Program-made: the position numbers and the translations under genes
Part shown: one piece after another, positions 1 through 64,000 of the stretch
Layout of the letters: each line of letters begins with the position of its first letter
How positions within the stretch are numbered: position 1 is the stretch's first letter
The notes under the pieces: model-generated
What the model was told of the DNA's origin: nothing
Database searches by the model: none
The model's input: the letters and a program-made list of their open reading frames with translations, nothing else
NCBI GenBank assembly: GCA_030737835.1
Contig: JAUJYN010000067.1
Span: 58,180 to 122,179, forward strand
Length of the DNA stretch: 64,000 bases
DNA from: Acorus gramineus
Lineage: Eukaryota > Streptophyta > Magnoliopsida > Acorales > Acoraceae
Direction: 5' to 3'

Positions 1-278
1 ATGTTTGGTCTGCCGGCCTCAGCGTCCTGGAATGCCTCATACTTCGCAAAAGTGTGCATACTCATTGGAAAGTCGGTGGGATCTCTACAGAACATAAATC
101 ATTGTTGCAAGAACAACTTTCATCAGCCTACAACAAAGCGAGAGGCTGTGCTGAGATTGTGGCAAAGATGCTTGAATGGTCGCCTGAGGATCGACCATCA
201 GCTTCTAAGCTAGAACAGAGCTTTCGAGATTTGCTTCTCAAACAGCAGACCGAACCGACACATGGTAACACGCTGTAG
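1..278 (+). CDS. Protein kinase, C-terminal fragment (gene starts before the window)
   Basis: Reading from base 3, the frame is open to a TAG at 276-278. It begins VWSAGLSVLECL, the subdomain IX signature (DVWSxG) that follows the activation segment of Ser/Thr kinases. About 50 residues later comes MLEWSPEDRPSASKL, the subdomain XI pattern with the invariant Arg. A short tail rich in Gln and Leu ends the protein. The ATP-binding and catalytic loops would lie upstream of the window, so activity cannot be judged. The FHA-kinase at 37-38.7 kb has the same VWSAG element followed by a Leu/Glu-rich helix, so the two may be related, but the overlap is too short to prove it. No frame break is visible in this piece. 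Confidence 0.75.
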   Translation, partial: VWSAGLSVLECLILRKSVHTHWKVGGISTEHKSLLQEQLSSAYNKARGCAEIVAKMLEWSPEDRPSASKLEQSFRDLLLKQQTEPTHGNTL

Positions 279-1357
279 TAAAGACGCAAGCTTTCCCGTA
301 CGAAATGACGTTCGGGCGGTCGTGTCAAGATATAAGTCAAGAACAAGGACCAGAAGTTTGGAAGCGAAGATATTTAGCATTCTCTGCGCAAAGTATCAGT
401 GTTTGATAAGGTAACAAGCATCTCAGCCAAAATTTCGAGATTTCTTTCGAGTGCCTAGTGGATTGCACTACGGTATTGGGCTTTTGAAGAATGATAATCT
501 CCTGCTTCTGTAAAAGTTTCAAATCTGCTCAAGACGAGGATCACGGCGTGGTTCGAGAATCGCCTGTGTCGCATCTGGATACCTATTTTCTCGAGCAGCA
601 AAGAATGAGAGGCCGGATCGCTCCTGTAGATATCGTGGCATTTCTTCGTTAGTAACGAGACAATCTGACGAATCTTCTACTGTCAGGCCTAGAAGCAATG
701 TGTCACAAACGTGACTAGGTCTACTCTCTACGGCGTACAACGCATACCTTCACGTGACCTACTTGAGACGTCCGGCATGCTCAAGCCTTGAGCAGTTTGG
801 GCGAAGGACCCAGTATGTGGACAATCACCGCTTCCTAGATTGATAGAGCTTCGTGCTGAAATCGATACAGTAATTTACACTCACTAAGTCGCATCTCATC
901 CCAAGTCCTCTCTAAATACATAGATGTCGACCCTTTTACTACAAGGAAATAACCATGTTCTTTACTCCCGAGTCGTAACACAATGGTGTCCGGTTTTGGC
1001 TGCAAAGTGTCTTGCGCTTAGCTGCTGCGCGAACAGCAGGATTTGACTGAATGAATCTGCTTAAACTGTCTACAGATCTGAAGGTAAAATTGAATGCTTC
1101 CGACGGGAAATATTCGAGTAAAGTATGCCTGCTCTTTCCACTGTGGAAAAAAAGTCAATTGGCGCCAAATTTGCAAGTCTTTGTACGTACTTTCGAAAGG
1201 CAACATGAAAACCTAAAATTGCACTGGCTGAAGTGTGACGAAAGTCTCCGGAATGCGGAGGTGACGCGATCTTTCGCAAATGACGGGTACAGCCGAAGCG
1301 CCATGAAGACTTGGAAGACCTTTCTGTTATTCGTACTTTCATTCACCCCACTCCACA
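279..1357. other. Intergenic, no supported gene
   Basis: Only short overlapping open frames on both strands, none with a recognisable motif. The last 300 bases before 1358 presumably hold the promoter of the next gene; no clear TATA box was seen. Confidence 0.5.
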
Positions 1358-3021
1358 ATGTCATCGAACTTGACAAAAGCGTCCAGTGTTAAATGTAAGT
1401 TGTCTCCGCGCCTTCCTGCACATTTGGGTTGCTGTTCGACTAATCGCGTCGCAGTGACACCGGATACGGATGGGGCTCACCTACACGAAGACTGCCAATA
1501 CGCCTTACCGTCCCCTCAAAGCGAGCATTTCCCTGTAGGGAAGAGGAAGCGTCAGACAGATAGGAGTCAAGGCATTGTAGACGAGGAACCGCAAGCCAAA
1601 CACAGGCGACTGAACACCAACGCTACTTCGGACGACTCATTTTCGTCGGTCGTCGCACAGGAGGGTCCGATTCGACACTGGATAGAGAATGGGCAGCAGT
1701 GGCCAACTATTTCGGAGAACGTCTCGACGATGGATCGACGTCCACGCTCACAGAAGCGATCATTATCCGCATCGACCGGCCGTAGGCAATCGAGCTCGGG
1801 TAGCGGTTCCATGAGATGGTGGAGTCGCCAGCATGCCAGTTTCCTGCGTGAAGGCGGACTGATCATGGATGAGAAAGCAGAAATCACGATTACAGAAGAC
1901 AGCGAGGAGCTCTGCCGTCAAATCTTGCAGTGGGAAGAGGAGCTACCGGATGAATGGCGCTTTCAGCAAGACAACTATCTGAAAGTTCTTGAGAGACTGA
2001 GTTGTCGCAATGAACGACGAATAGAAAGAGACATTCCTCCATAATTTCCCCCTCTGCGGAATTACTCTATGAACAAGGTCACGTTGACTTAGAGCATATC
2101 CATGAAGGGCTCGATGCGGAATGGCGCAATTGTACGACTCTATCTGGGCCGAAGCCGAGACCGGACGGTACTTATGGAGTATCCTGGCACGTCTTCACCG
2201 ATGAAGAGAAGCAGTATCTAGAAATCGTGAAGACGGCCGCGTGTGAGGGTTTCGTCTTCCCATTCCACGTTCGTCAGGCCAAAAGCTCCGAAGGCCCGAT
2301 GGAACAAGCGGAGCTTCAAGCGATGCACAGCGCCAGCGTTGCAGTGAGTACCATGGTCGACCTCTACGAAAGCATTTCCGCATCCGAAGAGCTGGATCGA
2401 CAAGTGTTGGCTTTTTCGACTTCCCATAACCATAAGATGGTGCGCATATTCGCTCACTTTCCCATGTTCGATGGGATCAGGCAGACCTTCCATCGTCGGC
2501 TTCTCTTTGAAACGGAGCTAACATCCTTAACTTCCGACTGGAGCAGACCGTACAAGATTACGCTGGGCATCTGGAAACATTTCTACCCACAACACCTTCG
2601 CAGAATCCAAGATGCCCTAGCCAGACAGCCAGTCCGCGTACTGGACTCTTCAACAATACCACTTGGATCGGAAGGAGCGCTAGCAGGTGGCGTCGTCAGC
2701 AATGTGTCTTCACAAGAAGAGAGTCAATCCAAGAAAGCTTCGTTGTCATCGACTGTGCTATTGAAGGAGGAGAATGAAAGGTTGAGGGATGAGATCCGGA
2801 TCCAAACACAAAGCCAGCAAGAGTTGACGAAGCAGGTGGAAGAGCAGAAGGAGGAATTTCGCAAACACATTCTGATACTGGAGCATGAGCTGAAGCAACA
2901 AACTGAACAAAACAAGGAACAGGTGAGGCAACAAGCAGAACAACACAAGGAGCAAATGGAGCAGCAGAGACGTATTCTGGAACTCCTTCAGAATACAACA
3001 GGACAGTCAAATGAGACATAA
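1358..3021 (+). CDS. DUF7924-type fungal protein with C-terminal coiled coil, one frameshift
   Basis: The ATG lies in a good fungal context (CCACAATGTC). A 60-nt stretch at 1395-1454 looks like a phase-preserving intron (GTAAGT, CTAAT, GCAG). The N-terminal part has a bipartite basic patch, then PIRHWIE and a WEEELP region and ends near RDIPP. From 2041 a second frame continues with SPSAELLYEQG and the C-terminal family half: SWHVFTDEE, FVFPFHVRQAK, and VRIFAHFPMFDG. Both halves match, in order, the large fungal family I know as DUF7924, whose function is unknown. The halves join perfectly if one base is added near 2039. Residues about 435-520 form a Gln/Glu-rich coiled coil. The family segment that usually reads EVKC reads QAKS here. 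The single frameshift may be a sequence error or a recent pseudogene mutation. Confidence 0.8.
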
Positions 3022-5620
3022 ACCTAGGATATTCGCTCCTCAATCTGTTCAGCTTCACGTAGCTCTGCTCGAGGATCGTCCCAATACCGAAGAACGATTA
3101 AGACTCGCTAAGCTCAGCAAGATCTGCTCGACTTTGTTCAGCACGAGCTTAATCAGCAGATGAATATTGCTCTTTGACAAAACTTATTCAAATACAGTCC
3201 ACCGGTAACGAGTACAGAAAGTTGGCTTGCAGTTTCAATTTACATATCGTCTGTTGAATGTTCGCACAAAAGTCTTGATGAGTTCAACAACAGGGGATGA
3301 CCATTGCTGTCAGCTTTCTAATCCATGAGATAAATTGCGCACAGCATTGACGTGCACCCGAGAAAGACTTTGATCGCGCAAACCGACCGACCAACTAACG
3401 AGGCGTGGTGTCACCTTGGATGGAGCCATAGTGACCGACTAGCTCATCTCATGTGTTTCCGATCATGCCGACACGTATCTTTGAAAACTCTTTGCGCTTT
3501 CCTCGAGCAAGCTAGGCGGATCTTCTACTATCCGTTCAGAACGTCGGTACATCTGTCCCTAGCTCCAAAGGCATGGGTTCATCCTTATCCTGTTATGATC
3601 TCTGACGATGAACATGCTTCGCGACTGTTGATCCGGCTCGGTACTAATTCGCCCTGTAACATCCCATGACAACACAGTCCGTAAAAGAGACACCAAACGC
3701 TTTAATGGCAGCAACGACGGCTAAGCTACACAGTCACCATCACCACCACCAACCCTATGCGAATCACAACACTCATGTACATTCCTGACCTCGGACTTTC
3801 TTCGTAAACATTTTGGAGCGACTAATATCACATTTCAACGACATGAGTTGTTATGTAGTTCAAAATGTAGATCAATCGGTGAAATGAAAAGCCGAGGCTC
3901 GCTTCATCGTTCCCTCGACTGCCACAGATTTCCAAAGCGGATATCGAATGTATTTAGAATGAGGACTGTACGAGTACTTGAACGGGATGACTAGCTGCTA
4001 CCCACGAGTGCTCTGAGCACGAATGATGATGTTGAAATATGCGATCGTCCGTTGCGGGCTGCTCAGGCCGTCGCCGTCGCCATTTCCACTTTCATTCGTC
4101 CAGTCATCATGTCTTGTCTACATCTGTCAACCGCCATCTCCATCCGCCAAGTTGTGCTAGAAGATAGGCATGGGTTTAAATTGCAGTGACTTCGAATCGA
4201 GAAACTGTATGTCCTGCTGGTTGGCTGATGGTCGGCGGACACTGACTGGTGTCGAGGAGGAGGGGGAGGAGCAGGTTTGCGTGTCACGCATTCAGCTCAA
4301 ACAAACGTTCGTACCTACTAGCTTGTAGGCACATTCTTGACATCGTCCACCTACCGCCTCAGCACGACCTGAAGCCCATTCATGATATGATACACAGCCT
4401 AGATGCCAGATGAAGAGATTACATGAGAGCGCTTTGGACTACCCGATGCAAGAGCGTCATCGCGTTGGAAAGCAGTTCAGTAGAATGAATGAATGCAGCG
4501 TAGAAACGGTGTCTTGACCCAGTGTGAAGATGCCATAAGGAATGTGCCAGTGTTCAATGAGTCATGGAGCGATTGTAACTACATACTGAATGCTGATTAC
4601 TGCTGGCATTCATGGACGGATCAGATTCGCGGATGTGGGTGTCGTCACTCGACCGTGTTATCAGCGCTGTATGTCATCAGCGCTACCGGGAGCATACCTG
4701 AACGACATGCGTATCGCCGTCTTCTATAACCATGCTTGCCTATTGAAACCACCACATCGAAAACCGTCTCAACTCATCAGCCATCGCTACTTCATACACC
4801 GTCATTCGTGCTTTAGTGAGAGAGACAACGTTGCAATACTCTTGAGTATAAGTCTGCTGCTCAGTAGAGCGTTTGCTTTGCGGCACTTGTTGGAAAAGGC
4901 TGATGTTCTCAGTCGTAGGCGCCGGGTATGATGACGTGAGAATAATTAGTCCATGTGTTCGTGTAGTCGGTGACTGTAGTTTGTGATGTGGAAAGGTTCT
5001 GTGCCACGCAATGTGAACACCAATCTGCAAAAGACAGTATCACAATGGTATATCGGGCAAGAATTGCCAGGACTACTCAAGAGACATATCCGTATTCTAG
5101 GAAGAACTCCGCAATGGTTTTTTGGTGCTACGGATGCGAAAGCTTCAACACACCCAGGTTCGCTCTTGCGTCGTCTCGTAAAAGAAGTCATACTGCTACT
5201 GAGGTCTTCATCGTCACCTAGCTTGACCAAGGACAGATCTCGGAGTCTGCAATGAAGTAGATGGAAAGATCTTTAGTAATCATCGATCGTACCCTGCTTT
5301 TGCGGTGGAGGGAAACGGCCGACGATCCACCCAAAAGTCTGGCATGCTGCAAGCAAACGCTGTTCACTTACTAATTGCTACCTTATGATATCAATAACTC
5401 GTATGTACTCGAACTTGAACCCGAACTCTGACCATGACTGTCTTCCATGTGGTCATAGGGACTGAGTGTCTGCCAGAGCTGAATGTGTTTCTCGACGGCG
5501 CATCTGATGGAAGTCGCATGTATACACCCATAGACTTTTGAACCCGTTGACTCATAGGCGACGATCTGACCGCTTATACTCTCAGTTACCTTAACATATC
5601 CGCTTCCGGTCTGCATCAGT
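3022..5620. other. Intergenic, no supported gene
   Basis: Short frames on both strands without motifs. An open frame on the minus strand at 5383-5706 (107 codons) overlaps the end of the coiled-coil gene and could be a 3' exon or a frame-shifted continuation of it, but no splice junction in phase was found. Confidence 0.4.
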
Positions 5621-6340
5621 CTATGTGTCGGAGTACTTCCTCTTCCTAGGCCCTTGCTCAGCAGTGTTGGGACCTTCGAACGCTTCGAGATGCTGCGCTC
5701 CTCCAATGCTGTTCTCTAACTTTCGAACCATCTTCTCCACTTGACCAAGCCTTTGACAAAGTTTTTGCTCAACCTCTTCTAGACGTTGCTCTATTTGCTG
5801 ATTTACCCTGCCTTGTTCATCTTCCTGCTCGCACTCTTCTGTTCCCGAAGGCAATCGAGGCACTGCTTTGAACTTCTCAACCTCTGTTTGGAGCCGTTCA
5901 ATCGCTGCTTCGAGTCGTGCGTTCTCTGCTTCAAGTCGTGCGTTCTCTGCTCCAAGTCGTGCGTTCTCTGCTCCAAGTCGTGCGTTCTCTGCTTCGAGCT
6001 GTGATATTTCGGTATCAGGGTTTGTATCTTCAGCGTCAATTTTTGTCTTCTTTTCAGGCGGCGTGCTTCTTGCTCGCTCGTGCGCACTGCATGCGCTGGT
6101 ATCGTCCTTGGCCATTCTTGAGCAGTGACCACCCTTCCAGTGTTGTGCAGCTTCGATGAATGCGCTCGCAAATTTTCCACAGCGTATGTGTGGGCAAAGA
6201 AATGATAAGATCAGACTGGCCAAGCGTCTGCATGCGGCATCCGCGGACAGATCTTTATATGCTCCTCTCCGGCGACAGTGCACGCAATGTCGTGACATTG
6301 CAGAGTCGCACGATCGCCACGTCACGATCGATGGTCGCAT
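5621..6340 (-). CDS. Heptad-repeat coiled-coil protein
   Basis: A 239-codon open frame. Residues about 115-150 are a near-perfect heptad repeat of the AENARLE/AENARLG type, followed by further Glu/Gln/Leu-rich helices (IERLQTEVEKFKAV, RLEEVEQKLCQRLGQVE), so the product should form an alpha-helical coiled coil. It ends RKRKYSDT, a possible nuclear targeting patch. Two starts are possible: the ATG at 6340, which adds a Cys/His-containing lead (HCVHCRRRG, CPHIRC), or the ATG at 6115 just before the acidic linker. A purine-rich strand at 6383-6507, pyrimidine-rich when read in the gene's direction, lies just upstream, as in many fungal promoters. No enzymatic domain was seen. The coil could drive self-association or partner binding; function unknown. 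Confidence 0.5.
   Translation of the reverse strand: MRPSIVTWRSCDSAMSRHCVHCRRRGAYKDLSADAACRRLASLILSFLCPHIRCGKFASAFIEAAQHWKGGHCSRMAKDDTSACSAHERARSTPPEKKTKIDAEDTNPDTEISQLEAENARLGAENARLGAENARLEAENARLEAAIERLQTEVEKFKAVPRLPSGTEECEQEDEQGRVNQQIEQRLEEVEQKLCQRLGQVEKMVRKLENSIGGAQHLEAFEGPNTAEQGPRKRKYSDT
5911..5994 (-). repeat. Four tandem 21-bp units encoding heptads
   Basis: Units starting at 5911, 5932, 5953 and 5974 read (C/T)GAGTCGTGCGTTCTCTGCT-like on the plus strand with one or two differences each. Twenty-one bases equal one heptad, so copy-number change would preserve both the reading frame and the coiled-coil register. Confidence 0.9.
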
Positions 6341-6382
6341 GCGTCGACAAGAAAACTTGATGCAGAGCTAGTACCATTTAGG

Positions 6383-6507
6383 AGATTCTCGGGGAGGAGG
6401 CAGAGCAGGGGACGGAGGAGAGAAGATAGGAAGATGGGTGGGGGAGGAGGAGAAAAGATGGGTGGGGGAGAGGAGGAGAAAGCATGGGCAGAGGAGCAGA
6501 GGGGGTA
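6383..6507. repeat. Polypurine low-complexity tract
   Basis: The plus strand is almost only G and A, with GGGTGGGGGAGG-like motifs occurring twice. It could adopt triplex or G-rich structures. It lies upstream of the minus-strand coiled-coil gene and may belong to its promoter. Confidence 0.75.
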
Positions 6508-7607
6508 ATTTCAGGGTTTCGGCTGTGCGCACCTTCGAATCTGAAATGCCCGAGTCTGTGTTGCCTCATCAAGATTGTGTCCGATTGTTTGCGATGAAAG
6601 CAACCGTCTGACCGTCCTGTACATTGTACCTCACAGTCTTGACACCAGTCCACTCATTCGTCAAGAAGAGCTATTCGCACTTCAGTGTCCGCTCGGGCGA
6701 GGAAAAGACACAATCGAGGATGGATACACTTGAAGCGAACAGATTTGTACCACTGGACAAGCTTGATCGTTGGAAGATCTTCAAGCCATGCTCCTCTCTC
6801 GAGCTTGGAGACCACCGCGGCCTCTATGTTCAAGATTTTATGTCGTCTCTGATCTGGAGTATTGACGAGTACGCACTGGGCGTAGTTAGGTAGATTCAGC
6901 TGCACCGTATGTGTCGGGCAGATGTTGTATTCGAACTGCGTTGGCAGCGGTCGACGAGCCCCGGTAAGGGTTAATACGCTCGTGCTGCATCTCGCTGTGG
7001 CTACTACATTCCCGGTGATACGGTAGTATGAAGGCGGTCATCAATTATGAGTTGTTTTGGGACTGCAATGCAGTGAAAATAGTCCCACTTTACCGATCTT
7101 GTCAAAGAGATTTGTCCCGGACAGCAATGATGTTGAAGACCGAGTGATGTCGGGTGTCCAATATGATGCGACGCAAAGTGGTTAGTCTGCAGGCTGACAC
7201 ATATTCAGATGACCGGGGTCAGTATTTAACAGACCGGGCGTATCTTACAGACTGTCACAGATCACTTTCTTGAACGTACGTCTTCACCATACATCTGATA
7301 TTGACAATCTTCTCCCACAGCAGCGTCCCCGGTCTTTGCATATGACCGGTGGCTATCGCGCTGTGGAGTACGTTGCCTGTTGCACGCACCTCTTCCAGTT
7401 CCAAATGCCATGGATTCCTTATGCGAACATCACTGGTCACGGCTACTGTAGTTTCACTTGCTGGTCTTGACATTGCGCCTTGATGAAAGTTCGACTCAGT
7501 CTCGGATATTGATTCATCACTTCACTGTCTATTGCGTGTAGAACATACATCGTCCCTTTCAAAAGCCTGGATCAAGATTTCCATGCACGACGTGTAGCGT
7601 CATTTCG
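6508..7607. other. Intergenic, no supported gene
   Basis: Facing open frames at 6624-6893 (plus) and 6654-6905 (minus) overlap each other, show no motif and cannot be separated from chance. Confidence 0.4.
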
Positions 7608-8178
7608 TCAGCTGCTATCAATGCTACTTCTGCGCCATCGTCTCGGTCGCTCACTCCCTTGGCACTCCTTTTTCATTCGTGCCTGACATAATGTCCAACA
7701 CTTCCTCAATGTCATCCAATCAGGCATGCGATTCTTTTGGCCATTACTGTCAAAACCGTAGTCAGGTGTCCAGTCGATTTCGATTTTCTGCTTCGGAGTC
7801 CTCCACAGGAGCCACCTGAGCACTGCATAGATGATGAGCAGCAGATTTCCAAAGTGTCGATGCATTTGCTGAGGCATATACCCAGAGCGTATGAGCGAAA
7901 TCGGTTATCAGTCGCGGAGGGTAGTCAGCCGGGTGGGAATGTTCGTGACTCTCTTTGCGAGAGCTCACATCCTGACCATGGCTGCTTCCCAGGTGATTGT
8001 TGACGGCGGGTTCCAACGTCGCAACGATAGCATCATCTAATGACGAGAATGTATGAACACTGCTTTGATCATTCGACTCACTGTTTCTTTGCTTTTGATG
8101 CAGAGTGGTGACGGGCCACGGGATAACGTCGTTGCTGTACTCGATGGCACCATTTTGTGGATGCTGACAGATCAACAC
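7608..8178 (-). other. Possible short minus-strand gene, structure unresolved
   Basis: Two overlapping minus-strand frames (8178-7762 and 7877-7608) lie downstream of a good TATA box. The first ATG after the TATA box is at 8153 in a strong context (ACAAAATGG), but its frame is short: it meets a stop after about 38 codons unless a GTGAGT donor about 80 bases in is used. I could not find an acceptor that joins it in phase to the downstream frames. One downstream frame encodes a hydrophobic stretch (NLLLIIYAVLRWLLW) that could be membrane-spanning. No family recognised. Confidence 0.3.
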
Positions 8179-8296
8179 CGTCGATATTGCGCACTGTAGT
8201 GGGTCCTTGGTCGGAGAAGAGAGAGTCGGAGGGGCGGAAAGTGATGTTGGGAAATAAAAGTGAGAGATATTGATGTGATGGCGGGAAAGCTCAAGT

Positions 8297-8304
8297 CTTA
8301 TATA
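8297..8304 (-). promoter_or_regulatory. TATA box
   Basis: TATATAAG on the minus strand, about 145 bases upstream of the ATG at 8153, followed by a pyrimidine-rich stretch typical of fungal core promoters. Confidence 0.5.
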
Positions 8305-10670
8305 CCCAGACTCTTCTCCGGCACGTGACGTCGAGTTGTCCCGTCGGGCGCTACTAATTTAACCAACAGTGGCAGTGCAGCTCACAGGCTGAGCCATGAG
8401 GGCTGTGTACGGGGACATTGTAAACCGAGACCACCGCAGATCCTGGTGACGGTTGGAGAGCAGCAACGGACACTGTTTGTTAGGCCGTTTCCGCAGGCTA
8501 TCACCCATTAGTGTTGGTTGGAACGCGTGAGGCCGATCCACGATCACTTCGAGGTGGCTCATTACGTTTCAGATCTCTATGCTCCATGGAGAAGTGATCA
8601 TTCGACATAGACATTCTCCGCTTCAGGGGGCTAAAGTCACGTGATATACTTTGAAGAGGCTCAAGAGTGGGCCACACGTATGGAGCTCATGTGGTAGACA
8701 TGTATGGCCGAGCGTCTCATTGATATCGAGTCGATCGGCTGACAGCATAGTTTTCAATTCAAAAGAATGAAGCCGTAGTGATCAACAGTGAACTTGTTGG
8801 CTGACAAGCTCTCGCCGAAGCATTTGAAATCTAAACACTACATCCTCGACTCAAAGCATTGACTCAAGATGGTACATACCATACAGCAGAGCATGGTCTC
8901 ATCCGAACAGGTCATGATACTATGTACATAGCTACACTCCGCCGGTGTAGCATGGGCCAGATGAGATGTCTGGCCCAACATCTCCTTGAGACAATCATCT
9001 CAAGCTCATGGGCTGTCACGCCCAATGGTATTTCATAGAGCATACGCACACGTAAAGTCGATTCTACTTAGATGAGGGCTACGAGTCATATGCTACAGTG
9101 ACTGGAGCAAGACCTTGCCCCGTGTACTCCGATGCGGGAAGATGACCTGCAGCAGCTTCATCCGTCCATCAGAAGCTCATCATGGGGATATTCTGAGATG
9201 GGTCACGCACAAAGATCGTACATCTTCTCTGCAGCACTATCTACAATTCGCTGAACCTTCCGCCTTGCACCAACACAGTACAATACGAATGAAAGATTCA
9301 GACGACGTCTTATCTTATCCAAAGGTTGTGCTTCAGGTTGCTATGTCTCCGCCAGAATAAAACCAGGCTGAATGTTTGGGTACTCATCTTCTGTGATGTG
9401 CTGCTCTTGCAATGATTCGGATTCGATATGTACGGGCTTAGAATGTGTGATTGATTTGCCGAACCTCGGAAGAAACCGAGTTCGTAGACGATCGCCGGAG
9501 CAGATCATCAACACCGATGTCTAGCTCCATCACGGCTGGGACGCAGCTGTGTACCGTTTACGATTGACCCGAAGCTTCATCCATTTCTATATACTATGGT
9601 GACCCAAGGCAGTGTACTGTCAATGTGATCACTGTGTGGGTATGTATGCTCTTTACAGCCACAAATTCCCTTGGTAAATATGTTGCCTCCGTCAGCAGCA
9701 TCTGGATTCCTTGTGATGGGCTCTGGACATAACGTAAGCTTCGATGATGTTGATCAAGAATGCTAATCATGATGGGAATGAAGGGTACTGGCTTGGACTC
9801 TACCACAGTAGAATGTAAGACCGGATTTTTGGGACAAGGACCAACGATGTGCCAGGACTATATGAATGCTTCCAACAAGCCCGCAGGTACCGATTTGTTG
9901 TTGTCTAGATGTTTCCCAGAGTTAGTCTTTCTATGGCGGCTGAGCGGGTCCATTCAAGATCACTAGTACTGCGTGGAGTTAGGGTATGTAGTGTTGTCTG
10001 CGATGCATACCAATTCCAAGAGGTGAGCGATGGTACGAACATGACGGAAATACTTATGACATAACATAACAGTTCAGCTCAAGTGTATACGGGCGCCGGG
10101 TTCAGGTGTGGAGAATGAGAAAGAATGCTTCCGCGCAAGGATGGAAGGCCATCGGTAGAATTGTTGCATCAAATTTGACCAAAGGAAACAGTCGATCGTG
10201 ATGTTCATGTGCTGCCGGTTGCGGCGGTAACGATTTGATCGTGTCCCACATCCTTGCCATGCATTTTGACAATCTTTGCCGAGTCAGAACGATCCTTGTC
10301 TAGTGAGCTGCATAAGTGCAATGCATTGACATGCACCATGCTGAGACCGACAAAACGCCGAACGGGAAGGAACTCCGGCCTTTCCCAACCAATGGATTCT
10401 CTCCATCGATGATGTACGGGATACGGAACCTCTACGGCAAGATCACAAGATCCAGTCTCGAGTTCAGGATCGCTCCTCACGCTTGGCGATAAAGGCCGAA
10501 ACTGGTCAGGTGTGCTCCAACCGAACGTCTTCTTGATGAGCTCTCCATGATTTACATTTACCGAGGATTTCCATATGCTCGTCCTCCTCCCCCTTTTCTT
10601 ACCCTTCATTCCCTTACCTCACCTCTCATTTAACTGAAAATACTTCTTCTGCATCTCCATTCAGTACAGA
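8305..10670. other. Intergenic, no supported gene
   Basis: Scattered short frames only. A hairpin at 8954-8976 is listed separately. The last 110 bases are strongly pyrimidine-rich and look like the promoter and leader of the gene at 10671. Confidence 0.5.
8954..8976. repeat. Short perfect inverted repeat
   Basis: GGGCCAGA and TCTGGCCC flank a 7-base loop. The 8-bp GC-rich stem could be a protein-binding palindrome or a transcript hairpin; it is isolated from any supported gene. Confidence 0.6.
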
Positions 10671-11159
10671 ATGTGTTACTCCAACATGTTGAGCTGGGAA
10701 AAGTGTGGTCACTTTGTCATTCGTCCTCAACTTTGTGACGAAGCCAATCAACGTCATCCGAAAGTCCCTTGTACCAGTGCTCATATGCCCACGTCGACCA
10801 TCATTACGAAGAACAACGGCGTCTGTCCTGACAAGAGCAAACATCCATTTGCTCGAGACGTGTCGATGCGACCGATCTGGGCTTCTTTTATTGGCACGAC
10901 CAAGACATTTGGTAATGGGAATCGATGGTATCATGCTCAACAAGCCGTCACAAAAAAGATTAAAAATCATCTTGCCAAAGCCCGTGCCAACAAAGAAGAG
11001 GAGATGATTCAAACGTTGGAAAAGATTCGTCTCGAAGATGAAATGGCCGCGACTGCTGAACGACTTGCCTCGCCCTTTTCTCCATGCGTGTCTGGAATGA
11101 CCGAGGAAATGCTGAATCTTTTGATTCCAAACAGTGGAGCTGCGCAAGAGCGTCTGTGA
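10671..11159 (+). CDS. Small hypothetical protein with Cys/His N-terminus and helical tail
   Basis: A 162-residue uninterrupted frame starts at an ATG directly after a CT-rich leader. The first 35 residues contain WEKCGHFVIRPQLC and a later Cys, a W-x-x-CGH...C arrangement that I associate with small fungal proteins of unknown function that often open with MCY. Residues 95-130 are charged and helical (ARANKEEEMIQTLEKIRLEDE). There is no signal peptide or membrane segment, so it is probably intracellular. The Cys/His cluster might bind a metal, but no known finger spacing is met. No intron is needed. It stands alone between two gene-poor stretches. Confidence 0.55.
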   Translation: MCYSNMLSWEKCGHFVIRPQLCDEANQRHPKVPCTSAHMPTSTIITKNNGVCPDKSKHPFARDVSMRPIWASFIGTTKTFGNGNRWYHAQQAVTKKIKNHLAKARANKEEEMIQTLEKIRLEDEMAATAERLASPFSPCVSGMTEEMLNLLIPNSGAAQERL

Positions 11160-13129
11160 AGACTGATGCCTGTTTGCGTTTCTTTCTTGCTCGAGCTTTC
11201 GGGGGGATTTGAGTCAAGTCCCGCTTGAAAACACTTTACATCCGTATTTTCTTTGTAGGACGAGACTACTTAGGTGTCATCGTTCCTGGATTATTGGTTT
11301 GATTATATGAGTGGTCGGACACTGTTCTTTCTTCTGGTCTCGGATCAATTCTTGTTCTCGGTGAATTTATCCTATCTTCTTTTCTGAGCACTTCCCTTCG
11401 TGTATGATTGTGATATTCTCTAGAAGACGGGTTTCGTCTTTGTGTCGAGAATAATAAACCACCAGCATCGATGCGCTGGAAATTAGGGTGAGGCAAGCGT
11501 CCTCCCCAAACTCACCCAAGGACATGCTCCATCACAGACACATACACTCTCGACATCATCTTGACCCAACATCGACAACAACTCACAAACAACGACGCAG
11601 TACCACCCTAATATTTGTTCCCAGAGCTACAAATCACATTTGCAAGTCCGCGGCTGTTGTATCAATCGAGTGCACAAGCTCAGTGGCGGGACCTGAGATG
11701 TAACCTGATGCATTTTCCATTCGGCCTTGACGCTGCTTCCGTTGGCTGCATCCCGGATCCAAGCAAGAAGCCGACCAATCGCGAGCTTGAGAGAGACCGG
11801 CTCGAAGTCTTGTCAATGTCTCTCCGTTTGATTGCTCTTTTGCCTTTTCCATGTACTGACTGTATGCACATCATCAGAAGTTTACTCTGTTGTTCTTGGT
11901 GAGTGACCGAAGGAAAAATACTCGATCGAGTCGGCATTGTCAGATTTGTCGGATAGATCGAGAAGAAGAGCAAGTTCACCCAGGCGACAGTAGAGAGTTT
12001 GGCTCGTGTGTGGTTGTACGAGTACGTGCATGGCCCCCCACTAACGTGTGCTACGTGGAATCCTGGACTCTGTCGCTCTTCCCGTCCAGTCGGGACTTGA
12101 CAATGGATTGTATTGCCGAGGATTGATGAGGGGAAGGCAAACGACGTGGTGATAGGTTACGGGGGTACTTCGCACTCGTGCACGAAAAACGTATGCTACG
12201 GCACTATATTGCGTCAGTGTTACACTCTTGCTCAATAGAGATGCAGAATGACTCCATTCACCGAGTGACCATTCTTCAATCACCTTCCTATGAGTCTATG
12301 CGTTTTTCTGTCGCGATTCGGTTTGTTCACCAGTATCTTACAGTTTCAGGACAAGGTATTCAGCTCTCGGGGAACAACGTAGGTGCATGTGGAAAGCCAC
12401 AGAGGAAAACCCCAGAAGCACGATTGAGATGAGATGAGCGTGGGGAAATGGTAGCTTTGTCAAGGGAAACGGCGAGCTGCATCCAAGGTGTTTGACGTTT
12501 CCCGACCTCTACTACCACTAGAATATCGAGAAGCCACTCGATCAAGCAGGCCCCCACGCTCATTCATTAGTTCGAAGACTTCCAGAACCAACCAAAGCTT
12601 TGTCCTGATGAAACATGGTATGAGCCGAAGAGATACTAGTGCGCAAGGAGACGGATCGATGCACAAAGAAGATAGAATTGAGGGGGAGAAAGCGACCAAT
12701 GTCGAATAATTGATGATGATCCTACGGCACCTGCCAGAGAGCGACCGATCACCGTAAATTCGCACGTGAACCCAACATCTGTTACTATCTCAAACACACG
12801 CTTCATTCCAGGTTTTTCACACCGCACATCGACCTGTTGATAACATCTACTAGCAATTTGGCAGCTTCACTGATCATGAGGTGACATGCGAGCTTTTCTG
12901 CCCGAGCTAGATGCTTTGGTGGTAGACATGGGATACAGAAACGGACTTGTCCATGATTGCAACGTTATTCCTGCTCTCAGACGTTCTCATGTGGCCTACG
13001 CGCATCGTGTAGCTGAGACGATCGGTGTTCTGAGATGACATGATCATTTTGTCGTCATTATTTGTTCAAGGTAAGATGAATGTTCTACGGATGGGCCACT
13101 ACACCCGCGAAATTTCTTGAGAATCCTGG
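11160..13129. other. Intergenic, no supported gene
   Basis: Many short overlapping frames on both strands, no motif, no convincing splice pair. Confidence 0.5.
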
Positions 13130-15843
13130 TTACATCATGTTCGGCGTGTATCGTCTTGACATGTCGGCGACCCAGTCTCGAAATAATGACCCACGCACGA
13201 ACTGAAATTCGTCAAAGCTTCCATAAAGTGATGATCGATAAGGAATACCCATGTAAGGATTGTGCCCATAGCTGGGATAAAGACTGGTGGGGGATGGAAC
13301 GAGGCAGTACTGACCGATCCCAAGGTAATGATAGTTTGTGCGATTTGCATCAGCTTGTGTTATGCATTCAATACACCTCCCGCTGAAACCAGTCTCGGGA
13401 ACAATCACGACCGCACCTTCATAGTATGAAGAGACAGGAAGGACCTTCCTCGAATCGCTCCCAGTCGCCCCACCAGGTGGCTGTGGTATCCAGGGTGTGG
13501 CATAATTCACCGAATGATGCACTGTGCGATGCACCGAATTCTGATACCTTGAAGACATTCCGATGATTTGATCATTATGGTGGAAGTTTACAGGCTCTGA
13601 ACCATCATATGGCTCCGTACTGGAGCCTGACAGCCCGCTATCGTCGCTCCTGGACGAGGTTCCGTTCCGAGACAGGTCACTACTACCTTTATGTATACCG
13701 TAATTAGCCGCAGTGAGCGTTAGGCCGGGCACGAGACATCGATTTGTAGGTTGTACGACACCTTTGCTGCTGCGATCCTTCGGCACTCGAGAAGCAGAGT
13801 CGACAGTCTCGCGATCCGAGTCATAGACAACGAGCGCATCATGATTATCGCTGGGAGTCAAGATGGGAGGAGAATGAGCCGCATCACAGCTTTGAAGCGG
13901 TACATCCGACATACATGGCAGTGTATCCGCGTGTGACGGATTGTTGCTTTCGTTCGTGATTCTGGAGTTGTGCCGTGATCTTTGCCGAGGCGGCTGTGGA
14001 GAATCCTGTGCGAGTTGCGGTGATCGTCGGGCCTTTCTTCCACCGGACCTGTCATGTTCCTTGGGCGACAGGCAATTTTGTTGACGAGTGACACATTCAC
14101 TTGACCGTCGAATCTTGGGGTTGGAGTCGAAAGCTCGGGATCTCTGTTTTTTGGCTGGAAAACAGTGTATAGTCGAGCATTCTTCCGAATCCGAATCGAG
14201 GGTCCTCTTTTCAGACGCCTCGCAATACACCATTTTGTTGTTGTCGACATCCAGTATACTTCGCCAGCTTGCATGATTTATACCTTCCATAAAATAGCAT
14301 TCGGTAACGGCGCTTCGACCTGTGATGTGGATGCGCAGGAAGCTGATCCGCTCGTTCGACAGAACAAATTCGGTACTCCAACGGCGTGATCTTGTGTCAA
14401 TTTCGAGCGCTTCCCTCGGGACGTCGTCGATAGCGAAGAGGCGAAATCCTGTCACCCTCCTATTTGCGTCTAATACATCTTTCTCTATTTTTACATGACA
14501 TCTTGCAGTGCTGTCTGGCGACGTTTGGACCAGAACAATATCTCCGGCATAGATAGGGGCTGAGCCCACTGATCAAACGAGTCAGTTCATCATCAAAATC
14601 TCCAGCGCTCTGGAAGGATGCTCACGCATTGGTCGGCTCTGCCCATGGTCACGCTCGCGTGTGTGACTCTGTAAGAGCTTGGTGACACCGGCAGCGTCAT
14701 TCCCAAGCCTAGATGAATTAGCAGGGCTTCGTACGCAAGAGAGAATACTGACTGGTAGTCAACGACAAGCTCTTGACCAATCCCGACATCTTGCAAGGTC
14801 ACGGCTACCGGATAGCGGCCATCGCTCATCTCCATCAACATGAATTGCGAGTTTGGCTTCTGAGAATGATTCATGTACAACAGAAGGCTGCTCCCTTGAT
14901 CCCCGTCGATGGCGTACGCTGCAAAACGTCAGACATTAGACCATGAGTGCACACGAGTCAGCTTACTTTTCGAGATGTCGAACATGTGGATACGCCCTAC
15001 GTGAGCACCGTCATTGGGCAGCTTTGGACCATCAAGACGGCCGAGTAAGGTGCCCTCGGGGATCTTCTGCATTGCGTACAGCCCTTTTCCCGCTCTCTTG
15101 ATTGTCGACGGAAAGACAGCTAGTTTGGGGGGTGTTTGATCGAAAGTCCAGGAACACCCGGTGCACGTACAGTGTCCAGGGATGCAAGCATAGTTGTAAC
15201 GAACGCAGTTACAGTCTCCGTCGCACGACCCGACACATTTACATGATGGGAATCGGCGGCCACACGTCTCGCCGCAATCGCAGCCGCTCCGACATGGTGC
15301 TTGATTCCGGACGCATGGGCATTCAGTACCGCAAGGTCCTTGGTGTGTACATCGATCTTCGTGCTCCTGCTGCATCGGCTTGTCGATATTGGGATATTGT
15401 TCCCTCAAGCCTTCGGGCGATCTAATGTAGTCTTCAACATAATATTTGTCGATGAGTGTCCGTGCAATTCTTGCTGCCAGGCGAGACGGAGGTGCTATAG
15501 TTTCCGGGAGATTGTGCTTTGATGCGGTCTTATAGAGTTCTTGTTTGCTTACAAGATGGACGTCGTGTTCGGTGGACTTTCGGCAAGCAGGCTGTGGCCC
15601 CATTGCGATGGGCAAAGACTGTGCTTGCCAGATATTGGGCGTGAAAACGAGAAGAGGAATTTGGGATATCAAGCGGAATTGCGGAACATCACGTTTGCAG
15701 CTATGTCAGCTCTTTCAGTATTTGTACTCTCGCTGGACAGGAACGTGTGAGACATTTGTAGCCCGTGGGCGCTTAATCTCAGCTTCCAGACATCGATTGA
15801 CCTTAGTCGTCACACGAACAAGAAGGCGCCGGTAGTATCCCAT
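13130..15843 (-). CDS. KMT6/EZH2-type CXC-SET protein with long C-terminal extension
   Basis: Relative of the histone H3K27 methyltransferase KMT6/EZH2. The likely start is the ATG at 15843 (MGYYRRLLVRV, then EAEIKRPRA), like the short basic N-terminus of this family; the join to the next exon near 15,700 is unresolved. A full CXC domain lies at 15351-15154 (CTHQGPCG, CPC, RFPSCKC, CNC, CTCTGC). The SET domain follows: GKGLYAMQKIPEG, an intron at 14966-14919 (48 nt, CTGAC branch), then NHSQKPN and IGQELVVDY. The next donor is uncertain (14752 or 14748; only 14748 keeps phase), then a 43-nt exon 14668-14626 and a last exon 14568-13130. The EZH2 SEYCGE segment reads GRLDGP, and the residue before NHS is Met instead of Ala. 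The tail starts GDIVLVQ (possibly BAH-like) and is then Ser/Arg-rich. Activity is therefore uncertain. Confidence 0.85.
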
Positions 15844-16809
15844 CTTCGTGGTGTGAGCGCGTCAAGTCACCACACCAGAGCGAAGATGACACGGCATTCG
15901 CTCTATGTTCGAGCATGTCGGGTGTCTTTGTCGATTATCCAAGGCATCTTTCGATTTGACACAGTGGTTCGTCCAAAGGTTACGGAAGCCAATGGAAGGC
16001 TGCATTTTCTAATGGAAGGGCGACGAATGGAACCAAAGCACTACGTTGTTTGAACGAGCGGGTTAACCTTCGGAAAGCTGGACTCGAAGAATGAGCGATC
16101 AGCTTTAATTGTACGCCCACTACTGAACATCGTGCAAGCGTCTCTTCAGATACGTCCGACGGTATGGCAGGGCTAGAAGGTATGCACGAGCACAGAAATT
16201 GTCGCCAAACGGTGCATTACTGAGCGCGTTGAGCCCGGACTCCGTGATTGCTGCTGAACACCTGAGCGTTGCGAAACATTGGCGACATTTACCTGGTTCA
16301 CTAGTGGATAGTATCAGACACAGAACTCTGCACAGTTGTCATTCGTCGCTATTTTTGTCAACTCGTCAGTCATAAAGATGGCGGTTCATGGACGTGCGCA
16401 ATGACTTTGGGGGCAAAGCGTCGCGCTGCGCTATCTCATCTTCATCACTGGACGTGATTGCCATTGGGACCTTTAGCGCTCAATGTAGCAGTGTACCGTG
16501 CGTCACAATTAAGCACAAAGAATCAGTTGTTTCAACTCTGCATCGAAATGCAGAAATCAAAAGAGAATCAGGTATCGAAGGTAAATTCTATGCGATGGTG
16601 CGAATACCGGAGATGCGAGCATGTGCCGAGAAGGACGTGAGCTCCAAGGACTTTCAGTCTGACACGCTCGTATCTGAGACAGACCAACGGAAAACACGTC
16701 ATCGTTTCCCGTTGCTGAACGATATGGCAGCCGTTCAGTATCGCTAGTTGTAGCGATATCTCACCATATGCCCTGGCTGTGAAAAGGTACGGATATGAAG
16801 ACAAGGGTT
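15844..16809. other. Intergenic, no supported gene
   Basis: A 119-codon plus-strand frame (16388-16747) has no motif and no supporting leader. The interval likely contains the divergent upstream region of the SET gene and the 3' end of the transcription-factor gene. Confidence 0.45.
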
Positions 16810-18648
16810 TTAGGCCACTGTAGGCATCATACTGGTATCGATAGAGCGAACTGCGGCGGAGAACAAACAAGTCTCAGGTGCCATTTCTCGAGCTGGACGC
16901 CACAGACTCTCAAGTAATGCTGAGCACTGATTGCCTAGATGTTTAGGCCCTGTACCAGACTTCTTCAATTCCTCCACAGTTTGAAGAACAACTTCATTGA
17001 TCAATTTCTTTCTCCCATCATTCAGCTGCACATTTGATAAGCATTGTGAAGGGTGACACCGGAGTGTATCAGATACGAATAGAATCTCGGGGGCGTGTAC
17101 TGAAGCGATGTTTCCGGATCGTAAGGCATGCTGAATCCACTCAGTTGACACATCGCGACATAGAGTATTGCAGATGAGGTTTCATATTAACACTAGCTTC
17201 ATCATCCTGATGGTCAGCCTGGTATAGAATGATATGATTATTTCTCTGATTTTCCGTTTCTTCTTCTGTTTGGATGAGAGATTGTCTGCAATCAGTACTG
17301 AGGGCGAGTATTTCTGTGAGGAGCCATATGTAATTATAAGACATTCGAAGGATAGGGCGAAGTTGCGGGAATGGTAACAAAAGTCTCAGTTTGTCTTTCC
17401 AATCATTGATGTCGTCACGTAGAGATTTAATGGATTCTATCTCCATGGACTGCGTAACTGTATCGTCCTCAGATCTTGAGTTTGGGTAGAGCATGCAATT
17501 CACTTTGTAGAAAAGCAGGTTCAGCTCAAATGTGGCCTGAGACATACTGACAAAATCTCTGCTCCCGGGAATGACGGGTGTCAACATCGAAGAGTTTTCT
17601 TTCCGGAGCTCCGCCAAGATGCCAGAATTGGGAAAATTAAGATTATTCTCTGAACAGGTACCGATCTGACGGTCCTGGACAAAGCATGCCATCCAAGCCG
17701 ACCACATTCGTTCCCGCTGCGCATCCTTAGCATCATCTTTACGGACCGGAAAATTCGAGCGATCGAGACCAGAATGCGGCCAATCCGTAAGGCGATGTCA
17801 ATCCACTCCCTTGCCACTCGCAATTCTTCAGAAATAACTTTCTCGGCCTTGATGGATGTGGATGTGAAGGGGATCCACTCTGCCAAAACCAACATCGCTT
17901 CCATGACTTCGACCTTGTTTATTGGAATAACAACTAGCGTCGAAATCAAATCTTGCATGTATTTCGAACAAACAGTAAAGAGTTCATGATCTCCCTCAAG
18001 ATCTTTCAATGCTACAGTAAGCACCGCCGTCAAAGGATACGGCTCATTTCGTGCTGTCTCGGCCAGTTTCGGAACTTCCAGCATTGCACCAAGCACTAGC
18101 GAGGATCGCGGATGATAATGCTCTCGGTATCGTTCGAGCAGAGATAAAACTTTACGGGTGGTCAATGTTCCGTTTCTGATCAGAAAGTAGTCGATGTCCA
18201 GTGTTTCTGCTGTGTCTTTGAGCAGTGGATGAGATGTGTATGAATCATAATCGTGGCTGATGTGAGTCAGGGATGCCTTGAATTCATTCGTGTTCCGTGT
18301 ATTGACCAAAATACTTTCTGACCCATCTGAGCCTCTCTGTATCACCAAATCAGCGTTCATGGCATCTCACCCATTGAACTTTCACAGACCGAGGATCATA
18401 CTGACTGTAGACGTTGATGACGGTCGCGATGATATGCTGTTTGAGATGGATGCATCTTGTGGACGTGAATATGGATGTAGCCCTGAGTCTGTGATCCAAG
18501 CCTTGTCACTGTATCGTGAACGTGATGTAGCTGGATTATCCCCCTCGTCTACCCCGTTGAGTGGTCGTTTACGTACCCGAGTCGCCTCTGGAGCTCGACT
18601 GGACGGACGGGCAGTTGCCAAAGTTGCCCAAATCTGTGACTCTTGCAT
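16810..18648 (-). CDS. Fungal transcription factor (middle-homology-region type), no DNA-binding domain found, frame breaks
   Basis: The segment from 18360 shows the middle-homology pattern of fungal zinc-cluster factors: DTAETLDIDYFL, RYREHYHPRSSLVLGAML, PYPLTAVLTVAL, EAMLVLAEWIP and WIDIALRIGRIL. The next frame starts RKDDAKDAQRERMWSAW and CFVQDRQIG, which normally follows directly, so one base appears missing near 17,745. A third frame (17151-16810) carries FVSDTLRCHPS and ELKKSGTGPKHLG and needs a +1 change near 17,160. Upstream, a Ser/Pro-rich linker (18648-18382) joins through a GTCAGT donor and a GATACAG acceptor in phase. No C6 zinc cluster is visible in any frame up to 19.2 kb. The protein may be truncated, may have lost its zinc cluster, or the cluster lies in an exon I missed. 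Confidence 0.65.
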
Positions 18649-19417
18649 GAAAATTGGTGATCCAGCATGTAGGTAGTGGAAAGAACGATGGACTTGATGT
18701 TACTGATGCTCGAACGAGGTGTGTGGCGCATCCGGCGACCAAGTCCTGTAGTCAGACTGTTGGTGGTGGATTTGTCGCACATCATGGTAGTTAGATTGTA
18801 ACGCTGGGAACCGGCCGTATGTGGGTGAAAGGATCGTACACATGTCTCTGTAAGTGGAAGATCGTATCCAACAGGTGATGGCTGGAGCTCGAAGAAACCT
18901 GATTGAGCCGATATACCTTGGGTCATAAGATCAAAGATGCCTCTGTGGGAAATCAGTGAAACGTTTCCAACAGTGTAGGTCAATTGCTAGCAACCTCTAT
19001 GCAAGATATGCCAGGAGTGTGTCAGGCGTCGTGATTGCTCGCATGTCCGCGGAGAAGCTGTTGAAAGTGCAACACGTAGAAGCTGAAGGCTGTTCAGAGA
19101 CATGTTGTGAGAATACCTGTCCATGCACAGACACACTATGCGGATTTGCTAGATAGACAGATGGATAGGCAGTGGGAAGAGAGTTCGCTGTTCTCCGACC
19201 GAGCAACGTACGTGCAACAGCGCGTGATCGACCACAAATGTACCTCTAGAGCCGATGGGTTCATTGTCCGTCCACACGCAAAGACGAACCAAATAAAGCA
19301 AAATCACTCTTGCTGTGAAACTTCTCTGGTCCTAACTGCAGTTCCTGAAGAATTCGAAATACCAGACTCAACCCTACCGTGCTCTGTGGTCCTACTGTTG
19401 ACCGAATAAACACGGTA
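18649..19417. other. Intergenic, no supported gene
   Basis: Searched for a zinc-cluster exon belonging to the transcription factor; none found. Remaining frames are short. Confidence 0.45.
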
Positions 19418-20266
19418 TTAGATGATACGTGCTCGCCGTGAGACCAAAACGGACTGAATCGGGCATGGGATCGTGAGGGTCACCGTCAAGCGGAGCTTCC
19501 CCATAATGGTCAGATGCCGTTCCTGAGTTCGCTGGGTGTAATTGCATCGATTGGCCAAGGTCGAGCTTGGGAGGAAACTTTGACCTGTCAATTGTAGAGG
19601 CTGTTGTCGATGGTGAAGTACTGTCCGCTTTAGTGGCGGTTGTGGCGATTGAACCACGGCGATATCAGCGCCGTGCATATATCCAGGACCAAGAACGGGA
19701 CTCTCGGTCTTCGTCTCAAGCTCAGCTGGCACATCTATTCCTGTCCCAGTAGTTAACACCCGGCTTCGGGTAGACGTCGCGCAGAAGCAAATGCCCTTTT
19801 CCGAAAGAGTGCGCTCGAGCATGGAGGTCTTGTGCCGGAGCGTCCGACACTCGTCCATCGCACTACGATGGTCTGTTGCAAGGCTGCCAGCGTTTCTTCG
19901 TTCTGCTTAATAGTGGCTTCAAGCTGTTTGATACGTTCGGCTCGACGCTCGCGAAAGGCAATTTGAGCTTGCCGATTGCGTTGTTTACGTTCCTCGGCGG
20001 TCGCTTGAGTTTGCCGCCGATTGCGCTGTTTGCGTTCCCCGGAGTCACATGAATCTATATCAACGGTTAGAACGATTGACTCCTTCCCGATATGCACACG
20101 CTGTGCTTACAGGCTTTCTGTCTCCCTTTCGTTTCTGGGGTCGCGCTGGTCCCCGAAACACTTCGGCGCCAGCTTCTCGCTCCGACGTCGACCCGATCGA
20201 GCTCGGCGTACCACCGTGGATGGGTTCTACGTGAGATGCGACAATGGCCAAATCATTTTTTCCCAT
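19418..20266 (-). CDS. bZIP transcription factor with a GC-AG intron and one frameshift
   Basis: Exon 1 runs 20266-20111 (52 codons, ends GDRKP). GTAAGC at 20110 with an acceptor at 20026 keeps phase (85 nt). The next exon encodes the basic region ERKQRNRQAQIAFRERRAER followed by the leucine zipper start IKQLEATIKQNEE. After LAALQQ the frame must change (one base missing near 19,870) to read HRSAMDECRTLRHK and MLERTLSEKG, the normal continuation of this Pezizomycotina bZIP family. Then GIDVPAELE follows only if 54 bases (19794-19741) are removed as an intron. It starts GC, not GT, has a TTAACTAC branch-like motif and ends GGGACAG. Sequence-specific nuclear DNA binding as a dimer is expected. 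The C-terminal tail is shorter and less Gln-rich than I would expect for the family. Confidence 0.8.
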
Positions 20267-22529
20267 GATATTGATATAAACATCGCCAATCTGCAGGTTC
20301 CCGGACGAACTCTGCGCAGTAGGCCCCGAGATAGCGAGAGGCTGGCGTTAAGATGGTAAATCTCCAATGACCTGGCAAGATGTAGAAAATCCAGCAGTAG
20401 CTTAATAGATTGGTAATAATCTTTGCAGAAGAGAACCGATAACCTCGCAGAGTATGGTAAAGAAGACGAACGAAAAGTGGGACGTGAGGTAAAAGTTTGG
20501 GTAATCAAATCTCGCCGTCGGCAAAGCGGGATACGGTCACGCCGGTCCGGAAGTGGAGGACGGATAGGGTTGAAGGCAAGCCACCAGGAAACTTCATTCA
20601 TGGACAACAGCAGAGACATGCATGTGTTCAGGAAGGAGGTCCATCATCTACGGCGAATGCCTCGTCGTTAGTACCTCTACGGGACACCGGGTGACGTTGG
20701 TGTGGGAACATGCAAGTGAACGCTTATGCAGGAAGGGTGGGGAAAGGCGATCGCTTCCGGATACCGATGTGCTTCATTACGCATGAGCGAATCGGATCTC
20801 ACAAATCGATCTCTGGCTAACCATATTAGGGGTCTGGTTCAAAACGGTTAGTGTTGGAACATGCGTCTGCAGTAGCTCAGACTGCGTAAGCGCGTACACC
20901 AATAGCTGAGACAGAGCCGATATAAGCGCCAGCTCGGTCCACGCCCCTGCTCAGACGATCGACTCCACCGCCCAAGGCCCACGCTCGTACGATCCAGATA
21001 GTCTGTCATCGGTGCGTTCGCGAGCGCTAGTAGCTGCGTCGGTGGATGGGGTGATTTCTTTTTTATAATTCCTTCCGATTGACTCGTGAAAGCAGCCTCT
21101 TTCTCCGAAAAGAACCTAGCTAGCATCACGCCAGCTAGATGGACCGTAGCCTGTTGTGTGGTGTGTGGTCCGGCACTTGACGCTGTTAGTCAGGAAGCGG
21201 AAGAGGTTCCACCCAAGATGTTGCACGCAGAGTCATGACACTAAGATATGAAATGATTGGAAGGAATAGCCTAGCGAGGTTGTGGACCGAGACTTGATCA
21301 CACCATCAGCAGCGGATCCAAATTCAGCATGTTCCTGGAAGTTCGAACACAAGACCAAACTATGAGGTTTTCCAACGGATGATCGAATATAGAGGTCACC
21401 ATTTGTGAAATGTAGCCGCACGACGGCTTTTCATTATTGACACAGCCAAACAAAATGGTCCGGATTTCTTCACGAAAAGACCAGCTGGCGAGATTCTTCG
21501 AGCCATGATCTGCAAGCGATCGTGACGAATCTCCACCTCCGAAACGTCGAGCTATGCGCAATCATTGGTACCAGAACACTCGGCGTAATCGTCTGATCAT
21601 CGTCATCCGTACACCGGCGCCGCCGACGCTCACCCTGGATGACGAAGACGTGCAGACAGTGATCGAAGCTGCACCATTCCAAGTCTTCATGCTGATTCGT
21701 GGCACGCATATGAGACTCTGGTACAGTCAGTTAGGCTTTGTTTTCTTCGGCGGCTGTTGCGGCAATTTCGTGATTTTGCAACAGTGTTCCAACAGTCCAC
21801 CGTTGGAGGAGCTCCAATAGTTGTTTCGTTATGCTTGGGCAGCCTAAAAAATAATGGACAGGGGGACATGCACCAAATACCATGGGATGTGAACGATGAT
21901 CATCCTTTGGATTACAACCAACGCATGGCGTCCATCACGAGGACTATCAGAAGATCGCCTCCGTTCCACTTTTTTTTTTTTTTTTTTTTTCTTTTCTGAT
22001 CTTGGTTGATGGTTGGAAAAAGGGCCGAAAAATCCAATTTCAAATTTCTGTTGTAGGGATTGAATAGATACATTTAGCGATGTACCTTCGAAGGTTTGTC
22101 ACAGATCTTCGCACATCAAGGGTTGAAATGTTGAATCGAATGATTGGAATAATTCAGCAGCTTCTTGCTTTGACTCAATAGAAATTTTGATCTTGGTGGT
22201 AAATTAAAGCGGTAGTGAATCGAGGCCCATCGAAATTCGTGATCTATGACTGGTCTGTCACAATCATCAACCGTGGCATAATTCCGTAATCTGAGAAAAC
22301 CTTCCTTGGTGTCTTTGTCCGTCAATGTCATGCATGCACCCCGTTCTTGACTTTATTTGTACGTTTTTATAATCTTGAAACATCTTCAAGTGGTGAAGAA
22401 TATTTGCAAAAGAAACATATCCCCCATGTACGATTCTGTAGCCGAATAGAATCGTTTCTCCAAACGCCCGAGAGTACCATCCTCATATGAATACACGTTC
22501 ATTGCTGTAGCATCGCTCTAACCGATCCC
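20267..22529. other. Intergenic, no supported gene
   Basis: Short frames without motifs; contains the T tract at 21970-21990. Confidence 0.5.
21970..21990. repeat. T21 homopolymer
   Basis: An uninterrupted run of 21 T on the plus strand, followed by CTTTTCT. No flanking target-site duplication or retroelement coding sequence was found. Confidence 0.9.
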
Positions 22530-23445
22530 TCAAAGGTTTGCTTTGTTCTGCCTTATCGTTTTCTTCTAGTTTATCGGGTTAGAATCATTTGTGAACTGCA
22601 CGGAAGAGGCACACTTACTGAGGAAGTGTTGCAAGAAGGCCCGTCACATGTTTCACATTTTCCGTCTGTGAGTTTCACAGTAGATCCGCAAGTCATGCAT
22701 CTTGTCAGGCGTTGTTCAATCTGGCGTAAAGTCACGCCCATCGTGTCCAAACGCTCCGCGAGGGTATCAATTCTCTTGGAATATTTCTCAATGATGGCAG
22801 AAAGTCTCTCGAGAGCGGTGTCCTTCCTGATTGGAAGTTAGTTCAAGCTTTTGCTCCTTGAGGGTAGTGAACTTACTTCGTAGGGCTCACTTCTCGATAT
22901 TTGCAGGATATCTTCGATTCTTTACAGGCAGAGCATGGTGAAGTCCCATCACATTTCTGCTTCCGCTTCCGACATTCTTCACAAGCCTGTTTCACGATGA
23001 TATGATTAGCAACTAATAGAGATGTGGATGAATTCTGGCTAGTACTTACGGTAGGTGTTCGCTTTGCTTTCGGTGTGGGATTCACGTAGCTGGGGCTAAT
23101 GGCCATGGTCGGGTTCTTAGTCATGATTGGGGGAGTCCTCGGCATGGGAACCATTGGCATGTTATTGTCAGTGGGCATATGATTTGGGATGCCAAAAGAC
23201 TCGGTCGTTTGATTCACGAATGGTTCTGAGTAGGATCGATGTACATGTGATGAACCGTCCATGGAGTCAAACGAGGAAGCATTCTGGTACGGGGCGACGC
23301 TGTAGTCGGATTGTGATGAAAAGGAGCTATCGTATGAGATGGGCTCGGGATGCTGTACCATGGCCATTGGGGAGTAGTACACTCCCGTATAGTTTTGATA
23401 CGAGACGTTGTCAATGTTATTCGGATTGATGACGACACAAGACAT
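22530..23445 (-). CDS. Compact Zn2Cys6 zinc-cluster protein, complete four-exon gene
   Basis: All junctions agree in phase. Exons are 23445-23050, 22986-22877, 22826-22619 and 22565-22530, with introns of 63, 50 and 53 nt carrying GTAAGT donors and CTAAT/CTAAC branch sites. The start context is CAACAATGTC. The 249-residue product has a Ser/Tyr/Pro-rich N-terminus (about 130 residues). It then has a canonical zinc cluster (ACEECRKRKQKCDG, CSACKES, CKY) centred near residue 150 and a leucine-rich coiled coil (ALERLSAIIEKYSKRIDTL). A second Cys motif (CMTCGSTV, CETCDGPSC) follows. GAL4-type factors usually carry the cluster at the N-terminus and a large middle-homology domain; here the cluster is internal and that domain is absent. 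Expected role: nuclear DNA-binding dimer. A GGA-repeat tract lies 70 bases upstream. Confidence 0.9.
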
Positions 23446-23512
23446 TGTTGAGTTCAACTTGGAAACGGGTATAGCGTCTGATTGATTTGGTGTAAAACAA
23501 GTGATCTTCCTT

Positions 23513-23537
23513 CTCCTCCTCCTCCTCCTCCTCCTCC
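23513..23537. repeat. (CTC/GAG)n trinucleotide tract
   Basis: Eight consecutive CTC-type triplets on the plus strand, 68 bases upstream of the zinc-cluster gene start on the opposite strand; a likely promoter-proximal polypurine element of that gene. Confidence 0.85.
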
Positions 23538-26500
23538 ATAGCCAACTTATATCATGTTCGACACCCGAATGACAAGTACGTATGTACGAAGGTACTCTGC
23601 ATGGAGTCGAGTCAGTGGGGTCGAGGACAAAGGACGGGTCCAGCGCCAAGCTGTAGGTATCGCGGATCCAAAGACCTCACCAATGGTTCCGACAGACCCT
23701 TGTGGAGCATTAGCGGCTGGAACATTCAACCATCTTGGAGAGCGTTCCGATCAGCCATCCGAAGGCCGGGTGGTTTCTTTGCAGGACCTTGGCGTTTGGT
23801 GGTGGATGCTCTACTGCATCGTCTATGAGCTGATGTACCTGTCGGAATTCGGTTGATACAGCTCCAATCAATCGTATCCAGGACCGTCCATCAAATGAGG
23901 TTTAGTGGAGCTGCGTGTTGGTGGAATGCAGAGATGGACACCATGGAACCACCATAAACACGATGACGGGATATAAAGCCACCAGAGTCTCAGGTGTTGC
24001 ATCCGGAGCAATCAATAACTCAGGTACAGTATCCGGACCTTGGAACTGCTTGAGATGACTTGCATAGGGGAAACATTCCCATCTTTCTTGATGGATACAG
24101 AACGACGGAGTCCATGATTGTTAATCGAAACGGCATGCCGATGATCAAGGTGAGTCAGGTCCATATCCATACTATCACTCCACATGTATATTGGCCGAGT
24201 CCGATGGGGTGGTTTAGCTGCGCATGAGTGATCAATAAGGATACGTCGCTTGCTGTCTACTAGCATACTATTGAATTTGTTCGAAGTCTGGCCATGTCCA
24301 AAATCTCCACATGTACAGGTACTGGAAGACGGATGTAAGTCCGGTCGATGTCGTCGTCCCAGGATGTCGTTCAAACACGGTACCTACTAGTCTTTAAAAG
24401 TCAGTGAGAGCTGAAATGGCGTATCTTCCGCAACTAACGCGAGAGCGATGTTAGACCTTACTGTTGAGGGATAACCAGTGCAGCGTCGAACTCGTAGCGT
24501 CAACGAGGTCGAATTTGTTCATCTAGGATTGATTTGATCGGCATGAGCGTTTCCATGGATTCTGTTGCTTACCATGATGCTTCATGGCTATGACCATGAT
24601 CATGGCTGTGGCCGGGATGATGATTGCAACTATCAGCGTGACAATATCCGTGACACTGATCGTGACGATGAGAACTAGAGGCGTGAAGGTTGGCAACTAC
24701 ACGCTAAAAAGTGGCGTCAAAACAGGGCTCCAGATAGAGTTCCCGATTGAGTGCATTGCAAGCTCTCCGACGACATCCAGCCATAGCTTGGAAGACCCTC
24801 GTACCCTCGCTTGCTCAGATCTCACTCGTATTCACTACGTACGCGTATGTTACTTGCCCACTTTATGAGCACCATTGGACCGTCCATGACGCGATAGGGC
24901 TCGACATTCATGCAACACAAGTTCCCCGGGCCGGACATTCCTGGATCATAGCCTCTAGGAGCTGCATCATTAAGGTTGCGCTGGTGGGTGGTTGATGGGT
25001 GGATCGCCAGGCCAACCCAAGTATCCCCAATCTAGCCCCTCCGTATCTCCATCGATGCAATGCTTGCGCAACCCCACGCTTGTACAGAAGAGATTTACAT
25101 GAGGAGCGCTTCTCCAATCATCAACATCTCTTTTTGGCTCCGTACCTCCGACTCGGGCCCTTCTCCTCCTCTTCTCTCCCAGGACCGAGATCCTGGCCGA
25201 ACCGAAAAGCTCATGTGCAACCCCATTATTCGGGTCAGGATTGTGCGGGATCTTCTGATCTACTTGACATTCGCTGCTTACAGCTTCATGCATATCATTT
25301 AAGTTCTTCGAGCTACCCGTTTGGATCTCGCCCGCTGTGCCTGGGGTTGATGAGAATGGAGTCTTCGCTATAGATCAAATCGGATTCTGTGTATCATCTC
25401 ATCCTGATCAAACAGGTCTCCTCGGCGTCTCGTTTCTTTTTCAATTATACTGCAAGCCTCTGTCAGCTCCACCAGACACCTACATGGTCTACAAAACCAT
25501 GAATCAATGCCTCTTGATCATGTGCAGACTTCACTGTTGGGCCGCGTCGCTTTCATGCAGCTGTCATGCATCGGATGCGGAGCTGAGACCTTTCTCCCTC
25601 CCCCTTCCCGATTTTCCATTTATTTTGCATTAACGCGTACTAACCATTGGAAAACAGCTTGAATGGAGGAAATCTTGCTTCAACTATGATCCCAGCAACG
25701 TAATTGGCTTTTGGTATTTGCACATGATTGTCGTTCTAACCGACACCCATACGATTGATGCTTCTGGGCGACCACAGCCGAAGCGTGCTTGCATCTAAGC
25801 CTCTTGGATGTAATTTGCTCATGATGTCAGTGACTTACATCTGGCCTAAGCATTGAAGACGGAGAAGCTTGTACACGTAAGTACAAGTATCTCATTCAAA
25901 CAAGGCATGTGAGAGTGGTCAAGATTCCAACAGGTGAGACGCATCAGGAGATGATCGTACTCGAACCAACACTAGAGATCATCGACAACGCCATGCAGAT
26001 ATTTGACAGAAGGGCAGCAGCAGACTTGGTCAACGGTCATGCTACCCATGCCGATAGCGGGGAACTGTGATCACTGTGTCGTTCATTGACTTTACAGGAC
26101 CTAGTAAAGGGGTGGGACGGCAGATCTCGCAAGGTACACCCAGCATTCTCTGGCGCAAATCTTGGATTTCTGGTTTTGGCAGTCCGATAATCCGGGATCT
26201 TTTTAACCCTTTTGCTCGCATACGAGAAGAAAGTGAAAGATATCCGGCTCATTCGAGATGATGACAAACTTGACAAAATGCAGAGTCAAATAGTGGTGTA
26301 TCTTTATAATTGTGTCCAAGACTTCCAAACTCGCCGATCGCCATTCGGCCTACCGATGTATTCAAATCTTCGGCATACCAGATTTGGACAACTGTCCCCA
26401 GATCTGACGTTGATCCCCTCAATGCCACGAGAATGGCTCGCTTCCTGTATGAAGAATATGGATGGTAGACTTGTCGCACGTGTAAAAGCATTCATCAGCG

Positions 26501-28325
26501 TGAGCTCGTATTCATCGGAAGGAAGGGATTCGCTTTGACCGGGTTCTCACTGTCAGCTAGAGTGGGTTCGCAATGCCACTTGATCGCTCCAGTCAGGCGC
26601 GCAGCTGTCGCAACTCTTGTCCTCGACCATCATTGGCCGGGGAAGTGGAGGGTCAGAGCAGGAAAGAACAGGGGTGGCGTCATGCTTTGGACTGTATTCT
26701 TGGACTGTAATTTCCCACTTGTGACTCTGTAGTTTCACGTTGCTAACGTTGTTCTCTGACCTGATCTTTGTAGATTTTCTGAATCGCTTCTGAAAACGCT
26801 TAGGACCACTTCCCGTTATCTCCCACCTATGCTACGGCGGATCCCGACCACAATCATTGTTGTCCATGTCGCAAGATCCTAGGTCTGGACATCTACAGTC
26901 AGAACATCCACAGCTGTGTGCAAAGGAGAAGCCGGTGGAGATGGAGGTGCCAAGATGGACGGTTCAAGAGGACCAGTTGGTCAGCGAACTGCGTGGCAAG
27001 GGTATGGGATGGGGGATATTTCGATACGTTTCCTAGGACGCAACACGATGATGTGTCGGAGCCGATTCCACTATATGTCTTCCAAGAGAAAATGTTCCCA
27101 GCCTGCGATTGAAAATGTGCATCGAAAAAACCAGGAAGGTTGAGATGGCTAAACGTGTCCTCCTTCCAGCCAGTCAGCTAGAGGGCACGTCGACCACTTC
27201 CAAACCTGGTCCACTCACGACAATCACCTACTCATGCACTCATGACCATAGCTTCCCTCCGATCGTCAATTTTGACGGTGTACGACCGTTGTTGGCTCCA
27301 GCCAATCTCACTCCCTCTCCTTTACCCCTCGTGAATGATATCACAAGCACTTCATCACTCAGATATCTTGCACACTACCACCCTCGCGCCTACCGGCAGA
27401 TCAAGGGTATGAGGAGTACTCTTGATTTGTTCATCATACAATCTCGGATCAAAAGAGCACATCAAGCCCACAAACACAATGGGGCCATGTGTAAAACGAG
27501 AAAAGGTGTACACCCTAAAAATGGAACATACACACGTATGTCATCCTGGCAATACGTCGTCTAGACCTCCCTTAATCAATGAATACGGAGATCATTGAAA
27601 GATTTGGACACTGCCATCCAATACAGAACCTTCGTTCGGAAATGTTGAATGTGATTCACCGATCGAGAGAAGGAATGTTCCGATCTCCATGACTATTTGC
27701 AATATCATTGCATTTGTATGGACAATGAATATTATTGGACTGGAGATGTTCGTATGGTGTACGTACGCTTCCGATCACGCACAAATACAAGTACAAGTTG
27801 CACCCCCGGATCGAGTGCCTGGGAACATTAGCATCTCAAACATATCGAGCAGTGGCTGGATACTGACTGTCAGGATGTCTACCACCCAGGCTTCCACAAG
27901 CAGTACCATCCCTGATGCACAGGCGACGTGCATGATGATTGAGAGCAGGACAGAGATCCGTCGTCTCAACCCATCAGCAACTCGGTTCTTTGTAGTGCAA
28001 TGCGTCTGCTGATTTCCGTTCCTGCTGAGAGGGAGGCTCTTTGACGGATTCATACTTTAGTCACTGCGTCTCCTTGTATGCCTGAGCAAGGTTTTCGAAT
28101 ATTTGCCGGCTCAAAACTGCGTGCGGTTCGAGTATGTGAACTCACAAGCTAGGTCAGGTAGCTTCTGGACAACTTGATATCGTTCATCTCAGCGGTCGTC
28201 AATCTTAGCCGCTGCCCGTATCTCTCTCAATCCTTCAACTGTACAGCTGCGCTCCTCGGTAGTCTCTGCTCTTCAAAGACCTCCCTTCTCTGTCTTTCAT
28301 ATGCACGAATATGATTGATCGTTCT
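23538..28325. other. Long gene-poor interval
   Basis: No family recognised in 4.8 kb. Two plus-strand frames could be small genes but lack support. One, at 27145-27564, is 139 codons from an ATG, basic and Ser/Thr/Pro-rich. The other, at 27689-28012, is 107 codons from an ATG and opens with a hydrophobic stretch. A 121-codon minus-strand frame ends at 24012. The region 24580-24680 is rich in ATGA/TGAC motifs. Confidence 0.45.
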
Positions 28326-29311
28326 CTAGCAAGTGTCAACCCGACAGATCAAGCGTGCAATGATCATGGGAAGTTCGAATGCTTTGGTTTCTCCTCGCAT
28401 TGCGACCATACGCTTCAAACCTGGATGATGTACGTTCTTGGCAATCCCTTTATCCTCGTATAGCCAATCAGACAGCGCTATCAAACATACAGCAGCGATT
28501 ATCGCATCCGATGTAGCACGAGTTACATCGCTCAATGCTCTCGATATCTCTCGCATCGCGCTCCTTCGCGTCAACTTCAACTCTTCCTCATGCAGGATAT
28601 CTCCGACGACTTTATCTTGGAGCTCGAAGTACGTACTCATTAAGGACAGGGCTGGTTCGGAGCACGTACCTATGAAGGTTTGGAGTCGGCTCCATTCAGT
28701 CGTCGTAAAGTCGAGCATTTGATAGCCGCTAGGCACATGTCTGTCGGATCTTTGGACTGGAACTCGATCATATATCTGAGAACCGCTCGGCTGATCACAG
28801 TCAGTACAGTACTTCCAATCGCTGCAGAGTTGTTTGTGGAAGGATGTTATGGGGGATCTTGAAGGTGATTCGGGTTGGCGTGACCTTTGCGTCATCGGAG
28901 ACGTTCTCGTTTGTGCCTCGTCGGTCTTGCGACTCCTTGAACAGTCTTAGTCTTGGGTCTATGGCAACATTCGGTCTGACGATGTTAAACGTCCTCGCCG
29001 TCGTTTTTTCCAGGCTCTTTCAGCCGCTATCGAGTGAACTCGTTTCTTGACGTCTTTGGCCGATGTATCAAATGAATCGGACCTCATGTTGATGAACTCC
29101 ACTTCATTCGCATTGCGGTTTGCTGCAGGGCCGACTTCTGTTGCGGGAGTACGGCGACGGAAGACATTGCTGCATACGTCTCTGAGCTGCTGTGCAGTAA
29201 ACTTGAATCAGCTTGTCCCGCGTGTGGAACGTTGAGAATTGTGAAGAGATGAATGGAAGGACCTACTCGATGCAAAGAGTAATCCCAGTAGCCTCGAATC
29301 AGGCAAGACAT
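28326..29311 (-). CDS. Fungal transcription-factor-like protein (MHR-type), several frame breaks
   Basis: A short exon from the ATG at 29311 (MSCLIRGYWDYSLHR) can join through GTAGGT at 29266 and an acceptor at 29202 to a frame reading FTAQQLRDVC, then FINMRSDSFDTSAKDV and AAERAWKK. The reading then shifts (one base missing within about 28,995-29,010, beside a run of six T on the plus strand) to RTFNIVRPNVAIDPRLRLF and PHNILPQTTLQRLEVLY. It shifts again near 28,803 to LTVISRAVLRYMIEF. The last frame has the typical fungal factor C-terminus: TSDAIIAAVCLIALSDW and HHPGLKRMVAMRGE. This order matches the many fungal proteins with an N-terminal basic linker and no obvious zinc cluster. The junction near 28,650 is unresolved. 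It could be a pseudogene or an error-disrupted gene. Confidence 0.65.
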
Positions 29312-29922
29312 GTTCGATCAGAAAAGATAAACGGCTAAGAAGAGATCAGTCAAGCTCAGAACTGGAGCCGAGCCAATCTCCTATTCCAAGATTCGCTTCT
29401 CCGGCGCTATCCCATCTTGTATATTCCACCGATGGCTTCATTGAATGGATTTGTCAATCGGAGAGACTTTCTGAACGTAGAATCTCCTAGATCTAGTCTT
29501 CCAGCGATTCTCTGATGGCTAGAGGCTAGAGTGATGCCAGTGAGCTTCTGAGGAGGGTTCGGGGACATGGACCAACTGACGACGTCGTCCATTGCTTCGT
29601 TGCGGAGCTCTCGAATAGGATGCGCAGGCTATCACTATGGGTCTGGCGTCTTTGGCAGCCTTGAAAAATCGAAGTCTTGCTTGCGGTTCAAGCTTTAGTT
29701 TTAGATGTTCTGCGGAATACTCGTGATTTATACGGAAGTCGGGGTCAGTGGGCCAGTGATGCTTCAGTCCGCACTACTGAGTGCTGAGTGTTCCAGCCTC
29801 ATGTGACACTTCGCTTCATCATGCCCCTGACCATATGTCTCTTTTCGTGGCAACGATTGGTAGCTCCACTCATCTCTCTTTCTGCTCCCCTGTCTCGCTC
29901 TTTCCATACGTCGTTCCGTAAC
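29312..29922. other. Intergenic, no supported gene
   Basis: Short frames only; the last 100 bases are pyrimidine-rich before the small frame at 29923. Confidence 0.4.
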
Positions 29923-30141
29923 ATGCAATTCTTACTGTTCACTCCCTCCTCGATCTACGCTCATTTGCATTCATTTGCATTGGTCCGAGCCGGAATCACA
30001 TCCGTCAACCAGGTGAACGATGAATGCTTCCAATATGTCGAATATCTAAATCTCAATGCTACAGCCTGTAAAATGCTCTTCTTTGATCCCCAAAACACAA
30101 GTGCGAGGATACCCATCGGGCCTATTCGACGAGTGGAATAG
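29923..30141 (+). CDS. Possible small secreted protein
   Basis: A 72-residue frame starts at an ATG directly after a CT-rich leader. The first 23 residues (MQFLLFTPSSIYAHLHSFAL) are mostly hydrophobic and could act as a signal peptide, although the two His and the Pro are unusual. The remainder has only two Cys and an Asn-x-Thr site. It overlaps the 3' end of the facing 531-residue gene by about 20 bases. It could be a chance frame. Confidence 0.3.
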   Translation: MQFLLFTPSSIYAHLHSFALVRAGITSVNQVNDECFQYVEYLNLNATACKMLFFDPQNTSARIPIGPIRRVE

Positions 30142-31717
30142 GCTGATCATACGACAGCTTATCGATGTAGTCCCGGCTACTTCTCGAATAGATCTCTGTC
30201 CACATATTTTGTGTCCGTGTCGTAGCCAGTACCATGTCAATCATGGACAAAAGATCTTCTTGAGCTTCGGAATTCAGGGTCGATTGTTGTAGGATGACCT
30301 CAATTCCGTCGATATCTCTATTCTCACAAGCGCCCCTCAGCAGCCACCGTTTCCGTACGCCCGTGGCATGCGTTGCTATTGTGCGCAAAAAATCAAGATC
30401 AATACCTTGCAGTAGTCTGCGGTACGTAAGTACCCGTGATCTTGCCGAGGTCACTTCCGCCGCATTCAGGTCTACGATGTTGGTATCGTCCACATCCTCG
30501 TCCCAAGATCGCAATAACTCAAACACAGCAGAGCGGCTGTGTTGTGCCGCCGTCCAATCCAGGCAATCCCACCGTTGCTGCTGTCCAAGATGTTGTATAA
30601 TCATCAGGTTCTTGTTTAAAATATCGTCACATTTCACCGTCCAACGATGGTGTTCCAGATCAGTCAGCGGCACCAACAGATCTCGTAGGTAGAGCTTGAA
30701 GCATTGGGAACAAGGACGTGTTCCACTTGTCTCGAGGCTCTGTTTAAAGTTGTGGAGCGAGACGACCATCTTACGCTCCACAACGTCGTTCCTCCTCAAT
30801 ACACTGGCAAGCTGCTCTACAAGCGGATGTTTCACTATCGGCGCCGAGTGCGCAATCACTAGGTTGATCTCCTCCGCATCTTGAAGCCATGCGAAGCTCT
30901 CCCGAGATAACAGGGGGTACGATGGGGCCCCGGATGCAGATTGGTAAGTCCAGTCATCCGACCACAGCGTGAAGATGTCGCGCTCACAGAAGCTCCGTGT
31001 CTGTTGGATCGACAGGCGAGGAATGTCCCGCTCGTGAGCAAGGGCACGGAAGAACAGGCGAACTTTCTCGAAGCTGCAGCTGCTTACGGCCCTCTCGGAA
31101 CTGTACCATTTGGCGGTCGCTCTGGAGGCACCCAGATACATGCACCATTGATTATCTTGCTCCAGATGAACGGTCATGGCAACTCCGAAACACATGATAC
31201 CGTCCTGCGCATCGATGGCCGTTTCATCCACCTTCATGTTGACACGACCGCCGCGTTGGGTCGACGGCTCAAGTGCCGGCGAATGCGAGTACTGGGGAGG
31301 ACAGACGAGATCATACACTGCAACACACCCCCACGGTGACCGCTCACACGCAAGGTACCATACTCCGCAGACTCGGCCATACATGCTGGCAGATGCTCCG
31401 ACCTCGTCGAGCTCATTGATGGTGTTCTTGACTGGAGCCGCATCGATGTTTGTGTCGGTATCGGTGTCATCCACGCTCGCAGCTTCGACCGTATCCGACC
31501 ATTCGTATACGCTGGTCTCATCTTCCGACTCTGTCCAATCCTCCGTCAAATCGAGATAACCACCTCCGGGTGCTTGTTCAAGCGCCTTTGATTCGTTCCA
31601 TCTCGCTGCGACGATACCTCCGTATCGTAGTGCCCCTGCGATTGTGCGGTCCAGCCAAGTCCCTCTATCAGGTGGATGATCGAGCGCAACCTGTGTGCCG
31701 ATGGCTGGACGGGACAT
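30122..31717 (-). CDS. Intact 531-residue orphan protein
   Basis: A single uninterrupted frame from an ATG at 31717. Residues 55-95 are acidic (TEDWTESEDETS, DDTDTDTN). The middle and C-terminal parts look globular and include WCMYLGASRATAKWY, a Cys pair in GTRPCSQCFKLYL, and amphipathic helices near the end (RRLLQGIDLDFLRTIATH, LLRGACENRDIDGIE). The last element weakly resembles ankyrin-type helix pairs, but no repeat consensus is met. There is no signal peptide, membrane segment or known catalytic motif. It is the longest unbroken gene in a region where neighbouring genes show frame breaks. I do not recognise the family; the function is unknown. Confidence 0.75.
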   Translation of the reverse strand: MSRPAIGTQVALDHPPDRGTWLDRTIAGALRYGGIVAARWNESKALEQAPGGGYLDLTEDWTESEDETSVYEWSDTVEAASVDDTDTDTNIDAAPVKNTINELDEVGASASMYGRVCGVWYLACERSPWGCVAVYDLVCPPQYSHSPALEPSTQRGGRVNMKVDETAIDAQDGIMCFGVAMTVHLEQDNQWCMYLGASRATAKWYSSERAVSSCSFEKVRLFFRALAHERDIPRLSIQQTRSFCERDIFTLWSDDWTYQSASGAPSYPLLSRESFAWLQDAEEINLVIAHSAPIVKHPLVEQLASVLRRNDVVERKMVVSLHNFKQSLETSGTRPCSQCFKLYLRDLLVPLTDLEHHRWTVKCDDILNKNLMIIQHLGQQQRWDCLDWTAAQHSRSAVFELLRSWDEDVDDTNIVDLNAAEVTSARSRVLTYRRLLQGIDLDFLRTIATHATGVRKRWLLRGACENRDIDGIEVILQQSTLNSEAQEDLLSMIDMVLATTRTQNMWTEIYSRSSRDYIDKLSYDQPIPLVE

Positions 31718-32186
31718 TTTTGCACGGGTACATTTCCAGACACGCTCCCGCCCAAGCCGTACTTATAGGTGCGCATGGTAGGTCAGATCGAGCATCTGGC
31801 TATGGAGTGAGCGGCAGGCCACCCTCAGCCGCTGCGAAAGCGGGCCTCTCGACATGAGAAGCACTGACAAATACATGATGACGCAGGCACGATCACTCTA
31901 TACAGGCGACGAACGCGAAGTCAGATAGCCGACAGTGATATGATTCAGAGATGAGTCTACAGACGAGCGTCCCTGCTGACTCGCATTGATCGTGGGAAGC
32001 ACAAGAGGACAGATGGACAGACGGACAGACCATGTTTGATCGTTCGATCTAGCTACGCTTCAATTCTGTTCATGCACTTTCATGCACTTACATGCACTTC
32101 CGCAGTCCGTCCCATGGCAATGTAAGTATCTTCATTGCCGTTCAGATCTCATCGGAACAGACAAATGACCAACGACCAACAGCCCA
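31718..32186. other. Intergenic with two short tandem repeats
   Basis: Promoter side of the orphan gene. Contains a GGACAGA(C/T)-type tetranucleotide run at 32007-32030 and three 10-bp copies of (T/A)CATGCACTT at 32070-32099. Confidence 0.6.
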
Positions 32187-33390
32187 CTAATTACCTTGAA
32201 CACTCCATGACCGGATCGCTAAGGGAGGGCGTTCGTTCTTGCATAGGTTCTGCATAGCCAGACCCAGCTCTGCGGAGGGAGTCCTGTCCAAGTCGTCGAT
32301 GCGCTGCGCGAGATCTTTCAAGAATGAACGGAGCTGATCCAGCGCCGGGGCCGATGTATCGGTGGTCGGAATCAGAAGCACCGCATGTTTGGTCGCCATC
32401 CAGAGCATACGCCGGTCGTATGCTTTGAGGCCGATCAAGGCTGGCGAGGCGAACATGTCTAGACACAGATCCACAAAGTCGAGCACCTGTTGTACGGCAA
32501 AGTGCATGCCATGCCTGATGCGAAAGTTGTTGGCGTCGAAGACAAGAGACATCTGGGCGTCGGCGAACTTCGAGAGCTGGACCTCTTGTCGTGCCTTTGA
32601 CAGGATCTGATCAGCAACGCTCGCAGGTACTCCGCCGGAATGACTTGGCTCATGGCACGGTATCGACCGACAGCGTCGGCCAAGGTCATGCTGGCTTGTT
32701 GCCGTTGCTGAATGCCGCTCTCGCGAGCGAACACAATCGCTCTCACCGCCGCTATGCTTGCATTGGAACAGATGTTGACGGTCAGATCGCGCTCGAGGAT
32801 GGCTGATTGTTCAGCACTGGACAATGTGTGCCACTGCAGTTGCCACCTCAGGCGGTGTATCGGACGACCTTCCAACGATCCACGGAAATGACTCGACCGA
32901 TCTAAAGCGAACAAGGTAGGGGTAACGGTGAGCGATTGGTGATCATGCGTGCAGGCCAGTCTCCCGGCTTCTCACTCACCGGAGCCTTGATGGCTGTCGT
33001 GGACGACATCCGAAGAAGCAAACTTTCCCACATCGACTGCCCGAGCTTGTGGGCCAGTTTACAAGTCTGCTCAAATCTGGCGAGACTCTGGGGGCTCAGG
33101 TGATCGATGATCATTTTCCAGATCTCGAGGGGCATCTCAACGACTCGATGTCCCGTGACGGACGATGCGGAGATGGTGTGTTCGGATCCAGGTCCAGGAG
33201 TCATCGACGTCGACTTGTTGTGGAAGTAATTGGGGTTGAGGGAATCCATGCTCGGACATGGCCAATCGAGGAAATTGGAACTGGATATTTCTCTGCCACG
33301 AATGCATGAAACCTCGTCAGACGTCATCTCCGGCATGTCGTGTTGAATGTGTCTAATCAGCTTCACTGTGGGACATGAGGTTTCTTGCAT
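32187..33390 (-). CDS. F-box protein, one intron and one frameshift
   Basis: The F-box lies at about 33135-33010: VVEMPLEIWKMIIDHLS, then LARFEQTCKLAHKLG, with the usual LP-type opening replaced by MP. F-box proteins bind Skp1 and bring targets to SCF ubiquitin ligases. The start is uncertain (in-frame ATGs at 33390 and downstream). The F-box exon ends at GTGAGT (32979) or, to keep phase, GTGAGA (32975), with the acceptor at 32902. The next exon reads HRLRWQLQWHTLSS and IAAVRAIVFARESG. One base appears missing near 32,635, after which the frame reads ILSKARQEVQLSKF and VLDFVDLCLDMFASP to the stop at 32187. The C-terminal substrate-binding part is all-helical and not recognised; there are no leucine-rich or WD repeats. 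Confidence 0.75.
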
Positions 33391-33879
33391 GTGACCGGAA
33401 TGCGACTCGGATGTGACTTGACAATTGACCGCCAAGCCATGACCAGGGAAAGCCTGGGTGAGTCTTGGAACTTTGCTGCATACGATCAAGATGGATCAAA
33501 TGGTGTCGATCATACAATACATGGACGGATCTTAAATCTTGTTCGTCGCTGTGGAAGGACGCCACTGCTAGTTCTTCGTTGCGCATGACATCCGGCAGAC
33601 CATGCGTGCTGGCGATGACAGTTATCAAAGCTCCCTCTAGTCTTCATATCGTGATCGATTTCGGAAGCAGCCGAGCACCGTCGTCCTTACTCGTATTGCA
33701 TATTGAAACAATTTTGACCGTGAGCAGATATATTTGATGTCTTCCTGATTTCATGGCTCTCGATTGATATTCTGCGACGATAACCAAGATTTCATGGCTT
33801 GACAACGTTTCACTCTCGATACAAACAGAAACCGGACGTCGTGGAGATAGAACAGTGACCTATGAAGGGGCATGAGTGG
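33391..33879. other. Intergenic, no supported gene
   Basis: Short frames only. The left edge of duplicated block A lies near 33,880. Confidence 0.4.
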
Positions 33880-36800
33880 TAGATCAGGTTTTGATGGAAC
33901 CACTTCTACTTGGGTCAGTCTTGTTAGCGGCGTTTCATCACATGGGCGCGATCACTCAGAAGTAATACGGTGACAATATTGGTGAATCTATCTTCTATTC
34001 GGTAGGAATAACAATACGATGATGATTCGTGAACGGAGAACACTCCTCTCACGGATCTCGGCAGATTTGTTACCTCGACCAGCCTTGCTCCAACTGATCA
34101 TCATCCACTATGTATTTCTTAAAACATCCGACCTGTCGTTCTTTGTGGTGCCTGTTTTGAAGAAGTCGTCCGGTTCCTCATTCTTATTCTCTGCCATCAG
34201 CATCCGTTCCTCTTTTTCCAAGCGTCGCTTCTCTTCAAAGTATTCACGGCACTTCCCAGGCTTCCAAGGCAGTGGAGGTAGTGGAGGTTCACGCCACTCT
34301 TCACGGGGCTCTCCAGGGATGGGATAGAGCTCCTTAATGCGGAGGCGTGACTGGGGAGACTGACGACTAGGGTCGGCATCAATGTACCACAGGAATCGCC
34401 CGCATGGAGAGAAGACCATCTGTCCCTGTTTGATCTCGCTCTGAGTTTGAGCCAGTTTCTGGTTGCTCTGAACCTTCCCGTCAAAACTCAGCTCGATCCA
34501 ATGCAGATCGCGTTCGACCGCAATCGCCACGGACCTGCCATCATAGGAGATCGTAGCTCCGCAAATGCGCTCGCTAGGGGTCACAATGGAGGTCCACGAG
34601 GTCATGTCCCACAGCATGACCGCAGTGCTAGTGATGGCAAGTAGACATCCTTCTTTCGACATCTTGCTGAGCGTGTGCAGTTTCCCTTTGGCGACAATTG
34701 GCTCGCAGACAAAGTTGTCGATATGAGCGAGATCGAATATGTGGTATTGATTTCCTTTTTTCTTGATGAAAATCAAGTCTTGGTTTCCGATGCCACCTGA
34801 ATGTGGATACCCGCCCGTGTACTTGTCAAAATCCCGCTTTTTGCCGATAACATAGTTCTTGTACAGGGTCTTCCAGTCGGGCAGAAGTTGGCGACCCTCT
34901 GATTTGGCCTGGGTCCGAAATTCGTTCGAATCGGCCCTTCCCAGAGATAGTTTTCCGTCAAGCATCCAGTGTCATACCAATCACTGGATCTGTACAGATG
35001 AGTCTCTATCAACTGGTCATCCTTCACTTCGCACACACCGATATGCCGCTCTTTTCTGCCTCTGCACTGAAGTACAAGAAACGCATGCACCCACAGTAGC
35101 CCAGGTTAAACGTTTCGAGCTCGTCTCTTTCGAAGCGCTTGCAGATAGGCATCAGGTCGTCACGCTTTTCCTGCTCCACGCTGCCCATCGCTTCGATGTC
35201 TTGTCGATCCCAATCGTGTAGCTCGGTCTTGATAGAACGATCATAATCCTTGGCCTCGAGAGAGTACACCATGATCACTTTGTTGTTAATCAAATTTGGG
35301 TATCGGGGAACGAATATTGCTAAGAAACGGCCATCAGAGGAAAGACTAATTTGCGCCTTGGGGAGTACTCTCAAGCGATTGCTTCCACAGGGGTAGTCAT
35401 ATGCGAACGGTCGACAAATCATGCTCTCGTACTCGGCACGGTGAGATGCGAGCCACGCCTGGTCCGGACAAACTGTTCGTACAGCTTCTTTCCGCTGCCC
35501 TCTCGGAACTCTTGCGAACGCGTGAACGCATTGTCCTTGAGGATGCGACGGAGACCGGCCTTGTAGCTCGCATCCGACTGCGTCGTGATGTACAGGTTGG
35601 TCAGGACCTGATATTGACGACCGCTAGCTTCACGCAAGAGTGACAGCTGCACATCGTCGTTCATGCTGTCGATCTGAGCAGCAAGCTTGTCCGAACGTTG
35701 ATCACACTGTATCACAGCCTCGAGGAGCTGATCGAAACATTGTCGTTGGAGGTCTTCGTATCGCAGGAACGCAGCGATGTTGGCCAAGGAACCGATAGAT
35801 TCGTCCGGCACAGAGACTTTTTTGGCTCGAATCCAGTTCACCAATAGCTGCACATCCTTTGCGCTCCAGCCATTGCCCATGAGAAAGTTTCACATTCCGA
35901 AAGACCTCGTGGTCTAGCGTCGGCGTTAGTGATGGTAAGGAGAGAATGGAAGAACGGGGGGGAAAGGGAAGGGGGGCTATATGGGGAAGTAAAGGGAAAC
36001 GAGAAGGGTGTAAAGCAATTCTCATACCTACGGGGATCGAATTTTCTTCATCGCCAGCCTGCAATAGAACCATTTCGATGCGGTCCACAATTGTTGATGC
36101 TCTCTTGCTTTCAGCGTCCATGATGGTCTTGGTGTTTGGGTGGTTTATTGTACGGGTCAGGATGAATGGTTAGGTATACGTCTTGGAGAAGCGGCGGATT
36201 GGCGACTGGTATATCTAGTATCCGAAGGTACTGAAGACACATCCAGAATTGAGAATTGAGGGCCCCCTAGACCATCGAATAACGGAGGCCACTGAGTTTT
36301 AAGACGTCGGGTCTGTCCGGTTCACTCGTGAAAGATGTCTTCGTCACTGAGGTCAATGGTACTTTGTCCAACCCGGTGCCAAATAGCAACTAGTCACCGC
36401 CTGGACCTGAAGGCTGTATTAATTGTTCATCGCTCCTGTACCGTTACTGTGCATATTTTTAGACTTGCTGGACTTTGGATTGTCATCATTGGAATGAGTT
36501 TCGTGAAGGTTGCGCTTGGCAGAAGGTTCTTTCCAAAGCACACCATCGCGTTCGCACGGAGATAGATCGCACCTCCCGACCATGTATAGAAGACAGGAAT
36601 GTTCATGGAAAGAGGATCTTACGTTCTGGGGAGAACCGGGTTCATTGACTGTTTCGAGCTGACCTGGCCATGACCACTTTGGTTGCAGGAGGGTTCGCCA
36701 CACCTCAGAGCGTAGAGGTCCAAATCGCTTCACGCTTTACTTGTTTACAAGCTTCCATCGACTGCGTTTTGCTGTGTTATTAAAACCTCCACATGGTACT

Positions 36801-36975
36801 AGTGCTCTGAATTCTTATTATGAGTCGAAGGTACGCCGCCGACATGGTACTCTTGCAGAAGAAGCACATGCATGCAAATGGAGCGCGATAGAACAAGGTA
36901 CGAGCACAGATCACTTTCGACGATGAGCGTCGCTGGGACAAGTGACCAGCTCTGTACAGCTTTCTCCTTCCACAT
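33880..36975. repeat. Duplicated block A
   Basis: Paralogous to block C (about 42,990-45,720), and its left part to block B (about 40,300-42,250). The similarity includes flanking non-coding DNA: the left flank resembles 40,300-40,520, and the right flank resembles 45,240-45,720, including TTCAT(C/T)GACTGTTTCGAGCTG in both. Edges are approximate because they fade into diverged sequence. Confidence 0.75.
34108..36121 (-). pseudogene. Copy A: helical N-terminal domain plus beta-propeller-like protein, frame breaks
   Basis: Exon 1 (36121-36028) reads MDAESKRASTIVDRIEMVLL. The intron is 36027-35914 (GTATGA, CACTAAC, GCTAG). Exon 2 is compared with copy C: HEVFR, WSAKDVQLLVNWIRAKKV, IAAFLRYEDLQRQC, a BTB/BACK-like helical segment. 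After YEQFVR one T is missing versus C. Then a beta-rich part follows: ISLSSDGRFLAIF, NNKVIMVYSLEAKDY, GNQYHIFDLAHID, ATISYDGRSVAIAV, MVFSPCGRFLWYID, which are propeller-like blades. The C-terminal tail is Lys/Glu-rich. Further breaks lie near 35,050 (a five-A run read as four fits) and 34,940. Two single bases are missing in exon 2 (near 35,885 and 35,897). Function unknown; scaffold or adaptor is a guess. Confidence 0.75.
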
Positions 36976-37002
36976 GATCATCAATCATCCCACATTATTC
37001 CA
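36122..37002. other. Upstream flank of copy A
   Basis: No gene. The part to about 36,240 is nearly identical to the upstream flank of copy C; beyond it similarity declines but remains recognisable to about 36,970. Confidence 0.6.
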
Positions 37003-38659
37003 CTAAGTCTCTTGTATGATGGTTGATGCCTCCGAATTTATCGACGCGGACGAATGTGCTTCCGGCAAGCTTCGCTGATTCCGACACGCGTCAATCGCTT
37101 TCTCGAGCAGGTTTTCAGGTCCTTGTCGCCTGAATAACTTTTCTTCCAGAGCTATCGTCAGGCATTGCATCGATGTCAATCTCTTAGAAGGCATCTCTTT
37201 TAGCATTGCACGAGGAGCTCTATGGTTTTATCATCGTCGCTACTTTCAATCGTCAACTTTTTTTGGATGATTTTTCGCCATTCCGAATACCAATACAAGG
37301 GCTTTTCAACTGACGGGTATTTTGGTTGTCCATATAGCACCTCCAATCCAATCACGCCTGCAGACCACACGTCAACTTTGGAGTCGTATTTCTTTATTTC
37401 TCCGTCAGTGATTTCTGGTGCCATATATGGTGCTGAGCCACAGAATGTCTCAAGTTCGACTTTGCTGCTCATCAACGCAGCCAGGCCGAAGTCGCTGATG
37501 ATGAGTTTAGATGGGGTGTCTTTTGCACGAGTAAATTTGCAGGTTTGAGATCACGATGTACGACAAGATTCTTGTGAAGATGACACAAACCATCGATCAG
37601 CTGCCCAAACAATGTGAATTTCTCATGATACTCCAGTTTGGCCGAAGTGATATTGCCATTCTCGCACAGCTCCATCACGATCGCGGGACCGTCTGTTTCG
37701 AGGAACTCAACAACTTTCATGACGTTCGGCTATCATAAGTCAGTTTGCAAGGTTTCACGATGCGATTCCTGAGGTCTGCACTTACATGAGGATGATCTCT
37801 CATGATGGCAAACTCTAAACGAACAGCTTCCAGCATTTTGAGCTTATCCTTTCCTGCCAACCTTTTGCTGGCATGTGTTACGAAGCTTTTGATGGCGAAT
37901 ACCTTGGCGTCACGGGCTCGAATGGCCTTGTCGACGGCGCCGAACACTCCAGCACCTAATGGTTCCAGCCGGTAATAGATGCTTTCGACGCGTCCCGTCG
38001 GTGCGGGAGTAGCGGCTCCAGTTTGTGGAACCTCAATCTCGAGACTCCAAGCTCTACAAAACCATCGTGCATGCGTTTGACCAAGGCTTCCAAATTCTGC
38101 TTGTACTTCTCACTGGACTGCTTGTGGTTTGGGAATTCGATTTCCAACTTTAAGCCTGCAGAGTTGATATAGAGTCCTGGGAGGGGCTCCGAACCCAGGT
38201 GTGATGCGAGAATCCACCGCTCCTTAGTACGAAATCTGTTCACATTTGACCATTGTATTCGACCGCTGTACCATACGTGGAGCTGTAGTCGTATAGCCAG
38301 ATCTCCAGATCATCATTCACCAGGATCTTGTAGTGCTTTGAGCTGATGCCACGCGTGCCTCGAGCGCCAAGCCGTATGTGGCACTGCTCACTGTACCAAA
38401 CTGTATGCTTCAGATAAGTTCGGAATCTTTTGCTCATCTAGAAGTCGATCAAAGCAGAGTATCAACTGGTCCCCCTTGTCGATACAATCCACATAAGAGT
38501 AGTCCAAGGCAGGCGTACCTTCTCGACTGCTGATAGTATCTTCAGCTGCGACGATACTATCCGAGGAACGGAACACTGTTTATTGTGTGGTAGCCCAAAC
38601 GCCTCGGTAGCATTTCGTTGGTTGTTGGAACTCAGAACGGCGAATATGTTTTCGTCCAT
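37003..38659 (-). pseudogene. FHA-domain Ser/Thr protein kinase broken by about six frame changes
   Basis: Start MDENIFAVLSSNNQRNATEA at 38659. Reading through the breaks gives, in order: LDYSYVDCIDKGDQLILCF; an FHA domain (CHIRLGARGTRGISSKHYKI, IWLYDYSSTYGTAVEYNGQ); RTKERWILAS; a kinase glycine loop (LGAGVFGAV) and FAIKSF. An intron at 37785-37730 (56 nt, CTGAC) joins RDHPH to PNVMKVVEFL. VMELC, VVHRDLKPANLL, ISDFGLAAL, CGSAPYMAPE and DVWSAGVIGLEVLYG follow. All catalytic motifs (HRD, DFG, APE) are intact. Breaks lie near 38,580, 38,410 (+1), 38,245, 38,038, 37,514 (a C4 run on the coding strand) and 37,206; five of six need one added base. Phosphothreonine recognition plus kinase activity would be expected if intact. 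The lack of nonsense changes argues against old decay. Confidence 0.85.
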
Positions 38660-38922
38660 TTTATAGAAGATATTGAGTAGGAGGCAAAACACGGACCTGC
38701 TGCAAATGGTCCGTCTGGTAATGATACAATGGATATAAATATGATACGGTGGATGAACATGGTCTATGCGCAATTCTCAGCCACAGCGCGCGTCGCACAG
38801 ATCACTTGGAGTGCAATGCATATCTCATGGTTTCGATACGCCAACATACCAGCTTTCGTTTTTTCCATCATTCTTTACATTCACCTTGTTCTTTTCCAAA
38901 TTTTTCCTTCTTCAAAACCGCG

Positions 38923-39735
38923 ATGTTTGAGGAACCGACGTCAGCAACAGAATCATCGGGCTAGCCATCCATATTGTGATAAGATGAAGACGCTTGCTTA
39001 GTTCCGTACTCGACATGCAATCTCCAATCCTGCCACCAGTAGCAAGACGTTGCAATGGAACTCTGGACGCAAGTGCTTTGGACCAAGCTCTTCGGTATAT
39101 CTCAATCCACATGAAGAAGACAGGGTGCTAAATTTCAGATTATCAAGACAGATCACGCCCCCGCCAGATCCGTTGTCTGACATTCGTGAGTCTTGTGAAC
39201 GGGAAGCAAAAAGCCGACGAGCTCTTGAAAGCACAATTTGTCCGCCTTGTTGTCCTTCGTATCTCCAACCGCCATATAAACGCGTTCCCAAAAAATACCG
39301 ACGTATCGTTTCGTACTGGAAATCACTACCTGGCACCGGCAATGAAGTTCTCAATGCACAATACGTTCATTGGACTCAATTTCAGAAATATTGGAAGAAT
39401 CGTCGACAAAGGACTGAGAGAGCTGGAAATTTGCGGGATTATCTTCAATATCAAAAGAAAAGAAGGAAGCATGGCAGGAATACTTGGAAAAGCTAGTGTC
39501 AAGTCGAGATGAAGTTCCTGAAGCTGGATCGCGTAATCGAGATCGAAGGATTGACCTTCATAAACGAAAGATGGCGGAGCATGAAAAGTTGATATATTGG
39601 ATCGATATGCGAATCCGCGAAGACGTTACATTCAACCTTCGCCAATGTTCTGGCACGGCCGATACACGGAATGATCGAACCTACATCACTAGAAGTGGAC
39701 GTGCATCAAATCCGCCAAAGAGATGGGCCCCATGA
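38923..39735 (+). CDS. Basic hypothetical protein, frame breaks
   Basis: An ATG at 38923 (MFEEPTSATESSG) follows a strongly pyrimidine-rich leader and is the likely start, but the first 200 bases change frame at least once. From 39,100 one frame reads VLNFRLSRQITPPPDPLS, YKRVPKKYRRIVSYWKSL and VHWTQFQKYWKNRRQRTERA. One base appears missing in the A-rich stretch 39452-39468. The second frame continues EAWQEYLEKLVSSRDEV, HEKLIYWIDMRI and ends ITRSGRASNPPKRWAP. That ending resembles the close of many uncharacterised fungal proteins. The protein is rich in Arg, Lys, Trp and Tyr, suggesting a nuclear or nucleic-acid role. I do not recognise a domain. Confidence 0.5.
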
Positions 39736-40642
39736 GGATTGAGCTGATCCATACCACATACGTGCTGGCAAGTTTTGCGTTGTGTATACCAAGCCTCCAT
39801 TACGCTGTTCGACTGCCTAGCGGATACAGTTGTCATAGCAGCCAACACAGGCTGATCGGAAGGCATCATGTTGAATGATTGATTCACGCCGGATCGCTTG
39901 CGACAAAGCTTTTTCGACGAGATCTGACTGGCATGACACGAGTCAACTAACCGCCATCATATCCGTGCCATTCTAATTTACGCATCGACCGATTCTTCAG
40001 GGTGCCTTCGCCGTCTGCGTCTTACTTCCTCTTTGTCTTTAGTGGAACACTTTCCACGAAAGCCATCCAGATAACACCTTTAGCCGACCTTTGAAGATGT
40101 GAAGGCCAGTCCACGCCCTTCGGATCGTTCAGGTCATCGGCGCCCTCCTGCTCGTTAGCATACTCACTTTCATTCCCAAAAGCTCAGGAGAGCGCGATGA
40201 TGGGTTCACCCTAAATGATGTGAGAACCTAAACATTCCTGCGTATCACTACGAAAGAACATCACGCAGCCGCAACGGATATGTGAAGAGGCATGAGCGAT
40301 AGATCAAGTTCATCGTGTCACTTTCACTTCGGCCGGTCTTGCCTGGCGTTCAATATGCACGAAATTACCCTGAATGAAGCGGTGACATTGTTGGTGGTTC
40401 TATCTTCTACTCAATCGAGATGACAATACGCTCATGGTTCGTGACCGAAGAACAATCCTCTCACGAATCTCGACAAACTTGTCAGCTACCGGCCTTGCTC
40501 CGATTGGTCAGCATTCATGAGTTAGGTTAGGTCACTTATTTCCTCAGAGCTTGCGACTTGTCATTTGTGATGGCTTTCTCAACGAGGCGGTCCCTCATAG
40601 ACGCTTTTTTCCTGTCTGCCTCCGAAGGCCTTTCCTTCGCTC
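39736..40642. other. Intergenic, left flank of copy B
   Basis: No gene. 40,300-40,520 resembles the left flank of copy A (33,880-34,110). Confidence 0.5.
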
Positions 40643-42248
40643 TCAGCTTTTTTGTTCTCTCAACAAGCGCGCTTCACAGTATTCGCGATAATTTGCAGGC
40701 CCTGGAGGAAGCTTCGGCGTCGGAGGCGGACACCAATCCTCACGAGTTTCTCCAGGAATCGAGTACAGCTGCTCAATACGAAGGCGTCGCTTACCGGTAT
40801 CGATGTACCACAGAAACCGTCCACATGGAGAGAAGACCATTTGTCCCTGTTTGATGTCGCCTTGAGTCCGAGTCAGTTTCTGGTCATTCCGAACGATACC
40901 ATCAAAGCTCAGTTCGATCCATCGTAGATCACGCTCGACCGCGATTGCCACCGACTGGCCATCATACGAGATGGTGCCTCCACAGATCTGCTCGCTGGGG
41001 GTCACGATGGAAGTCCACGAGATTGTGTCCCACAAAATGACAGCAGTGCTGGTGACGGCAAGCAGACATCCTTTCTTTGACATTTTGCTTATCGTGTACA
41101 GTTTCCCTTTGCCGACAATTGGCTGACAGGCAGGGGTGTCGATATGAGCGAGATCGAATATCTGATACTGCTTTCCGTTGCGAAGGAAGATCAAGTCTTG
41201 GTTCCCGATGTCCTGTTCTTTTGAATATCGTTCATGCTTGCGTATGTCCTCATCTCGAGGATCAACGTAGCCCTTGTACAGGGTCTTCCAGTCGGGCAGA
41301 AGTTGGCGACCCTCTGGCATTTGGCCTGGTCCGAAATTCGTTCGAACTTGGGCCCTTCCCAGAGATAGTTCTCCGTCAAGCATCCAGTGTCATACCAATC
41401 ACTGGATTGGAATTCACATGTCTCCGTGAATTGATCGTTCTCCGGGTTGCGCTCCACCTTGTACAATCGATCGCCCTCCACTTCGCACACGCGGATTTGC
41501 CGACGATGTTGCCGTTCTTGTGGCCATGCCTGGAAGCGCGAGAAACGCATGAACCCGTGTGGCCCAAGTTAAACGTTTCGAGCCCGGTCAATTCGAAGCG
41601 CTTACAGATGGGCATCAGATCGTCACATGTCTCCCGCTCCACGCTGTCCATGCCTCCGGTACCAGGCCGGTCCCAGTTGTGCAGCTCGGTCTTCTCAGAG
41701 CGTGAATAACCCTCAACGTCAAGAGAGTACATCATGAGCACTTTGTTGTTGACGTTAGGCCATCTGCTGGGGATGAGCATGGCCATGTAACGGCCATCAG
41801 AGGACACGTCGATTCGCGCTTCAGAGAGCCGGCGCAATTACGTCCCTTCTTTGGCATGGGAATACGCGAAAGGGCGGCATATCATGCTCTCGTACTTGGC
41901 ACGGTGAGATGCGAGCCACGCCTGGTTCCGGACAAACTGTTCGTACAGCTTCTTTCCGCTGCCCTCTCGGAACTCTTGCGAACGCGTGAACGCATTGTCC
42001 TTGAGGATGCGACGGAGGCCGGCCTTGTAGCTCGCATCTGATACTGACGACCGCTAGCTTCACGCAAGAGTGACAGCTGCACATCGTCGTTCATGCTGTC
42101 GATCTGAGCAGCAAGCTTGTCCGAACGTTGATCACACCGTATCACGGCCTCGAGGAGCTGATCGAAACATTGTCGTTGGAGGTCTTCGTATCGCAGGAAC
42201 GCAGCGATGTTGGCCAAGGAACCGATAGATTCGTCCGACACAGAGACT
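40643..42248 (-). pseudogene. Copy B: 5'-truncated propeller-like paralogue
   Basis: Homology to A and C stops abruptly at 42248, inside the N-terminal domain just after the SVSDES segment (SVPDES in A and C), so exon 1, the intron and the start of exon 2 are missing. About 34 bases present in A and C are deleted near 42,040, an in-frame TAA follows KEGT near 41,840, and single-base breaks lie near 41,545 (a G4-to-G3 change fits) and 41,325 (C3 to C2 fits). Propeller-like blades remain: IDVSSDGRYMAML, KQYQIFDLAHID, TISYDGQSVAIAVE, MVFSPCGRFLWYID. It is more diverged from A and C in the C-terminal half than those are from each other. A pseudogene by any standard. Confidence 0.85.
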
Positions 42249-42635
42249 GCAAAGCTCATGAAGGCCGGGCATGAAGCATTGACTGGATCGAATGAAGTCC
42301 CCATTGACCATCCTGTCTACGAAATGATACACAATCTCGTCTACAGATTATTCGCAAGTCCAGAGACGAAGAGACAAGAGCATGAACAAATCAGTCTCAG
42401 AATCACTTGCGCCAATCCGAGCGAATTCACTACAGCGAGCCCAGTGAAGTCCACGAAGGTGTGTGAATCAGATCTGCAGTCAAGGACGAAACGAACCTCG
42501 AATCGAAACCCGAAGCAACCCGCAGAGTCTGCACGAACAAAGCACACAGCGACCTCCCCATCCAGCATGGAGCTCCGATCCGGTAAAAAGCTCGCAGTGC
42601 ACAAAGTTGTGAAACCTCGCAAAAGACTCGCCTGA
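42249..42635 (+). other. Unrelated sequence fused to copy B breakpoint; coding-like basic frame
   Basis: On the far side of the copy B breakpoint a plus-strand frame reads VPIDHPVYEMIHNLVYRLF, then a basic Ser/Thr/Lys-rich stretch (SRTKRTSNRNPKQP, SMELRSGKKLAVHKV) to a TGA at 42635. It has no start of its own. It looks like the 3' end of another gene into which copy B was joined, or a chance frame. Confidence 0.35.
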
Positions 42636-42989
42636 CCAAAAGGCGACGACAGTAGCGAGACTCGGACAAACGGGTGAAAGAGCAAGAATGACGACGAAGC
42701 ACGACGTGTATCCGTAATTAGGCACAGGTTGGAGAGGTTCTTCGGCGTCCACTGGATATTGGCACTAAGTGAATCGATCACACATACGTCGGAACCCTGA
42801 ATTGCGAAGCAATACATTCAACGATCGACCTGTGCTTGGGCGAAGATTTTGTTTTAGACCGTGTAAAGAGACGATTCGACATGCTAGAATATGGGCTTAG
42901 GCTAATTCATGCAACTTGAATACGGAATTTTGATCTTCTGTTCAATCGCAATGACACTACGACGTGACAATCTTCCCACAACGCTGCCC

Positions 42990-45720
42990 CGAGTAGTCGG
43001 CGTTCAGTACCTTAAGGTACCTACCATAGAGCTTCCGAGTATTCGTCCACCGTGGTGGCGTATACAGTGGAGTCGCGGCTGGTAGACGCTTTCTCTTCCT
43101 CCAGCTTTCGTTCCTGCTCTTTCGAGCGCTGTGTGGTGAAATTCAGCATTGGACGTGGACACCACGCTTCACAGAGCTCTCCAGGAATGGGATAGAGCTC
43201 CTTAATGCGGAGGCGTGACTGGGGAGACTGACGACTAGGGTCGGCATCAATGTACCACAGGAATCGCCCGCATGGAGAGAAGACCATCTGTCCCTGTTTG
43301 ATCTCGCTCTGAGTTTGAGCCAGTTTCTGGTTGCTCTGAACCTTCCCGTCAAAACTCAGCTCGATCCAATGCAGATCGCGTTCGACCGCAATCGCCACGG
43401 ACCTGCCATCATAGGAGATCGTAGCTCCGCAAATGCGCTCGCTAGGGGTCACAATGGAGGTCCACGAGGTCATGTCCCACAGCATGACCGCAGTGCTAGT
43501 GATGGCAAGTAGACATCCTTCTTTCGACATCTTGCTGAGCGTGTGCAGTTTCCCTTTGGCGACAATTGGCTCGCAGACAGAGTTGTCGATATGAGCGAGA
43601 TCGAATATGTGGTATTGATTTCTTTGGCTGATGAAGATCAAGTCTTGGTTACCGATACCTTGTCCTTCTGGATACTTGCCTAGATTTTCTGCGTGGTGGA
43701 TATCATATCCCTTATACAGGGTCTCCAGGTCGGGCAGACCTTGGGCACCCTTTGACTCTTGGCCTGGATCCGAAAACCGTTCAAATTGGGGCCCTTCCCA
43801 GATATAGTTCTCTGTTAAGTATCCAGGATATCCGTGCTTATACCAGTCTCTACACGAAAAAACCTGTCCGCACCAATTGATTGCTCTCCGCTCCGTAAAC
43901 GCCGACATGCCGATCATCCGCCAGTTCTTCTTCGGCGTACGAGAAGCGTATGCACCCGCGGTGGCCCAAGTTGAATGTTTCGATCTCGGTCAATTCGAAG
44001 CGCTTACAGATGGGCATTAGGTTGTCACCTTTCTTCTCTTCCGTGCTGTCCATTCCTCCTGTATCAGGTCGATCCCAGCCGTCCAGTATGGTCCTTTCAG
44101 ATCGTGAATAATCCTCAGCCTCGAGAGAGTACATCATGAACCCTTTGTTGTTGACGAATTCTCTGCAGGGATGAGCATGGCCATATAACGGCCATCAGAT
44201 GAAATGCCCATTTGCACCTGTGAGAGTGCATACAATGCTGTCATTTCATCCATGACAGACCAATATGCGAACGGTCGACAAATCATGCTCTCGTACTCGG
44301 CACGGTGAGATGCGAGCCACGCCTGGTTCCGGACAAACTGTTCGTACAGCTTCTTTCCGCTGCCCTCTCGGAACTCTTGCGAACGCGTGAACGCATTGCC
44401 CTTGAGGATGCGACGGAGACCGGCCTTGTAGCTCGCATCCGACTGCGTCGTGATGTACAGGTTGGTCAGGACCTGATACTGACGACCGCTAGCTTCACGC
44501 AAGAGTGACAGCTGCACATCGTCATTCATGCTGTCGATCTGAGCAGCAAGCTTGTCCGAACGTTGATCACACCGTATCACGGCCTCGAGGAGCTGATCGA
44601 AACATTGTCGTTGGAGGTCTTCGTATCGCAGGAACGCAGCGATGTTGGCCAAGGAACCGATGGATTCGTCCGGCACAGAGACTTTTTTGGCTCGAATCCA
44701 GTTCACCAATAGCTGCACATCTTTGCTCCAGCCATTGCCCATGAGAAAGGTTTCACATTCCCGAAAGACCTCGTGGTCTAGTGTCGGTGTTAGTGATGGT
44801 AAGGAGAGAGTGAAAGAACGAGCGGACGATATGGGGGATCAGAAGGGCCGTAGCAATATACCTACCTGCGGGAATTGAATTTTCTTCATCGCCAGCCTGC
44901 AATAGAACCATTTCGATGCGGTCCACAATTGTTGATGCTCTCTTGCTTTCAGCGTCCATGACGGCCTTGGTGTTTGGGTGGTTTATTGTACGGGTCAGGA
45001 TGAATGGTTAGGTATACGTCTTGGAGAAGCGGCGGATTGGCGACTGGTATATCTAAGCATTCGAAGGTACTGAAGATACATCCAGAATTGAGAATCGAGC
45101 GCCCCCTAGACCATCGAATAATGGAGGCCATCGAATTTCGAGACGTCGGGTCAGTCTGATGCACTCGTGACACGGGTCTTGATCAGAGAAGCCAGTCCGG
45201 TGAGAGGACTAGGGGCGGCAGTGACCAAGATACAATGGGCGTCGAAATCTGTTCAACGAAGAAGACTTTTGACCTGGCCTGCATTTTCGTGCCTCGATTT
45301 GACGACCAGTCTCCGCATGCAAATAGGTATGTCTCCAGCCAGTGCCAAGATGTAACCAGTCAAGGCTTGGCACTGAAGTCTGCCGATCACCACTCTCGCA
45401 CTCGAATCTTTGATGTCGAAATAGATGCCACGGGTGTTGCATCTTGCAGATGATCCTTCTTAAACATACGCTGTGACGCTCGCATGGAGATAGACTGCAT
45501 TTGTGGTCTTTGCATGCATAACAGCTGTCTCTGTGACAGATGGGATTTGCGTGCATTCCGAGATGATTGGTGTTCATCGACTGTTTCGAGCTGATTTGGC
45601 CGCCACCACTCTGATTGTATTCATCTCCAAATTACCTCAGGATATAGAAGGCCACATCGCTCAACACCCCTCGCTTACAAGCGTCTATCGATGAGCGTCG
45701 CGGGGGTGACCAGGTAGCGA
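42990..45720. repeat. Duplicated block C
   Basis: Paralogue of block A. Three sub-blocks are almost identical to A: 43,190-43,600 (one mismatch seen in about 430 bases), 44,270-44,755 and 44,880-45,060. The stretches between them are clearly diverged. Confidence 0.8.
43021..44959 (-). pseudogene. Copy C: best-preserved N-terminal paralogue, two or more frame breaks
   Basis: Exon 1 from the ATG at 44959 and an 88-nt intron at 44865-44778 (GTAGGT, CACTAAC, CACTAG) join in phase to give SIPADHEVFRECETFLMGNG, then KDVQLLVNWIRAKKV and NIAAFLRYEDLQRQCFDQLL without a break, so this copy defines the family's N-terminus. The frame stays open through QVQMGISSDGRYMAML. It needs one added base near 44,145 (before FMMYSLEAEDYSR) and one base fewer near 43,862 (a T6 run), then reads CRDWYKHGYPGYLTENYIW, NQYHIFDLAHID, ATISYDGRSVAIAVE and MVFSPCGRFLWYID to the stop at 43021. 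The C-terminal tail differs completely from A and B. Function unknown. Confidence 0.75.
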
Positions 45721-47457
45721 CATCCACAAAGTCATCGAAATCCACCGTTGCTCTCCGACACGGCCATCGGTCATTCCAGATCACTTCCTGAAAACTTTTT
45801 CCATTTGAAGACACCTACTCAGTCATGCGAATCAGTACTCTCTCCGAATTTCCTGTCTTGGGGCCGAGGTGAGATCGTGGAAGTCGAGAGCACGATACCA
45901 CGATCATTAAGAAGAGATTCAAGGAAGCACCGGAACCAGATTGTGAGTCAACGCTGGACATTTTGGATGAAATGAGTATTCTGTATAGAGAGCAAGAGAG
46001 GTTAGTGCAGATGAAGGAATGTAATTGCGAATGAAACTCCGAAACGCGGGGTGTGCACTGTTTAGTCCTCCGTATCATGAGCGAAACACCCCTCCAAATC
46101 TGGCGATGAGCAACAATGCTGAGCTTGAACTTTTCCGTGCATCTCATCCTAGATCGAGCTGACGCAGCGCTTGATCGGAACAAAGGAAAGTTGAAATCCC
46201 TTCGAGAAAATGAGGAGGTCGGTTGCGCAAGGCAAGTAGAAATCCAAGGCTCAAGTATTTATTGCTTAAAGCGGATGCCGTTGCTTCTTGTTTCAATCGC
46301 TTTCTTTTTCCACTTCTCCAGCAATTCCTCTGGTGTATGACGGTGATTAGAGCCCGAGAGCAGTCTTCAGCGAAGCCGGAATCCTATATAACCTACTAGC
46401 TACGTGCGCAGGTCCCTTGAAAGAGTTAACCGAATCGTCAGCTTCACCAATCCGCATCCGCATGCATGGGTACTGCAATCACTTGTTGCGGTAAATGCGT
46501 TCAGACTCTGTGCGATACATTTCCTAGTGCATCATATTTCTGACCCAATCATGTTGTGCACCACGGTCGCTCATCAAACCGGTGAAATCAAGGCTGGAAG
46601 CCAGTGAAGTCATCAGCCAGCGATGCGTTCGTGGTCATGAAAGTTGAAGATGTGGTTCATATCGGAATGAGCGTGTGGCTTTCGGCTCCTAGTTTATCAC
46701 GTTCACCGCCTATTATGATTGTACAGGGTATGCAATGCATACGTATGTAGTAGGATTGACACTTCTTCCGGTCCGTTGGGTCTGCAACAATCGTCTCCCG
46801 CTCGGCATTGGATTCAATGACTGTGGAGTTATCCTGCTCGATCGGATCTTCCACACACTATCCGGATTGAAAACTTCCGCACAAGCTGATTAATTGGCTC
46901 CTCATTAGCATACGGTAGTGTCTATATCGACGGCTCGAACGTCCCTGACGGACAATTCTCGTTGTACAATCCAGCAAAAGGACGTCCGTTCCAGTCAGCG
47001 AACTATTGGGACGAAGATACGTGAAAGTGACCGACTACATCGCCAGACCGAAGCAGGTATTCTTTTGGAATGCTGGCACTGCAACTTCAATTTGTCCATT
47101 GGAAACACAGATCATTGAGCGCCTCCATCCGTTATTCCTGGTGGACATACACGCAGCCTACAGCAATGCATCAGTTCGAGTACGGCGGAGACTTTATGAA
47201 AGAAGCCCCGCACGCTACTTCAGTGCGGGCAATCGTCTCACCTAGCTGCAACTTCGCCAGGATACGGGCAGCGTCACATGCAATCTTATATACTGCGGAA
47301 CAATGTCGCGATACAGGTGAGATGGAAGTTCTGGTGGTCGATTCTGATGCTTGCTCATGAATTGGGCTGACACAATCCCACCACAGATGGTGTATGGAGA
47401 TAAAGGCAGATTCTCGACGCTGATGAGAGCTACTTATTGGTCCGGAGATGTGAATAG
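44960..47457. other. Upstream flank of copy C and gene-poor DNA with one coding-like relic
   Basis: 45,000-45,720 is paralogous to the flank of copy A. At 46,916-47,024 a plus-strand frame reads SVYIDGSNVPDGQFSLYN and RPFQSANYWDED, and a shifted frame continues VTDYIARPKQVFFWNAG; this looks like protein-coding sequence of an unknown, broken gene. No other support. Confidence 0.4.
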
Positions 47458-47658
47458 TTGGGGTGTTGGGGTGTGATTAAAGCCAATAAAAACTACGAAC
47501 GACTACCCAAGGCTTGTCGGAGGTGCCGAAAGATGAAGCTGAGGTGCGAACCCGGTCGAGAAGGCTGTGCACGGTGTCTGAAAGCAAATCGGACACGCAT
47601 GGATTTTTGGCAGCCATCATCAACGGGCCACGCAATGGATCATCGTACTGAGGAGTGA
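47458..47658 (+). pseudogene. Zinc-cluster remnant lacking the sixth cysteine
   Basis: The frame contains KACRRCRKMKLRCEPG, then CARCLKANRT, the first five cysteines of a GAL4-type C6 cluster with correct spacing (2, 6, 6, 2). The sixth position, expected six residues after the fifth, is Arg (CGC), one transition away from Cys (TGC). There is no in-frame ATG upstream, and the frame ends 20 residues later, without linker or activation domain. It looks like an isolated DNA-binding exon of a decayed transcription factor. The usual two-zinc fold would not form normally. Confidence 0.7.
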
Positions 47659-48438
47659 GCTTCGATGCTATGCAACGAGCCGTGTACGATATTGCGAACT
47701 GTGTAAGAATGATTGGGATTGGGCTCGGGGTTGTTTGGTGAAGATGCCACATCGAAGTTATGCGTTCTCGGTGCGTGAGCGCGACCCGGGAGCAGCTTCT
47801 ACATGATCGTACAGCTCGGCCTTGCAAAGAGAATGACATGACGTTGAATTCAACAGTTCTGTATTTTAGTATCCCGTGACGTTGACCTTCTCCGGCACTG
47901 TCTAGTGCTGTTCGTTGGTACCCGTAGGTGCGGATTCGTTCACGGAACCTTCGCGATTAGGGCACGGCCCGTTCGGACGGACCGTAGACGCCCGGTCTAA
48001 CCTTATTTACGGTGATCTTCATCCTATGTCATTTACATGAGGTGATTGTTATCGCACTCCGTAGTCATTGTTGCAAATTCTCGTGGTAGTAGCATCCTCT
48101 GACCGCTCATCATTGAGCTTTCAATAGCTAGGTTCGCAAACGTGCCAAATGTATTGTAGCCTATGGACGTGAAGACTCTCACATATACCTTTCAGGGCTC
48201 GTGGCCGGAGCATCTGCTGTTATCCATGAATGAACCTTGGTTCTTCCTCGTGTGTGGCCAAACAATGAACTCATCGTCTTTGAATATCATATAATACGCT
48301 GTTCAAGAAGTGCCATCTTTCGTCCTGCTCACAGATTCCCGCAGGGCGAACTTTACACTGGCGAACCTCTGAGTCGCTCCACACATTCTCGGCAGCACCA
48401 AGCCAGCTCCGTTGATAACGTCAACGACCTTGGGCGTC
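47659..48438. other. Intergenic, no supported gene
   Basis: Short frames only. Confidence 0.45.
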
Positions 48439-50620
48439 CTAATGGGCCGAAGCGTTCATCTCTGCGTTCCTGACCGACCAGCTCGAAGTCGAAGGCCGCG
48501 TCGAGATCGAACAGTGCCCGCATCTCCACGCTAACCCCAGCTCGCGAGCTTCAATGCCTACGCACTTGACGTGGTAGTCTCGCCCACACTGGGCATCACC
48601 GCACCCGACCGTTCCTCGTTTCCCGACGGCCGGCTCGCCACAAAGGCAGTCGCGTGGCTCGTGAGCTTCACCGGTCTCTTGATGTCGATCATGCGTCACG
48701 GACGCCATAGCTGTGGATGTCACGAGTGCTGTCGCTTGCATATTTCCCACACAGTAGTAGACCGTCGCATCGTCTACGAGCCCATATTTAAGTAAGAACG
48801 ATAATTTTGATCGAAATGCCGCTCGCCAGTAAGTATCATGGATACGGTCTCGATGTGAACGCGCAAAGCGAACGATGGCATCCCTCAAGAACCTGTCGCC
48901 GGAGAGGTTCTCCCGGTCGAGGTGATGGTGGAGGTCTTCCTCAAAATCACATTGGCCCTCGGAAAATCCATATCTGGTCCGGGCTATGCGTTGGCCTTCG
49001 TCCAGATGAGTCTCGTTGGTATCATCATCACTGTTGCTGATATAAGTGCCCGGCTCGACGGCCAGTTTGGTGCTGTTCCGGTAAAATTGTACTCCTGGCA
49101 CTTGAGGAACGGGGTTCCACTTGGATCCAGCAACTGGAAGGTCAAGGACAGCCTCCGGATCGAACGGTTTATCTTGCTGTTTACGTTTGTTCGTGGACGG
49201 GGGAGAGGTGCGAGCAGCGCGCTGACCGGGTTGGTGCGTCCGCTGATTGGCGTTCGCGGTGGCGGCGAGGGTCTTGGTCGCCTTCTGTGGTCGGTCCTTA
49301 CATGCCCAGCGGAGGGATGTGCGAGTAGGCGGAGAGTTGCCCGATATGTGCAGCGGAGGAAAGGTTTCGGCCACTGCCTGTCTTCGGCGCTCATGTGACG
49401 GCGATACCTGTGGTCGATCTTTGCATGCCCGATGGAGGGATTTGCGAAGGAGCAGACGATTCTCCGATGCCGACGGCTGTGAGAGGGACTCGTCACCGCC
49501 GTACAGGTGCAAAGCACTGCTCCTGCATCGATCACAGCCTCTAATCTTGACGCCCCTGGCGAGCTCGCATGAGCATACCACTGCCGCAGCGTATGATGTC
49601 GACTCTGTCGTACACGACTTGTGTACGCCCACGCTGATGGGAAGTTTCACTTCTATCGTCTTTTCGACGTCCAGTGTCAATGCTATCTTCTGCTTCTTGT
49701 GTATGGTCTCGCTTGGGGTAGATTGACCTCCGCCGTATGCTTTCCATTCGATGACAATGCTGTCCTACGCCACTCGCTCGTGCCCTCACTGCTAAGTGGC
49801 ACTACCTCTATCGTCTCCTCAACGATGTCATTGTCCTTCGGTCTTGTCGCGCCGGTGACGTGAGCTACATCATTAGGCACCTCACTTTGCACTTGCGACA
49901 CATCAATGCCGATATGTGGCGGTCTTGGTTCAATCGACAAGGTCGCATGCGTTGGTAGATCAGTCTGCGGAAGAATAGAGCATTGTCCAGCATGCAAGTT
50001 TGTCAAGTGAGTTTCCAAGCCTCTGCTGTAAGCATACCGTTTGCCACATATCCGACATTGGTGTGGCTTCTCTCCCTGGTGTGTCCTAAGGTGTTGCTTC
50101 CAATCGCTGTGCTGAGTGAACTCATCGAGACATATCCGGCATATTTTTGGCTTCTTTCCGGCGTGTGTCTGAAGGTGTGTATTACGATGGCCCGACTGGC
50201 TGAATTCCTGAGTACATTTCGTACATTTGTATGGCTTCTCTCCAGTGTGTGTCCGAAGGTGTGTATTACGATGGCCCGACTGACTGAATTCCTGAGTACA
50301 TTTCGTACATTTGTATGGCTTCTCTCCAGTGTGTCTGAAGGTGTCTATTACGATTGCTCGACTGACTGAATTCCTGAGTACATTTCGTACATTTGTATGG
50401 CTTCTCTCCAGTGTGTGTCCGAAGGTGTCTATTACGATTGCTCAAATGACTGAATTCCTGAGTACATTTCGTACATTTGTATGGCTTTTTCCTGGTATAC
50501 GACATAAACGTCGCGCCTGTTGACGTGAGCAATCAGCCGTCCAACCTTATACTTCAACAGCGCAAGGTGCGCGATGAGTGCGAAGACCTCGAGCTCTAAG
50601 TCAATGCGGTATGTATTCAT
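48439..50620 (-). CDS. Six-finger C2H2 array in line with a PHD finger, frame breaks
   Basis: The ATG at 50620 (MNTYRIDLELEVFALIAHLA) leads into six C2H2 fingers. The first four are nearly identical (YKCTKCTQEFS..., linker TGEKP). The fifth and sixth diverge (ICRICLDEF, QCRICGKRYAYSRG). One A too many near 50,497 and a 2-base loss in an AC repeat near 50,335 break the frame inside the array. After the fingers the frame runs QVQSEVPNDVAHV to RPYT, one base is missing near 49,695, then KKQKIALTLDVEK opens a long frame. It has two RACKDRPQ-type repeats, a Lys/Arg-rich part, DPEAVLDLPVAGSKW, FRSKLSFLLKYGLVDD, and a C4HC3 PHD-like finger (CLCGEPAVG, CGDAQCGRDYHVKC, WRCGHC). It may be one gene or two adjacent ones. 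A nuclear DNA- and histone-binding protein would be expected. Confidence 0.7.
50202..50505 (-). repeat. 84-bp tandem repeats encoding C2H2 fingers
   Basis: The landmark GAATTCCTGAGTACATTTCG recurs at 50202, 50286, 50368 and 50452, giving spacings of 84, 82 and 84 bases. The short unit lacks one AC pair. The units are almost identical outside the helix codons. Confidence 0.95.
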
Positions 50621-51198
50621 CTAGATGCTGTGACAGTCTAGTGAATTAATGTTGAGAGCACGACATTCTTCAGCAGCAAAAGCTTGTGTTACATTGCTGT
50701 TCACTCTCGCGAGAAGAAGAGCATGGATGGTCGCAAGAGGAAGTTTACGAACAGGTACCAGCCGTCTGCAAATAACCGGCGGCTACACAGCAACGTTCGG
50801 GACTGTGATCGATTTCGGCTACCTCGATTAGGTTGCTACACATACCGTCAGCAGCCTAGAGTGTGCACGTGAAGAGTATACAGGTTACCTACGGCACTAA
50901 CATAAAGAAATCGTTTTCCCTTTCAATTGCACATGCCACGATACAGTCGCGGTGATGTTGATTGCGAACGGCTCAGAATGCCATCAGCGAGTTCGTTGGA
51001 TTTGAATTCCACAAGACCACAAGAGTGGTCTACATAACATCGACTTGGCTAGGTTGGCTGCTGTCGTTGATCGATATCGCGACGCTGCGTAAGTAACCTA
51101 ATAATTCTGTAACACATGTGAAACACTGTCTCTGTTTGATGTTGTCGTGGTTGTTGAAAGGTGATCACTTCTGGATTTCATGATCCCCCATTCATTCC
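50621..51198. other. Intergenic between divergent genes
   Basis: Likely shared upstream region of the C2H2-PHD gene (minus) and the BAH-PHD gene (plus). No clear TATA box. Confidence 0.5.
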
Positions 51199-52396
51199 AT
51201 GCAACGCCACTCATCTCTCAAATATCGAACGACTGGGTCCGCACTGCGAACACGCAAGCACCTCAAATCTCTACAAATGCGCACTAGATCTCACGGTGTG
51301 TACGATGCCTCTACTTTGGGGTATACGTCGACCAAAGTACCCAAGCGTTCCAAAAAATTCCAGCCTGAATCAGATTCTCTCAAGACGCGGCCACTCACGA
51401 ATCATGCGCAATCCTTCCGCATCGCAGCAAGTGCTATTGAACGCGGACGAAAATGAAACGGAAAGAAGAACAATCGCTATCTCTTGTTGGAGGAAAACTT
51501 GTTCGAAAAACGTCTATCCGTGCAATACGAGGTGCAACCGCCAGATAAATGGAATCTTCTATGCAAAAAGCAAAGTATAATGATAGAGTCTGCGCACGTT
51601 GCTCTCGGCCAATACATCTTGGTCAGACGTAATGACCCACAGGAGGGCGTAGAGCTCAGTGATGATGACCAGTGCGTCGCCAAGGTTCTCGAGATTCGAG
51701 TTATGAAAGCAAAATGCTTCTACTTGAGAGTCGCATGGCTTGACAGACTAGAAGATCTGCGAGTGGATCGACGACCATGTCACGGCTACAACGAACTCAT
51801 TGCCACGAATCGGATGGACATCATTCATGCCGAAAGTGTGATCGGAAATCTTGACATCGTTCACAGGGGCGATCATGACGACAGCTTTGCAATCACAACC
51901 CGCCAATACTTTTGGCGACAGATATACAACTACATAGCCACGCAAAGCTTTTCCAAGTCGCGCTCGATCTGCACTGGCTCGACATATCCAAATGCAGGTG
52001 GGTTGGCCGTACAGTGTAGGAAATCGGACTGTTGTGCGTGGTCACATATTGACTGCATCGCCCAGCAGGCCGTGGAAAGTTTGGCCTCGACAGAAGACGA
52101 CATGAAGTCACGGAGCAACAAAAGAAAGATGAGCCCGATCGGAAAGGACCACCGTTTCACTAAACGCCCACCGGCACAGGATGAGGCTGATTCTAGTAGC
52201 ACGGGATATCCATGTCGACGTACACATCCAGGGAAGTCCTGGAGTCGATCCTACGACGGGGAGATCGAGAATTCTGGTGTTCCATGATGAGCAATGTCGT
52301 CTTGCACCTGTACACTGCTTGAAGTGTCGTAGTGACTTCGACGAGCACCACGCGAATGACACAAGTTCGTTCTCGTACGCTTGTCGCTTCGTTTAG
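51199..52396 (+). CDS. BAH-PHD chromatin protein, frame breaks
   Basis: The likely start is the ATG at 51199, with a basic N-terminus (RTRKHLKSLQMRTRSHG). A TGA at 51454 and nearby frame uncertainty separate this from the long frame YEVQPPDKWNLLCKK. A BAH domain follows: HVALGQYILVRRND, CVAKVLEIRVMKAKCFYLRV, RPCHGYNELIATNRMDII, then SFAITTRQYFWRQIYNY. Next comes a degenerate PHD-like finger (ICTGSTYP, VQCRKSDCCAWSHIDCI), in which the first Cys-x-Cys pair is reduced. A shifted frame near 52,170 carries ARDIHVDVHIQG and VHCLKC, the usual end of this fungal family. The order BAH then PHD is that of EPR-1, the Neurospora reader of H3K27me3, but many fungal paralogues exist, so reader function is an inference. 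Confidence 0.75.
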
Positions 52397-53238
52397 ATTC
52401 AGCTTAAAACTAGATCGATCGCATCACACGACCGTCGGTAAAATGGGGATCTATTCGGCTGATTGAGAACATACCTACACAACAGTGACCGGGAACAAAT
52501 GTGTCATTGACGTGCAGTAACACGCTTGTTACTGGCTAGTCTTTGGATGGTTACTCGCCTTTGCACGGCCATGATGAGACTCTGCTGATGCGTCCTGCCA
52601 AAGTCAATCCTTAATTCACTTCTCACTATGCGTCTTTCAGTACTGATCTTTCACATATGCTCGTGGTAAACCCACGTAACTACGCCAAGACTTTCCCGGT
52701 TGACCTCCTGGTCATGGCTTGGCTTGAATTTGGCCGTGATCTGACACTCGGACAACATCACACGAACGATATCTACACTTTGACTTCAATTCCTCAGAAG
52801 CTGTGTCCTATCCACTCGGTTCGGCATCACTACTGCACCCAAACCCGAATCAGACACCTTGCCGCTTAGTGCCTATCCCAAAGGGTGGCTCTACTGAAGC
52901 ACGCCAACCTTGTAGTCAAACAGGAATCCGTGGTGGGACCACAAGGGGCCATGTCCGAACTATCTGAGTTGATGTGAAAGACCAGGCCTGTCACCATGTG
53001 TGGACCGAAGGCCGGCTCTGATCTATACTGTCTACTTTGAGAATGGGAAAGATACGCCGCTGATTGTTTTTTTATGATGCAAGTCTCTCCTTCCAGTTTG
53101 GATCGTTACACATAGCTGCATCCCATTGCCACCATCAACGTCGCAGCCAGAACCAGCGTGAAAACGGAACAAGCGCTTGTGACACATTCAAGCGGCATTC
53201 ATTGAGCGTGTGGCTATCAAATCCTAGCCTCTATCACC
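52397..53238. other. Intergenic, no supported gene
   Basis: Short frames only. Confidence 0.45.
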
Positions 53239-54330
53239 ATGTCGACTGTCGGAATAGCCAAAGCAGCGTGGCCAGCCGACCGCTGTTCCTCCTTGTTCGT
53301 AGACGCAGGCGATCTGAAGACGGAGGATGAGCTACCATCATCGATTTCCCGTGGCGGCATGATCGAAGGCACCGAACACGGCCAGACTACCTTCAATGCG
53401 GCAAACCTCATTCAACAGCTTTACAGCCGAGCCATCACGGCGTTGGACCATGAGCCGAGCAAAATGAAAGAAGTTCACGAGAGTGAGACAGCATCCGGCA
53501 CCAGCTCTCGTCCATTAGTTGATATGCTAAGCTTTGTACAGGTATCGCTGATGAGGTTCACAAGTATGCGCTATGCAAGTCGATTTTGACAGATATTGAG
53601 AAGATAGTCCGAAAATGTAGCACTAAGGATGCTCTCAGTTTGGTTCTGAGCAATGGCCATGGCCCTCAGCCGATGGTCGCCGTCAAACCCTGCCTGTATC
53701 TCCAGGTCCGAGGAGGACACTATCTCGCTTACCAGAGGCCGCAGTCTGACGACTTCGTGGTGTACGAGCTCTTCCCCCGTTCCCAACGGATGACGCGCGA
53801 GGAGTTTGGCAGATGGTCTGGAGACAAACAGCATTTAGTGATGAGAATAGACAAAGGTCCGCTTCCATCAGACGCTGGAAGTGCAGAAGTAGCGTAGGAA
53901 GCTCACCGAATTGCCTGGGAATCGCCATGACGACGCATTTGGAGGTGAACAAGAGATACATGAAGATTGGAAACAGGCAGGAAAGCCGGTGGTACACCTT
54001 TGAGATGGTGGCGACCAGCTGGAAGCATCAAAAGACGATCAACTGCTGGAATGCTGAGGCAGTGAAACGAAACTTCCCTAAGGTGGAGATGATAGAGGTT
54101 CAGGGCAGCACCAAACCTTCCAGCAGCACCGCGGTGGAGGCTCAGGTCTCACACCTTGGACACATTCCTTCCGTTCGCCACCAAGTCGTCTGTTCAGCCG
54201 CACACAGTTATCGCCATCTCCATCTCCTCCGTCTCCTCTCTCCCCGTCTTCTCCGCCTCAGCGTCCGAGATTAGTGCCGAAGAGTCGGAAAATTCGTGAC
54301 GACAAAGGTATCAATACACCTTTCGAGTAG
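53239..54330 (+). CDS. Hypothetical protein in several frames
   Basis: The ATG at 53239 follows ATCACC and starts a 116-codon frame (MSTVGIAKAAWPADRC, then TTFNAANLIQQLYSRAITAL). Near 53,540 the coding frame moves to ADEVHKYALCKSIL and DIEKIVRKCSTKDALSLVLS, then LYLQVRGGHYLAYQRP, DDFVVYELFPRSQRM. Later pieces read WYTFEMVATSWKHQK and a Pro/Ser-rich segment (SPSPSPPSPLSPSSPP) followed by RLVPKSRKIRDDKG to a TAG at 54330. The pieces look coding but I could not resolve whether they join by introns or frameshifts. It may continue into the next entry. I do not recognise the family. Confidence 0.4.
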
Positions 54331-54540
54331 TTGGTCAGATCGTGGGGCCTTGTACATAGTTCATTCGATAAAGCCTTGTAGAGCCTCTGCTGGGTCTTTG
54401 GCTTCCGCGATGCAATCGGGTGAAAATACGACACAGTGGTCCAATGACGAAGCTCTTTCATGTACGTTTTCAATGCGCTATATCGAATAGGCTGACGTTC
54501 CTCAGTACCTCGCGGACCCCATTGTGATGTTCTACTACAA

Positions 54541-54987
54541 AAAATCAAGAAAACAGGGTCCATTGAGAGCGATGTCGATAATTTCTACAATAACATGTTG
54601 CCCATCTACTTCCCTCGTTCGATGTCGTATGGGATTGAACAGGAATCTCGCCCACTGAAGGAGCTATGGCTTTCCAAGCGCACCAATCTCACAGTTCGCT
54701 TTGTCAGGAATGGGTCGCTGAGAATGGTTGTTCTGCTTGAAGACAAACGCCGTGGTTTAGAGTTCTCTGATAGAGAGTGGAGAGATGCACTCACTCAGGT
54801 GGTGAATTAAGCGAAATTGATTCGTGCGGAAAAGAACCAGAAACCCAGGGAAACAATTTTTCTCATCGTCAATATCGAGACTCATCTTCGATTCAATGAG
54901 CTCAGATCGGGTGAATCTGATGCCGTTGACTTTGCCACAGCCGGTGGTAAAGTGTTTGAGCTGGCTGAAGATGAAGAGGATGTATGA
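54541..54987 (+). pseudogene. PD-(D/E)XK-like fungal protein, C-terminal part with an in-frame stop
   Basis: One frame reads ESDVDNFYNNMLPIYFPRSM, RPLKELWLSKRTNLTVRF, then RMVVLLEDKRRGLEF and WRDALTQVVN. A TAA at 54808-54810 interrupts, and the same frame continues AKLIRAEKNQKPRETIFLIV, LRFNELRSGESDAVDF and GGKVFELAEDEEDV to a TGA. The continuation matches the usual rest of a common fungal family in which a beta strand ending in E-x-K is followed by a helix, reminiscent of PD-(D/E)XK nucleases. The position of the stop, where the family usually has an aromatic residue (my recollection), suggests a TAT/TAC to TAA change. The 5' part is unclear: upstream frames contain several stops. Biochemical function unknown. 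Confidence 0.6.
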
Positions 54988-55725
54988 AGCTTCAGGAATT
55001 AACTCAGCACTGAGATGAGGAGCACATACGTACTGTACTTCTCACATTGCTCAATGTCGTGTCCATCTTTAATTCTATATCTATGAAGATACGATGTACA
55101 ATTCCTAAACGAATTTAGACTAGGATCGCATATTCATAGTCCAAATTCGTGTTCAACGATGATTGTACATAGATCCATGGTACTGTGAGTCGAAGTCTCT
55201 AGCAAGCATCCTCCCCGAATGCGTTGCTCTTACGGTGCACCTGACTGTGCCACATCATCCAATACCAAGAGTATTTCTGTTATCAGAAAGTATGTCGGCC
55301 CTCTCTCTACGCCAATTGCTGGGCCTACAACAGTATGCGCTGACGATCGTCCGCGGGTTCTTATTCAAAGTTCTAACTACCGTATCGTCTTCTTTCGGGT
55401 GTAGGGAAGGCTGGTTCTTGAGTACTCGGGGAGGTCGAAAGTGAGATGTGACTAGTAGTGGTTAAGTCACTCTCTTGAACTGAGCACGAAGCTCTGTATA
55501 CCTAGGAAATACTGAAGATCTGTTGTTTCAATGAGCACCGTGCAGACGTGAAGTAGAGGATGAGTCCGTATGATTAACTACGATTTGTCGGTCCTGCATC
55601 CATCCTGAACTGTGTACACCCAGTAGTATACTGCATGCCATACCTCCGTGATGCGCAGGGTCATCGACGAGTGAAATTCTATACTTCTAAACCCCTAACT
55701 ATTATGGCAGCAGTATTTAAGACGA
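54988..55725. other. Intergenic, no supported gene
   Basis: Short frames only. Confidence 0.45.
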
Positions 55726-56119
55726 TTACCTAGCTGCGGGATCTGCCTTGTCGACAATTTGGTGGCCCAATCTATGCAACTTATCCCCGATGACTGTGCT
55801 TGACGACCTGCACCTGATTTCCTTCTCATAGCGAAGTGAATGAGTTTGAAACGTCGGAAGCATCTCGATGTACCGTCGTACATGTGATCGACAAAACGGG
55901 GGCTTCAAGTTCCACTTCCGCGACATCACCTACATTACATAGACCGACCAGAGCGGAGCGGACCCACCGCGTGTACCACGCATGTAGAATAATGACCTCT
56001 ATAGCGATTTCAATGCATGGCAGGTGGACGAACATTGCCGTCATGTGTGCTGGTCTTACATTGAACATCAGATGAGCTTTTCCTTCGGTGAAGTCTCTCG
56101 CTGAAGTCTTCCACAACAA
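55726..56119 (-). pseudogene. Coding-like segment of an unknown gene, one frame change
   Basis: The first frame reads MTAMFVHLPCIEIAIEVIIL, AWYTRWVRSALVGLCNVGDV and AEVELEAPVLSIT. After a frame change near 55,873 it continues RRYIEMLPTFQTHSLRYEKE and STVIGDKLHRLGHQIVDKA to a stop at 55726. Regular alternation of charged and hydrophobic residues across the change supports real coding origin. Start and upstream exons not found; family not recognised. Confidence 0.4.
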
Positions 56120-57953
56120 AGATCAGTCAGCTTGAATATGCGACACGACTACAATGGTGAAAATAGGAGGTGATCGATAGATATTGCAATCGCAAACCTT
56201 TGGCTGAACTGATTACTGAAAATTCGATCCATCACATGCATTCAACTTCTTGGTTGTTCCATCGAATTTTTACCGCTCTCCAAGACGACGCCTTGACTGT
56301 CTAACCTCACCGAGTGCAAAGACGATCGCTGTCGGCACACAGAAGTATTCTCATTGCTAAGTTTATGCACAGTGATGTCAATCAGGCATTTCCATATCCA
56401 TGGTGGGTGATCGAAAGCCAGCGGGGGCCATCAATACGAAATGTGGTCGAATTAGAGGACGGGCTGATGTCGAGAGGAAGTAAAGATTGTCGATCAGGAC
56501 GAAAATGGAAAGTCATGACAGCCACATCCATGTGATGATCTAAACGTCTCACAGTAGGCATACTAGCTCTTTCATGAGACCTATCAATTCAGGAATTGCT
56601 GGAGGTCGGCCTTCCTGAGATGGCGTGGGCAATTCGCCGTCCGCCGAGTGTGCTTTTGCTTCTGAACATGGCTGTCGCTGACAGCTTATGACTGCTCATG
56701 AATTCACTGTGGCAAGAACGGTTTTGACCCTCGTTCAGGTTTGGTCTCCACCAATGGTCTCTGGATAACCCCTGGGTTTGAAGGATCCAAAACGTGATTT
56801 GCATTTGCAGTAGGTTCGAAGACGTCTTTCTCTGTGAAACGCTATGAAAGAAAGTTGGCTGTAAGCTCAACGAGAGTAGGACGCATCGATGATTTACACC
56901 CATTTGCAGCTTCTACAAATATAAGATTTCACTCTCGTATGCACCCAATTGTAGACAACCAAACCCTTTCGTTGAGCTAACCGCTGTTGAGCAGATGGAA
57001 TATCCGAACGCTTTGAATACGTCACAATAGTCGATGTTTTGCTGCGTGATTTGCAAAGCTGTGTGCTCAGTGTGCACATGCTGTTGAATCGGCCCAGTTT
57101 GCAGATTGAGCTGATATGATGCTTGTATCACTAGGGGGCCAGGCGTGTGCGGCCGTAATCGTGGAGACATGACATAGTCTTTGCCGTCGGTCGGTACCTA
57201 GGAAGTCTGTAGATGCACAATGGATGATTGAAGAGCTTGTGGGAGGCGTTGTGACAGTCATTCGATGCATATGGTGGTTCACCACATTCGAAGCCAGTAT
57301 TCGACATTTCTGAGACCATTCCACTGTTCTCATTGGACAATTAAGATTCCATGCGGCATTCGTACTAGTGCTGAACACTTCGATGTTCATGATTCCGTGG
57401 TGTCGTGCTCACGATCGGTACAGAGCAGATCAGCGAAGTTCCGGTGTACCGAGCGTCAGGAGATATGGTATGAGAGGATGTCGTGGGTAGAGTAACGGTG
57501 TACACAGCAGATCATGTGGAAAGCATGAGATCACGATAGACGCAAAGATGAGCAGTCATGTTGAATGTTCAAGCGTTCTGACTTCTTGCCACACTTTTCG
57601 GTATTCTCATCGAACCATCTCAATATAACCCAGTGTCGAATTCTTGCAGTCAGGTATGGGACTTCACTGACGATCGTTGTTCACGCCTTTTCCCGAACTG
57701 ATGAAACATCAACATGGCTTCGTGCCACATGATCTCCAATTCAATCAACGTGACCGAATGAAATGATTCACTGGTTGTACCCCACGATAACACACCCCAG
57801 ATGTCTTGATAATGTCACGGAATTCTTCTGGCAGCGTCTAGTTGTGAACTCGGTCTCTGATCTCATTCGAGCTCTGAGGACGTACGCCTTTTCTTAGCCT
57901 AATTATTGCTGAATATTTTAGCATGACGTTTGGTCGCACTCTCCGCAACAGGC
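56120..57953. other. Intergenic, no supported gene
   Basis: Short overlapping frames on both strands; nothing supportable. Confidence 0.45.
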
Positions 57954-59066
57954 TTATACATTCCTACCAAGATAGTCCGAAGCTGTGTTGGCAACATAAT
58001 TGTCCAAGATATTGTCGAACATGAGATACAGATCTCCATCGTTGTAGTCGCAATAATATTTTTCAGAGAAAGCAAAGGATAGATCAGCGTGTTCTCGAAC
58101 GGCCCAGTGCATCCGGACGCAGAGATTGTACAAGTTAAGCGAGAAGGAGAAACGCATACGTATTTGAAAATGCTTCAGTGTGTTCGGCCTCGACCATCCA
58201 GCGGTGTATGTTCCGCAGAGCTGCGCTGGTGCTTTTCTTGTTGGTTGTGCAGGGCTTTCTCCAATTTTTCGTCGACTTCCATGAAGAGAAATGGAAATAA
58301 CTTATTCGCATTAATCGGCATCATGCAGTCGTATAGCTCGTGCGACACAGGATGGAGTCTTCCTTTATTAAACACGTGCGCCTTGAGAAAACAGCAATGA
58401 AAGGTTCCGTGCCAGTTTGAACATCTCGGCTCGACAATCGCCATCACTTCCCAGTCCCATGAAAAATTTCCTGGAAACGATATAAGAATCGTTTCCGAAT
58501 CTCTTCGTAACTAAGTTCCGGCGAGCACGATGCCGCAAGATCCGTCAAACTCATACTTTCTCGCGCTTGGCGATCTGCACGTTGTCGCCGACTCATGAGG
58601 ATATTGGCTTTGTCCAAATCCATCCGTAATTGCTCGAGAATCTCCTGAGACGGGTTAAGTAAGTATTTTTTGAGAGATGTAGTTAGAACGGGTTGTCACG
58701 GAGATGCCGTATCGCTGCGGTCAATCTTTCCGATTGTTCTCTGAAATGACCTCCATAATGACCCAGGTACTGTAATGTCGTCCAGCCCAGTCCGAGCACT
58801 ATTGACTCACTTGTTCGATTCACCGCATGCTCTGCCTGGAGTTCTTCGTCCGGAATGGGTCGGATAGACTGTTTCCAAGCTTCAATCTATACCGCTTGTT
58901 AGTGGTGCCCATAAGTCCAGCTGCCTCAGCTGTGACTGATACATCGTACCAAACGTCCTTTCTCGTCGGATGATGGTGATTCGCCCCTTATCTGTGAAAT
59001 TCGGTAGGTCGATGCGCGTTTCGGTGCTTTACGCAATCTGCCGTCCTCGCTCTCTTCCGAAACCAT
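57954..59066 (-). CDS. PD-(D/E)XK-like fungal protein, intron-containing, frame breaks
   Basis: Exon 1 is 59066-58950 (MVSEESEDGRLRKAPKRAST, ending DEKGRL). The 63-nt intron 58949-58887 (GTACGA, CACTAAC, GTATAG) keeps phase. Exon 2 reads IEAWKQSIRPIPDEELQAEH, WTTLQYLGHYGGHFREQ, RLTAAIRHLRDNP. A second intron near 58,690-58,641 ends CTCAG but is out of phase by one base. Exon 3 reads EILEQLRMDLDKANILM, SYEEIRKRFLYRFQE. One base is missing near 58,466, then WDWEVMAIVEPRCSNWHG and NKLFPFLFMEVDEKLEKAL. Another is missing near 58,194, then WSRPNTLKHFQIRMRFSFSL, CVRMHWAVREHADLSF and DLYLMFDNILDNYVAN to the stop. The arrangement matches a common fungal family with a possible nuclease-like core (FPFLFMEVK); here the E-x-K pattern reads EVDEK. 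Confidence 0.65.
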
Positions 59067-59377
59067 GTTTGTGGACTCTGAATGAGCCACCGGATTGCGC
59101 TCTTGACATTAATTGGATCGATGACAAGATCCTCGACACTCGTTCCTTTCGGCTAACTTCCGTGATGGCTGCGATGTAGTGTTGTCCTCGTATGCAGGAC
59201 ACTTGCGCACCAAATGCTCTCACCTCTGAACATAAGCAATCTAGAGAGGCTCTACCAGAAAAGCAAAAATGCCACGCCATGGATACACGAGGACAGCAAT
59301 GTCTCTGTAAGTTGCTTGTGAGCGATCGAAGGACTGTTCTCCGAAGTGAGCTTCATCCCGGATGGATCATAGTTTGT

Positions 59378-59886
59378 TTAACAGATAAACGTAAGGACAG
59401 GGAAACGCAGATGTATTTCATTTGCTCGCTTCCAGCCAACGTGGGGCATGCGGCTCATTCGCTCATGAAGGACCGTGAAGGCCCGTCGTCGTCGACGTTT
59501 GCTTGCACTCGCGAGCATAGCCGCTGTGGCTGCCGCTAATCAAGGTATAATAATCGCGTGTGATTAGAACGTAGAGGTACGTGCATACCTACGACAGTGT
59601 CAATCGCGGACGGAACAAAGGGTTGGCCTTCGGATCGGAGATGGATCGTTGTGTTCATGCTTGATCGCCGAATACTGTCGACCCACTCGGGCACCATCAA
59701 AACATCTGATGCTTTCATTTGGCATCCTTGATATCTAACGTAGCTTGGGGATGTACATGATTGTAGCCACCGCGCTTGGCCGTCATTCATGCACTTCTCC
59801 GTTGGCTGTTGTACAAACTGTGGTTCTATCCACCAAAAGCAAGTGGAATTCACCATCCACATCCGCAATGCATGAAAGTTCTCCAC
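59378..59886 (-). CDS. Hypothetical protein fragment with a 53-nt intron
   Basis: A coding-like frame near 59,870 reads NNWLWRTFHALR and, after one inserted base, DVDGEFHLLLVDRTTVC. A separate exon-like stretch reads MKASDVLMVPEWVDSIRR, TTIHLRSEGQPFVPSAIDTV. GTATGC at 59588 joins an acceptor at 59536 in phase to AATAAMLASASKRRRRRAF and LHERMSRMPH, ending at 59378. The splice phase and basic C-terminal exon support a real gene, but the 5' end and family are unknown, and the two parts may belong to different genes. Confidence 0.35.
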
Positions 59887-62245
59887 AGCCAGTTATTTAT
59901 CTCAGATTTAATGGATTCCCGACGTGGCGAACCACAAACGACACCAAAATTATGATTGTCTGATCGACTACGCTCTTGAACGATGAATCCAGCGAGCGAT
60001 GAGACGATCGTGGAGCCTACCGTCTATGTCATCAGGATCTGGTGTCAAACACGAACCACTCCAAGCTCTGTGGCCTTTGTGGGTGAGACGTGATTCAAAT
60101 TGTACCCCTGGCGCTTGCATCTGTCCCCCACATTGTATCCTGTTCGATGAGCGAGCTCTGCAACGATTGGCGTCGCTTCTGCAAAATTCCAGGACGTGAC
60201 TATATGAAAGAGTCAGTGCCGGGAGACTGATCCAAGTTGCTCGGTGCGAACGTTTCTACTCATTCCATTTTGATCTAACAGCCACTACGAAATATGAAAC
60301 CTACTCGAAAGACCCCGAACACTCATCATCCTCTTCCAAAAGGACGTGGTACAATTCAGAAAAGACCTACAACTTCATCCGTCTTGCATTTCCGCGCAAT
60401 GTTTCAGTCATCTTTCAAACATAGACTTGAATTCTCGTCAGCCATTTCAGATGAATACTTGGACGAACAGAAGCGGGAACGAAGCGGAGTCACGGGTTTA
60501 TCCTGTCACACGAACAGCGCTCGTCAATTTGAATGCGAGATCTCAATACTACATCAGAAAGGACAACGAAAGTCCGCACAGGGCAAAAGTTTGTTATCAT
60601 TGGCCGAGTCAGTCGGAGACTCGCAGCACAAGTGGGCGATATCGAAGCGACGGTAATCGTATCTAACGACATTGAAGCAAAGACGGACGAATTTGACGAC
60701 CTCTCAGCGATGGTAAAGGCATTGAACTGCGTACAAATTGATGCGGATAGCAGCATGGCTGAAGAAACATAACCGGCCCTGGACTCGTCCGAGCTGGAAA
60801 GTCTATCATCCTAGATTGGAACATGGCCTGAACTTGTCGCATAAGACACTCGCATTGAAGTCATTCAGTCCGTGTCACACGCTGAGCATGGGCAGTATCA
60901 AACCCATTTGTAGGGAGCATCTGCTTTACATGTCTCTGTTGATTGCTACTAGGTTGAGCAACAGGACCTCGCAATGAAAGTCTTATACCTTTATACATCG
61001 AAATCCTCCTGTCTTACTCGTTGATGCGTCCTTGTGTCCAGTCAAGAAGCTCCTTCAGCTCGACGAATTGTTCTTGCCTCTCTCTTCGTTACTGCGGATG
61101 GTCAGACTCACAGCGATGACCGGGTCTGTTCTACTAAGACAAGGTCGACATATCACATCTGCAGGGTTTACACAATCGGACTGCTAAGCCCTTACAAAAT
61201 CACGTTTATCTGGTACGATGCAGAGATGAGTCTGGAAGAGCCTGTTTGTGTTTTATTGTGCATGACATCGTTTGATCTAGAAGTTGCATCTACACTAGGT
61301 GCTTTGATACTGGCGCTGGCTATGAGTGAATCGTCCAGGGCGGATCCACAAGACAGACCGGAAACGTTGATGTTTTCAGGTCTGGTGTACACTGAGTTAG
61401 TGAAACGTCTCGCATGAGTGGGAAATATCACGACTAAGGACATTGTGGGCGTACTACACGCGGGAAGATTTTGAATTGTCACCATCGGCTTCGGCTTCGT
61501 CCATCCTCGTGTTTTATCCATGCCTACACTGGAGCGTTCAACTCTAGAACGGACGCCTAAGAACTGGCTGGGAATGACTTGGAGAGTACGGGACACGGGC
61601 TGAAAGTCGTTGATGAAACTCCTGAGAACTCAGACAAGTAATGAACCCACTCTGGAAAGCGGTGAGGCCGATCTTTGTCGAAGAAAAGATCTAGCATGGT
61701 TTCAGATGCCAGAGATCTTTGAACACATTCACAACTGGCGTGTAATAGAGTATTGATGGATCGGGGGATGACCAACTGACGCCCAAGGGCTTCAGTTTCG
61801 AAACGCAGTTGTTACAATCCGTTATCTATTCATTCTGCCTGTCACCACTGTGTCCTGCTGAACCTTACATCATCTTCCGAGCCAAACTCCAACCCATCTT
61901 CTACATCGCCTAACCTCGCGTCAATCGTCAACAGGACTGATCAGAGCACCTCGTATACGAAATAGACGGAGCCCTTTGATACAGTCTTTCAGCGGTGTGG
62001 CCAGAAAGCTGCATGCTTGTACATCCGCGCCCGATATGATCGTAAACGAAAATGATGATGTTCCTAGGGTATCACTAGTAGTCGTTGGCTTGTTGCACCC
62101 GGTCGTGTATTGCTACGTGCTCGTGATCATCGTCCTTGCTTCTCATGCTGACGCAGATCGAGCATAGTCCACGATAACCGGCTTTAGCCCTTTGTACACA
62201 GTCCATTGGGGTAAGTGGCGGTTTGGTCGCGGAATGACACTCGTA
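59887..62245. other. Gene-poor interval with possible relics
   Basis: Weak coding-like plus-strand frames at 60,290-60,775 (YSKDPEHSSSSSKRTWYNSE; FVIIGRVSRRLAAQVGD) and 61,225-61,417 (MSLEEPVCVLLCMTSFDLEV, then FSGLVYTELVKRLA) could not be joined into a gene or assigned to a family. Confidence 0.35.
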
Positions 62246-62359
62246 CAGTTTGGGCTCCTGTTTGATGTCATGCATGCTCGATAACTTAGAACTGACGTCG
62301 TACAGTTCGGGCTCCTGTTTGATGTCATGCATGCTCGATAATTTAGAAATGACGTCGTA
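62246..62359 (-). repeat. 57-bp tandem duplication
   Basis: Units 62246-62302 and 62303-62359 differ at three positions. In one minus-strand frame each unit encodes KLSSMHDIKQEP, containing I-K-Q-E, which fits the SUMO-attachment consensus. That frame is open for 108 codons but lacks an ATG start. Confidence 0.85.
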
Positions 62360-62408
62360 CAGTGTCATATTGTTGAAGTCCGGCAGGCCATGGCGTGCCA
62401 AATGTCTT

Positions 62409-63229
62409 CTACAGAGCTATGAACGCACTCGGAAGAAATTTCTGGGAGCCACAGATGGCGCACACGGTGCAATACGTCCGGGACACATCGCGTATTAGGT
62501 TTTGAATGATTTCAGATCGTTTCTCGCTTACGAATACTACCCTGATATCAGCATTGTCAATGTTCAAAGTCAGCGGGAGACCAACACCAAAATTCGGAAT
62601 GACCGTGTTTACGGTGCTATTTTCCGACATCATGCATATGGATGCAAAGCTTGCCGTATATCTCATGATCATGCATCCAGTAATTTTCCCAAGATGTTCG
62701 TCGTCTCGTATCACAAATGCAACACTTGCTAATTCTGCCATGAATTGAAAGGAGATGGTGTTACTTGACTCCGCGAAAACGTACAATACGCGAGAGGCGC
62801 CTGGGACCGAAACGACATGCGGCAGAGCTGATTATATCCATCAACCATTGATACAACGAGTGAACAGTATCTTGCCATATTCTTCTGTGATAGCTCATTT
62901 AGCGAGGGATCGCTGGCGGTCTGGGGGCTGATCGTTTGGAGAAATGTTCTCACTACCGTAAGATGGTCATCACTTAGTTCGATTGGCTGTAGTGGTTTCT
63001 TCGAGGATACCCTTTTATTCATCTCGGCGAGAGCGTCTCCGATGATTGACATTGCTCCTCTCATGACATTGCGCCTTCTTCGTATTTGAGGTTCATCTCT
63101 AAGCTGTGTATTAGAGGAATTGATAGGGTCAGCCTGCACCAGTGACTGTATAGGTGATCTTGAGCTACGGTTCTGATCATTGGTGATACTTTGCTTCCTA
63201 GAGTTGGAGGAATGTTTCCGCTTCGGCAT
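62409..63229 (-). CDS. Hypothetical protein, basic N-terminus, one frameshift
   Basis: The ATG at 63229 (CCAACATGCC) starts MPKRKHSSNSRKQS, a likely nuclear localisation region. RRRRNVMRGAMSIIGDAL, then DDHLTVVRTFLQTISPQTAS and YCSLVVSMVDGYNQLCRMSF follow, which are helical. One base appears missing near 62,795, after which the frame reads LYVFAESSNTISFQFMAEL, FVIRDDEHLGKITGCMIM and DNADIRVVFVSEKRSEIIQN to the stop at 62409. I do not recognise the family; no catalytic motif seen. The repeat at 62,246-62,359 lies just beyond the stop. Confidence 0.5.
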
Positions 63230-64000
63230 GTTGGCGCCTAGCTATGGTCATAGTAGGATCGAATTGGCAAAGAAATGCGGAAACCGAAGAACAAGAAAGA
63301 TGAAGAGAACGAGTCATGGGAGGGAAGCATGCCGCATTGCCCCTGTCATTTCGCGCTCGTGACCACATGACATACGTACGTCCGAAGTTCTGCAGAAGCG
63401 TCTACCGATCATCGTGCCAGATATGTTGCTGATGCGAGACGAATCAAAATTGACACGGGCACCACCGATGAAGAGCACGTACCATGAATCCACTGGACGA
63501 ACGTAAACGAGACCAAGATTTGAAGACCATGCGCAGCTTCTGTACGCGTACGCACCAGACGAGGGCATGCAGAAGTTTCATGCACCTGGTCCAATCTTAC
63601 GCGTACGCGTACAAGCGGCATATGCAGCCGCTCTGATATTGTAGTTGAGTCTGGGTCGCCCAGCCATGTACAGACTTTGGATGGTTCCTATAATCGCCGT
63701 TCGTTGATGAGGTGACGTCTCCGCTCGCATATGCCGGCGAAGTGGGGCGAGATGGTGACATGGGCGCGATTGGCGCCAGCTTCGGCAACGGTGCATAGGA
63801 CCGAGACATGGGGCCCAGCCTTGACGTTGCTCGAGGACTAGCCGTGTTGAGCGAATCCCACGACTTCCCCTTTTAGACACCGAAGTGCATACGAAGTAGG
63901 TCTTGCATGTGTGTCCGTGTGCTTGCGCATAAGCGTACGCCACGGAACACTGTCCTGCCGGCCCGGTCACTCTGTGTTGTTGTTGTGTGCGTGTGCTGGA
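63230..64000. other. Window end, no supported gene
   Basis: Overlapping minus-strand frames are rich in Arg, Ser and Ala without motifs. Contains a CG-rich palindromic stretch TACGCGTACGCGTAC near 63,600. Confidence 0.4.

Follow-up and report, generated by a model that had tools for sequence, protein, structure and literature searches.

Why do conserved genes in this stretch of DNA change reading frame repeatedly, and mostly as though a base were missing? The first-pass annotation of the window (the whole 64,000-nucleotide stretch analyzed here) had proposed that conserved-gene frames are broken by base loss with few stops between the breaks, many of which sit at short homopolymers or next to them, and had offered deletion-biased consensus errors, or a very young burst of small deletions, as the cause. 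Our analysis bears out the pattern and finds consensus error the best-supported cause, with the qualifications that the homopolymer link and several of the listed sites did not hold up and that some breaks resemble real decay. The letters do contain the breaks, and the missing bases have mostly the look of sequencing-consensus errors, not of biology.

A fungal nuclear contig of 122 kb, whose final 64 kb make up the window, lies in scaffold C105 of a 398.6-Mb assembly, which we take to be that of a plant from the EF-1alpha and plastid EF-Tu sequences that we recognized in it. Further fungal contigs were sought with two families: Zn2Cys6 matched once across the 398.6 Mb, within the window, and Chitin_synth_2 had no match across the plant assembly. 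In C105, the type of DNA switches at three N runs, each exactly 10,000 bases, such that fungal nuclear DNA (122,179 bp) is followed by fungal mitochondrial DNA (40,999 bp), fungal nuclear DNA (40,100 bp), and AT-rich DNA, the three fungal pieces being counted in the 252 kb examined of the scaffold's 376 kb. Two AT-rich loci (L029 and L030) gave no match to the mitochondrial piece, no tRNA, and no Rfam match. Fungal contaminant contigs occur in plant assemblies, and C105 resembles such cases in that nuclear and mitochondrial fungal contigs are found in a plant assembly, but differs in that its fungal pieces are joined through 10-kb N runs. Decay in a bacterial endosymbiont was dropped as an explanation because the Pfam matches are to fungal families and the host assembly is that of a plant; searches of E. 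coli (with window positions 1-25,000) and of plasmids (with one protein) yielded no match.

Frame breaks were counted with an order-2 periodic codon HMM that permits GT-AG introns and penalizes missing bases, extra bases, and nonsense codons equally (-9). Across 5,819 codons of the window, the model placed 10 missing-base breaks, 1 extra-base break, no nonsense codons, and 10 introns. Expressed as missing/extra/nonsense, looser penalties gave 10/1/0 (-8) and 10/1/1 (-7), and stiffer ones 9/1/0 (-10), 6/1/0 (-11), and 4/0/0 (-12). For contig bases 1-122,179 the counts were 14/2/0 across 14,294 codons (21/3/3 at -7), and with the second fungal contig included they were 15/3/0 (24/3/4 at -7). The claim that stops are few between breaks thus stands, with nonsense at 0 under the main settings and at 1-4 under the loosest penalty. 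The excess of deletions is also not a preference of the method, since implanted deletions and insertions were recovered alike. Recovery of single deletions, insertions, and stops was, respectively, 17/60, 20/60, and 19/60 in one series; 36/70, 34/70, and 33/70 with an earlier model; 56/110, 60/110, and 38/110 in the left part of the contig; and 22/110, 25/110, and 17/110 in the window. Stop recovery was ~0.7 times that of deletions in the left-part and window series and equal to it in the other two. When 26 changes were implanted simultaneously, the earlier model's gain was smaller for deletions than for insertions or stops. At most settings, that model had reported 8-16 missing bases, 0-3 extra bases, and 0-1 stops (0-3 missing bases at the stiffest settings); it was replaced because it placed breaks, which we consider wrong, inside the probably unbroken SET-domain gene (one missing base at 14705, plus a second at 14049 when the penalty was loosened). 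The position at 14705 is a possible intron.

Corrected for sensitivity, contig bases 1-58,179 have 0.39 breaks per kb and the window has 2.5 (P = 0.0008), a variation in density of about six-fold along the contig. Counts per stretch within the window agree with a Poisson distribution (P = 0.70). The fit inside the window and the contrast with the left part do not point the same way.

Features of the window discussed in the text, with the basis for each
Feature	Position	Strand	Basis and remarks
DUF7924 gene	1358..3018	+	GT-AG intron 1395-1454 (modeled); one missing-base switch within 2011-2044
SET-domain gene	13133..15640	-	Pfam PF00856; HMM, two stretches, no break
Missing-base switch interval	17581..17800	-	Contig HMM; corresponds to first-pass site 17745
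Unbroken 531-aa reading frame	30125..31717	-	Top coding score among unbroken stretches, window model
Coding stretch	32190..33390	-	HMM; two missing-base switches (about 32616, 32850)
Paralogue A	34111..36160	-	Three-copy alignment, HMM
FHA-kinase gene, split over frames	37000..38500	-	Pfam, frame reading
GT-AG intron of 56 bases, inside kinase gene	37730..37785	-	Modeled; flanking Pfam match frames
Paralogue B	40646..42270	-	Three-copy alignment, HMM
Paralogue C	43024..44960	-	Three-copy alignment, HMM
C2H2 zinc-finger array, 84-base units	48442..50490	-	HMM, reading; one 82-base step near 50330

How do the breaks sit in individual genes? In the DUF7924 gene, the frame downstream of the switch matches columns 99-225 of the Pfam profile (PF25545). 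In the FHA-kinase gene, an FHA match and a kinase N-lobe match, both below the curated Pfam cut-off, are followed by an intron, which accounts for one of the frame changes, and then by kinase profile columns 51-136 in one frame and, directly abutting, 136-244 in the next. A missing-base switch within 49683-49767 leads from the zinc-finger gene into a VEFS-like frame (below the Pfam cut-off). The SET-domain gene has GT-AG introns at 14569-14625 and 14919-14966, with another of 44 bases near 14.7 kb recognized by eye, and is probably unbroken, being open except for introns. The 531-amino-acid frame has no Pfam match.

Eighteen break sites had been listed before our analysis. Six (2039, 17745, 32635, 37514, 49695, and 43862) fall within the interval, bounded by stops, to which an HMM event is confined, that at 17745 being called solely by the model of the 122-kb contig and not by the window-only model. 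Sites 38038 and 38245 are supported jointly, by the weak FHA and N-lobe matches in different frames. For 19870, 37206, 38410, and 50497, the support consists of frames read by eye, and the model lends none to 17160, 28803, 39460, 58194, 58466, or 62795. The site at 43862 had been read as an extra base; instead, the sequence there lacks 2 bases relative to each of the two paralogues, within a stretch that aligns poorly.

The first-pass annotation did not list the losses peculiar to individual copies among three tandem paralogues (34-36, 40.6-42.3, and 43-45 kb). Compared with both other copies, A lacks 1 base at about 35464, coincident with an HMM break at 35465, and 2 bases each at about 34935 and 34905. 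It also lacks 1 base each at about 35899 and 35888 relative to C, the only comparison there because B is unalignable. In B, exon 1 is not alignable, 34 bases are lost at 42039, and single bases are lost at about 41559 and 41330. C has a modeled intron (44778-44865) with borders common to A, and lacks 4 bases near 44168 and 2 near 43856, where the alignment is poor in both cases. Where local identity to each of the other two copies reached 0.78, a threshold chosen after the gap list had been viewed, all six of the frame-breaking gaps are losses. With block frames picked to lower stops and changes, nonsynonymous codons exceed synonymous ones in all three paralogue pairs (90 to 27, 124 to 75, and 110 to 76), third positions show an excess of differences in A/B (141 vs 82 and 71) and C/B (114 vs 67 and 57) and hardly any in A/C (66 vs 59 and 48), and the codon blocks contain 1 stop in total.

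The other fungal pieces of C105 offer further comparisons. The mitochondrial piece comprises 1.88 turns of a ~21.86-kb circle, so that two passes can be compared; over 19.15 kb they differ by 48 substitutions, mostly clustered, and 13 gaps. Differences more than 15 columns apart comprise 10 gaps and 1 substitution, and those more than 30 columns apart 7 and 1, with the gaps unpolarized as to loss or gain. Isolated indels therefore outnumber isolated substitutions between repeated readings, as expected of consensus error. A missing base breaks a gene that we take to be nad6 in pass 1, and the gene is open in pass 2; one difference, which breaks nad5, consists of two bases that pass 2 has in excess. 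The second fungal contig, at positions 183179-223278 of C105, carries a FolC-family gene, assigned from its NCBIfam match (TIGR01499), that extends across three frames that match profile columns 20-38, 47-151, and 153-303 of 400, each piece scoring below the curated cut-off. The matched stretches lack stops, and motifs that we presume to be the P-loop and DGAHN are present. In a PDB search, the first piece matched FolC structures and the second matched nothing up to 0.01; Pfam gave no FolC-type match at E up to 1.

What produced the breaks? We consider it quite likely that the contig is a fungal contaminant whose consensus mostly lost bases, with a minority of true pseudogenes. A fungal chromosome end would have entered a plant long-read assembly as contamination, and its consensus would probably have been made from few reads, at a depth and on a platform that we infer. 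Mostly single bases, and at times two, would have dropped out at scattered places, such that genes mostly intact in the fungus would appear in the record with switched frames, retained motifs, and hardly any added stops. We think that most breaks are errors, a share that we infer, and that a minority, above all paralogue B with its 34-base loss, probably reflects true pseudogene decay. Consensus error is favored by the excess of deletions over insertions (10:1 in the window, 14:2 in the contig, and 6/6 polarized paralogue gaps), the zero count of nonsense codons under the main settings, the FolC-family gene with its motifs retained in three frames, the isolated mitochondrial differences, mainly short gaps, with nad6 broken in one pass only, and the presence of fungal DNA within a plant assembly. 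Against it count the lack of enrichment at homopolymers of at least 4, the losses of 2, 4, and 34 bases, the presence of a T21 run, the clean 531-amino-acid frame and probably clean SET-domain gene, the stops that appear under loose penalties (1 in the window, 3 in the contig, and 4 with the second contig), the extra bases in nad5, and the clustered substitutions that make up most mitochondrial differences. The six-fold range in break density also counts against a uniform artefact, as it would require an error rate that changes from one part of the contig to another.

The chief competitor, which we regard as unlikely, is that these are true pseudogenes of fast-turnover subtelomeric families (NLR-like, FHA kinase, propeller-like tandem paralogues, C2H2, and DUF7924) that have been decaying through small deletions within the fungal genome. 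Fungi have subtelomeric birth-and-death pseudogenes, and the contig resembles such regions in its telomere-near NLR-like genes, tandem paralogues, and one truncated copy: a telomere-like array stands at its start, and a DEAD-helicase gene and HET/NACHT/ANK and TPR genes come next. The higher break density of the window compared with the left 58 kb and the nonsynonymous excess in all three paralogue pairs also fit, as does paralogue B, the one place where large losses and missing exons were found. However, neutral decay is expected to produce nonsense changes and frameshifts in about equal numbers, and no nonsense codons accompany the 10-14 deletions at the main settings, with sensitivity to stops similar or somewhat lower. 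A literature search found no fungal mutation-accumulation ratio of nonsense to frameshift changes. Decay is also at odds with the breakage of the FolC-family gene, which lies on another contig and keeps its motifs, with the third-position excess in A/B and C/B (hardly in A/C) and the single stop in all blocks, and with the Poisson-like spread of breaks within the window. A fungus with a real, strongly deletion-biased small-indel process (e.g., lost mismatch repair) that outpaces nonsense, breaks conserved genes including FolC, and marks both nuclear and mitochondrial DNA is less likely still, and a young burst of small deletions may have occurred. It is very improbable that what was read as frameshifts is in fact spliceosomal introns, even though 10 GT-AG introns of 48-88 bases were modeled in the window, one explains a frame change in the kinase gene, and another may underlie the earlier model's break at 14705. 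At the 37.5-kb break, the one site where homology was used for this purpose, the kinase profile columns abut (136/136) and no GT-AG gap with protein continuity was found; the switch at 2,042 lies within 34 bases, and the 1-2 base paralogue gaps sit in otherwise aligned exons. Introns are therefore refuted for the best-placed breaks and may explain some other sites. Least probable of all is a rescue of the products, whether by programmed -1 frameshifting or by RNA editing: most breaks do run in the one-base-missing direction, but the paralogue losses are copy-specific and include 2, 4, and 34 bases, the missing letters vary from site to site, and no common context was noticed at the sites read by eye.

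If consensus error is the main source, the errors resemble known long-read errors in part. In a study of one nanopore assembly (PMC12007338), indels make up 69% of errors and are mostly false deletions, and deletions peak at homopolymers of 4-5. The likeness to those errors lies in the dominance of indels, the excess of false deletions over insertions, and the splitting of genes into adjacent frames; the difference is the homopolymer enrichment there, none being found here. Runs of at least 4 occur in 9 of 16 break intervals vs 9.6 expected by chance, a weak comparison given that the intervals span 34-571 bases. The homopolymer spectrum, taken by itself, revealed no clear depletion.

Our findings serve mainly as a warning about data quality, as a fungal contig is filed within a plant genome. 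Such a contig would be taken for plant genes, pseudogenes, or transferred genes, when consensus error is the probable source of its breaks. The mitochondrial circle, being repeated in C105, provides a way to gauge consensus errors without reads. Finally, we note that one unit of the zinc-finger array, near 50,330, has 82 bases in place of 84, and that it too had gone unlisted.

The window is fungal nuclear DNA, because it carries modelled GT-AG introns of 48–88 bases and the Pfam families DUF7924, C2H2 fingers, Zn2Cys6, SET, BAH, kinase and F-box (VEFS-, bZIP- and FHA-like matches fall below the curated cut-offs; the plus strand was searched at 50.3–55.3 kb and in single frames). Its GC content is 47–52% per 4-kb step, and neither a tRNA nor an Rfam match at gathering scores was found in it. 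The host assembly (398.6 Mb in 137 contigs), in which the window occupies C105:58180-122179, is that of a plant, as its GTP_EFTU loci include what we take to be plant-type EF-1alpha and plastid EF-Tu. Across this assembly Zn_clus matches once, inside the window, and Chitin_synth_2 has no match. Three N runs, each exactly 10,000 bases, separate the pieces of the surrounding scaffold, C105 (375,688 bp, first 252,179 bases examined), and a fourth starts near 247,891; the last base of the window is the exact end of piece 1. We infer that C105 consists of unplaced contigs joined by fixed spacers. From its composition and the codon model, piece 3 is probably fungal.

Pieces of plant-assembly scaffold C105 and features within them (L009, L010 and L016–L020 are loci cut from C105)
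Feature	Coordinates	Remarks
Piece 1, fungal nuclear	C105:1-122,179	telomere-like CCCTTA array at start
Piece 2, fungal mitochondrial	C105:132,180-173,178	1.88 turns of ~21.86-kb circle
Piece 3, nuclear-like	C105:183,179-223,278	~49% GC; carries FolC-family gene
AT-rich DNA	beyond piece 3
Telomere-like units	L009:1-90	one CCCTTA unit lacks a C
DEAD/DEAH helicase gene	L009:383-3860	adjoins telomere-like end; 12-base coding repeats
Long NLR-like genes	L009 and L010 (C105:8456-19380)
Paralogues A, B, C	window 34100-36200, 40600-42300, 43000-45000	96-100% identity blocks beside 63-75% blocks
Intron in FHA-kinase gene	window 37730-37785	modelled, 56 bases
Zinc-finger units	window 50148-50487	84 bases, almost identical to each other
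Mitochondrial substitution clusters	L016-L020 (C105:132180-173178)	between passes, near 1.9-2.5, 6.2-6.6 and 17.7-17.8 kb

Frame breaks were counted with a codon HMM that permits introns and sets the same penalty for missing bases, extra bases and stops. At the main penalty (-9), the 5,819 codons of the window yielded 10 missing bases, 1 extra base, no stops and 10 introns, and the 14,294 codons of the 122-kb contig yielded 14, 2 and 0 (21/3/3 at the loosest penalty), bearing out the deletion bias reported in the first-pass annotation. With the second fungal contig (piece 3) added, the counts were 15/3/0 (loosest, 24/3/4). Window counts were 10/1/1 at -7, 10/1/0 at -8, 9/1/0 at -10, 6/1/0 at -11 and 4/0/0 at -12. 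Single random implants were recovered for 17/60 deletions, 20/60 insertions and 19/60 stops (earlier model, 36/70, 34/70 and 33/70). By region, recovery was 56/110, 60/110 and 38/110 in the left 58 kb and 22/110, 25/110 and 17/110 in the window, so stops were detected somewhat less often in that control; 10 of 110 implanted window deletions were miscalled as extra bases.

In part, the breaks are real in the letters. Among the 18 sites first proposed, six (2039, 17745, 32635, 37514, 49695 and 43862) are supported by stop-bounded HMM intervals, 38038 and 38245 jointly by Pfam and four by reading alone; six lack any support. Site 43862, originally called an insertion, is actually 2 bases short of its paralogues. 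Nor did the suggested homopolymer link hold: of the 16 break intervals, which are wide, 9 contain a run of at least 4, versus 9.6 by chance. In the FHA-kinase gene, kinase profile positions 51–136 lie in one frame and 136–244 in the next (Pfam); since these residues abut, no intron fits at that break. The modelled intron explains a neighbouring frame change, and the weak FHA match is offset from the likewise weak match to the kinase N-lobe by a shift equal to two missing bases or one extra. The FolC-family gene, which keeps its P-loop and DGAHN motifs, is spread over three frames (profile 20–38, 47–151 and 153–303 of 400, every piece scoring under the curated cut-off). Both frame steps run in the one-base-missing direction, and the codon HMM flags one of them.

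Comparison of the three tandem paralogues polarises gaps. Where local identity is at least 0.78 with both other copies, all six frame-breaking gaps are single-copy losses (1, 2, 2, 34, 1 and 1 bases); of all 37 gaps listed, 16 have lengths divisible by three. Differences concentrate at third codon positions for A/B (141/294) and C/B (114/238), hardly so for A/C (66/173), and each pair has more nonsynonymous than synonymous codons. The weak A/C excess and the nonsynonymous surplus suggest that protein constraint on the family is moderate. Copies A and C share intron borders, and the patchy identity is as gene conversion would leave.

Because the same circle is covered twice, the mitochondrial piece can serve as an internal gauge. 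Over 19.15 kb, the two passes differ by 48 substitutions, concentrated in a few tight clusters, and 13 gaps. Isolated differences comprise 10 gaps versus 1 substitution (7 versus 1 with stricter spacing); isolated indels without isolated substitutions are the pattern that consensus errors produce. A missing base breaks what we take to be nad6 in one pass, the gene being open in the other, and the presumed nad5 has two extra bases in the second pass. The clustered substitutions resemble those between two haplotypes that carry conversion tracts.

Consensus errors, as first suggested, are probably the cause of most breaks in this small fungal contaminant contig; a minority are probably true pseudogene lesions. 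Under neutral decay, nonsense codons are expected about as frequently as frameshifts, an expectation on which our literature search found no paper. Their absence at the main setting, from window and 122-kb contig alike, argues against neutral decay; implanted stops were recovered about as well or somewhat less well. In a nanopore assembly, according to PMC12007338, false deletions dominate, and most breaks here are likewise missing bases. Errors alone fit poorly with the uneven density, the lack of homopolymer enrichment, the truncation of copy B and the unbroken genes (in the window, a frame of 531 aa and, probably, the SET-domain gene). We think that true pseudogene decay in a subtelomere-like region adds to the errors, since copy B has the 34-base loss and no alignable first exon, and breaks are denser in the window than in the left 58 kb (9 versus 5 deletions, P = 0.0008; corrected for sensitivity, 2.5 versus ~0.39 per kb). 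Within the window, counts per stretch fit a Poisson distribution (P = 0.70). The density misfit could reflect either variable read depth along the contig or such decay; in our view the two act together, errors accounting for more of the breaks. The breaks are of low biological interest, and useful as a data-quality warning.

The usual telomere unit is CCCTAA, in place of which the contig start carries CCCTTA. Telomere-linked helicases occur in other fungi, and the adjoining helicase gene resembles them. One NLR-like gene has many TPR repeats in the part scanned; the other combines HET, NACHT (NPHP3_N) and ankyrin repeats, which are spread over three frames. The near identity of the zinc-finger units suggests recent amplification.
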